Assembly (NCBI RefSeq): GCF_030253575.1 | Contig: NC_080569.1 | Location: 7,234,001-7,298,000, forward strand | Length of the DNA stretch: 64,000 nucleotides | From: Rhododendron vialii | Taxonomy: Eukaryota; Streptophyta; Magnoliopsida; Ericales; Ericaceae | Reading direction: 5' to 3' | Shown here: one piece after another, positions 1 through 64,000 of the stretch | How positions within the stretch are numbered: the stretch's first letter is position 1 | How the letters are laid out: the number at the start of each line of letters is the position of its first letter | Translations under genes and position numbers: made by a program | Notes under the pieces: generated by a model | Databases searched by the model: none | What the model was told of the DNA's origin: nothing | What the model saw: the letters and a program-made list of their open reading frames with translations, nothing else

Positions 1-1320
1 ATTTATGGGTAGCATTATTTAATTTTTGATATTGTACGCATATATTTGGTTGGGATACAAGTATTATGAATTTTGGTACGAATAATGATGGTTACATAAT
101 AACAATATTTTTTAATTATGGATAACATGCTAATGATCTGTTCAACAGGTAAATTTTAAAGTATAAGTCGTAACCAGCACCATAAATATGCATTAGAAAA
201 CCAAAAATCAGCATAATGAAAATCATAAATTATCGTAATTTAGATATATGGTATACCCTGTGTACCATAGCTTTTCCCTACGAGGGAATACCCGAAAAGG
301 CTGCGTGTGAAACATGGAAGTCTCACGCTCCACTAGTGCAAGATATGCAAAGCAGTGTGTCTTTCATCCTATTTTATTTGTCTTCTTGTTGGCATACACT
401 ACGTAAAAAAAAGTGAAAGGAAAGAGAAACCTGAGGACTGAGGAGGGTCATGTTTCTCCATCTGCCCGCCTTTTTTTTTTTGTCGGGAATGTTGAGTGAA
501 AATAAATACGCAAGAAAAGTGAAGTTAGGTAAAGTAAATGAAACATTTTTCTGTGTGTTCTGATCTTGACAATGAATCTTGTAGGAAAAAATGCAATTTC
601 TTCTTTTAACAGGATCCATTTTGCAAGGAAATATTTCTTTTAATAACTGAACACAAAAAAAGTTAAAAGGAAAATTATTTTTTCTACCATTTTTCTAAGT
701 TTTTACTCTTGAAATGGATTTGGATACACATAATTTCATGCATCTATAGTTTTCCGATTACTTTTTAACAGTATTTTTCCAATTTGTATTGGCGAAATTT
801 TCAGTCGTTTTACAAATTTTTGGTTTTCAATGTCCACTCGTCATAGAACGTCATTAGTTTGATGACTACGCGCGACAAGGGGACAAATCAGTACCGTGGC
901 AATTTGGAAGGGCGTTTGCAGTATGATGATTCTCTCTCAGGATCACTGTGAAGATTTTCATTTAGATAGTTCATCTCTGCAATTAATAGTTCGAATTGAA
1001 TTTTTTTTTCTAAAGAAGAGTTAACTTTTTTACTGGAAGAGTTCATTTATAATCCGGACTATTGATATGGACAGTCCGGATCTCATGAGAATCTTCACAT
1101 GATAGAGGATCCAGGTCCGAATTAGATCTTTATCCGATTCAAAGACCACAAGAACTGTTGCATGTTTTTTTCCTCCAAAATGGTAGAAGTTTCATCGATA
1201 GAAAACATAGGTACATAAGATAATCACCAAAGGTAGCATCTGTCCATAATCAAAGGACTAGAAAAAGCAACAAAGAAGGGTTGCCTTTCCAGATGTAAAC
1301 ACCCAGACCACTACTACCTG
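1..1320. other. AT-rich intergenic DNA
   Basis: No coding region, RNA gene or repeat with clear ends is visible. The open frames here are short and low in complexity, with no splice-linked continuation. Confidence 0.5.
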
Positions 1321-1337
1321 TTATAGCAAAAAACAAA

Positions 1338-1560
1338 GGGTCACCCCAATCACCGTTCTATGCACAATAGAAAACTCACACTGATAAAAAAAACCTAACA
1401 TCCGAAGCAACGGGGCCGCCAACCAATTGATCGGATTCGTCGTGAATGGGTCACCCCAATCATAGTCCTACACACAATAGAAAACTCACACAGACAATAA
1501 AAACATAACACCTGATGCCACCAAGTCAATCGATCGGATTCGTCGTTGGACCAATACTGT
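1338..1560. repeat. Tandem duplication of about 105-110 bp
   Basis: The segment beginning GGGTCACCCCAATCA at 1338 recurs at 1448. Each copy is followed by a run ending in GATCGGATTCGTCG (about 1430 and 1532). The copies differ by substitutions and small indels. The minus strand from about 1860 leftwards reads like a CT-rich leader (AAACCCTA motifs near 1820 and 1855), so this may be the start of a decayed transcribed element, but no protein could be assigned. Confidence 0.55.
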
Positions 1561-3670
1561 CGCCACCTTCCTTTGTCTGAGAACCTTAATCTCCACCACG
1601 AACGGAATCTAAACTGGCGCCTCAATGATGAAGGGGAAGCCAAGAGAAAGGAAAAGAGAAAAAATCACAAAGAAACTCTCATATTTGAAATCGAAAGAGA
1701 AAATTCTCATTGAAAAGGAGGGATTAATTTAAAGCGATAGAAGTCATAATTAAGGAGGAAGGAAAACACCAATCGTCGGTAAGGTCCTCCCCTCCCCCGC
1801 CGCATGAGAGAGTGAAAACCCTAATGGAGGGAGGAGAAAGAAGAGAGGCGGCTAGGGTTTTTTTTTAAGAAAGAGATGCTCTGAGTTGTTGGGACTTCAT
1901 TGGCAAGGAGAGTTTTCCATCTTTTTGGTGTTATTGGTACTTGGTACACAAACTACAGTGACACTTTTAACGTTAATAATAAAGGTTGCTTTATAAAGGT
2001 ACTAGGAGTAATCAAGATGTCTGCCTCCTCGTCCTCGGTCCTCCACACAATGTTCTTCTCAATCCAAAGTCCCTTTCCGTGTTCATTTCTACTCAATCGG
2101 AACCATCTGTGGTGGAGATTCGTGGGCGGTGTTAAGGAATCTCGTTTCATGGGATAAAAATCTGAACCAGTTTTACATCACGTATGATTTCTATAGTACA
2201 CAATAACCAAGGAAAATAGGAGTAAAAGGTAACGGGCTTGTTTGTTTGATAACTTTGGGTATTTTAGTTTTGATAGTGGGTGGAAAGAGAAATAAGATAA
2301 TGATTGAAGAGAGGGGTAATGAGTGGAGAGAGATAAAGAGAGAAATGAAATTAATAATTGGAGAAATAGTATAATGATTGGAAAAAGATATGGGATAATG
2401 ATTGAAAAATAAAATTAAAACAAAGTAAAATATCAAAACGAACAAGACCAACATGATTTTGGTTGATGTATTTTCTCGTGTTGGGTTGTTTGATTAGGCT
2501 AAGATATGCGTCTTTTGATGATTTGTAAATTGTAAGTGTTGCTGGGTGTTTCTAGCGCTCTCATAGCGTTTTCATATGCTGGTGCGTGGAGCTGAGGTGA
2601 TCCTAAAAGTTGATCGAACCTGAGAACTAATGAATAAACACACTCTTAAATCCCAGGCAAAGACTTGGCTAATCCCTTGAGGTTTCTGAAGTATATGTTA
2701 CATGTTGTCGGTAGCAATATGAAAGAGAAAAGTTAAACGTAAAATCAGACTTTGTCTTGGACTTTGTTTTTTTGTTAGAATGATTTAAGGCTTGATTCAA
2801 TTATCTTGTGATCTTTAAATGAAAGTCATTGAACTACTGTGTTGAAATACTATTTTTACGATCCGAACAATTTATTTCATTTGTTGTTATTTTTTTATTA
2901 TTTTAATAAAAAATCAAGTTATTCAGTTATCGATAAGAAACTAATACTATAATTGACTATCTTTAGTATTTATTTATTTTTGGAGCCGGGGGTGGCATGT
3001 GCCACCCGCACCATATATACCTCCGCCCCTGTATCCGCCGTTTAAATGTGGGTAATAAAGGCCGGATATTAACAGTTCAGACATACTGTCCACCTGTTAT
3101 ATCTGATCAACAAATATGTCGGAAATAAAGAAGTCAATGGGAGTTTCATTGTTTCAATTGTTCTCCCATAAAAACTCACTCCCCTTTTCTCTAGTGGTAC
3201 TTTCCTTTGTGTCTCTATTAGGTAGTATTTGTTTTGCGAGAAAATGAGAGTGTTGTTATTGTCCGTTTGGATGAAAGATTTGATTTAGGTGGATATGTAA
3301 TGATGGTGAATTTGAGGGTGGATATGTAATAAGGGGTGATATATTAAGAAAAATGAATTTGTAATGAGGTGTTTGGATAATTTTTTTAGAAAGGGGATTT
3401 GAATGGTGGATATGATGGAATTAGATATTAAATGACTGAATTGCCCCCACAAATGTTTAAACTTAATTTTATTTTAGAAAAATATTTTTTTCCGGAACAA
3501 ATTAAAAGTAAACCATAACATATTAGACTATATGTTATTTATCAAAAAAATTAAAAATTGTACTTAATTGAAAAATGATGAAAGAGTATATATATACTAT
3601 GTAATTGTAAACTAAAAGTGAACATATATAAATGTAATTGTAAACTAAAAAATCATTACATATATATGTA
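1561..3670. other. Non-coding, no assigned feature
   Basis: GC-rich leader-like DNA to about 1870, then AT-rich DNA. Around 3260-3430 a phrase like GGTGGATATGTAAT recurs imperfectly. No supported gene. Confidence 0.4.
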
Positions 3671-3700
3671 CTAGCGAATACCCGTGTCTGAAGGCACGGC
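3671..3700 (-). mobile_element. Helitron 3' terminus (minus orientation)
   Basis: Read on the minus strand, this is an imperfect GC-rich hairpin (GCCGTGCC TTCA GACACGGG) followed by GTATTCG and CTAG, and then a T. A 3' hairpin just before CTRR with insertion between A and T is the Helitron signature. The element body would lie to the right; its 5' TC end was not found. Two further copies of this end lie at 10096-10124 and 44839-44868. Confidence 0.65.
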
Positions 3701-6672
3701 GCAACATATTTTGAAGACAACTAAAGCTACGGGTCGAGCAATGAGCCAATGGAGCATGTCGAAAAAAATGGATAGAAACAAAGTAAAATATGGTATATTT
3801 TTGTTGCAAAACTTTGATATGCTAATTACCTATGCCTGTAGCATTCCGCAACAAAAGTTTTTATTTGTTATGCTCCTATCCGTGTGTACATCACTACCAA
3901 TGATAATCCCAATCACATATACCAAGTTAATTGTATTGATAGAATACACACTGAACTATATTAATCCAAATCACAAAACTCAAAACCAATGCCATGTTGC
4001 ATTCATAGAATCCAATTTTAACATGCATAAAAAATCTAAAAATCTATATAGAGTCAAATCTGATACACTACGTAGGAGAAAAAAAAAGGTGTTCAACATA
4101 GGTTTTATTGTCTTGAAATTTGTCTCTCCATTTGCTTCCCAAGAGTTTTTGTACCAACGCATATCTACTTCATCCAAAAAGCACAATTAGGAACATGAAT
4201 AACAGCCTAAAAAAATAATTAATGAGTAAGAATCCCTTCTTGTAAAAGTAATGATGACTAATAATAGTTACCTTAATTCTAGATCTTGTTTATTCGTCTC
4301 TCAACACCATCATGGTACAATCATGACCTTTGTAAATGTACTTGTGGATATACTTAATAGATTTTATTTCAGGACAAACTTTCACATTGATATGAGAATT
4401 ACATTTTCTTGAAAAGGTATGTATTGTATGGCACCACATTCCTTTTATCAATTCGTTGATCCCTTACAGTACAGAGGGAGTAAAGTAATAATGGCATTGG
4501 TAGACATACCCCATGCATAAAAATACGATTAATTTCTTGCTCATCATGAATCACAACAATTACATTTTTTTCTCGAAGACACGTAACCTTTGTACTGAAA
4601 ATATAAAACAAAGCAAATATGAATCAAATATATAAAGTCAGATTAAGTAATGCAATTGAGTAAATAGTTCTTACATTTTCTGCAAGTTATCGTCGAGCTG
4701 CATAAAAAAATGAAGAATTCACCGAATGTATAGAAAACAATTAATTTGATTATTACGACCAAGGTATAAAATGAAACGGTTTAACTCACACAGCCATAGA
4801 CGCTTAGATTGTCCATGATAAGTTAAAGTCTCAAGAAGTTATCTGAAATTTGAAAGAGAGTAATAGTCAAAAGTTATCATGGGAATAACAACAGAAAAAG
4901 TTTTAAAGATATATATAGACTTCCATAATATTAAATGAGTGACAAAAAACAAAAAAAAAAGGAACACAAAACTCCAGTTTGCGGTGTGTTTTTGGTTAAC
5001 ATCATAATATTTTTATCGATGCATATCTGATAACGTTTAAAAGAGTGTCAATAACAACACATGTTCTAATGAAACGAAGTTTTAAAAAATGAGAAAAAAG
5101 GTTTACAATTACTCCATGTGTTAATCTTGCAAAAAAATGTTGTTTTGACAACTATCAAGGAAAAAAAGAATAGGGTGTTACCATTCAAAAAAAAAAAAGA
5201 ATAGGGCATTAATTAGTTTTGAACTATTTCTTTTCCTATGTCGGTAGATATTAAAAGACATTAAAAAAATGCCCATAGCCTCAAGTAAACACCCCAATTG
5301 CTTATAATTTTTTGTAAACATGTCTCTCATCGTTCTCTTCTCTATCATTTCGATTTTAGACTTTCTAGACATTCAGAGCCGACTTCAAAACAAGTCCTAT
5401 CTCCTTAATTTTAAGGTGTAAATATGGCCGATCTTCTTGTTCTCTTATACAGTAATACAAATCTTAGGAATTTAGGATTCTGAAAATAAGGAATAGATAG
5501 GTTAAATTTTTATTTTGGCATCTACATCCATAAACATTAAAAAACGATATGGTGTTAGCAAAATGAGAAGCACAGTCTACCAATATTCTTAAGTCGTTCT
5601 ATATTTATGAACATAAAAAATCCGTATCAATCTATATCTATGAACATAAAAAAATCTGTATTGTTAGCAAATGTGTTGTTAAAAAATTTGATTAAACATG
5701 AAAATCTATAATAATCACCAACAAAACTCCAAACCACAAAAATATTAATGGGACAATTCATCACTTTCCCTCTTTTTTCAATACGTTTAACACAGGCATA
5801 CATCATCAAAACATCAAGAATGGTATTCCGTTCACGTACAAAGCCTTAATCTTCATAGAATAGCGAAGGGCTATAATTTCGTTCTCGTAACGTCTTTGTT
5901 TTTTTAAACTGTAGAGAAGGGAATTTAGCTTCATGCATTAGAATTGGAAAAACTGTTGAAGCAAAAGAACAAAAGATTACCTCACTATCGGTGTCTCGGT
6001 GATGTCTGCAATGGTCCTTATGATTCAGCATCAAAAGTTGGAATAAAAAATCATCATTAAATTAGAAGTTGGAATTGAAAACTAATATTAACACATTGTA
6101 TCGTGCCGATTAAAAAGGAACACATTATATCGTCTTTCTTTTACCTTTACGGGAACCTTTTTTGCTTACCGCTTAACAGCGATGGAAAGGGTGTAGATAT
6201 TTTTGTGTCTCTGTGTTTGAGAGAGAGAGAGGGAAAATTCAACACCGTAATTGTGATTGTAAAATTTTATAATAAACCCCACAAAATCACAGCCGTGATT
6301 GTGATTCCTAAACTGAAAAGGAAATTAAAAAAATTTAGTAACTGGCAGCCGTAATTGTGATTGTGATTGCCGCTTAACAACCGTGATTCTTTCTTACTTG
6401 CAATTTATTACGTGATTGAGGGTTCATTCTTTCCAAACATACTTACTATATATTTCCCAATTTATGTGATAATTAATAGAAGTTTAAATGTCAATATTTG
6501 GTAAATGTGATAAAAAATTAAATCCCTGAATTACAAGGAATCAATCTCAGGATCTTTTTTTTTTATTAGCCGATTACCAAAATGCGACAATGATAACCAT
6601 TGAACAACCAACGGTCTAAATTTATAGAAGGGACAAATCTAAGCATTGATTGTCTTTTGGATTCAAACCAAA
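3701..6672. other. AT-rich DNA, possibly part of a Helitron body
   Basis: This stretch lies inside the side where the Helitron ending at 3671 should extend. A 168-codon open frame at 3684-4190 starts within the terminus and shows no family signature. No RepHel helicase motif was seen. No gene is called. Confidence 0.35.
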
Positions 6673-7560
6673 TCCTATCTATATAATAAAATAGAGCTGT
6701 GTTTGAATCCAATAGATAACCAACGCTCAAGATTTATCCTTTCATCCTAGATAAATCTTCACTCTTTATTCTACAAAATGACATTTTGGTAAATACTTCA
6801 TTTTTTTATGACAAACATAGAGCAGGATCTCGGTGAGAAATTTGGAAAACACGTAAAATACTCCCTCTCCCTTACTTTCCCCTTCTCCCCCCTCTCTCAC
6901 TCTTCTCTCACGAACAACCTCACCACACACACTCTCTCTCTCTCTGCGAATACAATCCGATTTCCAGATCCTTCTCTCTCCCCGAATACGGCCTCTACCT
7001 CCGCCACCTCCCATCACGCAGGTTAGCTACCGCCTCGCTCTCCCCGCGCCGGCCGGACGAATAGTTATGGGTTATCAAAGTAGCACGGCCATGATGGGAT
7101 CGTGAAGAGGCAAATCAATATCAATAGGTAATTATTGATAATTTTTTTAAGGATTATCAATTGGTAATTATTGATTATTTTTTTTACCAGAAACGTTGAT
7201 TCATGCCCTGTACGTTCCTAGAATGGGTATACTCTGATTGTATTGTTTTCGTTAACTAATCTTTTGTTCCAATACCTTGATTCATGCCCTGTTCACATGT
7301 TTAGTTGCAGTATAGAATAGGACCAATTTGCACATGCATTGTGTGTACCCAATTTGTAATCGGTATGTTAGTCTTCGGGCAAACTGGATGTTCCTTAGTT
7401 TAATGCATCCAAGGTATTTGTAAAAATGCCTCATACAAATAAAATTGAGACTGTATATTAAAATTGCTTTGTTATAGTTCATTAGCTTCAACTACTATGC
7501 CTTATGCAACATGGGTCGGTTGAATTGCATAGTGTTCCTTGAGCTCCTCAATTTTCAAAG

Positions 7561-7713
7561 ATATAATCGTAGAGATACTATTGCGTTATCTTTTTATCAT
7601 TCGGCTCTTTAATCATAAATGACATGATCGAGTAAAGATATAATCGTAGGGATGCTATTAGCGTTATTTTTTTATTATTCGGCTCTTTAATCTTAAATGA
7701 CATGATCGAGTTG
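7561..7713. repeat. 77-bp tandem duplication
   Basis: ATATAATCGTAG at 7561 recurs at 7638, and the copies share CGGCTCTTTAATC and AAATGACATGATCGAG. Two copies are present and lightly diverged. Confidence 0.75.
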
Positions 7714-7842
7714 GAACCACTTCATTCTTTTTTCTAGGCTTTTGTAGCAAACAGCTGCAAAGTGAGACAGAGCAATCTCTTTTTCTTTTTCTTTTTTGCT
7801 AGATTAAATGATGTTGCAAGCATATTTTTTCTTCTTTCCTTG

Positions 7843-8161
7843 GAGCATCTCCAACAGGAGTGGTCAAAAGTAGAGATGTCAAATTATTTTGAAGGCTGAT
7901 GTGGCAATTTGACATTTTTAATTTGACATCACGCTCCCCCTCTCCAACCCTTATGTCAAATTATTGAAAGCTTATGGTCAATTTTTGAAAATTGACAGTC
8001 TAGAGGTTGATGTCAAAGTTGACAAGTTAAGACTTCCTTTCAAAGCCACGTCACCTCACTTTTGGCATGATAGAAGGCATCATGGTTGGATGGCGACTTA
8101 ATGCCAAAACTAGCCGTTTGATTGTCCACTTCAGCTTTGACATCTCCCATTGGAGATGCTC
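7843..8161. mobile_element. MITE-like inverted-repeat element
   Basis: It begins GAGCATCTCCAA and ends with the complement TTGGAGATGCTC, enclosing about 320 bp without coding capacity. These termini are a common form of short plant inverted-repeat element. I could not identify a clear target duplication, so the superfamily is open. It is nested in the candidate Helitron 6673-10124. Confidence 0.65.
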
Positions 8162-10451
8162 TTATTTTCAGAATCCTAAAATTCCTAGGAGTTGTATTAC
8201 CGTGCCTGAAATAGTTGGCCATATATCATTCTTCTTTTGGTATATACTTTAGGTGAAGCTGGGAAAATAATATTTAATATAGTAAGAACTTTACACAACT
8301 AATATTGGAAAATACAATATTACCTAATTTTTGTTTACCTTTTCAAATTTCTTAGCTGAAAGAAGGGAAAAAGAAACCTTCAATCCAACGGTTGAGAGTT
8401 GCTAAATAGTTGAGTTATGATTATTTCAATTTTGGTAATGATTTATTTTGAACGATTGAATGCTAAATGCATTTGTGGTAAGGATTGGCGTTGGATTTTT
8501 GGTAATGAATTTCTTCTTCGGTGATTTTCAAAATCTGAAAAAAAAAAAAACGTTTGCTATTCTCCTCCCCCATCCCCCTCTCTCTAATCCTCAGTTAAAT
8601 ACAACCATACCATCAAAAATCACCAAACTCTCCTTCCGAAACAACAAGAATTGAGGTGAGTGACTCCATATTATATATGGAAATTATTTTCTTTCGGTTT
8701 ACACCCAACCACGATTCTCTCTATCTCCCTTTTTATTTAATCTGTTTTTTTTTTAGAATTGAGTAAATTGATTTGGGGTCCTTCTATGTTACCCATTTTC
8801 TTTTGGTTCAATTTTTGCTCCATTTGGGTTTCCTGTCAAACAATTTTTTTTGTCTCACCTACCATCCATATTTTTTGTTTAGTTAAGGGTGGGTGTGAAT
8901 CTTAATTTTCTGTTCTCTGTCAATTCTTTTTTTTGGTTGCCCCTACCGTATTTTTTTTACAGTACATGGTAAGTGTAATTGAAAATTTGAGAATGCATAA
9001 GAATTTTCTTTAAGTACTTATTTTTTCGAAAACCAAACATGAATCAAATATTTTTACCAGAAAAAGATTGGAATATTGAACTTTCAAAGCACAATATATT
9101 TTAAATTCATTTTATTAGGCTTTTAAATGGTTGATTAGTGGTTTAAATAAATTGGAATTGAGATGATGTTGCATTTTAATATACAGTATTGCATTTGAGA
9201 ATGAGTCATGAGGGAATGCCACATGAAATTTTAACTTAGAAAGAAGAGGGGAAAGTACGTTGCCATAAAAATTCCACGAAGATCATTAATAAATTTCCTA
9301 CACAGCCAAACTTTTATTGGTATAGGAAATAACATGAATTCGATTAGCATATAAACAAAAGCATTCTGTTAGCCATTAGGACTTTCATATAATTCTGCTC
9401 TTTGGACGAAATAGGTATGTTTTGATACAAGAAATTTTGGGAGGGTGATGAAGTGAAAAATTTCAAGACAGTTGAAAAGTGATGAAGACAAGCTTTTGGA
9501 ACTATGATCTGAGCATGGCATTAAATTTTCTTGCTAGATGATTGAAATGGTATGTGAACTAAAACGCCAAATGTTTTTTTGACAAGTTGCATTGGCTAAA
9601 CATGCAGTACCAGATAATTAGATATTGAGTAGGTTGAAACTTGAAACTTAGAAAGTTTACAACTTTTTTTATCAATGATGATTCAGTAGAAGTGGAATTC
9701 TATTTTTATATTCAATCGAAGGGCTGATTATATTTTGTCTTTTCTTCTTGATTTTATAAAACTTGATGAATAAGTTTAACAATTGATTTTGTATTCTTAC
9801 ATTCTGGAGCTTGATTATTTTTAAGCACATAAAGTGAATTTTGTGATTACAGTTTGGTTTTGCCAATTATGATCTGTAGTTTGTACTGTAGTTGAATTGG
9901 CTGTAAATTTAAATGGCTGACAATAAGTTCCTTCGGGTATGAGCGCTACAACTATTAGTTTATTAGTTTATGTGCTGATTCAAGTTAACTGGTGGATATA
10001 CTTGAGATATTGTTTTTTGTTTTTGTATAGTTGGAACTTTGCGAATGGGATCTTAGCTTTCTAACATTTGATATGAATTGAATATCGATTTCGAGCCGTG
10101 CCTTCAGGCACGGGCATTCGCTAATCTTATTATATAGATATGTATACAGTATGTATATACAGATCTTCTCCTGTACCCAACACCTCGAACCCACCCACGC
10201 CCCTACCCAAACCCAATCCTCTGCAACCCCTCGTGCAATCCCTCCGCCTCCGCCGTCGACCATCACCACTCCGGCCGTAAGCCTCCTGCTCCGATCAACA
10301 CTACTCCTTCTACCTCTCTCCGTCCACTTTTCCAAAAACTTTACTGATTCCCCTACTACCAGCAACGAGGGCGGCTCCGGCGATGATGGGTACGACACTT
10401 CGTCTCACGAACAGTACTCTCTCTCTCTCGTCATCTTCTTCAGTTTTGTTG

Positions 10452-10705
10452 TGTTGTGTTAGAGGGCATGTTGGTCATTTGGGTACCCGGATATAGCAAC
10501 GACTGGGGGTACCCCGTCGTTACCAAATCCACCCGCAGGTGGATTACAAATCCGAACCCAACAAATCAGGGGCCAAATCCGGCTTCTGTTTTGCGCAACC
10601 AAACACCGGAGAAGAGGTGGGGCCGGATTACTACTCGAGCTGCGTCGTATATCCGGGGGCAAATCCCTCATCCAAACAGGCTGTTAGAGAAAAGAGCGTA
10701 ACAAA
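10452..10705. other. GC-rich repeat-like segment
   Basis: About 250 bp with higher GC than its surroundings. CCGGATAT-type and GGTACC-type words recur in both orientations, suggesting a decayed inverted-repeat element. Its short frames have no recognisable protein. Ends are not defined. Confidence 0.3.
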
Positions 10706-11779
10706 ATCAACTCAAAAATAAAAATAAAAATTTGAGTTTCAGTTGAAAAATGTACAATTAATGGGAGTAATTTGAGACAAGAATCAAATCCTAGGTTTTC
10801 CTTTGAAATCGTTGCCGACATATATCCGAAATTCCAAATTAATACGCGACTAGAACCCGCCCAAAAATCGATCAGGTACCCTTCTCTCTCTCGTCGTCTG
10901 TATCTCTGTTTGCTGTTTCTAATGCTTAATTTAACTGCTTAAACACGATATGTATGGGACCTGACCTAGTAAATAATCACTTCTTGGAACAGTTGGGATG
11001 TCCGATCCACACACCAGGAGTGAATCAATCAAACGCAGATGGAGTAGGCTCCGTTTGGTAGATAGGGTTTGCAAATGAATTGAATTTGATGTTTAATTTC
11101 AACAAAAGTTAGAAAAGGCTTAGTTGTAGTGGCTCGAGAACTAGGTATCAGAGATGCATTGGGCCGATGATCATAGCCCTATAGTCCTTAACATGAAGTA
11201 TTTCAACAAACTCCTATTTGAAATCCAAACGCATGCGTTACTTATATTTGGGCTATTTTCATTGAATAATAATGTTGAATCCTTTTTAAAATCTTGATTT
11301 ATCCTAACAGAACCTAAGACTTGACATTATGAATGTTAAGGGGTGGGGACAAATAGCAATACCGGATTCTAACCCAATACAAAAAGATTAGGCATTTGGA
11401 TTATATCTTTCGCATGATTTACAGCAAGTAACCTTTCTGGATTGGGTCTTAGGACCACGTATGCATCGTGTTTTTCCTTTCTTTTTCTGTTTTTGTTTCT
11501 CAGAACTGGTTCCCTTTTGTTTAGTATTCTTTTTGTCAACGGAAAAAAAAAACTTCATTGCCTGGTATACTTTTATGTTCGCATTTGGATTGTCCAATGC
11601 TCAATTTAATAGCATAAGGATGAAATGATTGCGAGTATTGTTTGAAGGGGAAGAAACTTGTGACACCCCAAGCATGCTTGAATTAGTTTTCGGTTGATAG
11701 TTAAGAAGTATGCCACTCAGTGTCGTGGTAAAATGATTGCCACCTTACAAGATAATTGGCTTGCAAGCTATGTAGCACA

Positions 11780-12150
11780 GATAAGGACACGGGCACGGCC
11801 GGAGACACGGACACGGATACGAGACATAACAATTCTCAAAATACGTGGACCCGGATACGGCGAGGAATATTTAGGTTAGGACTGCTATTAGAATGCATTA
11901 TCGACCAATGGTGTATGCCTATAGCCCGATACACACACATATTTTATATTACACTTTTGGCCCAACACCTTTGAGGTTATAATTAGTTTCCCCCTAAAAG
12001 ACCATAAAAATCACCCGGCCATGTCCCTAGCGTGTCCCGGAATAATGTTCTAATGGACACGCCACGTGGTGTGTAGCATACATGTCCTCGGCGTGTCACG
12101 TGACCCAAGAGTGTCTGAGACGGATACGGCGATTTCTAGGAGTGTCGGTA
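11780..12150. repeat. GACACGG-rich repeat in the SGF11 leader intron
   Basis: GGACACGGG, GACACGGACACGGATACG, GGACCCGGATACGG and later GTGTCCCGG, GGACACGCC, GTGTCACGTG and ACGGATACGGCG recur in direct and inverted form. This looks like a decayed inverted-repeat element inside the upstream region of SGF11. Ends are uncertain. Confidence 0.4.
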
Positions 12151-12350
12151 ACAAGCATTTGAGTCTACCAGTATATAACATTGATATGTTGTGCATGCGT
12201 ATGTATTCATATATAAGTTTAAAGCTAATTGAGCCTGCTTGCTTCATTGACATTCTGCCCTTTCTGCAAGATCACAAAGCTATTACCATCCCAGTTTTAG
12301 CTTAGCAAGTGGGCTTGCTACTGGATCTAGGAGCTATCTATAAAGATTCA

Positions 12351-14860
12351 ATGTCAGTACCAAATGATGATAATCCGTCTTCCCATGCACAGGTATATCT
12401 CCTACAACTACTAAAAAACATTCCTATGCATTAAACGTAATACTAGTTTCAGTAGTTAGCTTTAAAGGATTATCTAATCAGCGGTTGGATGAGTTGAAGT
12501 TTGATTGACCTCCAAAAGTCTTGGTTTATATTCATCAGAGCCTTATTAACTGGGAGTGATGAAAATTTATCCCCTTTCTATACTTGCATTGGTAGTCATC
12601 GTCTACTTTCATTATTCCAAGTACCTTTGTGATTGTGGAGCCTTTGTGTTGAACTCAACAGTGTACTCTACTTATTGCCATTGGTTAAGTTTATTCTCAA
12701 TAAATAAAGGTTTTGATAAAGAAACTTTTCCTAGAATTGCTTCCCTTTTGAGGCTCACTTTTCCCTTTTGGGTCCTGTAGTTGCTGCCAAAAATTCAGTT
12801 AGTCATATCTCCATTCAATATTCCTCCTCTTGTACAGTAATCCTGGTGTGGAAAGCTCTTAGAATTCTCTGTGTCGATTAACTAAAAAAGGCTTCCTTTA
12901 ACTATTGGTTTTAACTTCTACGAATGTTTGTAAGTTCGTCCCGCTAAATTTATGGAGGTGATTCTCAGATTAAATATCTGAAGGCTCTTCTGAAAACTCA
13001 ACAAGAAGTAGTTTGGTCCATTTGATTTCGTAAATTGCCCCTGCCAATTGCATTGTGTTTTTTTACAGGTTTTTGTCTATGTAATATCTTTTGGCAAGCC
13101 ATCATTCCTGATGGCAACCATGTCAGGGGTGGGTATATGCTTGAGTATCAATTTTCTTCTTTTTTTGGAAAAGAAAGTAGTCTTGCAGCTATCATCCCTT
13201 TTACATCTCTGGACTGTTTTAAGATTTAATTGGAATTGTGAAGTTTGCTGCAAATGTTTACAACCTAACTTTTTTTGGTTGGGATTAAAGGCACCGTGAG
13301 TAACAGAAATTGTTTATCCAAGGGCTTATTTTGTTTCTATACAAACAGTCTTTGTGGAAAGTAATGTGTTAGGAACTTAGTAATGCACCAATAAATGATG
13401 TTTTCCCAGATTACTTCAATGGAAAAATTGCTTGTTAAATATGCTCAAGCCCTTTGATCATAAAGGAGAGGCGCATACCAGCTTGAGTATTGCACTTGCA
13501 TCACCATGATTTGTGACTATCCAATGCATAAGTAATCCCCATCCTTGAGAATAACAAAAAGGAAAAAGAAATAATAAGGAGAAGGCCTTCCAATTTGGTG
13601 GACAATTAAATCAAGGTTTTGTAAGTCTTGGTCATCTCAACACACGTATGTATGCATAGCACATACATTATAATTTCCTTGCTTATTGTGGGTTGTTTGT
13701 GCAGCTCTCTGCTAATGTATTCAGTGACCTTCTTGATTCCATTATTGTTGATGTTGCATCCGAGTGTCATCGGATAGCAAGGCTAGGCCTTGATCGTAAT
13801 TTGGAAGAAGAGGAAGAGGAATTGAGGTTGTCAGCACAAGCTCGGGCCAGGGTAGCTGATCCAAGTAACAGTGCTGAAACTAACAGTAAGTATGTGGTTG
13901 ACATATTTGGACAAACACATCCTTCTGTGGCCAATGAAGTATTTGAATGCATGAACTGTGGGCGATCGGTTGTGGCCGGAAGGTTTGCTCCGCATTTGGA
14001 GAAATGCATGGGAAAGGTAACTATTTTCTCGTATTGCTCCTCCTGGTTAATGTCAACTGACTCAACTCAACAAAGCTTTGATCGAAATAGCTTTCACTTG
14101 CAATGCACAATTCGTTCATTTCTATGATCCCAACAGGGAACGGGAATGTGGTGCACCACATGCCCAAAATTGTGGAACGGTGGGGCTAGACATGTATGGA
14201 TTACAGCACAAGGATGTAAGGTTTTGATAGAGAAAACAGCCAACAAATAGTATATATTTTTCTAATTATATATGGAAAACACGTTTGAAAAAGCATTTTT
14301 GACGAGAAGTTTACCACTGTCCTATTAAATTTCCTTTTGTTGATTTGTCATGTTTTGTTTCTCCTCCTACGGATAATTTTAGAAATGCATAGGAAAACCT
14401 TCGGGATCAAGTTGGATTTGGTTTGCTAAATTCACTGTTTTGGGATGTAGCCGTACGCCTTTACCAATTGTTCCAAAATGCAATACACCAGGTTTCAGTG
14501 ATTTCTTGTAACGTGGGTCATTTATCAAACTACATAAATTCTTCTATTTCCATTAATAAAATCCCAATTTCAGGAAATCTCCAGAGAAGGTGTACTGAGT
14601 CTACTGACTGCTTCTTCCAAACTATTCATTAGGAGTACTTCTTAATTATTATCAAACTATTCATTACTTTGTTGCAGGGAAGAAAGGCTCGTCTGAAGAC
14701 AACAAGAAGTAGCACAGCTGCACAGAATCGGTACTCAAGAGGCAGCCCTGTTTCAACCTACTCTCCTTATTCAACTTCAACTAGCATGAACCGGTTATCA
14801 AATGGAACGCCCGGTGTTTCAGGTGAGGAATACTCAAATGGAACCCTAGAAGAGTTGTGA
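12351..14860 (+). CDS. SGF11: SGF11, SAGA deubiquitination module adaptor
   Basis: Three coding exons join in frame: 12351-12392, 13705-14016 and 14678-14860, giving 178 aa, close to the length of plant SGF11. All junctions are phase 0 with GT/AG ends. Residues 15-45 form the N-terminal helix that in the family packs into the deubiquitinating module. The C-terminal zinc finger is C96, C99, H111, C115 (CMNC, then HLEKC), followed by a basic GRKARLK stretch that in the family contacts the nucleosome acidic patch. SGF11 links the H2B deubiquitinase (UBP22 in plants) to ENY2. A leader exon ending near 10875 (GATCAG before GTACC) is plausible, which would put a long intron in the 5' UTR. Without splicing only the 144-codon middle frame is visible. 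The assignment is by remembered family sequence. Confidence 0.9.
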
Positions 14861-15652
14861 AAGAAATTTGAATGAAGTCAGGCTGACAAAATCGCATGAA
14901 GTCAATAGGAAACCATCTACAGTGGACATCCGGGTTACGTGACTGATGATCCATGTTTTTTGTTTCTTTGTTCTTGCCTTTCTTTTCCATGAGAGACATA
15001 TGGTTGTGTTGTTTCTCGTTAAAAAGCAGCTTCTTAGCTTCCATACCAATATGAATGAGGAAAAGTACACGTTTGTGACTATTCTGAGTACGCAGCTTAG
15101 GTTTAATTATCCATTCCCCCGAACTGGGCTCTTGTTATGTACCTAATTTCTTAAAATCATATTGTATTTTTTTATTGGCATTAGAAACTACGCAGCAGTA
15201 GGAGATATAAGGAGTGAGATAAGTTGGTGTTCCCTAGGGTAGCGGGTTAGTGTTATCCTTGGATGTATAGAAATATTTTTTTTTGTGGTCAAATAAAGGG
15301 GCCCTGAATATTTATCAAAGTCCTTTATTGTGAAGTACATAGATCCGGTTCTCCTCACTCAGAGCCAATCGGAGGTCTTCTCCCCTCGAAGTGAGACTCT
15401 TTTCTCCTCTCATTCTATTTCATTTTCTGATACGAAAAAGTTTGTATCAGTTCTAGATATCAGTGTATATGACTACTGTTACACTGTTATAGTTTCCAGG
15501 GGTGTTTGGAAACTAAGGAAAGTATCAAAAAGTTGTGCTGCATTTTGATTCTATCTTTGCTTTCGGCCGTACGTTTGATGCCAAGAATAGAGCCTCTCCC
15601 GAAGTCTCTGAATCATTCATTCTGCTGCTAAGGAAAGAGCAGCTAAAGGAGC

Positions 15653-15728
15653 TGCTGCTGCTGCTGTGTGTGTGTGTGTGTGTGTGTGTCAAAGATCCTT
15701 TCTCTGTGTGTGTGTGTGTGTGTCTGTC
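15653..15728. repeat. CTG and TG microsatellites
   Basis: Four to five CTG units are followed by (TG)n, then TCAAAGATCC, then a second (TG)n and another GTCAAAGATCC. The block TG-run plus CAAAGATCC is duplicated, consistent with replication slippage. Confidence 0.8.
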
Positions 15729-15765
15729 AAAGATCCATTCATGGCCGTTTCAAGCATTTTGTTGG

Positions 15766-16966
15766 TTGGAAGTTGGCAACTCCAAAGTAGACTCTCTCTC
15801 TAGAAAGAAACCGATTTTCCTTTCTCTTCAGCGTACAAAGTAAGCTTCTTCCTCACGGTGGGGGGGACCGGGGGAGGCTGCCGCCTCCACCCCCGCCACA
15901 CCCACCACCCCTCCGCCTGTTAACCCACCCATCCCCCCCTCGAACAAGCAACCCTTAGTCCCCTGTGCCGATTAGCGCACCCGATCAGAGCGTGTGTTGT
16001 TCTCCGCCACCTCTCTGTTGCCTCCATTGGTGAGTCTCTCCAATCTCCTTTTCCAGTGAGGACGCCGGAGAAGCTCCTCCGTTTTAGCCACGCACGCTCT
16101 TTCTCAAATGCCCAGTCGCTCGGACACCCCTATTCCCATTGTCCCTTGCCCCGTTCGTCCATTCGGTTGTTTTTTTTTTAAAACCTGATCGGCCTCCCTC
16201 TTCTAATCTCCCCTTCCCGTCTGATCGGGCTCCTCTTTTTTCTTTCTCTGATTGGATCCGACTCCCCGTCGAATTCGATCGGGCCTCTGTGCGTGGCTGA
16301 GACCTTGGTTTTGGGTGTTTATGTGGTTTTAATTGCAGGTTATTGGGAGTTTTGTTTCGCGGTGGTTGCTGGTTTTGGGCTACCTGATCTGCGTCGGTTG
16401 CCATTTCTATATGGGTGCGATCTGGCCAGCGGCATGGCCCCTTCGGTTGGAGTGGGCTCTGGCTCTGGCGGGTTATTCTAGTTGATTTGCTCAGGGATTT
16501 GTGCCTCAAGCTACCTCGGTTGTGGTTCTTTTGTGGTGCATTAGTTTAGATTTTGTTTTAAGTTTTCTGCTGTAATTTTCGGTGCGATGGGGTGGGTAGG
16601 TCAGTGTTTAGAGCGGTGGTTTTTTGGCTTTTGTAGTTCATCGTTCAATAACCGCAGTTGCGGAATTGTCTATGTAAGCCGCGCACACAATTTCCACTCG
16701 TCCCACGCTGTGCTTTGTTCCTTAGGCCTTCTGTTGACTTTCGCTCGTCGTCGGCATCCCTAGACTTTTTGTAAGCCTTTATCTTCTGGTGATAGCATAG
16801 CATTTGGTGTATTTTGTGTTTGCGGGGTAGTATTTTGTGTTCTGTTCCTTAGGTCCTTGTGAGGCCTCCGCTCGTCGCTAGTGTGTCTAATAACTATTGT
16901 AACACAGCGATAGGACACTATACTTTTATTATTCATCAATGTATTTCTATAGTGTTCCAAAAAAAA
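15766..16966 (+). mobile_element. Poly(A) retroposon with 14-bp target duplication
   Basis: AAGCATTTTGTTGG occurs at 15752-15765 and again at 16967-16980, directly after an A-run (about 16958-16968). A 1.2-kb insert with a 3' poly(A) and a 14-bp direct repeat is the product of LINE-type target-primed reverse transcription. The insert is GC-rich at its 5' side (15860-16300) and shows no reverse transcriptase or intact ORF. It could be a 5'-truncated LINE, a SINE-like element or a retrocopy of a transcript. Confidence 0.7.
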
Positions 16967-17054
16967 AAGCATTTTGTTGGCACACTTAATAATGTTATTT
17001 CCAAGACCCAAAAGATCACATTAATGCGAGAGATTTGGAAAGAAAATTCTTTTA

Positions 17055-17330
17055 GATTTTTTTTTTGAAATCAGGCAATTCATTAATTCATACCCGAAGG
17101 CAAATATTACATTGCAATAATAGGATTGCACCAAACTACCTAATCCGAGATACGAGTACTGTATTAAGCACAAAAGCTACAGACTCAATGACATCTTGCA
17201 AAAGCACCCGGCACAAGTGTCGGCCTAGAAATCCCGTCCGGGACTAGACAGAGAGATACCAAAATGGAATTTCAGCACAAACCATTAAACACTAAGCACA
17301 AATATGTAATCACACAAATATCTTCTCCCA
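17055..17330 (-). mobile_element. Possible LINE-type 3' end (minus)
   Basis: A T-run at 17059-17067 is followed by sequence that on the minus strand would be the tail of a non-LTR element ending in poly(A). The shape resembles the tails at 52624 and 53598, but the sequence is different and no target duplication was identified. Confidence 0.35.
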
Positions 17331-17337
17331 AGGACAT

Positions 17338-17500
17338 GCCTCAAGGGCCGTCGGCCGAAACTGGATCAGGAGACCCAATCTTGAGCCGTGGAAGTACAAC
17401 GATTTCGTCCTTAATTGTTTGCCTCAAGGGCCGTCGGCCGAAACTGGATCAGGAGACCCAATCTAGAGCCGTGGAAGTACAACGATTTCGTCCTTGCTCA
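17338..17500. repeat. 83-bp tandem duplication next to a tRNA gene
   Basis: GCCTCAAGGGCCGTCGG at 17338 recurs at 17421. The copies are nearly identical through GATTTCGTCCTT. The second copy ends a few bases before the 3' side of the tRNA-Glu gene. Confidence 0.85.
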
Positions 17501-17510
17501 AAACAATTAA

Positions 17511-17583
17511 TTCCGTTGCCGGGACTTGAACCCGGGTCTTTCGGGTGAGAGCCGAATATCCTGACCAACTAGACTACAACGGA
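17511..17583 (-). tRNA. tRNA-Glu (anticodon CTC)
   Basis: Read on the minus strand, the 73-nt sequence folds as a full cloverleaf. The acceptor stem TCCGTTG pairs with CAACGGA, with an A discriminator. The A box is TAGTCTAGTTGG. The anticodon arm is TTCGG-CTCTCAC-CCGAA, with CTC in the loop. The T arm CCGGG-TTCAAGT-CCCGG contains the B box GGTTCAAGTCC. There is no intron. A TTTT run lies shortly downstream (minus strand), serving as an RNA polymerase III terminator. The anticodon-stem closing pairs are intact (TTCGG with CCGAA), supporting function. Confidence 0.93.
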
Positions 17584-17649
17584 TGTTGTCTTAAATTTAT
17601 CACCTGTTGATTTATAACGGAATTCAAAACTTCGAAACGGAACTATCTT

Positions 17650-17868
17650 GGGTGTGTTCCGGTTTCTCCAAAAAAAAATGTTTTTTTGAAAAAGTATGTA
17701 ATTTTAAACTCAAAAATCATGTGTTTACGCAAATAATTTTTCGACCAATATGGATCTTATTTAATAGATCTCATTGAGATCTTTAATACGGTGCAAAAAA
17801 AATAAAAAAAATTATTTTTCATTTTCGTTATATTTGAGTTTGAAAAATTGAAAAAAAGAACCTAAACT
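17650..17868. repeat. Dispersed short element, copy 1
   Basis: This shares long stretches with 50511-50745: GTTCCGGTTTCT, TAATTTTTC.ACCAATATG, AGATCTCATTGAGATCTT and TTTCGTTATATTTGAGTTT. Copy 2 has inverted ends (CCGTTCCG and CGGAACGG), so this family is probably a MITE; the right end of copy 1 is degraded. Confidence 0.6.
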
Positions 17869-17869
17869 G

Positions 17870-18300
17870 GGTTTAGCCTAGTGAGTTGGGTGCCTTTCAT
17901 CCCCAGGTGAAACTCGGTTTCGAGTGAGTGCAATTCTTAAAAGAGAGTGAATATTACCCTCTCTTTTATTGGTTGAAATGGTGTGAACTACATCACAAAG
18001 TGATGTTATGCTTACCATGCAATACACTTTTTGGTAAGCATGATATCACTTTGTGGTGGGATCTACATCATTTCAACCAATAAAAATGAAGGTAATGTTC
18101 ACCCTCTTAAGTGGAGGGTGAACAAAACTCAACTCGTTTCGAGTCTTGCCTGTAGCAATGGGGTGTGGGGGTAAACATTTATACTCATTTGTACTTAGGT
18201 AGTGCTGTTGTGACGACATGTCATCTTGGATAGTAGCTATGGCTCAGACTGGACATTCCACAGTGGGTAAGCAGCCTCTATGGTCACGCCCAAGGGAGTT
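17870..18300 (+). mobile_element. SINE-like sequence interrupted by a MITE
   Basis: GTTTAGCCTAGTGAGTTGGG resembles a tRNA A box, and GGTTTCGAGTC (after removal of the MITE) resembles a B box, as in tRNA-derived SINEs. The MITE 17926-18135 sits exactly in the B box. The 3' end of the SINE was not found. Confidence 0.45.
17926..18135. mobile_element. 210-bp MITE with 9-bp target duplication
   Basis: GTTTCGAGT is present at 17917-17925 and 18136-18144, flanking a 210-bp fold-back sequence. The inner arms are long and well paired: TATTGGTTGAAATG pairs with CATTTCAACCAATA, and ACATCACAAAGTGAT with ATCACTTTGTGGTG. A 9-bp duplication is typical of Mutator-like elements. Confidence 0.75.
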
Positions 18301-18796
18301 GCTACGCTAGTCGTCCCATCCCACCATTTTTTTGATCAATCACTTTTTGATCTGAAAAGGAAAATTACTTGATAATGTTTTTAACCAAATATAAAAAATT
18401 CTTTGATAATATCATTACGTGTAACGTGTAGGACTACGAAGTTACTCCCCCAAAGTACATAGCATCATAATACCTGATCCCGAAGAAGTACATAGCTACA
18501 TTTTCTAGTAACTGCGGCTTCCCAAAAGAATAAGAATTCGGATGGATTCTGTCCCGATATCTGGGGCGTTCTCTTCTTGGTGATTAGTAGGAGTAGTAAT
18601 TATCATTAGTCCAGATAAGAGCAAGGCAAATATATAGAAAGCGAAAAAAAATGCCTGATATTCGATTATAATCATTAACGCGGGACAACACTCTATACAG
18701 ATTAGATACATGGAGGGAATGTTCTTTCTTCCAAATACCATCTTCCGAATCAAAACCACAGAAAGATGTTATCTACCTTTCAGTGCCAGAGTTCAA

Positions 18797-21233
18797 CTAG
18801 TCAAACAGTTCCCAATTCTTGGTGATTTTTGAAGAAGTTTTTTGCCTTGGGTTTGGAGCAGTGAGGCTCCCTACTCCCGAATCAAACTTCTCCCACTTGG
18901 TTGTCACCGACATAGCACTGCTGCCGTTGGCAAAAGGATTAGCATTTCTTGCCTTCAGATTGTCAAGCGCATCCACAAAACTCTGGACGCGACGGACCTG
19001 CACAGGAACATCGATTGAATGACATCTCCGTCATTGCAATTCATAGTTGCACACTATTATTGACTTGAAATCTCTTTTAGTAAGAATGCATACGAAACAT
19101 TCACAAAACAGCTTAAAGGAGTCATAGAGAAACTTACTGACACAACTTGGTTGCAGTTACTTGTGAGACAAACTGGAATTTTCTACTGGTTAATAATTTA
19201 ACATAAGCAGGATGACCGTTAAAGGTTTGGCGTGTTTCTTCAACATTTTGTGAGGCAACATTCTGAAAGAGATGAAGATGTGCTAACTTGAACAGTCAAG
19301 TCTGCTAGTACCATAGAGACATTAGAGGCATGAATGAAACAAATATACTCGTGCACACACTTGGAATACATAAATGCGCTCATGTACCCAAGCGTGTGGC
19401 AGACTTCATACTTCATTGAGGCATTTCTTTCGAAATTATATGGACATCACTCAAAGAAAGTTCCTTTCCTTACATTTGGAGACATTAGTACAAAAATGCA
19501 TTAGACCTCTGCTGCAGATCATATTGAAGGATTTGGGAGTGTGTTCCTTGCATAGAAACTAGAACCAAGTCCTTTCAAAAGATTCACAAAGTTATCAAAC
19601 AGCCGCATCTCATCTCTTAGTGACATAAAGTCAATGCAACAACTAACCTCGATCCGCCTCTGCACTTTTGCCTCGCCATCAGCCCGAATAGCATCTAATT
19701 TAAGTAACTGCACCATGAGTAACTCCGTCAACACAACAAATTCCTTGTCTTCGGCCTGGGAGCCATTTTCAACAGTTTTCGCCAGGGCAATGACCTAACC
19801 AAATAATAAAAGTGAATAAAAGTATTAGGTTTCTTTGGCGCCATGTAAAAGGTTAAATTTTCCCCATGATTTATCAAGGGATCCTGACCTTGTCCGAGAG
19901 CTTATCAACGTCAACTCTAACTTTAGCAACAGCTTCGTAGGCCTGTAGCATGTACTGATTTCTCTTCATCTCCTCGAATTTCCTCTCTTTGCTAGCTGGG
20001 TCTTCTACTAATATCACCTTTGACATGTCTGTTACACCCACAATGTGCAGACATTCCTCATCATCCTTTTCTTTACCTCTAAACAACAACCTCTGCTCCT
20101 TAGGCTTCAGACCAGTTTCGTGGGCAAGAACCCTTTTCAGATCCCCTTCCATTAGACCAAAAGAAGCTATTAATCATCCATTTCATGGAACAGGAATGTA
20201 AAAATTGGTAGTACCAATTACTGAGATGAGATTAAAGTCCAAAGACAACCACCGAAACCTAGCATGATCAGATCCCGTAACAGGATTCATAACATTCCGA
20301 ACATGTATCATACCTTTCATATGAGTCGCGTTAATTGTAACTTAATTACTTAGCCTTGATGTAAGTTGTAACTATAGCTAATAGCCTCTCGGTAGTAAAT
20401 TATACTACATGGGACAATTTTTAGATTTTCACTAGTTGATCCCAGTTAGTTTTTACCACATCAATTTGTAGAAGTGGCTCAAAATGTATCTATAGTCCAA
20501 ACATCCCGGATAACATGTGAACTCATTCTTGATTTGATTACCAAATGCCCACTTGCTAAAGCAAGAATGCGTCATCATTGCGGAGAAGGGAAAATAAACT
20601 ACAAAAAGCGCCATTAACATCCACTAAATTATGTTGAAATCATCAATCCGACAAAGCACACTTCAAATTAACTGTCTCAGGAACTAAGGATTGTGGAAGG
20701 AAAAAAGACTTCATGGAGAAACAAACACTTCAAGTTGCCATGGTGCATGAACAAAATATTTATTCACAAACTTTAGTCTGTGCACAGTTCATAAACCATA
20801 CAAAAGGGGGCAAACAAAAAAGAAGCTGCTTTTAATCTCACATTATTAAAGAGAAAAGACAAGAAAGATGACACTAAAAATATTTAAAACCAGAAATGGG
20901 CAACACTATTGTCTAACATAAAAGACACAAAGTAAAGCAAATGCACAAATCTATTCAACAGCGAAAAGAAATTCCAAAAGTGAATTAGAGAAAAAAAGGA
21001 AAGTGGGGATCGGTACCAAAAGTGGATTGAGAAGGGACATTGATTTCGTGGTGAGAGGAACCGTGAGAGACCTTGATCTTGATCATGGAATCCCCACTAG
21101 ACCCAAGACCTCTCTTCTGAACAAGCATGCCTCCAGGCCTCAGCTCCCAATCAATTCTGACCTCCTCATTGTTGTTTTTGTACCCAATACCAGCACCAAC
21201 AACTTTCTTTGAAGGTTTAGATGATCTTTTCAT
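18797..21233 (-). CDS. BAG-domain co-chaperone (plant BAG1-4 type)
   Basis: Four exons on the minus strand join in frame with GT/AG ends: 21233-21017, 20145-19889, 19794-19648 and 18997-18797, giving 273 aa. Residues about 49-125 form a ubiquitin-like domain (IKIKV...STFGDLKRVL...RLLFRGKEKDDEECL...VILVEDPASKERK), and a helical BAG domain follows (about 140-225, with QAYEAVAKVRVDVDKL and RRVQSFVDALDNLKARN). In this family the BAG domain binds the Hsp70 nucleotide-binding domain and promotes nucleotide exchange, acting in stress and proteostasis. Length and order match the BAG1-4 group rather than the calmodulin-binding BAG5-7 group. The ATG at 21233 was chosen over an upstream TTG in the same frame. 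The promoter side is interrupted at 21436 by a giant MULE. Confidence 0.92.
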
Positions 21234-21251
21234 ACCCACCAAGAAAATTCC

Positions 21252-21338
21252 CTAAAAATTAGAAACAAAAAGATGTGGAAAAAGAAAGGTGGGGAACCCA
21301 CTGACAGCAATGGCATGAGGAGGGGAAGGGTTTGCCAT
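21252..21338 (-). promoter_or_regulatory. 28-codon upstream ORF in the BAG leader
   Basis: On the minus strand, an ATG at 21338 (MANPSPPHAIAVSG...) opens a 28-codon frame that stops at 21252, just 18 bases before the BAG ATG. If the leader is unspliced here, this uORF would be translated first. A 16-bp phrase (AACCCACTGACAGCAA) is repeated at about 21296 and 21380 in the same leader. This is an inference from position; no transcript evidence is available. Confidence 0.45.
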
Positions 21339-21427
21339 TTGAGTAATTCAGACTCTGAATAAGAACAAGAGGTTTTGGAACCCACTGACAGCAACTTTCC
21401 AACCGACCCTTATAGCGGTTGGTGGGT

Positions 21428-21436
21428 TTCTAGTTA
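21428..21436. repeat. Left 9-bp target-site duplication of the giant MULE
   Basis: TTCTAGTTA directly precedes the GGGGAAATT terminus at 21437. The identical 9-mer follows the AATTTCCCC terminus at 49767. Confidence 0.88.
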
Positions 21437-21899
21437 GGGGAAATTGCTGGACAGTGGACAAAAGGGCAAATATTGCCCAAATGATGGACCAGTTCTTGCT
21501 GAATTCATCTAGACATGAGAAGGACAAAAATAATTTCCCATACATGGAGAGGTCAACCTAGAATGACTAATATGCCCCTGATGAAAGAAACCCTAATAAG
21601 TTTCCCCATTTTGAATCCCAGCTACTGTTCCCTCATTCCATCCTTCCCTTGTACGCTGCTGCTGAAGAGAAGAGAACGGCAGGGGAGGGTTCCGTTCCAC
21701 CGAAGAAGACCGTTCTGCTGCAAGACCATTCTCCCTCACCTCTTCTTCCTCTCTCACTTTATCTCTCTGTAGCAACAGTACTCTCTCCATTCCACCGCAG
21801 AGAAGCAATCTCTTCTCCTTGACCAAGGGACATCGTACACATCTAGTACGTATATGTTTTGGGTGTTTCAATTATTTTTGCAGTTTTCTCTCTTTTCTG
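21437..21899 (+). repeat. Left terminal inverted repeat (L1)
   Basis: This matches the minus strand of 49324-49767 from the first base: GGGGAAATTGC, GGGGCAAATATTGCCCA (one G fewer here), ATGGACCAGTT, CCCATACATGGAGAGG, CAACCTAGAATGAC and then the CT-rich leader. It should contain the transposase promoter and first non-coding exon; a donor at 21846 (CTA before GTACGT) could splice to the acceptor at 23922. Confidence 0.85.
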
Positions 21900-22410
21900 T
21901 GGAAATTAACCAGACAATTTCTTTAAGCGAAAAATGCCTCTCTGAAAGATAGACTGAGGAGGTACCTATTTTGTCATGCATAACATGTGCTCGATAAATT
22001 GTTGAAGAGAAAGAAATAACCTATATTTTAGACGTAGGATATTGTGGGTGTTTCATTCTCCTATCAGCAATGGGCAATGACCTATATTTTAGCTCATTGA
22101 ATGATTGTCCCTTTATGAAGGTGTGTTGGTTTGTATGAAATATGGTTCTTGTTCAAGTTGTTAGCTTTTGGGATAAGTTTTCTCCTTTCTATAGTGATGT
22201 GAAAACAACGCAAGCAAACCATTTCGAGGGCCGTCACTCAAGTATTTTTTCCATTGACAATGTCCTAGCACCATAATTCGTTCCAACTAATGGAACAAAT
22301 TAGGAACTTTCTAAGTCTAACAATGTGCAAGGCACAATAGTATGACTGCAACAGAAAAAAACAATGTGTTGTCATCCATAATTCGTTCTAACTCATGTAA
22401 CATGTTTTTC

Positions 22411-23905
22411 CTGAAAATAAAACTGTTGCTCTTTAAGTTACCTAATGTTACTCCTTGTAAGAACTTTTGTTGCTATCTATGTAAGAATGTATGCCCTAGA
22501 CTGTTAAGGGTAGTGACCTATATTTTAATGGTTGTCCCTTTACAAAGGTGTGTTGGTCAATCTGAATCCACAATTCCACGCACAAAACCCTCCCCCCTCT
22601 CTCTCTCTGTATGTGTCATACTCTGTATACTCATAACTCCATAGTCCACAGCATTGTTACAAACACAAATTTAGAAATTTGATCGATGAAGGCTTAAGGA
22701 GAGGAGTTGGCTGCAATGGACGATTTTTGTAGCTAATGACAATTGAATTCACACCATTCTTACACACACAAATCCCGAATTTTGATCGATGAAGGCTTAA
22801 AGAGAGGAGTTGGCTGCAATGGACAATTTTTGTAGCTAACGGCAGTTGAATCCACACCATTCTTACACACACAAATGTAGAAGTTTGTAACTAATAGCAG
22901 AACCAGAATGTGGTATGTTTTTTTTGTAGCTATTGACAGTTGAATTTGAACTAGTTGAACCTACTTTTGTTTGATAGGTACTGAATCTGTATTTGGCTAT
23001 GAATCTGTATTTGAGTTTCATCTTTGATTTGCAATGATTGCTATAGTTTGCTGCACTTTGATTGATGCACTTTATTGTACCAGTTTTTAGATGCAGCTTT
23101 GTTTCCAATTTTGGAGTGTTGAAACCATTTCATTGCACAAAAAAATGAAAGGTAGTGGTGAAATCATTTCATTGCAATTTAAGCCACAAATTTTATACAC
23201 AGACACAACTTAGGACACAATAATTACTTCAGATTCAGCACTTCAAACATGGACACAACTTCATGGTAGATACTTTAGATTTCTAGCAGTTACACTCTTG
23301 TCAACGAAAAAATGATCAATAGGGTACTCATTTAGAGTGTTTCAAGAGGAAGAGGATGAGGAATGCATGGCTAGAGATGGATGGAGGGAGTTCACAGGAA
23401 GGGAGGGAAGTCACAGAAAGGGAGAGAGGGCAACGGATGGAGGCTGGTGGTGTACTCTTGCTGTTGTACTTTGTATTTTCTCATTCTTGTTGTGATAGTC
23501 ATGTAACGTGTTTTTTCCTGAAAATAAAATAGCTGCTCTTTAAGTCACCTAATGTTACTCCTTGTAAGAATTTTTGCTGCTCTCTATGTAAGAATGTATG
23601 CCCTAGACTGTTAAGGGCAGTTAATTCAATTTTAACTCACTGGTTGGCTGTCCCTTTACAAGGGTGTGTTGGTCTATATGAAATGTGGTTCTTGTTTCTT
23701 AAGGGCAGTTAACTCACTGGTTTCTTAAACTCACTGGTTCTTGTTTCTATATGAAATGTGGCTGTCCCTTTACATTTTAGGTAACATGTTTTTTCCTGGG
23801 AATAAAATAGTTGCTCTTTAAGTCACCTAATGTTACTCCTTGTAAGAACTTTTGATGCTCTCTATTTAAGAATGTATGCCCTAGACTGTTAAGAATGTAT
23901 GCTCT
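22411..23905 (+). repeat. Subterminal repeats of the MULE
   Basis: A module of about 130-190 bp (GTTGCTCTTTAAGT...ACCTAATGTTACTCC, TATGCCCTAGACTGTTAAG, GTGTGTTGGTC) occurs at about 22411-22600, 23509-23700 and 23783-23905. It occurs again in part B at about 44645-44840 and 46101-46260, and inverted at 46497-46690. A 102-bp direct duplication (GATCGATGAAGGCTTAA at 22681 and 22783) lies between. Such repeats may be transposase-binding or replication-slippage products; their role is not shown by the sequence. Confidence 0.7.
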
Positions 23906-23924
23906 ATATTTTGTCTTTTTAGGT

Positions 23925-26269
23925 ATGGAGAATAGGGAAAATAAAACATTGACAAGTTTTTGCTATTGGGGCGGAGAACGGAAGGTAAATGCCAATGGCA
24001 CCTTCTTGTACAACGGTGGGATGTGTGTAGCAGTTCTACTTAAGGAAGGAAGTCAACTCAATGAGTTACGTGAGAAGGTTTGTGGTGCCCTTCACATTAA
24101 TTTCGAAGGTAAAATGTTTTTCTACAACACGAAGAGGGATAAGACGAAGTATGTAACATTGAATGACGACAATGGTGTTGCAATGTTGTTCCACTTGAAC
24201 GAAGATGATGTCGACTTATTTGTAGAAGATTTAGGCCAGAATAATGACCCTATCCACAATACCGCTTACAATTCTACAAGGTTAGATGAGATGTTTCATT
24301 TTAATTTATAGTTATTATTTATCTGTGTGCATTTGAATAACCATATATATTTTATTTTGTTAGGGAATCGATGGTCACTGACAATAGTAGCTCGCCTGGA
24401 GGAATACTGGCAATACCTTCTCCCAGTCAGGTGACCAATAGTTGTAGCCAAGAGATGGGGTTGGTGCCATACTTGCCGGACAATGCAAATGAGATTTTAA
24501 CTGGGAAGGGTCAACTATTTGAAAGCCCCGACCTTTTCAAGCAATCAGTGTTACTATTTGCTGCATCCAACAAGTTCAGCTTCACTTATTTGGATAATAG
24601 TAGAGCCTACTATCGATTGGTATGTAAAGTACCAGGGTGTCCTTGGAAGTTAACTGCAAAATGTGAAGGTTCAAGTGATTTGGTTCGTGTCATCATGTTA
24701 AGGAATGAGCACCTACACAATGCAGAAGATGCTAGTAATTATAAGTTGACCTTTCGCAGTAAACAAGTGGGGTTGCTTTTCAAAAACCGAATTGTGGACA
24801 AGCCTGAATATTTGCCGAGGGATATTTGCAAGGACTTTGAGCATGTGTTCCAATGTCGTCTGAATTACAGTCAAGGTTGGAGGGCGAAAGAAAAGGCTAA
24901 GGAAGCCATCACAGGACCTCCTTCGATGACTTTCCACCTAGTCCCATGGATGTGTCGGCGGCTTGTTGAAGCCATACCAAACACTAGGGCAATATGGACG
25001 TCAACAAATGAAGCCAAATTCAAGCAACTTTTTGTTTCTTATGGTTGCTCCATTGCAGCATTCCGATCAGGTTATCTAAGGCCAGTTTTGAAATTGGATG
25101 CATGTTTCTTGACCGGATACTATCGGGGCCACGTTCTATCGGCTAGTGCACATGATGCAGATGATGGGTTGTACCCCCTAGCATATGCCACTGTGTGTAG
25201 TGAGAATGATGAAGACTGGTTATGGTTCTTGGTTAATCTTAAGGAAGTTCTTGGAGGATGTCAAGTCGTCTTGGTCACCGATCGGAATACTTCTTTGCTC
25301 AATGGTATAATAAAGGTTTTTGGCGGGGATTGTAATGCATGGTGTCTCCGTCACCTAAAGGAAAACTTTAGCAAGTTTGCCAGCTCAAAGGGGTTGAAAG
25401 CTGAAAGACGAAACACGGCTCTAAAGGTGGTTAATGATATTGCATACGCAAGGACGGAAGACTCATTCAAGTATCATTTAGCCAAGTTGTATGGAATTTC
25501 GGAAGATCTATCAAAATGGGTGGAAGATAACAATCCAAAGCACTGGTCTAATGCTTTTTTCCCTTACAAGAGATGGGACAAGATGTACACGAACCTTGCT
25601 GAATGTTTCAATTCTTGGATATTGCCATTAAGGGATTTGGACATCATACAATTTATGACGGGACATGTGTCGAAGACCACTGAATTGTTGCTCCGTAAGC
25701 ATACCGAGGTTAGGAAATGGAAATTGCCGGTTGGCAAACAAATTGAGAAGGAAATTAAAAAGTCTCAAGAATATGCTCGGAAATTTACGCATCGAAACTC
25801 TTCGCCTACCGAGTTCATTGTCGCAAATGACACTAGAAAACTTTATGCAATCAAGCTGATCCCTCGGCATTGCAGTTGTCTTGCTTGGCAGATGTCCGGA
25901 ATTCCTTGCGCTCATGCTGCTCGTGCTATTCAAAGCTCTGGTTTTTGTATTTATGACATGGTGGATCCTTTCCTCAAAAAGGAGATGCAAATGGCGATAT
26001 ATGATAATACCATGTCCCCAGTGCCGTTGCATGACATGCCTAGTCCATCATCATTTTTGGCTGTGAACGAGCTGAATGATAATAACGTCAACAACGGTGT
26101 TTCTTGTACTGATCCTTTTTTACATCCCCCCGCTGTGAAAAGGCCGGCAGGGCGACCAAAAAAGAGAAGGATTGAGTCACAGACACAAGAAAAGGGCACA
26201 GTTTTTTGCAGCCGATGTCGCGAACCAGGGCACAACCGTAGCACATGCCAATCCGCAATACCGAGATGA
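23925..26269 (+). CDS. MULE (MuDR-family) transposase, apparently intact
   Basis: Two exons, 23925-24280 and 24364-26269, join in frame (phase 2, GT/AG) to give 753 aa without stops. Domains in order: an N-terminal PB1-like MuDR region (about 1-118); a DBD_Tnp_Mut-type region (about 167-241, with CKVPGCPWKLTAKC); and an RNase H-like MULE transposase core with the catalytic set D364 (LKLDACF), D425 (LVTDRN) and E532 (NLAECFNSW), plus the conserved WCLRH between the second D and E. Then come a SWIM zinc finger C622, C624, C634, H636, an AT-hook/NLS-like RPAGRPKKRR, and a CCHC knuckle C734, C737, H742, C747. It would cut and join MULE termini. An acceptor-like TTTTTAG sits just before the ATG, so the first exon is probably non-coding and lies in the terminal repeat. 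This is the likely autonomous activity of the element. Confidence 0.92.
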
Positions 26270-27080
26270 TAGGTACACTCACACAAATGTCAAACTCTTT
26301 TTCCTTATCCTTACTAACTACTCTTACTTTGTTTCATTGGATATTACACCAACTTTGCAATACCCGGATGATAGGTACACTCGCACAATAATTTTTTTGG
26401 CTTTTGGCCTTTACAATTTACTTCGACTAAGAAATTTAGTTGCGAAATTATCGTAATTTCCGTTGATGGAGCTTATGTGTCCTTTGGAGTTCATTTGGAT
26501 CAGCGGACCAGAGAGTAATACATGTACCCTGTGCACTGATATGTTCCATTGGATATTTTTGATAAATTTCTTTGGTCCCGATAGAATCCTGCCTCACCTC
26601 CCAATTATTTGAGTGAATTCATGTGCGCCTAATTGAAATCTGGTCTTCATCCTATTTTCTCCCCATGTGTGTAGCCATTATTATCGCGTTCAACTGGAAG
26701 CATATCGATATTTTAGGGTGCTTGCACACACTTATTTATGCTTTTGTGCTTTGATGTAGAAATGAAATTAACATGCTTATACGGATGTGTTCGTGCAGGT
26801 GCATTTTGTGGATAGTAATAAAGATGGCTGCAGATAATAAGGTAAGATTCATAAGACTGGTTGTAGCAGTTTCTTGTTCATAACTTTCTATTATAGCCAA
26901 TGTAACTAATAAAGCCTTTGAATTGTCAAGTTTCTTTGCTCCATAGGGTTTGTTTGTTCATATCCTAGTTTAGTCCATTTTTTGATTGGGTAAGATGTTG
27001 TTGGTGTTTTTTCTAGTTGGTTAATTGGAATGGAGCGTGTATCCTACGAACAAAAATGCTAAGCTAACGGTTTTTTGTAG
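26270..27080. other. Transposase 3' flank and junction to captured DNA
   Basis: A phrase AATACC.GATGATAGGTACACTC.CACAA is repeated at about 26256 and 26360, so the end of the transposase gene is locally duplicated. A short exon-like piece 26824-26841 (ATGGCTGCAGATAATAAG before GTAAG) has no family match. Nothing else is supported. Confidence 0.4.
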
Positions 27081-28898
27081 AATGTATTTCGAGTTTTCTG
27101 TTTTTGAACTCTTCTTTGTATGCTTGTATGGCTTTATAGGAAAATCTGCACCACTAGTTGATTGATGAGAAGGCTAGAGATCAGTTTGTTATTCGTTCAG
27201 GTTCAGACACTGAAGTTTTGTGGAATGATGCAAGACATTTGAAGCCTGATCCTATCTACAAACGCCAAGTGAGTTGCTATCATCCTAGTTTTGTCTTATT
27301 ATCTCAGACTTCATGAAATCTTAATGATCCACCGTGTCTCCTAGAAAACAAGTTCATCCCACAGTTAGAGGAATTGGTTGGCTGCCCTAACCATTGTTTT
27401 CCTTGTTGTAAATCTTGTTTTTTGGTTATAAACAGTGATATCGTGCATCCTTTCTTGGCTGTTTTCGACAGAAACTTTTGTGCAATGGTCCCCTCTTAGG
27501 AACTTAATTGGCTACAGTTCATATACAGGGAGCTGTTGTTTGGGCCGGTGCTAGCTTTAACTGGCTTATGCGTTATTCTCATCCCCAGGTTAATTTCCAT
27601 AATTGTTTTAGTATTCTATACTCTGCCTTTTATATTCTAGGTTTTGAATTGATGCGTACCTTTTGTGTTATTGAGTGTAGGTAAAGTTAATAGATTTCTC
27701 TCCTGGTGGGAGATTTTTGGTGACTTACAGCAGCCATGAACCAAGCAATCCTCGTGATACTCATGTAACATTTTTTTATCCTCCACTACTATTCTTTTTT
27801 TAATTTTTACAAAGAATTGTTTCCGTGAGGGACCCCTAATGTGAGTTCAAATTCTAGAGGCTGGTTATAAATATCTTCGATATGACAACTGGAAATGTGA
27901 TGAGAGATTTCAAGGGAAGTGCAAATCAGTTTGCAATTGGAGGTGCAGTAAGCAAGCGGCGTTTCCTGGTCTTTTTTCAGGTGCATTCAAAATATCATAG
28001 ATTTGTATGGATGCTTTGTGGCTATTGTTATTCATACTTGTCTCATGTATGAGTATCACTGTCATTTGCAGAAGGGGTTGGGGAAAAGATGATAAGTATT
28101 TTGCCCGAATTGGTAAAAGTGTTATCTCTGTCTATGAAACATACACCTTTACTCTTATTGACAAGAAATCCATAAAGGTTGAAAACGTTATGGACATTAG
28201 TTGGTCGCCTACTGTTCCCAATGTTGCTCTCTTTGTTCCTCAACTTGGCGGAGGAAACCAACCTGCAAGGGTGAGTCGAGCTGTTCCATTTACATATTCC
28301 CTTCTTATTTTATTTCTTTCTTTGAAAAGTGGAAGTTTATTAACTTGGCATGCTTTTCTCAGGTGAGTCTCATGAAAATCCCTACCAAAGAGGAGTTGAG
28401 GCAGAAGATTCTTTTCAGTGTTAGTGATTGCAAAATGTATTGGCAAAGCAGTGGAGAGTACCTTGCTGTGAAGGTTTACCGGTATACAAAAACTAAGAAG
28501 AGCACATACACTGCCGTTGAGCTTTTCCGCATCAATGAACGTGACATACCCATTGAGGTTTTGGAGCTAGAGAACAAAAATGACAAGATTATTGCATTTA
28601 CTTGGGAACCGAAGGGCCACAGATTCACTGTCATTCACGCCGACAACCCTAAGCCTGACATTAGTTTCTATTCCATGCGTAGCACTCATAAATCTGGCCG
28701 GGTTTCAAAGCTGACTACTGTGAAGGGAAAGCAGGCTGATGCTCTGTATTGGTCACCAACTGGATGTTTCATCTTACTTGCAGGGTTGAAGGGCTTCAAT
28801 GGACAGTTGGAGTTCTACAATGTGGATGAGCTTGAAACCATGGCAACACCTGAGCATGTCATGGCAATGGATATTGAATGGGATCCAATTGGAAGGTA
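27081..28898 (+). pseudogene. eIF3b fragment, copy 1 (intron-bearing, broken)
   Basis: Exons of translation initiation factor eIF3 subunit b follow in gene order: 27140-27268, 27529-27588, 27681-27764, about 27859-27980, 28072-28270 and 28363-28895. Recognisable peptides are FVIRSGSDTEVLWNDA, FSPGGRFLVTY, DKYFARIGKSVISVYET, CKMYWQSSGEYLAVKV and GLKGFNGQLEFYNVDELETM, all from the WD-like propeller. Lesions: TGG to TAG at 27155-27157 (the family has a Trp here), and a 4-bp duplication (AAGCAAGC near 27951) that shifts the frame before the end of exon 4. The N-terminal RRM part and the last exons are absent. Introns are kept, so it was copied as DNA and not from mRNA. It lies inside the MULE next to the transposase. 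Confidence 0.9.
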
Positions 28899-29037
28899 AT
28901 TTGTAGGAAGAATTTGGTTAGAATTATGTTCGAACTAGTGGAAGAACGGATGGTACTCGTACTAACTAGTCACAATCCACCATTTTCTCTTAAACTTGCC
29001 CACACTTGTGTCTCTCCCCTTGTATACTGGCCTGCAT

Positions 29038-32000
29038 AATGTATTTCGAGTTTTCTATTTCTAACTCTTGTTTTTATGCTTGTATGGCTTTTCAATAAAA
29101 TCTGCAGCAGTGGCTTACTGAAGAGAAGGGTAGAGAGCAGTTTGTTATTCATTATGGTTCAGACACTGAAGTTTTGTGGAATGATGCAAGACACTTGAAG
29201 GCTGATCCTGTCTACAAACGCCAACTGAGTTGCTATAATCACTTAGTTTTGTCTTCTTATCTATACTTCTGAGAAAGTTTTTGTGACTTACAACAACCAT
29301 GAACCAAGCAATCCTCCTGATACTCGTGTAAGATTTTTTTATCCTCCACTACTATTCTTTTTTTAATTTTTACAAAGAATTGTTTGCGTGAGGCACCCCT
29401 AATCTGAGTTCATATTCTAGAGGGTGGTTATAAATATCTTTGATGCGAGAACTGGAAATGTTATGAGAGATTTCAAGGGAAGTGCAAATCAGTTTGCAGT
29501 TGGAGGTGCAGTAAGCGGCGTTTCCTGGTCGATTTTCAGGTGCATTCCAAATTTCATTGATTTGTATGGATGCTTTGTGGCTATTGTTATTCATACTTGT
29601 CTCATGTATGAGTATCACTGTCATTTGCAGATGGGGTGGCGGAAAAGAGGATAAGTATTTTGCCCGAATTGGTAAAAGTGTTATCTCTGTATATGCAACA
29701 GACACCTTTACTCTTATTGACAAGAAATCCATAAAGGTTGAAAACGTTATGGACATTAGTTGGTCGCCTACTATTCCAATTCTTGCATTCTTTGTTCGTA
29801 AACTTGGAGGAGGAAACCGACTTGCAAGGGTCAGTCGAGCTGTTTCATTTCCATATTCCCTTCTTCTTGTTTTTTTCTTTCTTTGAATACTGGAAGTTTA
29901 TTAACTTGGCATGGTTTTCTTAGGTGAGTGTCCTTCAAATCCCTGGCAAAGAGGAGTTGAGGAAGAAGAATATTTTCAGTGTTAGTCATTGCAAAATGTA
30001 TTGGCAAAGCAGTGGAGAGTACCTTGCTGTGAAGGTTGACCGGTATACAACAACTACGAAGAGCACATACACTGGCATTGAGCTTTTCCGCATCAAGGAA
30101 CAGGACATACCCATTGAGGTTTTGGAGCTAGAGCAAAAAAAATGACAAGATTATTGCATTTGCTTGGGAACCAAAGGTCCACAGATTCGGTGTCATTCAC
30201 GGCGACAGCCGTAAGCCTGACATTAGTTTCTACTCCATGCGTAGCACTCATAATTCTGGCCAGGTTTCAAAGCTGACTCCTCTTAGTGGAAAGGAGGCTA
30301 ATGGTCTGTACTGGTCACCAGCTGGACGTTTCATCTTACTTGCAGTGTTGAAGGGCTTCAATGGACAGTTAGAGTTCTACAATGTCGCTGAGCTTGAAAC
30401 CATGACAACACCTGAGCATTTCATGGCAACGAATATGGAATGGGATCAAACTGAAAGGTAATTTCTAGGAACAATTTGTTTACGATTGTGTTGAAGGTGA
30501 TGAAAGTCAATTGGCAAGTTCGGGCTTGGTCAAAAACTTGCCTATGATTTGAAGTGAAAAGAAGCTTATCGGTTCCCTGCCCTAGTATGTCCTTAGCTTT
30601 CAATAAACAGTTCTCTTGAATTTGCAAAGAATCCTTGCTTTTTTTTTGACGCACATGTGGAGATAGAATATTTGTTTTATTTCTAAAATAAATTCATCTA
30701 ATTGTCTTTTTTAAGGTCATCTCCTTGTGATTTCAGGTATGTTGCAACTTCAGTTGCTTCGGTTCACGAGATGGAAAATGGTTTCAACATCTGGTCTTTT
30801 AATGGAAAGCTTCTATATCGCATACTAAAGGATCACTTCTTTCAAGTAAGATTTCAAGCTTTTGGGGGGAAAAAAAAGTGATCTGCTTGTGCAACGTTTA
30901 TCCTTTACTATGGAAAATCCTCAATGTAATTCCGGAAGCTGTGGATGAAAAATTGAGTGCCACATTGACTTTCATAGACAATCAGTCATTACTTCAAATT
31001 TTTTTATACTTTGAGTGCAGAGTGCATCTGGTCCATTTCCCCTTCTCCTTTGTCTCCCATCGGCATGGGACCGAGGTCAAGGATGGACTAGCAAAACACT
31101 CTTCTATCTCCTCTTTTTCTCCATATCTACTTCTTCTCCTAATCTTTTACGGACACCACCATACCTACACTGCCCAAACTGCAACATTGACTGTTGAGTT
31201 CGTTTTACAGATTTTCGGATTTGGAATTAATTGGGTGTATGGAAAATTTCCTTTTGTGTTGTATTGTTTCTGTCTTGGCTCTGCGTTTGTTTGCGAAATT
31301 CGCATGATTTTCTCTTTTTCATGTCCATCATTATATTTTTTTTTCCCGATCAAACGGAAATTCATGTTCATCATTATATGCACGTTAGATGTCTGATATA
31401 ATATCCTCATGTATGATTTTCGCTTCATGCTTTGTATTTCTATTCCAACATACTTGTATGAAGGGTAAACAATTGAAAACCCCCATCACTATTTGATCTA
31501 TTGGACCCGATTTCATGTTTATTCACTATAAATTAACGCGTTTTTCAACATTAGAAATGAAATTCAGTTATAGGTTGCAAAATATGTTACAAGCAACTCT
31601 TTTTTTCATCTATTCCTTCCTCCATCTTTCCTTCGCACACACACGGTGAAGAAATTGTATTTATTACATGAAACGAGACTTTACGAGGATTACAAGAGAC
31701 TTTATTTCTCTCTGCATATCAATATCATTGCAGTTCCTGTGGCGTCCAAGGCCACCATCCTTCTTGAGCCCAGAGAAGGAGGAGGAGATTGCCAAGAACT
31801 TGAAGAACCACAGCAACAAGTATGAAGCGGAGGACGTGTCGCTGCTGTTGAGCAAGCAGGACCGTGAGAAGTGGAAGATGTTGAAGGAAGAATGGGAGAG
31901 ATGGGTTTTGGAGTGGAAGCGATTACACGAAGAAGAGAAATCAGATTGCCAGTGGCTTAGGGATGGAGAAGCCCGTGACGAAGAAATGAGGCAAAGGAAG

Positions 32001-32150
32001 TCCAGGTTGAAGAGTTTCTTGATGTGTTGGAGGAGGTTCTATTCGACTTTGGGCAGGAGTGAGCTGATAGATGATACACTCCCTAACATAGTTTGCAGAG
32101 CAACACTCTCCGCCTTACACTTTATTTTAAACCATGAAATTGTGTTTTGA
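29038..32150 (+). pseudogene. eIF3b fragment, copy 2 (tandem, extends to C-terminus)
   Basis: This is a second, diverged copy in direct order behind copy 1; the shared sequence starts near AATGTATTTCGAGTTTTCT (27081 and 29038). Exons: about 29095-29222, remnant about 29273-29328, about 29423-29539, 29631-29829, 29924-30457, 30737-30845 and 31734-32062. Lesions: the donor after KRQ is CT instead of GT; the exon encoding GAVVWAG and part of the next are deleted; the acceptor before the first exon is lost; one extra A in an A-run near 30136 shifts the frame (exon is 534 instead of 533 bases); a small deletion near 31980-31990 shifts the C-terminus out of the ancestral frame, whose stop is at 32060-32062. 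The 3' exons encode FLWRPRPPSF and the Glu/Lys-rich C-terminal helix. Confidence 0.9.
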
Positions 32151-32261
32151 GGAATTTTGTTCATTCACCGAGATCATAAATATGTGGTGTTTATTATCTG
32201 GTGTGTTGAAAGCATTATACTGGAGCAACTTTTTCAGTTTCTGGATCCTGGATTGTTGGAT

Positions 32262-32450
32262 ACATATGTTGCCCTGTCTATGAAAATATGTAACACCATA
32301 TACACGACAAGCAGGCCAGTGAATTGTCATTTCAGCTTCTTGTTTTCTTTCTTACCCCTGACACTTGCTCTGTCAGTCTACATATGTGGTAAATTGTTTG
32401 GAAATTAAATTGCCCCTTCTGGAAAATATGTTGCCTTCTGTATGAATTTC
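32262..32450. repeat. Isolated copy of the GCCCTGTCAGG-type repeat
   Basis: This includes CACCATATACACGACAAG, CCAGTGAATTGTCATTTCAGCTTC and CTACATATGTGG, which are the landmarks of the arrays at 34.2-35.5 and 37.7-39.6 kb. It directly follows the eIF3b 3' end. Confidence 0.6.
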
Positions 32451-33215
32451 AGGTGAAGTTGTTTATATGTGGCTATCTACATTTTTTATTGACTTGTCAT
32501 CACAATCCCCAGATTCTTCATGAAGGCAGCTCATGTTCGCCTTTCCACCTATCCTGCAAAGTCTGTTGTATGAGGTGGTGGGTTTTTGGAGCCGATTGCG
32601 CTGTCGGCGGTCGAAGGAAAAGATGGCGAAGTTGGCACGGAGTTCATTTCTAGACCCAGATTTCTCCTTCGATTTTTTCCAAACGTGTAGTGTTCTTCAT
32701 AATAGTTTTTTCTTTAGGTTTTGTTAGTTGGAGTTTCATGTTGGTATTCCTGTGATGAAGGATTTAAATTAGCATAACAAGTTTAAATTACAATATACAA
32801 GAATGACTATATCTATATTCCTTACAGCATGTGCTCCACTGCAAAGCCATGAGTGTTTCTGCCGCAATTGTTGGTCTGGTAGTAACACCTATAATAGTTA
32901 TATAGAAGGCTTCTGCAACTACCAAAAAAGGACGTAATGCCATTAAAAAAAAACGTAAAGACATTCCTTCAATCGAAGCTGGAACTCTTCGCCGAAGTCC
33001 TTCAATCTTCATATGAACACAAATTTAAAGACTAAACATTTGAAAAGGAGAACTGGGTTTTCTACTGCGTTGTCACTTTTAACCAGACATTTAATTGAAC
33101 TTTCAAGTTAAGACAACAACTATTATATTGAGAACCACGATGGTTAAAACAACAAGGTACAACAACTTAACATAACCTACAATCATAACTAGACATGACT
33201 CTTTCAATTGTCAAC
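32451..33215. other. No supported feature
   Basis: Intron- and exon-like pieces (splice-like sites near 32450 and 32580) carry no recognisable peptide. AT-rich towards 33.1 kb. Confidence 0.35.
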
Positions 33216-33830
33216 CTAAGATAGCACTTGGTTGATGAACAAGTCGTACCGCGTATGACTAACAACAACATCGAACCCATTGCCATCATGCCAATTAGGC
33301 TCCACTTCAAACTTGTAGCTCTTATAGGGGATCAAAACATCTCCATGGAATTCGCCGCGCATGGAGTGAACGTTGGTAAATAGCGTCTCACCTGAAGGAC
33401 CAAATTTCCTTTGGCAGTTTTCAATGTGAGGTGCCCCTACAAGCACAACAATGTCTGGGTCGTGAACAATTACAAATGCACGAACCGTGCGAATGATTTC
33501 CTCTTCTGTACTCCCACAACATTCCCATACCATTATTTGCATACTTGGCTCGTTTGGAATGTCAGGCAAGTTGTGATGTTGTCCCCACTGCACCATCGAG
33601 CGGACATCAGCATCGGCTTGCTCCTTTGATTTTCGAGTCTCCATTTTCATTGTATGCCATCTGGCTCCGTTCCATTCCAGGGAAATTTGTAGAACCATGT
33701 AGAGCTCATTGAAAGTGTAATTCAAGGTAATAAGGTGGGCTTGATTGCACCCTGCAAATACCTCAAACTCTAATGGCGCACTTGTAGCAATGTCGTGTTG
33801 GAGGATTGGAGGATTTCCTTGTCTAGGCAT
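33216..33830 (-). CDS. Unrecognised 204-aa ORF in the MULE
   Basis: This is a complete ATG-to-stop frame on the minus strand. A TATATAAA-type box lies about 35-45 bases upstream of the ATG (about 33867-33875), so it looks like a short-leader transcription unit. The middle, MQIMVWECCG...RTVRAFVIVHDPDIVVLVG, is reminiscent of the start of plant LINE endonucleases (IxxWNxxG...PDIxxLxET), but the usual Asn and Glu active-site positions are not conserved. I therefore offer a decayed or re-used endonuclease-like fragment only as a weak possibility. There are no signal peptide or membrane segments. Repeat copies flank it on both sides. Confidence 0.4.
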   Translation of the reverse strand: MPRQGNPPILQHDIATSAPLEFEVFAGCNQAHLITLNYTFNELYMVLQISLEWNGARWHTMKMETRKSKEQADADVRSMVQWGQHHNLPDIPNEPSMQIMVWECCGSTEEEIIRTVRAFVIVHDPDIVVLVGAPHIENCQRKFGPSGETLFTNVHSMRGEFHGDVLIPYKSYKFEVEPNWHDGNGFDVVVSHTRYDLFINQVLS

Positions 33831-33889
33831 TGTTTTGTTTGATGAGTTATGAGAAGGTGTGATGAATTTATATAGGTGAAGAAAATTTT

Positions 33890-35500
33890 CTGCTTGCTTT
33901 TAAGAAATTAAGTTGCCCCGTTTATGAAAATACATGCCCCTTTTATGAAATAAAGCTGCCCCATCTGTCAAATAAAGTTGCCCCAACTGGAAAATATGTG
34001 GGCCACGTGTACGAAAATAACTTAACACAATATACACCACAAGGGGGGCCAGTGAATAATGTGGGTAAAGAAAAGGGCTATGGACTTCTCAACCAGGTGG
34101 TATTGTCATTATAGAAGACATACGGCCACATAATTAATTTTTATTTTGTAATAATTCAAACGTTCCTTTTCACAACAAGGGGGGCCCGTAAAAGTTGCTA
34201 TGTCAATTCGCTTAAGTCGCTCTGTCTTTTGAATAACGTTGCCCATACAGGGCAAGAACTTGCCCTGTATATGACCATGAGTTACAGCATAATCACGACA
34301 AGGGGGGCAGTCAAAGGTCCTTTCCTTTCCCCTTTCTGAAATAGGGCCATGACAATTGCTCTGCAATTTGGTGTGTTCAAGGTCTGCAATTTATGAGAAA
34401 TAAGGTCGGTGGCAGCTATTCAATAGGTCTCAGAGAATCTGACTACAACTCTCTTATTGGGCCCAGTGAATGGTCATTTCAGCTTATTGCTTTCTCACCC
34501 GTGACCCTTGCTCTGTCTGTCCACATATGTGGCTCCTCTTATGAGATTAAGTGGCCCTGTCAAGAAATTATGTTGCCCTGTGCATGAAAATTAGTTACAC
34601 CATATAGACGACAAGGATGGGCCAGTGAATGGTCATGTCAGCTTATTGCTTTCTTTCTCACCCGTGACCCTTGCTCTGTCACTCGGCATATGTGACTCCT
34701 CTTATGGGATTACGTGGCCCTGTCAGGAAATTATGTTGCCCTATGCATGAAAATTAGTTACACCATATAGACGACAAGGGTGGGCTAGTGAATGGCCATG
34801 TCAACTTATTGCTTTCTCACCCGTGACCCTTGCTCTGTCACTCCGCATATGTGGCTCGTTTTATGAGATTAAGGTCGGTGGCAGGTATTCAATAGGTATC
34901 AGAAAATCTTACTACAAGTCTCTTATTGGGACCAGTGAATGGTCAAATCACCATTATGTTTTCTTACCCGTGACACTTGCTCTGTCACTCCACATATAAG
35001 GCTCCTTTTATGAAATGAAGTTTCCCTGTGAGGAAAATATATTGCCTTTTGTGTGAAAAAAAGTTACACCACATACACGACATGGGGGCCCATTGAATGG
35101 TCATATCCCCATTCTATTTTCTTACCCGTGTCCCTCGCCCTGTCCATCCACATATGTGGCTTTTTTTTGAGATTAAGTTCCCCCTTTTCTGATAGGAAGA
35201 TGCCCCTTTTATGAAATTTTATTGCCCTATTTGAGAAATTAAGTTGCCCTGTCAGATAAATATGTTGCCTCTTGTCAGGAAAAAAAGTTACACCATATAC
35301 ACGACAAGGGGGCCCATTGATTTCTTAACCGTGTCCCTCGCTCTGTCGATCCACATATGTGGCTTTTTTATGAGATTAAGTTCCCCCTTTTATGATATAA
35401 AGATGCCCCTTTTATGAAATTATAAAGTTCCTTTTATGAAATTACATTGCCCTGTCAGATAAATATGTTGCCTTTTGTCAGGAAAAAAAATTAGGGAACC
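33890..35500. repeat. Degenerate tandem array (left)
   Basis: Landmarks CCCGTGACCCTTGCTCTGTC, CACATATGTGGCTC and CGACAAGGGGGGCC recur at irregular spacing of about 150-200 bp (about 34497, 34661, 34819, 34967, 35126 and 35329). Each unit is itself built of pieces of about 20-24 bp of the form TTGCCC..T.TATGAAAT. It is homologous to, but more diverged than, the regular 223-bp array at 37745-39560. Confidence 0.8.
34087..34185. repeat. Direct repeat shared with 40074-40167
   Basis: AACCAGGTGGTATTGTCATT, GGCCACATAA and TTGTAATAATTCAAACGTTC, then CTTTTCACAACAAGGGG, occur in the same order and orientation at both places, 5,987 bp apart. They bracket the region with the 436-aa ORF and both repeat arrays. 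Confidence 0.85.
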
Positions 35501-35633
35501 GGATGTTTGGATGGTGGTTGAAAGGTGTGCTTAAATGTTGTAAGGTGATTTGGGAGTGTTGTGAATGTGCTACAAGTGGTTTGAAGTGGATCCGGTATAT
35601 GAAGGAACAAAGCCAGAATCGGCCCAGTCACTA

Positions 35634-35890
35634 CCCGTAGCCCAAAAACGTGCTACCTGTAGCCGAGGATCAGAACCTATGCATTATGGAAAATTTGGTA
35701 CTACTACCCGTAGCCCAAAAACGTGCTACCTGTAGCCGAGGATCAGAACCTATGCATTTTGGAAAATTTGGTACTACTACCCGTAGCCCAAAAACGTGCT
35801 ACCTGTAGCCGAGGATCAGAACCTATGCATTTTGGAAAATTTGGTACTACTACCCGTAGCCCAAAAATGTGCTACCCGTAGCCGCTGGAA
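35634..35890. repeat. 73-bp tandem repeat, about 3.5 copies
   Basis: CCCGTAG starts units at 35634, 35707, 35780 and 35853, an exact 73-bp period. Copies contain GTGCTACCTGTAGCCGAGGA and TATGCATT.TGGAAAATTTGG and are almost identical, hence young. Confidence 0.92.
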
Positions 35891-36131
35891 AAGTTTAAAA
35901 AAAAAAATAAAAACCCCACGATCCAGCCCCACTATTAACCCAAAACCCTTATTTCTTTTTTTTTTTCCTGTTTCACCCGATGGAACCCCAAATGATCTCT
36001 CTGCTCTCTCTCATCTAAAAATCCTCCAAATCTCACCCCAAACCCCATCAATCTGGAAGCCCTACTCTAAATCAGCAAGTTCCAAACATTAATTGCAAGG
36101 TTTCAAGTTGGGCTTTCTCAAATCAGTCCGA

Positions 36132-36134
<3 letters not shown>

Positions 36135-36195
<61 letters not shown>
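36135..36195. repeat. (CT)n microsatellite
   Basis: About 30 CT units, in a leader-like position about 95-120 bases upstream of the 436-aa frame. Long CT runs are common in plant 5' leaders. Confidence 0.95.
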
Positions 36196-36196
<1 letters not shown>

Positions 36197-36287
36197 AACA
36201 AGGTAAACTAGAACCTCTCTCCATAAATTTCGAAACCCAAACCCCCAGTGTTGGAATTTCGTGGTTTTGGGTTGTGTTTCATTTTGT

Positions 36288-37571
36288 ATGATTTCTATAG
36301 TTAAGGCAATCATGGGCAAGAAACGTGGGTATCACAAGAGTTACCGAGGGGATGGCAGCCGGCCAACGATTCTCAAACCAGCAACGGGTGAGGTTGAGGA
36401 ACGGGAGGAACGGGTAGCGGAGGGAAAGAAGAAACAGAAATTAGATGAGGCCGAGAGTGCTAAGCGCGACTGGGTGAAATCAGTGAAGAAGAAGGGGGTA
36501 ACTTGTGAGCGATGGGTTCGTAAAGCCGATTTGACTGGCGACCCATTCATTGAGGTAATTAAAGCTCAAGGCCTTCACTTTTTCTTTAAACCTATTGCTG
36601 GCTTTCGTGATGGTGTAGTTCGAAATTTTTACGCAAATATGGTGTTCAATAGGGAATCAAAGCACATTACCTCTACTATTGGTTCAAAAACAATAGTCGT
36701 GAACCCTGCTGCAATAGCCACTTATATGGGCAGCGAGTACCATCGCCCACCCTCTGAAGATGTCACATACCCAAGTCAGGCATGGTTTCACCCTCTTGAG
36801 GAAATTAGGGATGCACTCACTGATAAACCTAACTCCTACACAAATGATAAGTTTGTTTCCGGTAAATTGAGACCTGCATTTCGCTTAATTAACAAGCTTG
36901 TGCACTTCAACCTCAACCCTCACGGCTCGGAACCAACTCCCTCGCTTAATGATGGAACTCTGTTGTTTGTGTTTAGCCGGTCGGAGGAGAAAGTAGATTG
37001 GGCATCTCAGATTTGGGACGTCATGGCTGATTTTAAGGACAAGGGACCGTCAAATGCCAATATTCCGTTTCCAGCCATGATAACTAAGATGTGTGAGAAA
37101 GCTGGAGTGAAAGAAGAGAAGGGGGATAATCTGGGTCATCAGGGGTGCTTTAAAGCCATTTCCAAGGTCACGGAGAGAAAAAGTTCCAAAATGTCTCGTC
37201 CTTCTTTGAAAGCTGGACCATCTCGACCCAAGGCAAAGAAGGGCGCTGAGCGAAAAGAGCAATGGAATGAAATAATAGTGAGCAACTGTGAGGCTATTCG
37301 GGCAGCTCAAGTTCGGATTGAGGCAGACCTTCGGCGGAGAAAGAGGAAAGAGGGGAAATTCATGAGGTATCTCAAGTACTGTGCTGCAAAGCTTGGGGTG
37401 TTCACCAATGAGCCATATGTCCCAACTGCGGAGGATGAGCAGCCAACCACTTCGGAGGAAGATGAGGAGGCCGCTGGGTCGACTGAGCCTCTAAGGGATG
37501 ATAGAAGGAAAGAGAAATGGGTTCGAGTGGCCTCAGAAGAGGAGGATGATGAGGAGAGTGAGAGTGAGTAG
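36288..37571 (+). CDS. Plant transposon-protein-like ORF (about 420-430 aa)
   Basis: This is an uninterrupted frame. The ATGs at 36288 and 36312 (MGKKRGYHK) are both possible; the second gives 419 aa and the better context. Features: a basic N-terminus; a central region (about residues 60-260) with RWVRKADLTG, FYANMVFNRESKHITSTIG, VVNPAAIATYMGSEYHRP, YPSQAWFHPLEEIRDAL and LINKLVHFNLNPHG; a Lys/Arg-rich coiled part; and a very acidic tail ending EEEDDEESESE. The central pattern resembles the putative plant transposon protein domain found in proteins of retrotransposon-rich plant genomes; this is from memory and uncertain. The (CT)n tract just upstream and the lack of stops suggest a recently active gene. 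It is framed by repeat arrays inside the MULE. Confidence 0.5.
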   Translation: MISIVKAIMGKKRGYHKSYRGDGSRPTILKPATGEVEEREERVAEGKKKQKLDEAESAKRDWVKSVKKKGVTCERWVRKADLTGDPFIEVIKAQGLHFFFKPIAGFRDGVVRNFYANMVFNRESKHITSTIGSKTIVVNPAAIATYMGSEYHRPPSEDVTYPSQAWFHPLEEIRDALTDKPNSYTNDKFVSGKLRPAFRLINKLVHFNLNPHGSEPTPSLNDGTLLFVFSRSEEKVDWASQIWDVMADFKDKGPSNANIPFPAMITKMCEKAGVKEEKGDNLGHQGCFKAISKVTERKSSKMSRPSLKAGPSRPKAKKGAERKEQWNEIIVSNCEAIRAAQVRIEADLRRRKRKEGKFMRYLKYCAAKLGVFTNEPYVPTAEDEQPTTSEEDEEAAGSTEPLRDDRRKEKWVRVASEEEDDEESESE

Positions 37572-37744
37572 ATGAGGGGGAGGTGGTAGTCGTAGTAATA
37601 TATTAGGACTTAACTCAGTAGTTTATTTTATTTCTTTTTTTGTAGCTTTGCTGTTAATGTTTGGTTCAGCTAGCGTGCGGCAATTTGACTCTGGTATTTT
37701 GCTCGGGATGGTGTTGGCCAAGGGTAGTTAAACCAAGCTTTATT

Positions 37745-39560
37745 ATGGCAACCACCCTCGCTCTATCGATCCACATACGTGGCTTTGTTATGAGATTAAG
37801 TTCCCCCTTTTATGATATGGAGATGCCCCTTTTATGAAATTATAAAGCTCCTTTAATGAAATAAAGTTGCCCTGTCAGGTAAATATGTTGCCTCTTGTCA
37901 GGGAAAATTTACACCATAGACACGACAAGAGGGCCCGTTGCATGGTCATATCCCCTTTAAGTTTTCTTAACCGTGTCCCTCGCTCTATCGATCCACATAT
38001 GTGGCTTTGTTATGAGATTAAGTTACCCTTTTTATGATATGGAGATGCCCCTTTTATGAAATTATAAAGCTCCTTTTATGAACTAAAGTTGCCCTGTCAG
38101 GTAAATATGTTGCCTCTTGTCAGGAAAAAACGTTACACCTTATACACGACAAAGGGGCCCATTGAATGGTCATATCCCCTTTAAGTTTTCTTAACCGTGT
38201 CCCTCGCTCTATCGATCCACATACGTGGCTTTGTTATGAGATTAAGTTACCCCTTTTATGATATGGACATGCCCCTTTTATGAAATTATAAAGCTCCTTT
38301 TATGAAATAAAGTTGCCCTGTAAGGTAAATATGTTGCCGCTTGTCAGGGAAAATTTTACACCATATACACGACAATGGGGCCCATTGAATGGTCATATCC
38401 CCTTTATGTTTTCTTAACCGTGTCCCTCACTCTATCGATCCACATATGTGGGTTGGTTATGAGATTAAGTTACCCCTTTTATGATATGGAGATGCCCCTT
38501 TTACGAAATTATAAAGCTCCTTTAATGAACTAAAGTTGCCCTGTCAGGTAAATATGTTGCCACTTGTCAGGAAAATAGTTACACCATACACACGATAAGG
38601 GGGCCCATTGAATGGTCATATCCCCTTTAAGTTTTCTTAACCGTGTCCCTCGCTCTATCGATCCACATACGTGGCTTTGTTATGAGATTAAGTTACCCCT
38701 TTTATGATATGGACATGCCCCTTTTATGAAATTATAAAGCTCCTTTTATGAACTAAAGTTGCCCTGTCAGGTAAATGTGTTGCCACTTGTCAGGAAAATA
38801 GTTACACCATACACACGATAAGGGGGCCCATTGAATGGTCATATCCCCTTTAAGTTTTCTTAACCGTGTCCCTCGCTCTATCGATCCACATACGTGGCTT
38901 TGTTATGAGATTAAGTTACCCCTTTTATGATATGGACATGCCCCTTTTATGAAATTATAAAGCTCCTTTTATGAACTAAAGTTGCCCTGTCAGGTAAATA
39001 TGTTGCCACTTGTCAGGAAAATAGTTACAGCATACACACGATAAGGGGGCCCATTGAATGGTCATATCCCCTTTAAGTTTTCTTAACCGTGTCCCTCGCT
39101 CTATCGATCCACATACGTGGCTTTGTTATGAGATTAAGTTCCCCCTTTTCTGATATGGAGATGCCCCTTTTATGAAATTATAAAGCTCCTTTTATGAAAT
39201 AAAGTTGCCCTGTAAGGTAAATATGTTGCCTCTTGTCAGGGAAAAATTTACACCATAGACACGACAAGAGGGCCCGTTGCATGGTCATATCCCCTTTATG
39301 TTTTCTTAACCGTGTCCCTCGCTCTATCGATCCACATATGTGTCTTTGTTATGAGATTAAGTTCCCCCTTTTATGATATAAAGATGCCCCTTTTATGAAA
39401 TTATAAAGCTCCTTTTATGAAATAAAGTTGCCCTGTCAGATAAATATGTTGCCTTTTGTCAGGAAAAAAAGTTACACCTTATACACGACAAGGGGGCCCA
39501 TTGAATGGTCATATCCCCTTTCTGTTTTCATATCCCCCTTTTATGAAATTAAGATGGCCC
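37745..39560. repeat. 223-bp tandem array, about 8 copies
   Basis: CCGTGTCCCTCGCTCTATCG starts near 37971, 38195, 38418, 38641, 38864, 39087 and 39310, a spacing of 223-224 bp, with partial units at the ends. Each unit contains ATCGATCCACATA.GTGGCT, CCCCTTTTATGA, TTGCCCTGTCAGGTAAATAT, ACACGA.AAGGGGGCCC and GAATGGTCATATCCCC. The CCCCTTTTATGAAAT and GCCCTGTCAGG pieces form internal sub-repeats of about 22 bp, so the array is hierarchical. Confidence 0.93.
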
Positions 39561-39657
39561 TTTTATGAAAATCCCCATCTCTGAAATAAAGTTGCCCCCT
39601 TTGCTAATTGTGTCGACTTCATTGTACTAAACCCCTTTAAATTTAACTATTGGTTAT

Positions 39658-40050
39658 TTAAATTTTGTATGGTAATATATAAAACAAAACAGTATGACCA
39701 ACAAAGCTTCCATTCGTTGAATGGTAAGGCAGTATTGCATCATTGTTCCAACCCATTATACAACAACTCTTTTTTTCTCGTTCTTCTATTGAACCTTCGG
39801 CATGGACTCCTACTTTATAATATTGTGGCACCCAATGTAGATGCCCCAGCCTATAAGGTGGCACTTTCACATTGATGGAAACTTGTTTGACTTTGTACCC
39901 CACGGAAATCATGTACCATGCAGGGATGTTGTTAATGACATCAGCTCGAAACACCCTTTCAGCATCAACACATGCATTGATAGCTTCTTCTAAATCTTCC
40001 ATTACAAACTTCTGAATATATGGAAGAGTTCTGTAGATGGAATTTAACAA
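39658..40050 (-). CDS. Unrecognised 130-aa ORF
   Basis: This minus-strand frame contains VMEDLEEAINACVDAERVF, PAWYMISVGYKVKQVSINV and YRLGHLHWVPQYYKVGVHAE. I do not recognise a family. It lies between the 223-bp array and the repeat at 40074-40167, much as the 204-aa ORF lies beside the repeat at 34087-34185, so the two ORFs may come from one ancestral unit. It could be non-functional. Confidence 0.3.
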   Translation of the reverse strand: MLNSIYRTLPYIQKFVMEDLEEAINACVDAERVFRADVINNIPAWYMISVGYKVKQVSINVKVPPYRLGHLHWVPQYYKVGVHAEGSIEEREKKSCCIMGWNNDAILPYHSTNGSFVGHTVLFYILPYKI

Positions 40051-40167
40051 GTTAATGTGGGGCTAAGGACTGTTGAACCAGGTGGTATTGTCATTTCTAG
40101 AGGACATAAGGCCACATAAAATAACGTAATTTGTAATAATTCAAACGTTCCTTTTCACAACAAGGGG

Positions 40168-40835
40168 CTAACATGGTAAGATTAGATTTGATGCCTTTCA
40201 AGCATTCCATGTAGCCTTGGGAAATCCCCAGCGAAAAAACACCAAGAATTTAGAGAGAAAAATTCTAGCCAATCTTATTTCAGTAGTTCGACACAATTGG
40301 GGGATGGAAATGGTTATAGGAACATTAATTCTCAGTCAATTTATGTATGAAAGAAAATACACATCTGTCCTCATTTATTTGTGCATTTCCAATATCATGG
40401 ACATCACACAAAATGGTCAATGTCTTCTAACTTTTTTTATTAGATGATTATGAAAACTTTGTATACAAAACCTAAATGACATCTTTTAATTGCTAGAAAA
40501 GATCTTGAAATCTTTTTCCACCAACAAACAATATATGTTCACCTGATAAAGGCATGACTGTCAGAAAATGAGAAACAATGTGGAGTGGGGACAGAGGGAG
40601 TACAAGGAGCGACAAAAGACTCCAACTAAGCTTTAAAGAAAATCAGTGCTCTGATAGTTAGGGGAAACAACTTATAGGCTACCGGTATGAACATTCCTTC
40701 AAGTAACTCCACACGTCAACAAACAGAAGCTCAGATGCAAGTTCGAAAGAAAATGAAGTAGGAAGAGAAACTATTCACAATGAGGAGTATGTCATTTATT
40801 TCCCAACTAGTTTTAAGGAGTGAAGTCCAGCTTAC
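40168..40835. other. No supported feature
   Basis: AT-rich spacer between the repeat at 40074-40167 and the glutathione-reductase-like exon. No gene or repeat is visible. Confidence 0.35.
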
Positions 40836-40889
40836 CGTGCTATCAAATTGTGCCTTAGTTGCTCCGCACTTGAGCGCAATAGCAATGCC
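40836..40889 (-). pseudogene. Glutathione reductase exon (cytosolic type), captured
   Basis: The 54-base minus-strand exon encodes GIAIALKCGATKAQFDST and is bounded by AG (40891-40890) and GT (40835-40834). The peptide matches the C-terminal interface region of plant cytosolic glutathione reductase, which continues VGIHP...EEF in the family. The following exon and the preceding one (around MCGPD) were not found nearby. This looks like a gene fragment carried in the MULE. The call rests on 18 residues plus exact splice borders. Confidence 0.65.
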
Positions 40890-40916
40890 CTTAGAAGGAT
40901 ATCCCAAACAGTACCA

Positions 40917-43165
40917 GGTGCTGCATATGCAGATATCAATCAAACCACAAAGTAATCCAGAAAAGTAGCACATTCATAAGAAGTGCTATAGGCAGTACTT
41001 CAGGAATACCACCTACTTGAGATACCATGGGATCTACCACAATAGGGAATACACGCTTACGAAACATGGTAAATTTTGAAAAATGTCCACTTAAAGCACA
41101 TTTCTTGGCGCACTATGACAAACAATTTTTACGCATCTTCCAAAGAACTACTCTGTTCGAGTTTTAGGCAGTAACAATTTAACTTTTTTACGCATGAGGT
41201 AACTACTCTCTTCGAGTTTTAGGCCGTCATAATTTAACTTTTTAACGCATGAGGTAAAAGATAAAGAAACAAACAGTGAAAAAGTTAGGGAACACTGAAT
41301 CCAGCACTTTCAAATATCAATGTGCCCTGCCCTGTTTTGAAAACTGCGTTCCAATTCGCAATCACTAGGGTATTAGCATTTTCCGGTAGCATAGATCCAG
41401 ACATAGGCAATGTAAGACAATTCGTGTGGACGATTCAATCATTCTAATCGAAACACAAAGGTGAAAGCCCAAGTTCATTACTCTGGTTCAGCCCATCAGT
41501 GGAAGGGCACCATGGGAGCTCTTTTTATTTTATTTTTTGCATGGCAATATAGGACTACAGAATTAACTCAATATGGAACTCTGAGAATTTCAGATTTTCG
41601 ATGCTCAAGCCTTCCCTAAATATCACTATCTGTTGATGATCTAAATAAAACACAAAAATAGTAAGCCTCAAGTTCCATGTGAATTAAGAAATGAGGGATT
41701 CAAACCTATATGTAGCTACTGCTCAAGAACTTCATGAAATGTTGGACAAAGACAACCGATACCTGCATAATCTCAGCCGCATCCGGCCCACACATGGATG
41801 CCTAGCTGAGAGAAGCAACAATTTTGTAACGTATTTGGAACTCAATTGTTCAATTCAGATGCATGATAAACATGAACCACCAATTTAGTGGGCCTAATAT
41901 CCAATGGCTAACAAATGGCATGTATTCAATGCCCTAATATAGTGGACATCCTGGAAAAAAACATCAAAATTTGCAGTTGTGAAACAGCTCTGGGCTATCA
42001 TTATAACATTTCATACAGGCCCCTACAAATGCCAAGAGAAAACGTATAAAAAAGAAGAGGTTATAAACACATGCACCACAAATGGCATACAGAAAAGAGA
42101 TGGGAAACTGAAAATCGAAGTTCAATGTTCTATATATCAATGGCCCCCTATATCAATCTCCAGAGGGAAATTAAAGCTTTAGTTATGAAAGCTAGAACAG
42201 TTTCTAAATTCGATCATTCACCCAACGACAATGTATGCTACTTGCAAACACAAAATTGAAGCCGTTTGCTAAGCCAGAGTAGAAATGGATTCACAGATCC
42301 TATGGAAGGCCGACTAGGGCATTCTTATCAACAAATACCAGAGTCATTACAAATCTCTTCGACAACAATCCTACAAAACATTGAGACAACTACATGGGCA
42401 TGCGATATGCCGTACGAGGCAGGAGCATCGTCGTCGTTCTTTAGAACTATAGTTATATTCATTATAACACCATTATCCTAAAGTGCAAATGGAGAAAAAC
42501 AAAAGCAAAAGCATGAAAAGTACATTTATATTCATTATAACACCATTATCCTATCTTTTTTTTGATCGGCCAGGAACTATCTATCTTCAGAGCCCATACT
42601 TTTCTTTTATCAAATGCCCCCCGAATGTTTCTCTTTGTATACCATCCAAAAAGTATACCAAGCAGAAACTCCAATCAGATGCCGAATACACTACTTTAAC
42701 ACTTCAAATTCTAGGACCAAAGCCAACTTCCCAACGAAACTAGGCGGCTAATGCCAATATTGCTGAATTTTTTAAGCCACCACTTTAAGTCCCAACTGCC
42801 AAGCTTATGCAAAATACTTGAAAAAGTCTGCACCTTTTCGGATTGCACTTGGCCATGTGAACTCAACCGACCAAAAACTGTTATGAGTAGTTATTCAGTC
42901 AAAATAGGTACTACAATTGCTTCCACCAACATCTTATGAATCCCACAAACATGCACCATAATTTTATGTTTTGATCAAGGAATTTTCTAATGGAGAGAAA
43001 AACCATAAGACGCAGATAGAAAATCCAACATGATAAACTCTGAGCCACCAATCCAAAAATCCTCCAAGTTCATAGCTGATCTTTGAAACTGATTTGTGTA
43101 TCTCTGGTTTATCTTATTCCACTGACGGAGAGCCAAAGAGCCAATCTCCAACAGTCCATTGGTGA
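40917..43165. other. Intron-like or unassigned DNA in MULE part A
   Basis: Several short minus-strand frames with splice-like ends are present (for example 42990-43165 with SLALRQWNKINQRYTNQF), but no family was recognised. It may be the intronic part of a captured minus-strand gene whose leader is at 43523-43860. Confidence 0.35.
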
Positions 43166-43522
43166 AAATAATCAACTATTTTGGTGACTGAGATTTGCCA
43201 TGTTTTCTGATTCTCTGGGGAAAACAGCGGTAGTTTCTTTCTTAGCGGTAACTATTTTTTGTGTTGTGCTTGCAATATTATGCCGTATAGCTTGTGATTG
43301 TACCTTTCTAACGACAACAATGAGGGAGAAGGCCATATTGCCTTCAAATTCAGGATATGCTATATGTAGATTTTTCTCTGTGGTGATTAGAAAGCCAATA
43401 TATGTGGAGGGCATATTTTGTCGAACATGTGGCGGGCGAAAGATTTCAATCAAGATGGGGAGGGGAGAGCGTTTTACACAGAAGTACATAGCAAATATAG
43501 GAGTAGTAGACAATTTATTACC

Positions 43523-43860
43523 TGTTCTGAGATTAGGATTGTTGGAGGAGGGTACTGGTCTAGTGACGCGTATTGATTCCTGTATTTGAATTTCTATAGC
43601 AAGCAGAGGTGGGCGGAGATGGGGAACGCACCCTCACCACTCCAGTCGGCGAGTATGTTGTGATGATTGATCGGTTGGCAAGAGAGAGAGGAGCAACGAA
43701 ATGGGTTTCAGAGAGCAACAGAGAGAGAAAGAGGGGGTTTCAGCTAGCTAGGGTTTCACAGAGTGATTTGATTTGGGTTGGGAGGGTTTCACGTTTTGTG
43801 GAGGGAATAGAGTGAACGACGTCGTGTAAGAGAAGGGGTATTTTTGTCTAGGTCTGTTTT
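43523..43860 (-). other. Leader-like exon beside the inner TIR
   Basis: On the minus strand the segment is CT-rich with GAAACCCTAG and CTCTCTCTC, and ends with a donor (CAGAACAG before GTAATA, about 43522). This is the style of a plant 5' UTR exon. It may be the first exon of a transcription unit driven from the inner terminus R1, running leftward through the glutathione-reductase exon. Confidence 0.4.
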
Positions 43861-43974
43861 GAATTCCATGTCTTTGGAATTAATGTTCCCCCTCCCATGA
43901 TTTATGAATTCTGAAAAACTGGTCCATGTGTTGGGCATATTTTTCCCCTCTTCCCACTGTCCTGCAATTCTCCC
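43840..43974 (-). repeat. Inner terminal repeat R1 (end of part A)
   Basis: Read on the minus strand from 43974: GGGAGAATTGCAGGACAGTG, then GGGGAAAAATATGCCCAA, ACATGGACCAGTTTTT and a CCTAGACAAAAATACCCC block. This parallels L1 and R2 over about 135 bp, then similarity ends. Confidence 0.8.
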
Positions 43975-43987
43975 AAAACTTTTTTTT

Positions 43988-44518
43988 GGGGAAATTACCG
44001 GACAGTGGTCCATGGGGCAAACAATGCCCAAGTGATGGAGTAGTTTTGAGGAAATTCATGTAAATATGGGAAGGAGAAAAGTATTTCCCAATACATGTAA
44101 AGGTCACATGAAAAGACTATGAAGCCCCTCATCAAAAAAACACTAAACCTCAAATCCACCCATCCATCGTTCTCATTCATTTGCCCCCAATTCCCACACG
44201 GCTCTGAACGGGACGACCGACTGGAAGTGAATAACAAGAGGTAGGGTTTCTTGGGTTTCTTCTGTTTCTTTCCTCCTCTCGACCTCTTCTCCTTCACCTC
44301 TTCTTCCTCTCTGACTTCATCTCTCTATGGTACAGTACTCTTTCCATTCCACGAAAGAAGAAGCAAGATCTTGTCCTCCAAACGGAAAACGTACGCATCT
44401 GGTAAGGAATGTTTTGGATTGGGTGTTTCAATTTTTTTGCAGTTTTCTCTATTTTCTCTTCTCTCATTTCGTCTATGTGTCTTTGTTTGTACGCAAATTG
44501 GTTTTTTTCATTGTCTGA
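43988..44518 (+). repeat. Inner terminal repeat L2 (start of part B)
   Basis: This starts GGGGAAATTACCGGACAGTG at 43988, 13 bases after R1. It matches the minus strand of 49258-49767 over about 500 bp, including TTTCGTC.ATGTGTCT.TGTTTGTA.GCAAATTGG near the inner border. Confidence 0.85.
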
Positions 44519-44838
44519 GTGAGGAATAGAAGGGGCAATATTGAGACTTGCCCATTAGTTCCCCCTAGGAGAAAAAGGTACTATATTGATACCAACATTT
44601 GATCCACCATTCTGTACCCCCATTGCAATGGAAGTTTGTTTTTCCAGAAAATATAATAGTTGCTCTTTAAGTCACCTAATGTTTCTCCTTGTAAGAAGTG
44701 TTGTTGCTCTCTATGTAAGAAAGTACGCCCTAGACTGTTAAGGGCAGTGACCCATGTTTTTAACTCACTGAATGGCTGTGCCTTTACCCTTCTGTGTTGG
44801 TCAGTATGAAATGTGGTTCCTTTTTAAGTTATGTAACA

Positions 44839-44868
44839 CTAGCGAATGCCCGTGCCTGAAGGCACGGG
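44839..44868 (-). mobile_element. Helitron 3' terminus inside the MULE
   Basis: Read on the minus strand: hairpin CCCGTGCC TTCA GGCACGGG, then CATTCG and CTAG, then T. It interrupts the MULE subterminal repeat after GTTATGTAACA. The Helitron body would extend right, at most to about 45785, where MULE-like sequence resumes (GCTCACTGAATGATTGTCCC). The 5' end was not resolved. Confidence 0.7.
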
Positions 44869-45791
44869 TCAACGTGACGTAATATTGCTTCAATTGACAA
44901 AGCCAACTAATAATATCAATTACTAAATTATGATCAATGAATCAAATATAAATAATAAATTCAACAAATCAAATTCTCCATTAAATTTAACATGAAAAAT
45001 GAAAATGAACCACAAAACATGGGTTAGATCTTTAAAGATTTAGCTGCAAAAAGTATTCTCAAAAAGAGAGAGACTAAATGCACATAAGTGAAAATGTCAT
45101 GAACATGTATTTTTTGCTCCCTTACACTGAGGTTGCTTTCTTTTTCCGTTGTACACTATTTATGTTCTAGCAAATTTTCCGGTACCCAAAAACAATCAAG
45201 CCCTAAGATCTGATCTTATGCCTAGATAACTACATAATACACAAAGGTGTCCAAATAGGAGATAGTTAGGCACAATAGTTGGCCCATATTTCAGGTTCCA
45301 AACTTGAGGTGCATGTAAACTTGTCCAGTAACTAAGGAGCCATTTGCCTTCTCCGGTTTTGTAAACACCACAAAAACCTCATTTTCCTTTACTTTCATCC
45401 GCGTTTAGCTTAAGAGTTCTTGCACCAAGAGGATACCATTTAAGTAACATAGGAGAAGTAGCAAGAGGATTTGGGGGAGGGGGAATTTAAATGCGTCAAC
45501 ACATTTAGATTTGTAAGACTCAATTTTTCTACAACTATTTGGAACATTGGAATCAATTTTATCAAAAAAATTCCTATTTCTATCTTTCGAAATCTTCCAT
45601 AGGGTAATTGGACAGAGAATACACCAAGGAAATACACTTAGGTACTTTCCTATGCATCCAAGTTGTGTGGGGTATTCAAGTCACTCAATCCTATAGAATT
45701 GCTCACACCATTCCTCTGCACCTGTATCGATATAAGGTGAAGTATCCATTTTTAGCTAACAATCATTCAGTGAGCTTTGTTACAATCATTT

Positions 45792-46440
45792 AGCTCACTG
45801 AATGATTGTCCCTTTACGAAGGTGTGTTGGTTTGTATGAAATATGGTTCTTGTTCAAGTTGTTAGCTTTTGGGATAAGTTTTCTCCTTTCTATAGTGATG
45901 TGAAAACAACGCAAGCAAACCATTTTGAGGGCCTTCACTCAAGTATTTTTTCCATTGACAATGTCCTAGCACCATAATTTGTTCCAACTAATGGAACAAA
46001 TTAGGAACTTTCTAAGTCTAACAATGTGCAAGGCACAATAGTATGACTGCAACAGAAAAAAACAATGTGTTGTCATCCATAATTTGTTCTAACTCATGTA
46101 ACATGTTTTTCCTGAAAATAAAACTGTTGCTCTTTAAGTTACCTAATGTTACTCCTTGTAAGAACTTTTGTTGCTATCTATGTAAGAATGTATGCCCTAG
46201 ACTGTTAAGGGCAGTGACCTATATTTTAATGGTTGTCCCTTGACAAAGGTGTGTTGGTCAATCTGAATCCACAATTCCACTCACAAAACCCTCCCCCTTC
46301 TCTCTCTCTCTGTCTGTGTCATACTCCGTATACTCATAACTCCACAGTCCACAGCATTGTTACAAACACAAATTTAGAATTTTGATCGATGAAGGCTTAA
46401 GGAGAGGAGTTGGCTGCAATGGCTACTTATGTAGTATTGG
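45792..46440 (+). repeat. 650-bp near-identical copy of 22084-22720
   Basis: From GCTCA.TGAATGATTGTCCC through AGGAGAGGAGTTGGCTGCAATGG, both segments agree with only scattered substitutions. Parts A and B of the MULE therefore share recent subterminal sequence as well as TIRs. Confidence 0.9.
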
Positions 46441-46496
46441 ACGTTTCGCAAGGAAATTTCTGCAGAGTTGAAGTTTTTACATGAATTAAAGAAAGA

Positions 46497-46690
46497 AGAA
46501 CCACATTTCATATAGACCAATACACCCTTGTAAAGGGACAGCCAACTAGTGAGTTAAAATTGAATTAACTGCCCTTAACAGTCTAGGGCATACATTCTTA
46601 AATAGAGAGCAACAAAAATTCTTACAAGGAGTAACATTAGGTAACTTAAAGAGCAACTATAATATTTTTAGGAAAAAAACATTTTACATA
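46497..46690 (-). repeat. Inverted copy of the subterminal module
   Basis: This is the reverse complement of the module at 23509-23700 (GGGCATACATTCTTA, CTTACAAGGAGTAACATTAG). It marks the start of the right arm of part B, which is then interrupted by the LTR at 46797. Confidence 0.8.
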
Positions 46691-46697
46691 ACTTAGC

Positions 46698-48289
46698 ACA
46701 TAGATTCAATTTCCTAAGCTCTGAGGGTACGTGTGTGAGTCATTGCTAACCGTGCATCTCATTGTCCTAACGTATTGCTCTGATACCACAAAACTCTGTA
46801 ACGACCCTAACCCGACCTTAGGGGTTAAGCCAAAACAAAGCGCCGATGGAAATCCCACCAAGGCCATATCAAGTAACAAACCTTATAAGCAATGACAAAG
46901 GAACAAAATATATATTCAGCGGAAACAAAACATATATTACCATATCGAACATCACAGGTTATATACATGGTTTTCCTTGTCAACCACTCAGAGCTGTGCC
47001 TTCTACATATCTTACAAGATTCAACTACAAACAAACAAGCCTCTAAAGTAGAGCTTCAATATCTACAACAAAAGTAAAGGTCTAATATTTACAGCCTATC
47101 CACACAAAAGGGTCCATGTCAACCCTTTAATCTTCGCATCCTGAAAGGTGGAGAAAAATACATAAGCTAATGCTCGTATGAGTAACCAATACATAATTTA
47201 CATGCTTTCCATGGAAATGATAAAACATTTCATAGAGATTTCAAACATAGAAGCATAGCCTTTATAAAGCACATTCCCCATAGTTGGTGTATCTACCAGG
47301 TGTCCCCGGTAGTGGATAAGCTTCGACGTCTTAGCATTACCCCTAGCGTATAAGTGTCACATAGTAGGAATGTCTTTCTAGATAGGAAAACATAGCCACC
47401 TTTCATTTATTTCCATGGAATTCAACTCAAAGTACAAAACATGTAGAACAAGCTTTGAATTGAAAAACTTGCATAGAAGCATGTAATTTAGGTATTAAGT
47501 CACTCACCTCGATTCACGTGTCACACCAACCTCCTAGAAAATTAGGCAACAAAACCATGATTAGAAGATGCTAAATAAGCCTATCTTTAATGAACATAAG
47601 GTCCTAGAGTGTAAGATATGAAGTTAGACAACCAATTTCAAGAAATAATTTCAGAATCTGCAATTTCATCAACTTCAACTTAAAATCTGACTTTGCACGG
47701 AAATAACTAAGGTACAAACTCCACATACTTTTTAAGGTCTATGAATCTAGTTTCAAAATCAGAAAACGGTTTGTAATTTCATCGCTCGAGCTAAAAATTA
47801 TGGCCGTTTCCCCAACATGTGTCGGCACAGACTGCACAATTCCGAAAATGAGTGATGCTAGGTTAAGAATTTCTATAGAGCTCAATACTTCGAACTTGAT
47901 CCTGAAATTTTTACCATAGATAGAAGACTCATAGAGGAACTCTCAGTAAAATTCTCAGAAATTTAAGAACTTTCGAACTATCTCAATAAAATTCCCCAAA
48001 ATCAGACAAACATGAATTTTCCAATTCTCCAGAATTCTAAACCAAGTAATTTCTGTTCTAAACTACTTTAACTACACAAAATCCAAACATTCAGTAGGGC
48101 TTTCATGAGTTCTTCAACTCCCAATTCCAACTAAACTTGAAATCAATCTACTAGAGGAGCAAGGAATATGAATTTCACACTAAGAACTTGGAATTCATAC
48201 CTACTTGAATTTCAATCAACAAAGCTAGGATTTTTTTCCTTCTAGCTTGGTTTTCCCTTTCCTCTTTCTCCTCTTCCTGTTCCTATTTG

Positions 48290-48333
<44 letters not shown>

Positions 48334-48549
48334 AGATGAATGAAGCGGTGAAATTCTCAGGAGGAATACACGTACGTCTTTTTCCTTTTCTTTTTCTCTT
48401 CTTAGGAAAATTATCAAGTGTGTAAGTAACCATGTGCTATATGTATTCCAACCTAACTTAGCAAATAAGATTAAGTCTATAACCACATAGTTAATAGAAG
48501 CACAACAATTATCCATGTATTAAGCATAATTAAAATGAGGGTTATTACA
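46698..48549 (-). mobile_element. LTR (1,753 bp) with PBS, truncated retrotransposon
   Basis: The LTR runs from TGTAACGACCCT (46797) to GGGTTATTACA (48549), with TG/CA ends. On the minus strand the LTR ends in CGTTACA, and the sequence TGGTATCAGAGCAATACG begins nine bases or so further (46788-46774). This is a primer-binding site complementary to initiator tRNA-Met. About 100 bp of internal leader remains, up to about 46698; no gag or pol is seen. So this is the 5' LTR and leader of a minus-oriented element, deleted beyond. Confidence 0.8.
48293..48331. repeat. (CT)n microsatellite in the LTR
   Basis: About 19 CT units, within the LTR 46797-48549. Confidence 0.9.
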
Positions 48550-48559
48550 AATACATACA

Positions 48560-49257
48560 AAATATTAGACATCCACCTACTTAATACCCAATTCTAGGGT
48601 TTCCTTGACCTTTTCTCCAAAAAAGTATAGGCTTTTCTTAACTTTGCATCAATCAACCAAAAAATAAAATCCATATTTGGCCAAGTTGGACGGCATGTTT
48701 GCCTCTGAACACAACTTCCAGATTATAGATAATCATCATTTCGTTGGTCAAAAACAATGCCAATGTCCATTGTTTTCCCAAAATCACACCTAGTAGTACT
48801 TATCCTTGTCCACATATTTCCTACATTCTTATCAACTGAACAACTATTGTCCTTTGGAATTAATTTGTTTTCAACTTACAAATGTTACAAACTTGGATAC
48901 ATAGGTTTGCAGATAACATAAACAAGCATTGAAACAGTAGTAATGTCATCACAACAACTTGATAGTATCAATCAAAAGTTACACTAGGGAAGAAAAGGAA
49001 ATAAATCGCATTCAACGAATGCCCATCAATGAATGGCATCACTTCTATTTGTACCAAAGCTAGTAAAGAGTTTCCATCACACTAATCCTGCGCAAAGGCC
49101 AAAGGCCAAAGGGACGTATGAGAATTGGAACAAAGAGTTAAACTTAACAGCCTCAACAGTTACACATACAGTTCATAGATCAGAGTTTTCAGAAAGGAAA
49201 AAATCTAGTGCTACAGCACACAAACAAATGACCTGAACACAATAACAAAGAGGCCAC
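48560..49257. other. MULE part B interior, unassigned
   Basis: AT-rich DNA between the LTR and the right TIR. No coding signal. Confidence 0.4.
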
Positions 49258-49767
49258 TCTCTCATACAATGAAAAAAAACCAATTTGCTTACAAACACAG
49301 ACACATGGACGAAATGAGAGAAGAGAAAAGAGAGAAAACTGCAAAAAAAATTGAAACACCCAAAATATATACGTACCAGATGCGGACGTCCCTTGGTCAA
49401 GGAGAAGAGACTGCTTCTTCTTCGGTGGAATGGAGAGAGGATTGTAGCTTACAGAGAGATGAAGTGAGAGAGGAAGAAGAGGTGAGGGAGAACGATTGTT
49501 GCAGCAAGAGACCAGAGGCGGAACCCTTTCCTGTTCTTCTCTCCTCTTCAGCAACGTACGAAGGAAGGAATGAGAGAACAGTGGGGCTGGGATTTCAAAT
49601 TGGGAAAATTTAGGGTTTCTTTCATCTGGGGCATATTGGTCATTCTAGGTTGTCCTCTCCATGTATGGGTAATTATATTTTTCCTTCCCATCACATAGAA
49701 ATTCCCAAAAACTGGTCCATGAGGTGGGCAATATTTGCCCCTCCTTCCACTGATTGGCAATTTCCCC
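49258..49767 (-). repeat. Right terminal inverted repeat (R2)
   Basis: Read on the minus strand from 49767, it matches both L1 (over about 450 bp) and L2 (over about 500 bp). It contains the same CT-rich leader and a donor (CATCTG before GTACGT). Open frames inside it are by-products of the purine-rich strand. Confidence 0.87.
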
Positions 49768-49776
49768 TTCTAGTTA
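49768..49776. repeat. Right 9-bp target-site duplication of the giant MULE
   Basis: TTCTAGTTA, identical to 21428-21436. Host sequence resumes with ACTAACGCTTTGGG. Confidence 0.88.
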
Positions 49777-49798
49777 ACTAACGCTTTGGGCTCTGTGC

Positions 49799-49832
<34 letters not shown>

Positions 49833-49860
49833 CCTAAATCGAACCTGGAACCAAGAACAA
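49777..49860 (-). promoter_or_regulatory. Displaced upstream/leader region of the BAG gene
   Basis: If the MULE is removed, this sequence abuts the BAG 5' side at 21427. On the minus strand it carries a (CT)n tract (49803-49828) of the type common in plant leaders or core promoters. Its assignment to BAG is an inference from the target duplication. Confidence 0.5.
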
Positions 49861-50256
49861 TACTATTGTTGATTGATCAAAGAAGTAAAAGAACATTCTT
49901 TGCAGGATTTCTTTGCAGCGTAATCTTGGACCAGCAGCCCGTTGGAAATGGGCCAGCTGGTGAGCAGTATAGCACTATTCTATTATCTATAGCTAGTACG
50001 TTGTTTGTTGGCGTGTCGATCGCAAGTGAAAAAGAATAGTACGTTGTTTGATGGTGACGGATCACATTACTCACTCAGCCGTTCCAGCTACCAAAGCTCG
50101 ATGAGTCCCGGTCATCAGGAGCCTCCCATGGTAGCGGTCCCGTCACTACGGATTGATTGATTAATTGATTGTCCCTACCTAACTGCTACTACTATACGGT
50201 AGCGGTCTAGGGAGTGCAATTGCTAGATCACAGGAGAATGAAAGAATAGAGTACTA

Positions 50257-50486
50257 CTATTTGCACCTACGGTTATCGACGACCACGCGTGGCCGTCTCC
50301 GGCCATCAGACGGCCGATCTGAGCCGTCTAAAAATTTAAAAAAAAATAAATCGAGGGGGCATTCGCGGGAATTAATGGCATCCGATGTGTGTAAGATGCT
50401 TGATCTGAACACTCTTTTTTCGTGTATATAAGTGGCCGGAGACGGCCACGCGTGGCCGTCGGTACGGTTTCCTTAAGTGCAAATAG
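50257..50486. mobile_element. 230-bp MITE with about 50-bp inverted ends
   Basis: It starts CTATTTGCAC and ends GTGCAAATAG. The inner arms ACGCGTGGCCGTCTCCGGCCA and its complement are near perfect. No coding capacity and no certain target duplication. Confidence 0.75.
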
Positions 50487-50510
50487 CTTTTTAGGAAAGA
50501 ATAATAGTTT

Positions 50511-50745
50511 CCCGTTCCGGTTTCTTAAAATATGAACTTTTAGAAATGAAAGGTAATTTCAAACTCAAAAATTATGTGTTTATGCTAATAATTTTTCTAC
50601 CAATATGAATCTTGTCTGATAGATCTCATTGAGATCTTTTAAATGATGCAAAAAAATTAAAAAATTATTTTTTATTTTCGTTATATTTGAGTTTAAAATT
50701 ATCTTTTTTTTTAAAAAAAAAATTTTAAAAGAAAGCGGAACGGGG
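50511..50745. mobile_element. Dispersed short element, copy 2 (MITE-like)
   Basis: The ends are inverted: CCCGTTCCGGTTTCTT and AGAAAGCGGAACGGGG. The body matches 17650-17868 (see that entry). It contains the perfect palindrome AGATCTCAATGAGATCT (complement form). Confidence 0.65.
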
Positions 50746-52470
50746 CTAACAAGAGCACCTTAGGGAGTGCCGCTTCGCTTGTTTTACAAATCATCTAAGA
50801 CTGCTACTTGCATTTTCATTAAAGTGACCCGAAATGATGTTGTTTGGGTTCAGATGGAGTAATTTTTTTTTATTGGATGTCGGGGTTAGTTTGAGCGCAC
50901 ATTGACTAATTTTGAGATTCTAAAATTTACGATTGTGCAAATTCTCCAATGACCCCAAGATATGAAATTTTTGACCACTGTGGAATTTGAGCAGGCAACT
51001 CATGGAGTTCAAGCGAGATACAGGCTTCAAACTTTCCAAATGATAAACCGAAACTGGATAAGCATGAACTTGGATAGGGTTAGTTGGCCTTCGAGAATGC
51101 TTTTTGGGTTTAGTGATCTTTTTTTTTTAATAACCAAGCATACAGGTTAGGTTATGCGCACTTAAATTAATCCTTTAAAGCTCCTCATTTAAAGCTAGAA
51201 TAAAATTCTGTATGAACTGGCCCCCAAAAAAATTGATAATACTTAAGAGATTTCTAGCATGAGAGTTTAAGTAGGAGTAAATCCCTTAGTCCCAAGCTAA
51301 ATCCTTTGGGTTATTTATTTATTTATTTATTATAAGTAGTTAAGCAACAAATCCTTGGTTTGCTCCGTATGAACTGACCTTCAAAAGAGTTGATAACGCT
51401 TTAGAGATTTTGAACCTAAGACTTTAGGAGGAAGTAAATCCTTAAATCTCAGGCCAAATTCTTGGGGTTCAGCTGTCGAGGGTTAGTATTTTCTATTCAC
51501 ACTCAATTTTTTTCCGTTTATTAGTTTTGCTCCAATTTTTTTGTGACTTAATTACTCCTATTGACGAGAGGAATGCGAAAAGTAAAGAACTGTGAACCCA
51601 AGTTATTTTTTTAATAAAGTCAAAATTAATTCGAAAAGCCTGCCTGTTTTGAATTATTTTTGTCTTTAGTGAACTTTTTAAAAATTTTGATCACAATTTT
51701 TTATCTTATAAATTTCTTTCATCGAGACAAACCAATAATCCACACAAAATCGACATGAAACTAGCAAAATGACAAAGCAAATTGAATAAGAACTAAAAAA
51801 TAATTTGGCTCAATTATTTAAAAAAAAAAATCTCATATTCAAGTTTTACTTTGTCCAGACTAGAAGCTGATGCAGCTATTTTTAGGGGCCTGGCGTAGAA
51901 AGAAAGCAAGTGTAGAGAGGGAGGGGGAGAGAGAATTTGGGGTGAGTTCCTCCCCACCCCCTCCGCCGTCTCTCTTCTCCTCTCATTCTCTCTTTTTGTT
52001 GGGCTCATGGTTATAAGGTGGTTGAGACTCTCTCCTTAAAGAGTTGACATTTTCTGTTCTCGCTTCCATTTTTGGACTCAGGAGTCAAGTTCGAGGTTCT
52101 GAATTTGGTTTTCTTAGAATTAATATATATATATATATATACCAGCGACGAAGACGGTGGCTTCTGCCTCCGGCCTGCGGTAGGACAAGTTCGAGTTGGT
52201 GCGGCGGGTCATCCAAGAGGGCTTGCTATGTGTTCATATCTCACTTCTCAGCTTCGGTCTCTCCAACCCCTCTTCACGAATGTGCGTATGTATTCGACGG
52301 GTCCGGCTCCGGCGTCGTGGTTCCGTGTGATTTTTTTGGTTTGTTGTATTTTATTTTATTTTGTTAGTTTCTGTATTTTGAGACCAGTAATGTCCCCTCT
52401 TATTGTACTATTTTACTTATATATAAATGGAGTTTACTTTCTGTTAAAGAAAAGAAAAGAAACAAGAAGA
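50746..52470. other. Intergenic DNA, mostly AT-rich
   Basis: No gene was recognised. A direct repeat-like phrase (CTGTATGAACTGGCC / CCGTATGAACTGACC with following GTTGATAA) occurs near 51208 and 51366. A GC-rich part at 51880-52330, followed by TTGT and A-rich DNA near 52450, could be a decayed retroposon. A (TA)n tract lies at 52122-52141. Confidence 0.4.
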
Positions 52471-52487
52471 TGTTAACCTCGCAGCCC

Positions 52488-52505
52488 GGATCAAAAAAAA
52501 AAAAA
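52488..52505 (+). mobile_element. 18-bp micro-insertion with 13-bp target duplication
   Basis: AACCTCGCAGCCC at 52475-52487 recurs at 52506-52518. Between them lies only GGATC followed by 13 A. This is the expected product of LINE-type reverse transcription that stopped almost at once after the poly(A). Confidence 0.6.
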
Positions 52506-52623
52506 AACCTCGCAGCCCAAGAGGAGGAAAGTCAGCGGCCCACAACCCACAACTAATAAAGTGATTTTAGTTCATGAAAACCAAAAAAATGTATGACATC
52601 AGTGAGATATTTAAAGGATCAAT

Positions 52624-52750
52624 TTTTTTTTTTTTTAAAGCAAAGAAAGGACTTTATTAATCTTTCCTCAGCAGAGTACAAAGATTAAAAGTGAGGAAGT
52701 GCAAGCCGGCATCACAACGATAGAAAACTCCAAAAGAAGGGGAATTGAAG
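52624..52750 (-). mobile_element. 5'-truncated LINE tail (minus)
   Basis: A T-run at 52624-52637 is followed by GCAAAGAAAGGACTTTATTAAT and CAAGCCGGCATCACAACGAT. TTTAAAGGATCAA before it and TTTAAAGAATCAA after it look like a 13-bp target duplication with one change. A related tail lies at 53598. Confidence 0.6.
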
Positions 52751-53597
52751 TTTAAAGAATCAATTCTTTTTCGTTGATATACATTTTTTTTCCGTTTGCG
52801 GTGGTTTTTCCGCTGCAAAAATGCTACCACCACAAACCAAGTGTACACACACACACAAACATATTCACATTCACTGTGGGATCTATACACACTGCACACG
52901 TGCGTCCATTGTGTGTGGAACCCACAATAAATGTTTTTTTTTCTTTTTTGAACAACAAACCAACAAATGGTTCTTTCTGTTGTTGGTCAAACTTTTTACC
53001 TTCTAGTTCATTTTGACGAGGAGTAAATAAAAAGCCTAGGGAATTAGGGACCAAATTGAACCAAGAACAGTCAAAACGGGAAAAATTCTAAACGAACGAA
53101 TTCAACTTTAGTAAAATCCCAAACAAAGCTCAAGTTTTTTTTATACTCCGTCTTTTTTGGGAAAATGACGGTCCATGACGTATTTTGATAATTAATACCC
53201 GCCAAGAACATGTTAAAAACATTTGTTAATGCTGAAAATATTTTTAGCGAGTATTCGTATTAATTATCAAAACAAATCATTGGCCGTCATTTTCTTATTT
53301 TTTTTGAACTGAACACAGCTCAAGTTTTACAGGATGGACAAATAAACACCCAACAGAAACCGTGGGCTAGGCCTAAGCCCCCAAACATAAAACCCCACGG
53401 CCCAGTCAGCATTGTTGAGGTGGTTGATCCAAAATCTAAGATATTACGGGGTGTTTGGAAGCCTCATTTTTCAGCTTTTTGCATTTTACTTTTGTTTTAT
53501 TGATTTTTTGAATTATGTTCAGAATATATTTTAAATTTGATAAGGTTGCACTTTTCGGATAACAAGTTGCCAGCAGCAAAGTTCTATTTTAATTTTT

Positions 53598-53823
53598 TTT
53601 TGGAAAGGCGAAGAAAGGATTTTATTAAACTCTGGTCGGAAGAGTAAAAAGATTAGATGAATAGCAAGCCGGCATCACAACGATAGAAATTTACTCCAAT
53701 AAAGTCGGCACCTCCTCACCAATCATATGCCAATCGAAGCCCCAAAAGGGGGAAGAGAAGGTTGCCCAAAATGCAACCAGCAAAGGAATAAATACAACCA
53801 GCTCAACCCAAAACATTCAAAAG
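53598..53823 (-). mobile_element. Related LINE tail (minus)
   Basis: A T-run is followed by GGCGAAGAAAGGATTTTATTAA and CAAGCCGGCATCACAACGAT, the same words as at 52624-52750. It continues about 130 bp further than that copy. Confidence 0.6.
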
Positions 53824-54033
53824 GGGAAAAAAACTGAAATGATCCCTATAGTTAAGTGTTTGTGTTAACTTAATCTCTGTAGTTATAATTGACTTGATTT
53901 ACACTTTGTATTTTTCATTTTGTTTCAACTTGGTCCAATTACTAACCGCCGTTAGTCCTTTTAACAGCAAAATCAAATGGCATTTTTTGGCGGTTAAAAC
54001 AGTAATTCTCTCATTCCCCTCTTGCCCTAATAT

Positions 54034-54374
54034 TAGGGGTGTGCACGGGTTGGGCGGTCGGGTTTGACCCCCGAACTCGACCCAGACCCGACATGGCGGG
54101 TAACAAATGTTTTAGGCCCGCAAACCGAACCAAAAAGAGGTAAGAACCGTCCGCGAGCCGATTTTTTACGTCGGGTTGGGTCTGACTAAAAACCGAATTA
54201 ATCTTTATAAATTGGTCGGGTCGGGTAAGAAACACACCAACCTGGACCCTGAACCAAAATTTGATTTTTAACAAAAAATGAACCCGTACCGGTTTGAAGC
54301 ATATGTTCGACCCCGCCCGAGACCCTTCGGGTTGGGTCGGATCCACGGGTAGACGGGTTTTTTGCACAGGCCTA
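54034..54374. mobile_element. hAT-like non-autonomous element with 8-bp TSD
   Basis: CCTAATAT is duplicated at 54026-54033 and 54375-54382. The 341-bp insert starts TAGGGGTGTGCA and ends, on the other strand, TAGGCCTGTGCA (10 of 12 match). An 8-bp duplication with short TAGGG-type ends is typical of hAT elements. The GC-rich interior (CGGGT and CCGAACC words) causes a meaningless 129-codon frame. Confidence 0.8.
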
Positions 54375-54528
54375 CCTAATATACCTCTGAACCAAAACAC
54401 AGCTCATTTTTTCATTCTCCATTGATAAGGAGGCCCCTGAGATGAAATTTGGTTATAGTTTTCTGCAAAAAGTTACCCTCTAATTCAGCATTTTCATGAT
54501 CAGCCATGAGGCAACATAACCACTGGTA

Positions 54529-55710
54529 TTGTTGATAAATGCCAAAATATACATATTTTGGCCCTCCAATCTACATTTATTAGTTTTTTATTTTTGTTAA
54601 CTGATTTTTTATGATGTGTTTTTATGTTTATAGGTTGTTCGAGCTCGGTTTCCAATAATTTGAGTAAAAAGAAGAATTTATAGAAGTTTTGGATCAAAAT
54701 GCAAAGTCCTTCGAAATTGAATGGCTAATATCTTATTATATGAAGTCCAAGGGGCTTTTATGTTATTTGGGGATTAAAAAAGCCTACTTCTATATAAGTC
54801 AGTGGTACTGACTTCAGAAAGGGGCGGGCCGTGGAAAAGATTAAAAAAAAGGTGAACAGCAGTTTCGGACGCAGAAGATGAAGAACGGCTGCCATCAGTA
54901 AACTTCTTTTGTTTCGAATACTGTTTAGTTTTCTTATGAGTTGTTTCCCTTTCAAGTTTTTGACGCTTTATTCAATTATTCGCACGTCGGTAATTCATAT
55001 TAATTTATGTTTTTTATTAAAGTTTGTTGTTGGTATTCAATTAGGTGTTATCTTTTGTTTATTTTTCATCTCTTATAATAGAAATATGTTTCAATTTAGG
55101 GTTTCTTGTGATTCTTGTTCAATGCATAGTTAATAGTCGTTTAGGTAAGGTCGCGGGGTGATTAGTACACCATAGCCAGGTCGGATATGTCTTGCTCCTA
55201 TTTTGAAATAAAAATGAAAAGGCAATTTTAGGTTATTAAAGAACATTCGTTAGACGAATCCGGGCATCTTCGGAGCCTATGTGAACGGGATAACGGGGGT
55301 CCAAAACTCATTCTTCGCTGCGTATAGATGAACGGCGACCACAAAGATTCGCATCTTTCGGGGTATCTTTTTCTCTCTAAAGTCAAATGTTTTCAAGAAT
55401 ACCGAATGGAGTAAATTAGTCTAGCTTGGTTGCGAGTGCTATGAACCCCACGATTGTGCCTTTTATTTATTTGAAAGAATACAATCAATTTGTTAGTTTT
55501 TATTAATCTCAACCAAATCGACAAGGGGTGGCTACCTAAGAGCCCATTTAAATTATAACAACCCGAATTTTTAGTCAGCACACATCACCGTCTCTGTGGA
55601 TTCGACTCCGGACTTACCGGATATTGTGCTACGTCGGTCTCCGCCCTACGCTTGGGGCAACCCATTAATTTGGGACTCGGAATCGGTCAAGCAATTGTCT
55701 ACCTGTTCAA
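54529..55710 (+). mobile_element. LTR-like retrotransposon fragment
   Basis: The start TGTTGATAAATGCCAAAATA and the late part (GTCTCTGTGGATTCGACTCC, CTTGGGGCAACCC) have the look of plant LTR ends and U5 regions. No PBS, target duplication or coding region was confirmed, so this may be a solo or truncated LTR. It lies inside the TIR element 53824-56200. Confidence 0.45.
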
Positions 55711-56200
55711 CTTATGAACAAATATTGAAATGCCTTATTTTTCTGCATAGTACTGAAAATGCATATAAACCATGTTCAAAAGTCACAACATGATATAGAT
55801 CTAAAAGTCACAACATGATAAAAAACTATATCCAAAAGTCAGAATATTACGTAAACTCAGTTTTTTGTCAATTTTGTCCTTATTTAATTTTTTTCGCATT
55901 TGTTAGTTTTTTGTCAATTTTTTCAGAATTATTACTTTGTCATGACGAGAAGAATCTAAAAAGTAAAAAATTACCATCGAAATCCATTTTTTTTAATAAA
56001 GACGAAAAAATTAGCTTATTGGTTTAGTTTTGTTTTTAATGACTTATTTTTGTCTTTATTTAAAAGGACTAACGGCAGTTAGCAATTGGACCAAATTGAA
56101 ACAAAATGGAAAGTACAGAATATAAATCGAGCAAATTACAACTACATGGACTAAGTTGACACAAACATTTAACTACAGGGACCATTTCGATTTTTTTCCC

Positions 56201-58300
56201 TCTCCTTATTTTTCTTTGTTTTTCCCTTGCATGTTGGTTAAGGTACATTTTTCCACGGACGTTGTGTTCTTTCGTGTACATACAAGAAACCGGCCTACAC
56301 TAATTAACCTAGCTAGTATAAGGGATAGGAAATGAGACCCTACGGTAAGAATCGAAACCAAGATTACATCCCAACAAAAAGAGTGACTTACTATTTGGGT
56401 CATTATTCTCGTTTTCCATGGACGTTGTTGTTTTAGTGAAAGGGGTGACACTAAAGAAGTGCCATATGCCATCCTTAACGTGTTGAACATACACATTTAT
56501 AAATACTGTAAAATATTTGTATATGTACACATACACACCAAAATTCATCTAATTACCATCTATTGAATTTTTATCACCATTGAAGTTGCCATCATAATCA
56601 TTATGATCATCATCATCATTACCATCACTGATTAATTTTTTTTAATCACTATCATCATGCTAATCAATGTTAGTAGCACAGTATAAAGTCGATAACTAAC
56701 TGAGTTGAAAAAAATAATTAACTTTTATTATCGGAAAAAATAATAACAATAATTATTAACTGAGTTAGCTCAGTTGACCACTCTTGCTCATTTTTTTCGT
56801 TAAAAAGTTAATTAGGGATCAAGTATCAACAAAGACGAATGTCGGTTGTCATTATTTCTCCTTTACTGTGAGAGTACTTTCTCAAGTTTGTCGTTATGGA
56901 TCATGAAGTTGTTGACTTATTATTTATATGCACTACTGGATTTGTTTTCAGACTTCCTCATATATATATTCCTACTCATCATGACATTATATACAAAATT
57001 CACCTACTACGTACATGCCAATTGAACGGCAAAAATTGATAATTAACAAGGTCGGTCAATTATTAGAGCAAAATCTGCTTCTCGTAATTAATTAAGGTGT
57101 TAATGAAATTATAAATAGAGGCTAATGAGGTTTTCCTTCTTTAGTAGAAGAGATTAATCCACCCCTAGCTCATGCTGCTTTGTCCAAAACCTAACCTAGC
57201 TAGCTAGCTCGAGCTATCATTAGTCACTTAAGTCTAAACCCTAATCAAACTTGAATGGGACGTTCTTTTCAACATTAACTACGGCCATTGAAAGTGAATC
57301 AAAAGGCACCAAAATATGCACAAGCACTGCAAATTGCTTTCGCAAAAATCAGCTGCCCTAATTAGTAGTAAGGATTTTTGCCCTTCGTCACACGGTAGGG
57401 AGGCGGTTAGATAGATAATATCCTTTAATTTGGACCAATTTTGTTCGTCACATTTGAACATCGGATTGAACTATATATTTAAGGTGATCGCATAGTCAAT
57501 ATTTGGTTAAGATATTTACGACTCATATTAAATATGCCTCGGTTGTGAAGATATTCATGCTCAAAGTGTGGGATATGCAATATGATGAAGCTAGCGTGCT
57601 AGTTTTTATCCAATGATCGCTATTAATCTAGTGGGATTATATTTTTCTTGATCACTAGTTCAGTCGACGAACAAACAGGTCCTCAAAGTACATGGAGACA
57701 AAACTAAGATGGACCAATGCTTAGAAGTAGCCAGCTGGGGTGATTAATTAGTATCCCGGCCTGTCACAACTCACAAGCTAGGCAAAAAGATAGAAATTTT
57801 CCAACAAATACAATCAGAAAGATGGGCACCAAAATAAAGGAAATCTATTTGATAGATTTTGTGCCACAGGGTCTGAAAGGAACAAGAGATCGAATTAAAC
57901 GCTCCCCGGCCGGCCACCACAACAGATGGAAATGGACTTATCAAACAATATACATAATACACCCTCCTTGTGGGTTACTATCAATAAGGTTGGTGGTATT
58001 GCCTATTCAATCATATGACTAAAGGGTGAGGTCTGTTTTATTACGAATTGACTTGTTGCATGTAAACAAAATTTTCATATCTAATGTTGGGAATCTTTTG
58101 TGATCATTTCATTTCCAACTATATTTACCCACATTGAGGGTTGTAAATTTGAAAATATCACTGTCATGTCGTTCTGAACCAAGTACACATATAAAGTCTT
58201 GGCTTATTTGGAAATTATTTTCGGTTATTTTCTCCGGTGATCCCCTCTTTTTTTGAAACAACTAAAATTAATATCACGCATTGAGTTGGGGAAGAAAACC
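56201..58300. other. Intergenic DNA
   Basis: AT-rich, with short microsatellite-like stretches (ATCATCATC near 56600, CTAGCTAGCTAG near 57195). No gene, RNA or transposon end is supported. Confidence 0.5.
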
Positions 58301-58375
58301 CAACCGCGAGTCTAATTCTTGACGCGACGAGCCACCACGCTTGCCCTTAACCACACATACGGACCGCAGGTTTGC

Positions 58376-59679
58376 TCATACCTCTCTTGGGTCTACAAAA
58401 AGAGCTCCGGCCGGGGGTGTCTTCGTCATTTCACGCAGCCGGGCCGTTTCCATCTCTTCGTTTCTCAAGGGCTTCATGCACCACAAGTCTTCCGGGCACG
58501 AGAGCAACTTCCAATGCGGAATATGATGTCTCAACTCGTCTCCAGTACCCCCAACTTCTGTGACTATCACTTTACAGCCCCCGCCGGACTTACTAGCCAT
58601 GTTGTGCACAAATTTGCACAGGGCCCGAACCATGTTCCCCGACCGCGGACCCTCCTGGTGCACCCCGTACATGAAATAGAACCCGAAAGGGTCCGACAAA
58701 TCGGGGAACACCTCGCCGGATTTAAACCACGGGAATAACCTGTCCACCAATCTGGAGTACATTTCGTATAAGAAGCAAGACGCTGTTTGTTTCCCTATCC
58801 GCAGTTTGAACACCTCTCCGCTGTTCCAAACACTCAGCATCGCCCAACTATCCGGGATAACAGCCTGCACTCCTTCCCGGTATTCGCCCCACGTCTCGCC
58901 TTTGGGATAAGCCACCCACGTCCCCAAGCTCAACTTGCTTCCGAGCACTTTGTCGATGTCAAGCGGGAAAAAGTCGGCCGAGCCCATGAATTTCCTGTAG
59001 AGGAACTCCGCCTGTTCTATCCTGAGCTTGGATATCTCGATCCTGGACGGCAATTGGAATGGGATTTGGTGGATGGGGTGGACTAGGATTGTTGGGCTCG
59101 CGAACTTGATGAACCCGAGTTTTTCGGTAAAGAGATTGACGGACGGCAGGTTGTCTTTCTCGGTGGCCATGTAAGCAAAATCGACCCCGTTGGCTACGAA
59201 CCATTGCTCCAAATGGTGAACCAAGGTCGAACCGATGCCGTTGTGCCGGTGCCGTGGGGAGACCCTTAGGCCTAGAATGTAGCCAACCTTGGCCATATTC
59301 TTTGCGGGATTGATATGAATAGTAACCACCTTTATTGAGCCTTGAATCACACCCACAATCTCGCTGCCAAATTCAGCTACCTGTTTTTTTTTTTTTGACA
59401 AGACATCATTGTAAGCAAGGTGAGAATTTAACGTAGGAGAAATACATAAAAGTTGGAAATTAGGGAAAAAAAAGAAAAAAGAAAGTGAAATGGTGGGGTG
59501 GTACGTACCAGCATGTTGTACATAGGACTGTTTCGGATTCTACAAATGGGGTCACCCATCGTATCCGTGAAGAAGGCGTGATCCTCCGGCCCTACCCCGC
59601 ACCGCCTTTCTAAATCTTCCACTCTGGCTTTATCGACTTCCTCGATGTAGTTCCGTACCGTTAAATTTTTAAGTTTCAT
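58376..59679 (-). CDS. HLS1-like GNAT N-acetyltransferase
   Basis: Two exons on the minus strand, 59679-59509 and 59380-58376, join in phase 0 across a 128-bp GT/AG intron to give 391 aa, close to Arabidopsis HOOKLESS1. The ATG at 59679 (MKLKNLTVRNYIEE) fits the family start. Residues about 1-140 hold the GNAT fold: VEDLERRCGVGP, the FFTDTMGDPICRIR strand region, and the acetyl-CoA loop motif LRVSPRHRHNGIGS (RHNGIG at 102-107). The C-terminal half is the HLS1-specific region (LSLGTWVAYPKGE, SWAMLSVWNSGEVFKLRIG, FGFYFMYGVHQEGPR, HWKLLSCPEDLWCMK) and the typical ending FVDPREV. HLS1 proteins act in the nucleus in ethylene/auxin-linked apical hook and sugar responses. Which paralogue this is cannot be settled here. 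Confidence 0.93.
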
Positions 59680-59739
59680 TCTAATCGTGATTTGAAAACC
59701 CGAAAGGGCGGTTGTTTCGGTAGAGAAACTCTGGCTCAA

Positions 59740-62700
59740 GAGGCCGGGACAAGTGAAAGAAAGAAACCTAGATACTTACTGAGTTTTTTTAAGGGTGCTT
59801 ATGAGCATTGCTTTATTTATGAGGTTTATGTGAGGTGGATGGTTAATGTTTGATCAACATCAACCTAAGGCTTAAAAACAATGATGGTAGACAAAAGGTT
59901 ATGCAATAATAGACCGTGTTTTTGTTTTTGTCTTTAACCTTAATCCATTGTTTAACTTAATAATCTTAATTATTAGTATTCTGTAAATCTTAATTATAAG
60001 CACGTTAGGATAACCTCAGCCTCACGCCATGTTGTGCACGCCTAAGCAGCCAAAAAAGAAGAAGAGGGATTTAAGTATCATTTTTTGAAAAAAGAAAGAA
60101 AGAAAAAGGCTTAAGCATATAGTTGTGTTGTTGGCCAAATTCAATTCAATGAATAATAAACCATGTAACCAACACATTATTAGTGTGAAAACTTTATGTC
60201 CGTCTTAAAATTAATTGACAAAAGTGGAGAGGTCTCTCATGTTATTAAGTGATCACTCATTCTACTCCTAAGTAATATGGAACTATATTTCCTTAATATC
60301 CCTCTGGCCCTCACTTGCAGTCGCGTTTGAGGTCTGTCACGTGTAGTTTCTCTTTGGGTCTATCATAGTGCAGTCTTTTTACCGATCTGTTATCGCAGGG
60401 TGTGAATTGTAATTTTTTTGAAATGTGGGGTGGAATAGGCTCCGTTTTGATTCCATATGAAAAATTTATATCTATTAGGATCGTCACACACACGCACACG
60501 ATTTACGAGTACAAAACAGTAAAGAATCAATACAGAAATATACGTGGTTCCCCAAAATCGGGTATGTCCACGGGAGTGAGAGCTGCTACTATTCGTTATT
60601 ATCACAGTATGAAATGGGGTTTACAACATAGAGTATTTATACCGACTCTATTCTAACCCTAATATGATATTTGGTCTGTATCCCAAAAATACCCCTGTAC
60701 GAACCGTACCGTACCACTGGGGCATCTAGCCTTTTTTCTAGAACTTCTTAGTATTTCTCCATATTTAACATATGAGCCACAGTTCTAATAATATCCATCT
60801 CAAAATCAATCGAGAATGAATGGAAATGTTCCTCTCGTTATTAAGTGATCACTGATTTCACTTACTAGTAACGTGGGATTATATTCCCTTAATAATTAGA
60901 AAAAGAATCAAGACAAAATTGCACTTGATCCACTTGTACGTATGATGTTGTACTGGTACATGTAGGGCACCAAATAGTCGGTCCTACAGTAGGCGAAGCC
61001 TTAAATATCTTACTAGGAGTTGAATGGATCTAATCATATGACCATGTTGGTTTTGGTATTTAAATTTTGTATAATGATTGGATAGAGATAAAGAAAAAAA
61101 ATAAAAAAAAATAATTGAGAAAAAATTTATTGAAAATCGTGCGCAGAAAAATAATAAAAAATCTTACATCCCCAAACGAACATGGTCGCTTTTTTTAAGA
61201 ATCCCTTATAAACCAAGAACCATGTTAAGTTAGCATATACTCCACTAATCAATTACTCCAACAAACGGTGATATGGGATTATGCAGTCCACCTAAATGAA
61301 GAATCTCAGTGGCGGAGTTAGGATCAAAATATGGGAGTGGCGCTGTTTAATAAGAGATCATGACTTTTGTTATTGCATGTTGTCTGCAAAATTTGAAGAG
61401 AATTGTTGCGTGTATATATTGATATTATAAAATGTTGTCATGGAATTTTTTTTTGATAAAAGAGTAAATGTTGGAACAACTCTTTAATTTGTAGTCTTCA
61501 AATGAAAACCACCGAGATATTATTATTATGATTCAAACCAGTCATTGTTTAAATAGAGATGTTTACATTATCTGTATAAAATATGAAATCGTTCACATAC
61601 TAATATAGGTGTTTAACCGAATTACCTTAGTGTAAAAAAAATTGGGCATGAAATTGGGGGAGGGGGGTGGCACCTACATGTTTGGGCATAAAATTAGGGC
61701 TAAAAAATTAAGTCTGGAGTATTGCTTATTGAAAAGCAATAACCCTACAAGTTTGGAATTATTAGCTGAAATGACTAGAAATTATGCTTGCTAGTCATGA
61801 AAAAAATGACCTATAACCCTACAACTTTGGACTTATTAGCTGAAAATGACTAGAAATAATGCTTTGCACTTGATCTAGTGCACCATTTTTGTTTGATAAT
61901 GGATGTACGAGCCAGCGTGCGAGTCATGAAAAAATAACTTAGATAACCATCACACATTGACTAATTCTGGGTCAGTTAATCCTGAAGAATTTTGCTCGCA
62001 TCTGTCGTCGGTCTCGACCTGTTTGTTGATCTTTTTTTTTTGGTACGTAACTGTTGATCATCTTCTTCAGTTGAGGTAGGCATTAATTTAAACCAAATCA
62101 AGTAAAATGCTACCTCTGTGCTTATTGTGATTGTTGTCTTATGCGTTGTTAATCATGCATCATCACCATAATTAATTAAAAACTCATACTTGCTGATTTT
62201 AGGGTTTGTTAATAATTAGTTTAACTAATGTACTACTAGTATTCTTCTTTCTTAATTTCTTTAAAGATAAAAAGGGATCTAGCTGGGTTTTCTGAGAGAG
62301 CTGGAGATCGAGCGAGCCTGGGACTGGGAGCTGGGTCGCTTTCTATTTGCACTGATCATTTTTGTTTTTTTCCTTTCGGTTCGTTTGATTTGTGCTTAAT
62401 CATTTGTTATTAAGTGATTGCAATTAGTGTGTAGAAATAGGTGGGGGGGTCCTCCTCCTCCTCCTTAATTAAGACACTTGCTACTAGATTCGAAAGTGAA
62501 AAAGTGAAACCCCCACTAATAATGAGAACATGGCAGTGGCTAGGCTCACTGCCTGGTGGTGTTACTTCGCCCAAATGTTTTTGTGATCTTATCTAATACT
62601 CCATTCCTTCATTTTTTTAAAGTTCAGTATTTTATTTTGGATGGTTACTTAATAAATGTTCATTTTGTAAAGTTAGAGTGTAAAAGTTGATAAATTTTTT

Positions 62701-63110
62701 TGGTTTTGCTCCTAATAATAGATTCTATTTTGAAAAGTTTTGTGAGTAAAAGTGTAATGATAATATCTCCATAGAGAGTAAGGAGAAAAAATGGAGGTAA
62801 AATTTGATATAAAAAGTATAATGATAATGTCTCCTTAATAAGATGAAGTTACGAAACTAGACTTAAAAAAGGGGCGGAATGAGTAACATTTTGAGGAGTT
62901 CTTCCTCAAGATTTCTCCCGAACATTGCATGCCTTGCGATCAATCGAGTAACTACTCAGCGTTCCTGAAGTATCACATGGTGTTGCCTAGCTAGGCGGTA
63001 CTCCTAATCATTTATGCAGCGGCAAATCATGCGTAAGAGACATTATCGTGCAATTAAGTTGAGTGCCCACGAGACACGGAGTGAACCACCTTATGTTGTC
63101 ATTGGCAACT
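59740..63110. other. Intergenic DNA, upstream of the HLS1-like gene
   Basis: No coding region recognised. ATTAAGTGATCACT recurs at about 60244 and 60839, each followed by a similar phrase ending TTCCTTAATA or TTCCCTTAATA, suggesting an old dispersed repeat. A leader-like GC-richer patch lies at 62280-62350 without an associated gene. Confidence 0.4.
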
Positions 63111-63591
63111 GGTTATTTATGAAAAGTACCACGCAACAATATCACATGGCACGCCGCCGGGAGTAGCCAATGATTAGCCCCGTCGACCAATAGAATTTGG
63201 AAAATACTTGGGTGCACGTAGCACTACGACACTTCCAAAGGGTTCCACCCCTCACACGCACGGAAAATTGCTCACAATAGCCTAACTGTCTCTTTCTCCT
63301 CTTTTTAAAAATTTCTATACATGCACTTTTAAAGCATTCATCATACTTTCAACTACCTCACTTTTATTCGATTTTTATTATTATTATACATAAACCCCCA
63401 TTAGTACAAAAAGAGCTAGGCGTCGTGGACCATTTGACGAATCAGAAAGCCTACACTTGTCTAAATGCCCTCTACCTCATGGCTTAGGCGATCGAATCGC
63501 ATTGGACCCACCACTAGGCATGAAATGGGGGTGGTGATTACCGCATTTTCGAACGTGGTACTTCCAACCATTTACGTAACGATAATTTTTC

Positions 63592-63720
63592 GCGAAAGAT
63601 ACCACATGGCAACCCACATAGTATTTCGAAAATACCCAATAATTAGCTCTTTTACTTGCGAAAAATACCATATGGCATCCTGCATAGTACTCCGGAAATA
63701 CTCGATAATTGGCCATAAAA
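63592..63720. repeat. 66-bp tandem duplication
   Basis: GCGAAAGATACCACATGGCA at 63592 recurs as GCGAAAAATACCATATGGCA at 63658, with TAATTAGC / TAATTGGCC at the end of the units. A more diverged relative lies at about 63118-63180. Confidence 0.75.
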
Positions 63721-64000
63721 TTTTGCTACGCATTAGTTTGCTCAATTGGCCGGGTCCCTTGAATTAATCCATGATTTCAAGCTCCACAAGTGCTCCAAGG
63801 GAGAAGTGTACAATACCCTGTCTGCTTTGTGAGTGTGTGTTGTTTTCCTTGCATGCATTATGTTGTCTACATGCTTTTTCGGAATTGGATACTTTGGAGC
63901 ACTTATAATATGCGTCCATATGAGTAGTGGGACCGACAAATTTTATGGGGGAGAAATGTGGGTCCCTTCACCCCCCTAAAAAAAAGAAAAAAAAGAAAAA

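Follow-up and report, generated by a model that had tools for sequence, protein, structure and literature searches.

Introduction

According to the sections of PMC3903597 on element size, more than 95% of the coding Mutator-like transposons (MULEs) of maize and rice measure 2-10 kb once nested transposable elements are removed. Pack-MULEs are described in passages of PMC9168764 and PMC6431247 as small elements without a transposase. A study of Arabidopsis (PMC12312487) reported structural variants of somatic origin at a pair of VANDAL21 MULEs that lie ~200 bp apart, and its authors invoked alternative transposition. This pair is a partial precedent only for the locus described here, as the two elements are head to head, their target duplications are left unresolved and the relevant passages of that paper contain no insertion of the pair as a unit. 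No composite MULE of the kind considered below was found in the open-access literature, where none of the papers among the matches listed dealt with Rhododendron MULEs.

In this paper, a 28.3-kb unit is described that lies within a window of 64 kb, the window being the whole stretch of DNA that was analysed and belonging, in all probability, to a Rhododendron. We examine the ends of the unit, its genes and its other contents (Table 1), and how such a unit may have arisen.

Outer ends and target site duplication

In the whole window, both strands included, the 9-bp sequence TTCTAGTTA is present at two places only, the two flanks of the unit. The outer terminal inverted repeats (TIRs), L1 and R2, are identical at 383 of 468 columns (E 4e-123) when aligned within the window, and these are the long TIRs expected of a MULE. 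The duplication outside them (9/9) has a length within the 9-11 bp expected for MULEs, and at lengths of 8, 10 and 11 the flanks agree at 2/8, 4/10 and 2/11 positions. Identical pairs of 9-mers were obtained in 56 of 3,000,000 random draws from the same window. L1 and R2 were almost certainly inserted together. The original prediction of a perfect 9-bp duplication at both outer termini, of outer inverted repeats of ~450 bp and of joint use of the outermost ends is borne out by these results, and the self-alignment of the window that it proposed as a check recovered the outer inverted repeats with TTCTAGTTA on both sides. The predicted empty site consists of the joined flanks GGTTTCTAGTTA and ACTAACGC, with 21436 followed directly by 49777.

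Table 1. Features of the unit, with positions in the 64-kb window
Feature	Position	Strand	Remarks
Left target site duplication, TTCTAGTTA	21428..21436	.	directly outside L1
L1, outer left TIR	21437..21898	+	82% to R2, 468 columns
Subterminal segment	22088..22732	+	97% direct repeat with 45789-46434
Subterminal repeat, ~0.2 kb, three copies	22403..23912	+	22403-22566, 23497-23700, 23781-23912
Transposase exon 1 (model)	23925..24280	+	GT..AG intron; spliced protein agrees with relatives across junction
Transposase exon 2 (model)	24364..26269	+	DBD_Tnp_Mut, MULE, SWIM; D253, D314, E421 of ORF 24341-26266 conserved
eIF3b host-gene fragment, tandem duplicate	27081..30492	+	copy 1 27081-28930, copy 2 29038-30492
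C-terminal eIF3b piece	31731..31982	+	PDB eIF3b chains, E 1.5e-6
Array repeat, diverged piece	32259..32446	+	
ORF2, probable accessory gene, 204 codons	33219..33830	-	seven Rhododendron relatives; start codon
108-bp repeat, 245 bp upstream of ORF2	34075..34182	.	86% to 40060-40167
Tandem array, ~163/203-bp units	34195..35493	+	~22-bp sub-repeats
ORF with Pfam Transposase_32 (putative plant transposon protein)	36207..37568	+	between arrays; E 4.2e-17
Tandem array, 8 copies of 223 bp	37755..39529	+	94% matches
ORF3, truncated paralogue of ORF2	39703..40002	-	77% to P0153 residues 150-260 over 39703-40029; start codon
108-bp repeat, 58 bp upstream of ORF3	40060..40167	.	86% to 34075-34182
R1, inner right end	43864..43974	-	like other ends in outer ~110-140 bp only, ~70%
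Spacer between R1 and L2, 13 bp	43975..43987	.	
L2, inner left end	43988..44523	+	71% to R2
Helitron-like 3' end	44839..44868	-	hairpin and CTAG before T; 3' end only, 5' end not located
Copy of 22088-22732	45789..46434	+	direct, 97%
R2, outer right TIR	49324..49767	-	82% to L1, 468 columns
Right target site duplication, TTCTAGTTA	49768..49776	.	directly outside R2

Inner ends

Two more ends of the same family lie back to back inside the unit, a right end (R1) terminating at 43974 and a left end (L2) beginning at 43988. The order of the ends is L1-R1-L2-R2, with a duplication outside L1 and R2 only. No 9-bp duplication pairs an inner end with any other, the flanks agreeing at 2/9 positions for L1/R1, 4/9 for L2/R2 and 4/9 for R1/L2; the 8/11 match of R1/L2 at a length of 11 arises because both flanks then cover the same 13-bp spacer. 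HMMs built from the ends recovered these four, all within the unit, a match that follows from how the models were made. With its filters off, nhmmer detected no fifth family end in the 64 kb at E values up to 10, the next best matches having E values of 0.027 and 0.17. The only candidate partner of R1 in the window is L1, and that of L2 is R2. The original prediction of a Mutator-like unit is upheld by the transposase domains, the long TIRs and the duplication; its description as a single giant element is unsupported as stated because R1 and L2, which belong to the same family, abut inside it.

The K2P distances over the alignment are 0.23 for L1-R2, 0.39 for L2-R2, 0.42 for L1-L2 and 0.98-1.10 for the pairs that include R1. 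Over the outer 130 columns of the four-way alignment, identity is 79% for L1-R2, 75% for L1-L2, 71% for R1-R2, 67% for R1-L2 and 66% for both L1-R1 and L2-R2. BLAST places R1 slightly closest to L2 (73% over 114 columns), with 70% and 69% over 144 and 140 columns to the others.

Transposase and opposite-strand reading frames

The unit carries its own transposase, as predicted. The two-exon model has a GT..AG intron and encodes 753 aa in an apparently intact reading frame, and three Pfam domains exceed their cut-offs: PF10551 (43.8 bits, cut-off 27.6), PF04434 (31.7, cut-off 19.6) and PF03108 (26.5, cut-off 25). Among 14 aligned proteins, D253 and E421 do not vary and D314 is almost invariant; we take these three to be the catalytic residues. 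Judged from the sequence, the transposase looks intact, and such a frame with its DDE residues is what is expected of an autonomous MULE. Its relatives point to Rhododendron.

ORF2 lies on the strand opposite to the transposase, and all of the relatives found are from Rhododendron. Four of the seven, at two loci, lie no more than 7 locus tags from relatives of the unit's transposase, and in R. simsii ORF2 relatives occur near transposase relatives. ORF2 is probably an accessory gene positioned like mudrB in MuDR, to which it is likened by position and orientation; MuDR is ~5 kb in size compared with the 28.3 kb of the present unit. Neither ORF2 nor ORF3 has a Pfam match at family cut-offs, and the structure predicted for ORF2 (mean pLDDT 37.4) is too poor to assign a fold.

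Other contents of the unit

The gene fragments, arrays and Helitron that had been predicted inside the unit correspond to an eIF3b fragment, tandem arrays and a Helitron-like 3' end. The two copies of the eIF3b fragment are 86-90% alike in two aligned pieces; Pfam labels this fragment eIF2A, but its matches in the PDB identify it as eIF3b. When the eIF3b piece was searched against proteins of 0.55-1.75 times its length only, 100 were returned, one of them named Rhododendron. Both a host gene fragment and a transposase are present, which differs from the Pack-MULE arrangement of a fragment without a transposase. The ~0.2-kb subterminal repeat recurs at 44637-44836, at 46085-46267 and, inverted, at 46489-46700. 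The inverted copy on the R2 side is 93% like the copy near L1 at 23497-23700, and the copy next to L2 (44637-44836) is 85% and 83% like these two.

The idea that the Transposase_32 unit had inserted cleanly into a single array and split it was rejected, the array phase not being continuous across 35493/37755 as judged by eye. Retrotransposon, integrase and Helitron protein domains were absent at E 0.01 or better from all 131 ORFs of at least 60 aa in the unit, so that retrotransposon or Helitron proteins were rejected as the source of its size. The LTR element of the original prediction was not found among these ORFs, a search that would miss an LTR that is non-coding or heavily decayed. Among 44 of the unit's ORFs there were weak matches, of one member each, to DUF3915, DUF5445 and MerE.

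Origin of the unit

On balance, we lean towards the unit being a composite Mutator-like transposon in which two elements, A and B, moved together on their outermost ends. Element A (21437-43974, 22.5 kb) would carry the apparently intact transposase and, on the other strand, the paralogous pair of accessory ORFs. Element B (43988-49767, 5.8 kb) would be a MULE, in which no transposase was found. At a previous location, A and B would have been separated by 13 bp and oriented alike, and there the transposase would have synapsed the left end of A with the right end of B, skipping the inner two ends; insertion of the pair at the present site would then have produced the 9-bp duplication (macrotransposition, a form of alternative transposition). 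We infer that A and B were formerly separate elements, both complete when they moved, and that they were mobilised by A's own transposase. The order of the four ends and the duplication at the outer ends only fit two adjacent MULEs better than one giant MULE. The adjacency of the elements and the duplication at the outermost ends are those of a composite (macro)transposon, but the end pairs that it supposes, L1-R1 and L2-R2, are not the closest in sequence. The lack of TTCTAGTTA in the 13-bp spacer led us to reject the possibility that A and B entered the present target independently.

The likeness among the ends argues against the composite. L1-R2 is the closest pair by K2P, neither L1-R1 nor L2-R2 is close in the outer 130 columns, and R1 resembles the other ends in its outer 110-140 bp only. 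The closeness of L1 to R2 suggests that they are natural partners, which would point to one original element, and since B holds the 97% direct copy of sequence adjacent to L1, sequence has been exchanged in a way that simple adjacency does not explain. A credible though less probable explanation is that a single autonomous MULE with the ends L1 and R2 landed at this site and gained its interior, including the R1-L2 junction, by acquisition, nested insertion and recombination before or after landing. The original element would have been ~9 kb, made up of a left part (~21437-26500) and a right part (~45800-49767), a size within the range of the maize and rice coding MULEs (PMC3903597, as far as its size survey goes). 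L1-R2 is the closest pair over the full alignment as well as over its outer 130 columns, the R2-side subterminal repeat is more like the near-L1 copy than L2's copy is, and the multiple-TIR MULEs described in PMC3310237 include elements in which one or two additional TIRs lie internally and only the external ends have a target duplication. However, this explanation requires two independent partial MULEs, each with its other end missing, 13 bp apart. One nested MULE would give L and then R, whereas R and then L is observed, and such an element was rejected on this order and on the absence of a further end by nhmmer (E up to 10). Nor is the interior all foreign, because in R. simsii there are relatives of ORF2 (located here at 33 kb) close to those of the transposase.

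It is very unlikely that R1, the spacer and L2 mark where the two termini of a single MULE, L2 on its left and R1 on its right, were joined in a circle or tandem dimer before this form entered an element bounded by L1 and R2. The two ends do abut head to tail across a short spacer and BLAST slightly favours their pairing, but R1 is nearer to R2 than to L2 in the outer 130 columns, there is no sign of circular permutation and no report was found of a plant MULE circle re-integrating. The excised circles detected by PCR at Arabidopsis VANDAL21 are, in the passages of PMC12312487 on them, circles of the inter-element spacer and not of the MULE. That unrelated insertions have matching 9-bp flanks by chance, or that the assembly was joined wrongly, is hardly credible: nothing beyond the existence of the extra ends speaks for it, identical 9-mer pairs are as rare as given above, the match falls exactly at both termini and the window sequence is without any N.

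If the composite explanation is true, the unit would suggest that MULEs can bring along their neighbours and kilobases of host DNA when inner ends are skipped, and large pieces of genes could be moved by this route. The unit also points to an uncharacterised, testable accessory gene family. By analogy with VANC, one could suppose that an Ericaceae MULE lineage evolved its own helper module, formed by ORF2/ORF3 and the dense arrays of ~22-bp motifs between and beside them, similar to VANC in working and unrelated to it in sequence. By means of this module, units of very large size (in this case a pair of elements) would remain active and transpose as a 28-kb composite. We regard this proposal as unlikely.

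Comparison with known systems

Ferguson and Jiang (2012, PMC3310237) described MULEs with multiple long TIRs that, in the passages on their structure, share with this unit more than two TIRs and a duplication outside the external pair with none recognised internally. Their survey allowed up to 20 kb between external TIRs, compared with 28.3 kb here. The tomato elements in those passages include two amplified groups of ~1.3-1.4 kb and the sole transposase-like tomato element is broken, whereas the transposase here is apparently intact. The extra TIRs in that study are tandem or solo, and the present unit falls outside types 1-6 as described there, its inner ends at 43974/43988 being back to back and far from the outer ends. 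The unit resembles Pack-MULEs in that its TIRs enclose a piece of a host gene, eIF3b, and differs from them in that the fragment is kilobases long and lies beside a transposase gene.

VANDAL21, in the parts of PMC12312487, PMC5735166 and PMC10398659 that describe it, is likewise a MULE with extra genes and noncoding tandem repeats of short motifs, and a close pair of it has been proposed to undergo alternative transposition, with the Arabidopsis pair differing in being head to head (PMC12312487). As to a VANC-type accessory protein, the Pfam search gave no match at the cut-offs for ORF2 or ORF3. The Abermu MULEs, among them Hvu_Abermu of barley, are described in passages of PMC9168764 with GGG...CCC termini, a 9-bp duplication, a transposase, an opposite-strand ORF that diverges fast and a further ORF, all of which have counterparts here; Hvu_Abermu differs in its size of 8.2 kb and its one pair of TIRs, and is likened to the unit by description and not by sequence. 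With MuDR of maize, as outlined in the same source, the unit shares two genes in opposite directions, long TIRs and a 9-bp duplication.

Termini and inner junction of the unit

In the whole window, both strands included, TTCTAGTTA is found at two positions only, and these flank the outer left (L1) and outer right (R2) ends of the Mutator-like (MULE) unit. Inverted repeats that start with GGGGAAATTGC lie immediately internal to both copies and are identical at 383 of 468 columns. The duplication is exactly 9 bp, flanking 9-mers are shared by L1 and R2 only among the four ends discussed below, and identical 9-mers were drawn from the window in 56 of 3,000,000 random pairs. Because an exact duplication is present at both termini and chance identity is this rare, L1 and R2 were almost certainly inserted together. 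The original prediction had claimed the perfect duplication, the outer inverted repeats and the joint use of the outermost ends, and all of these are borne out. Its single 28.3-kb unit stands as far as the pairing of the outer ends is concerned, but two back-to-back inner ends were overlooked. Near position 43980 the sequence runs CACTGTCCTGCAATTCTCCC, AAAACTTTTTTTT, GGGGAAATTACCGGACAGTGG, where CACTGTCCTGCAATTCTCCC is a right end (R1) and GGGGAAATTACCGGACAGTGG a left end (L2) of the same family as the outer ends, with 13 bp between them. Two HMMs were made from the four ends and the window was searched with filters off. The four ends, which match by construction, were recovered at E 2.1e-28 or better and no convincing fifth end was found in the 64-kb window (next-best matches E 0.027 and 0.17), so the layout is L1-R1-13 bp-L2-R2, with a total length of 28,331 bp.

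Coordinates of features in the window
Feature	Position	Strand	Remarks
Target duplications	21428-21436; 49768-49776		TTCTAGTTA
Element A (L1-R1)	21437-43974		22,538 bp
Element B (L2-R2)	43988-49767		5,780 bp
Transposase exon 1	23925-24280		
Transposase ORF	24341-26266		
eIF3b piece	27081-30492		tandem duplication; larger aligned pieces 90% alike
eIF3b C-terminal piece	31731-31982		
ORF2	33219-33830	-	
ORF3	39703-40002	-	truncated ORF2 paralogue
Tandem arrays	34195-35493; 37755-39529		
Helitron-like 3' ends	44839; 10124	-; +	first inside unit; hairpins near-identical
Direct copy	22088-22732; 45789-46434		97%
103-bp tandem repeat	22645-22887		left subterminal; part of one unit recurs at 46350-46434
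Direct repeat	17656-17845; 50514-50698		83%; one copy each side of unit, away from termini
MITE-like self-inverted repeat	17941-18108		168 bp, 77%
tRNA-Glu gene	17511-17583	-	anticodon CTC
ORF	13660-14124	+	presumably resembles SGF11/ataxin-7-like zinc-finger proteins
ORF	58379-59539	-	GNAT acetyltransferase domains; presumably resembles HOOKLESS1-like proteins

One element or two

K2P distances over 560 aligned columns are 0.23 for L1-R2, 0.39 for L2-R2, 0.42 for L1-L2 and 0.98-1.10 for pairs that include R1, which resembles the other ends in its outer 110-140 bp only. Identities in the outer 130 columns are 79% (L1-R2), 75% (L1-L2), 71% (R1-R2), 67% (L2-R1) and 66% (L1-R1 and L2-R2). That L1 and R2 are the closest pair is the strongest argument for one original element bounded by these two ends, a possible if rather doubtful account. 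The L-R-L-R order of the ends, in a window where R1 and L2 have no other partner, is the strongest argument for two adjacent elements, A and B, that moved on their outermost ends, which is the reading we mildly favor. The two halves of the unit have exchanged sequence recently, as the 97% direct copy shows.

Transposase and internal sequences

The transposase ORF contains DBD_Tnp_Mut, MULE and SWIM domains that all exceed their cut-offs, and has 46 relatives, the top-scoring of which is 94% identical (Rhododendron molle), which makes Rhododendron the probable source of the window. A two-exon model with a GT..AG intron gives 753 amino acids and a stop (754 codons), and matches the relatives across the exon junction. 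Among 14 proteins D253 and E421 (ORF numbering) are invariant and D314 is nearly so; we take these to be the catalytic residues of MULE transposases. P0047 (R. vialii, 252 aa) matches eIF3b copy 1; agreement is 97% in the first 76 residues of the protein and 91% in the last 180. Since its first residues match what is taken for intron sequence, a similar fragment is probably present elsewhere in the genus. Counting both strands, CTTTTATGA occurs 27 times in the 3.5 kb made up of the two arrays and two smaller pieces and not at all in the 35.7 kb outside the unit, a count that shows density, as expected of a tandem array, and not function. A Transposase_32 ORF sits between the arrays. The unit carries its own transposase, gene fragments, arrays and a Helitron-like end, as predicted.

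ORF2 and its relatives

Seven of 85 candidates are ORF2 relatives at E 0.001 or better (six from R. simsii, one from R. molle), in a search that takes in only proteins of similar length with short words in common.

ORF2 relatives and transposase relatives
Relative	Locus tag	Placement
P0147	Rhsim06G0095900	three tags from P0004 (Rhsim06G0096200; 87% identity to window transposase)
P0149	Rhsim13G0165400	adjoins P0014 (Rhsim13G0165500; more distant, 55%)
P0150	Rhsim13G0164900	six tags from P0014
P0148	Rhsim13G0164800	seven tags from P0014
P0151	08G0133600	not close to 08G0151700
P0153	05G0103500	no chromosome-5 transposase among relatives listed
P0152 (R. molle)	01G0262400	not close to 01G0144400

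With the R. simsii relatives treated as four independent loci, locus tags read as gene order and an assumed 33,000 genes, a fraction of 0.00014 of random draws put at least two of four loci within seven genes of any of the 11 transposase relatives with chromosome tags (three more are unplaced). The C-terminal half of P0153 is a distant ORF2 paralogue (21% identity, E 5e-12) and matches 39703-40029 of the window (minus strand, 77%), where ORF3 is cut short. A 108-bp repeat, its copies 86% alike, lies upstream of both ORF2 and ORF3. The arrangement is not simply conserved, since ORF2 precedes ORF3 in P0153 and follows it along the minus strand of the window. The best Pfam match of ORF2, PF07929 (E 0.0024), is under the cut-off and its predicted structure is poor (pLDDT 37.4). 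ORF2 is a probable accessory gene.

Size and comparison with known elements

ORF2 lies ~7 kb from the transposase in the window. The linkage of the two genes points to family structure within the L1-ORF2 interval, though the eIF3b piece that separates ORF2 from the transposase may be newer. If A was complete at transposition, its 22.5 kb is exceptional; if the arrays, eIF3b and Helitron arrived later, a smaller unit moved. The Abermu report describes its 8.2-kb element as far exceeding Hop, Os3378, MuDR, Jittery and Mu13 in size (PMC9168764). According to the same paper, MuDR and Hvu_Abermu share the strand layout of this unit, with helper ORFs opposite in direction to the transposase (PMC9168764).
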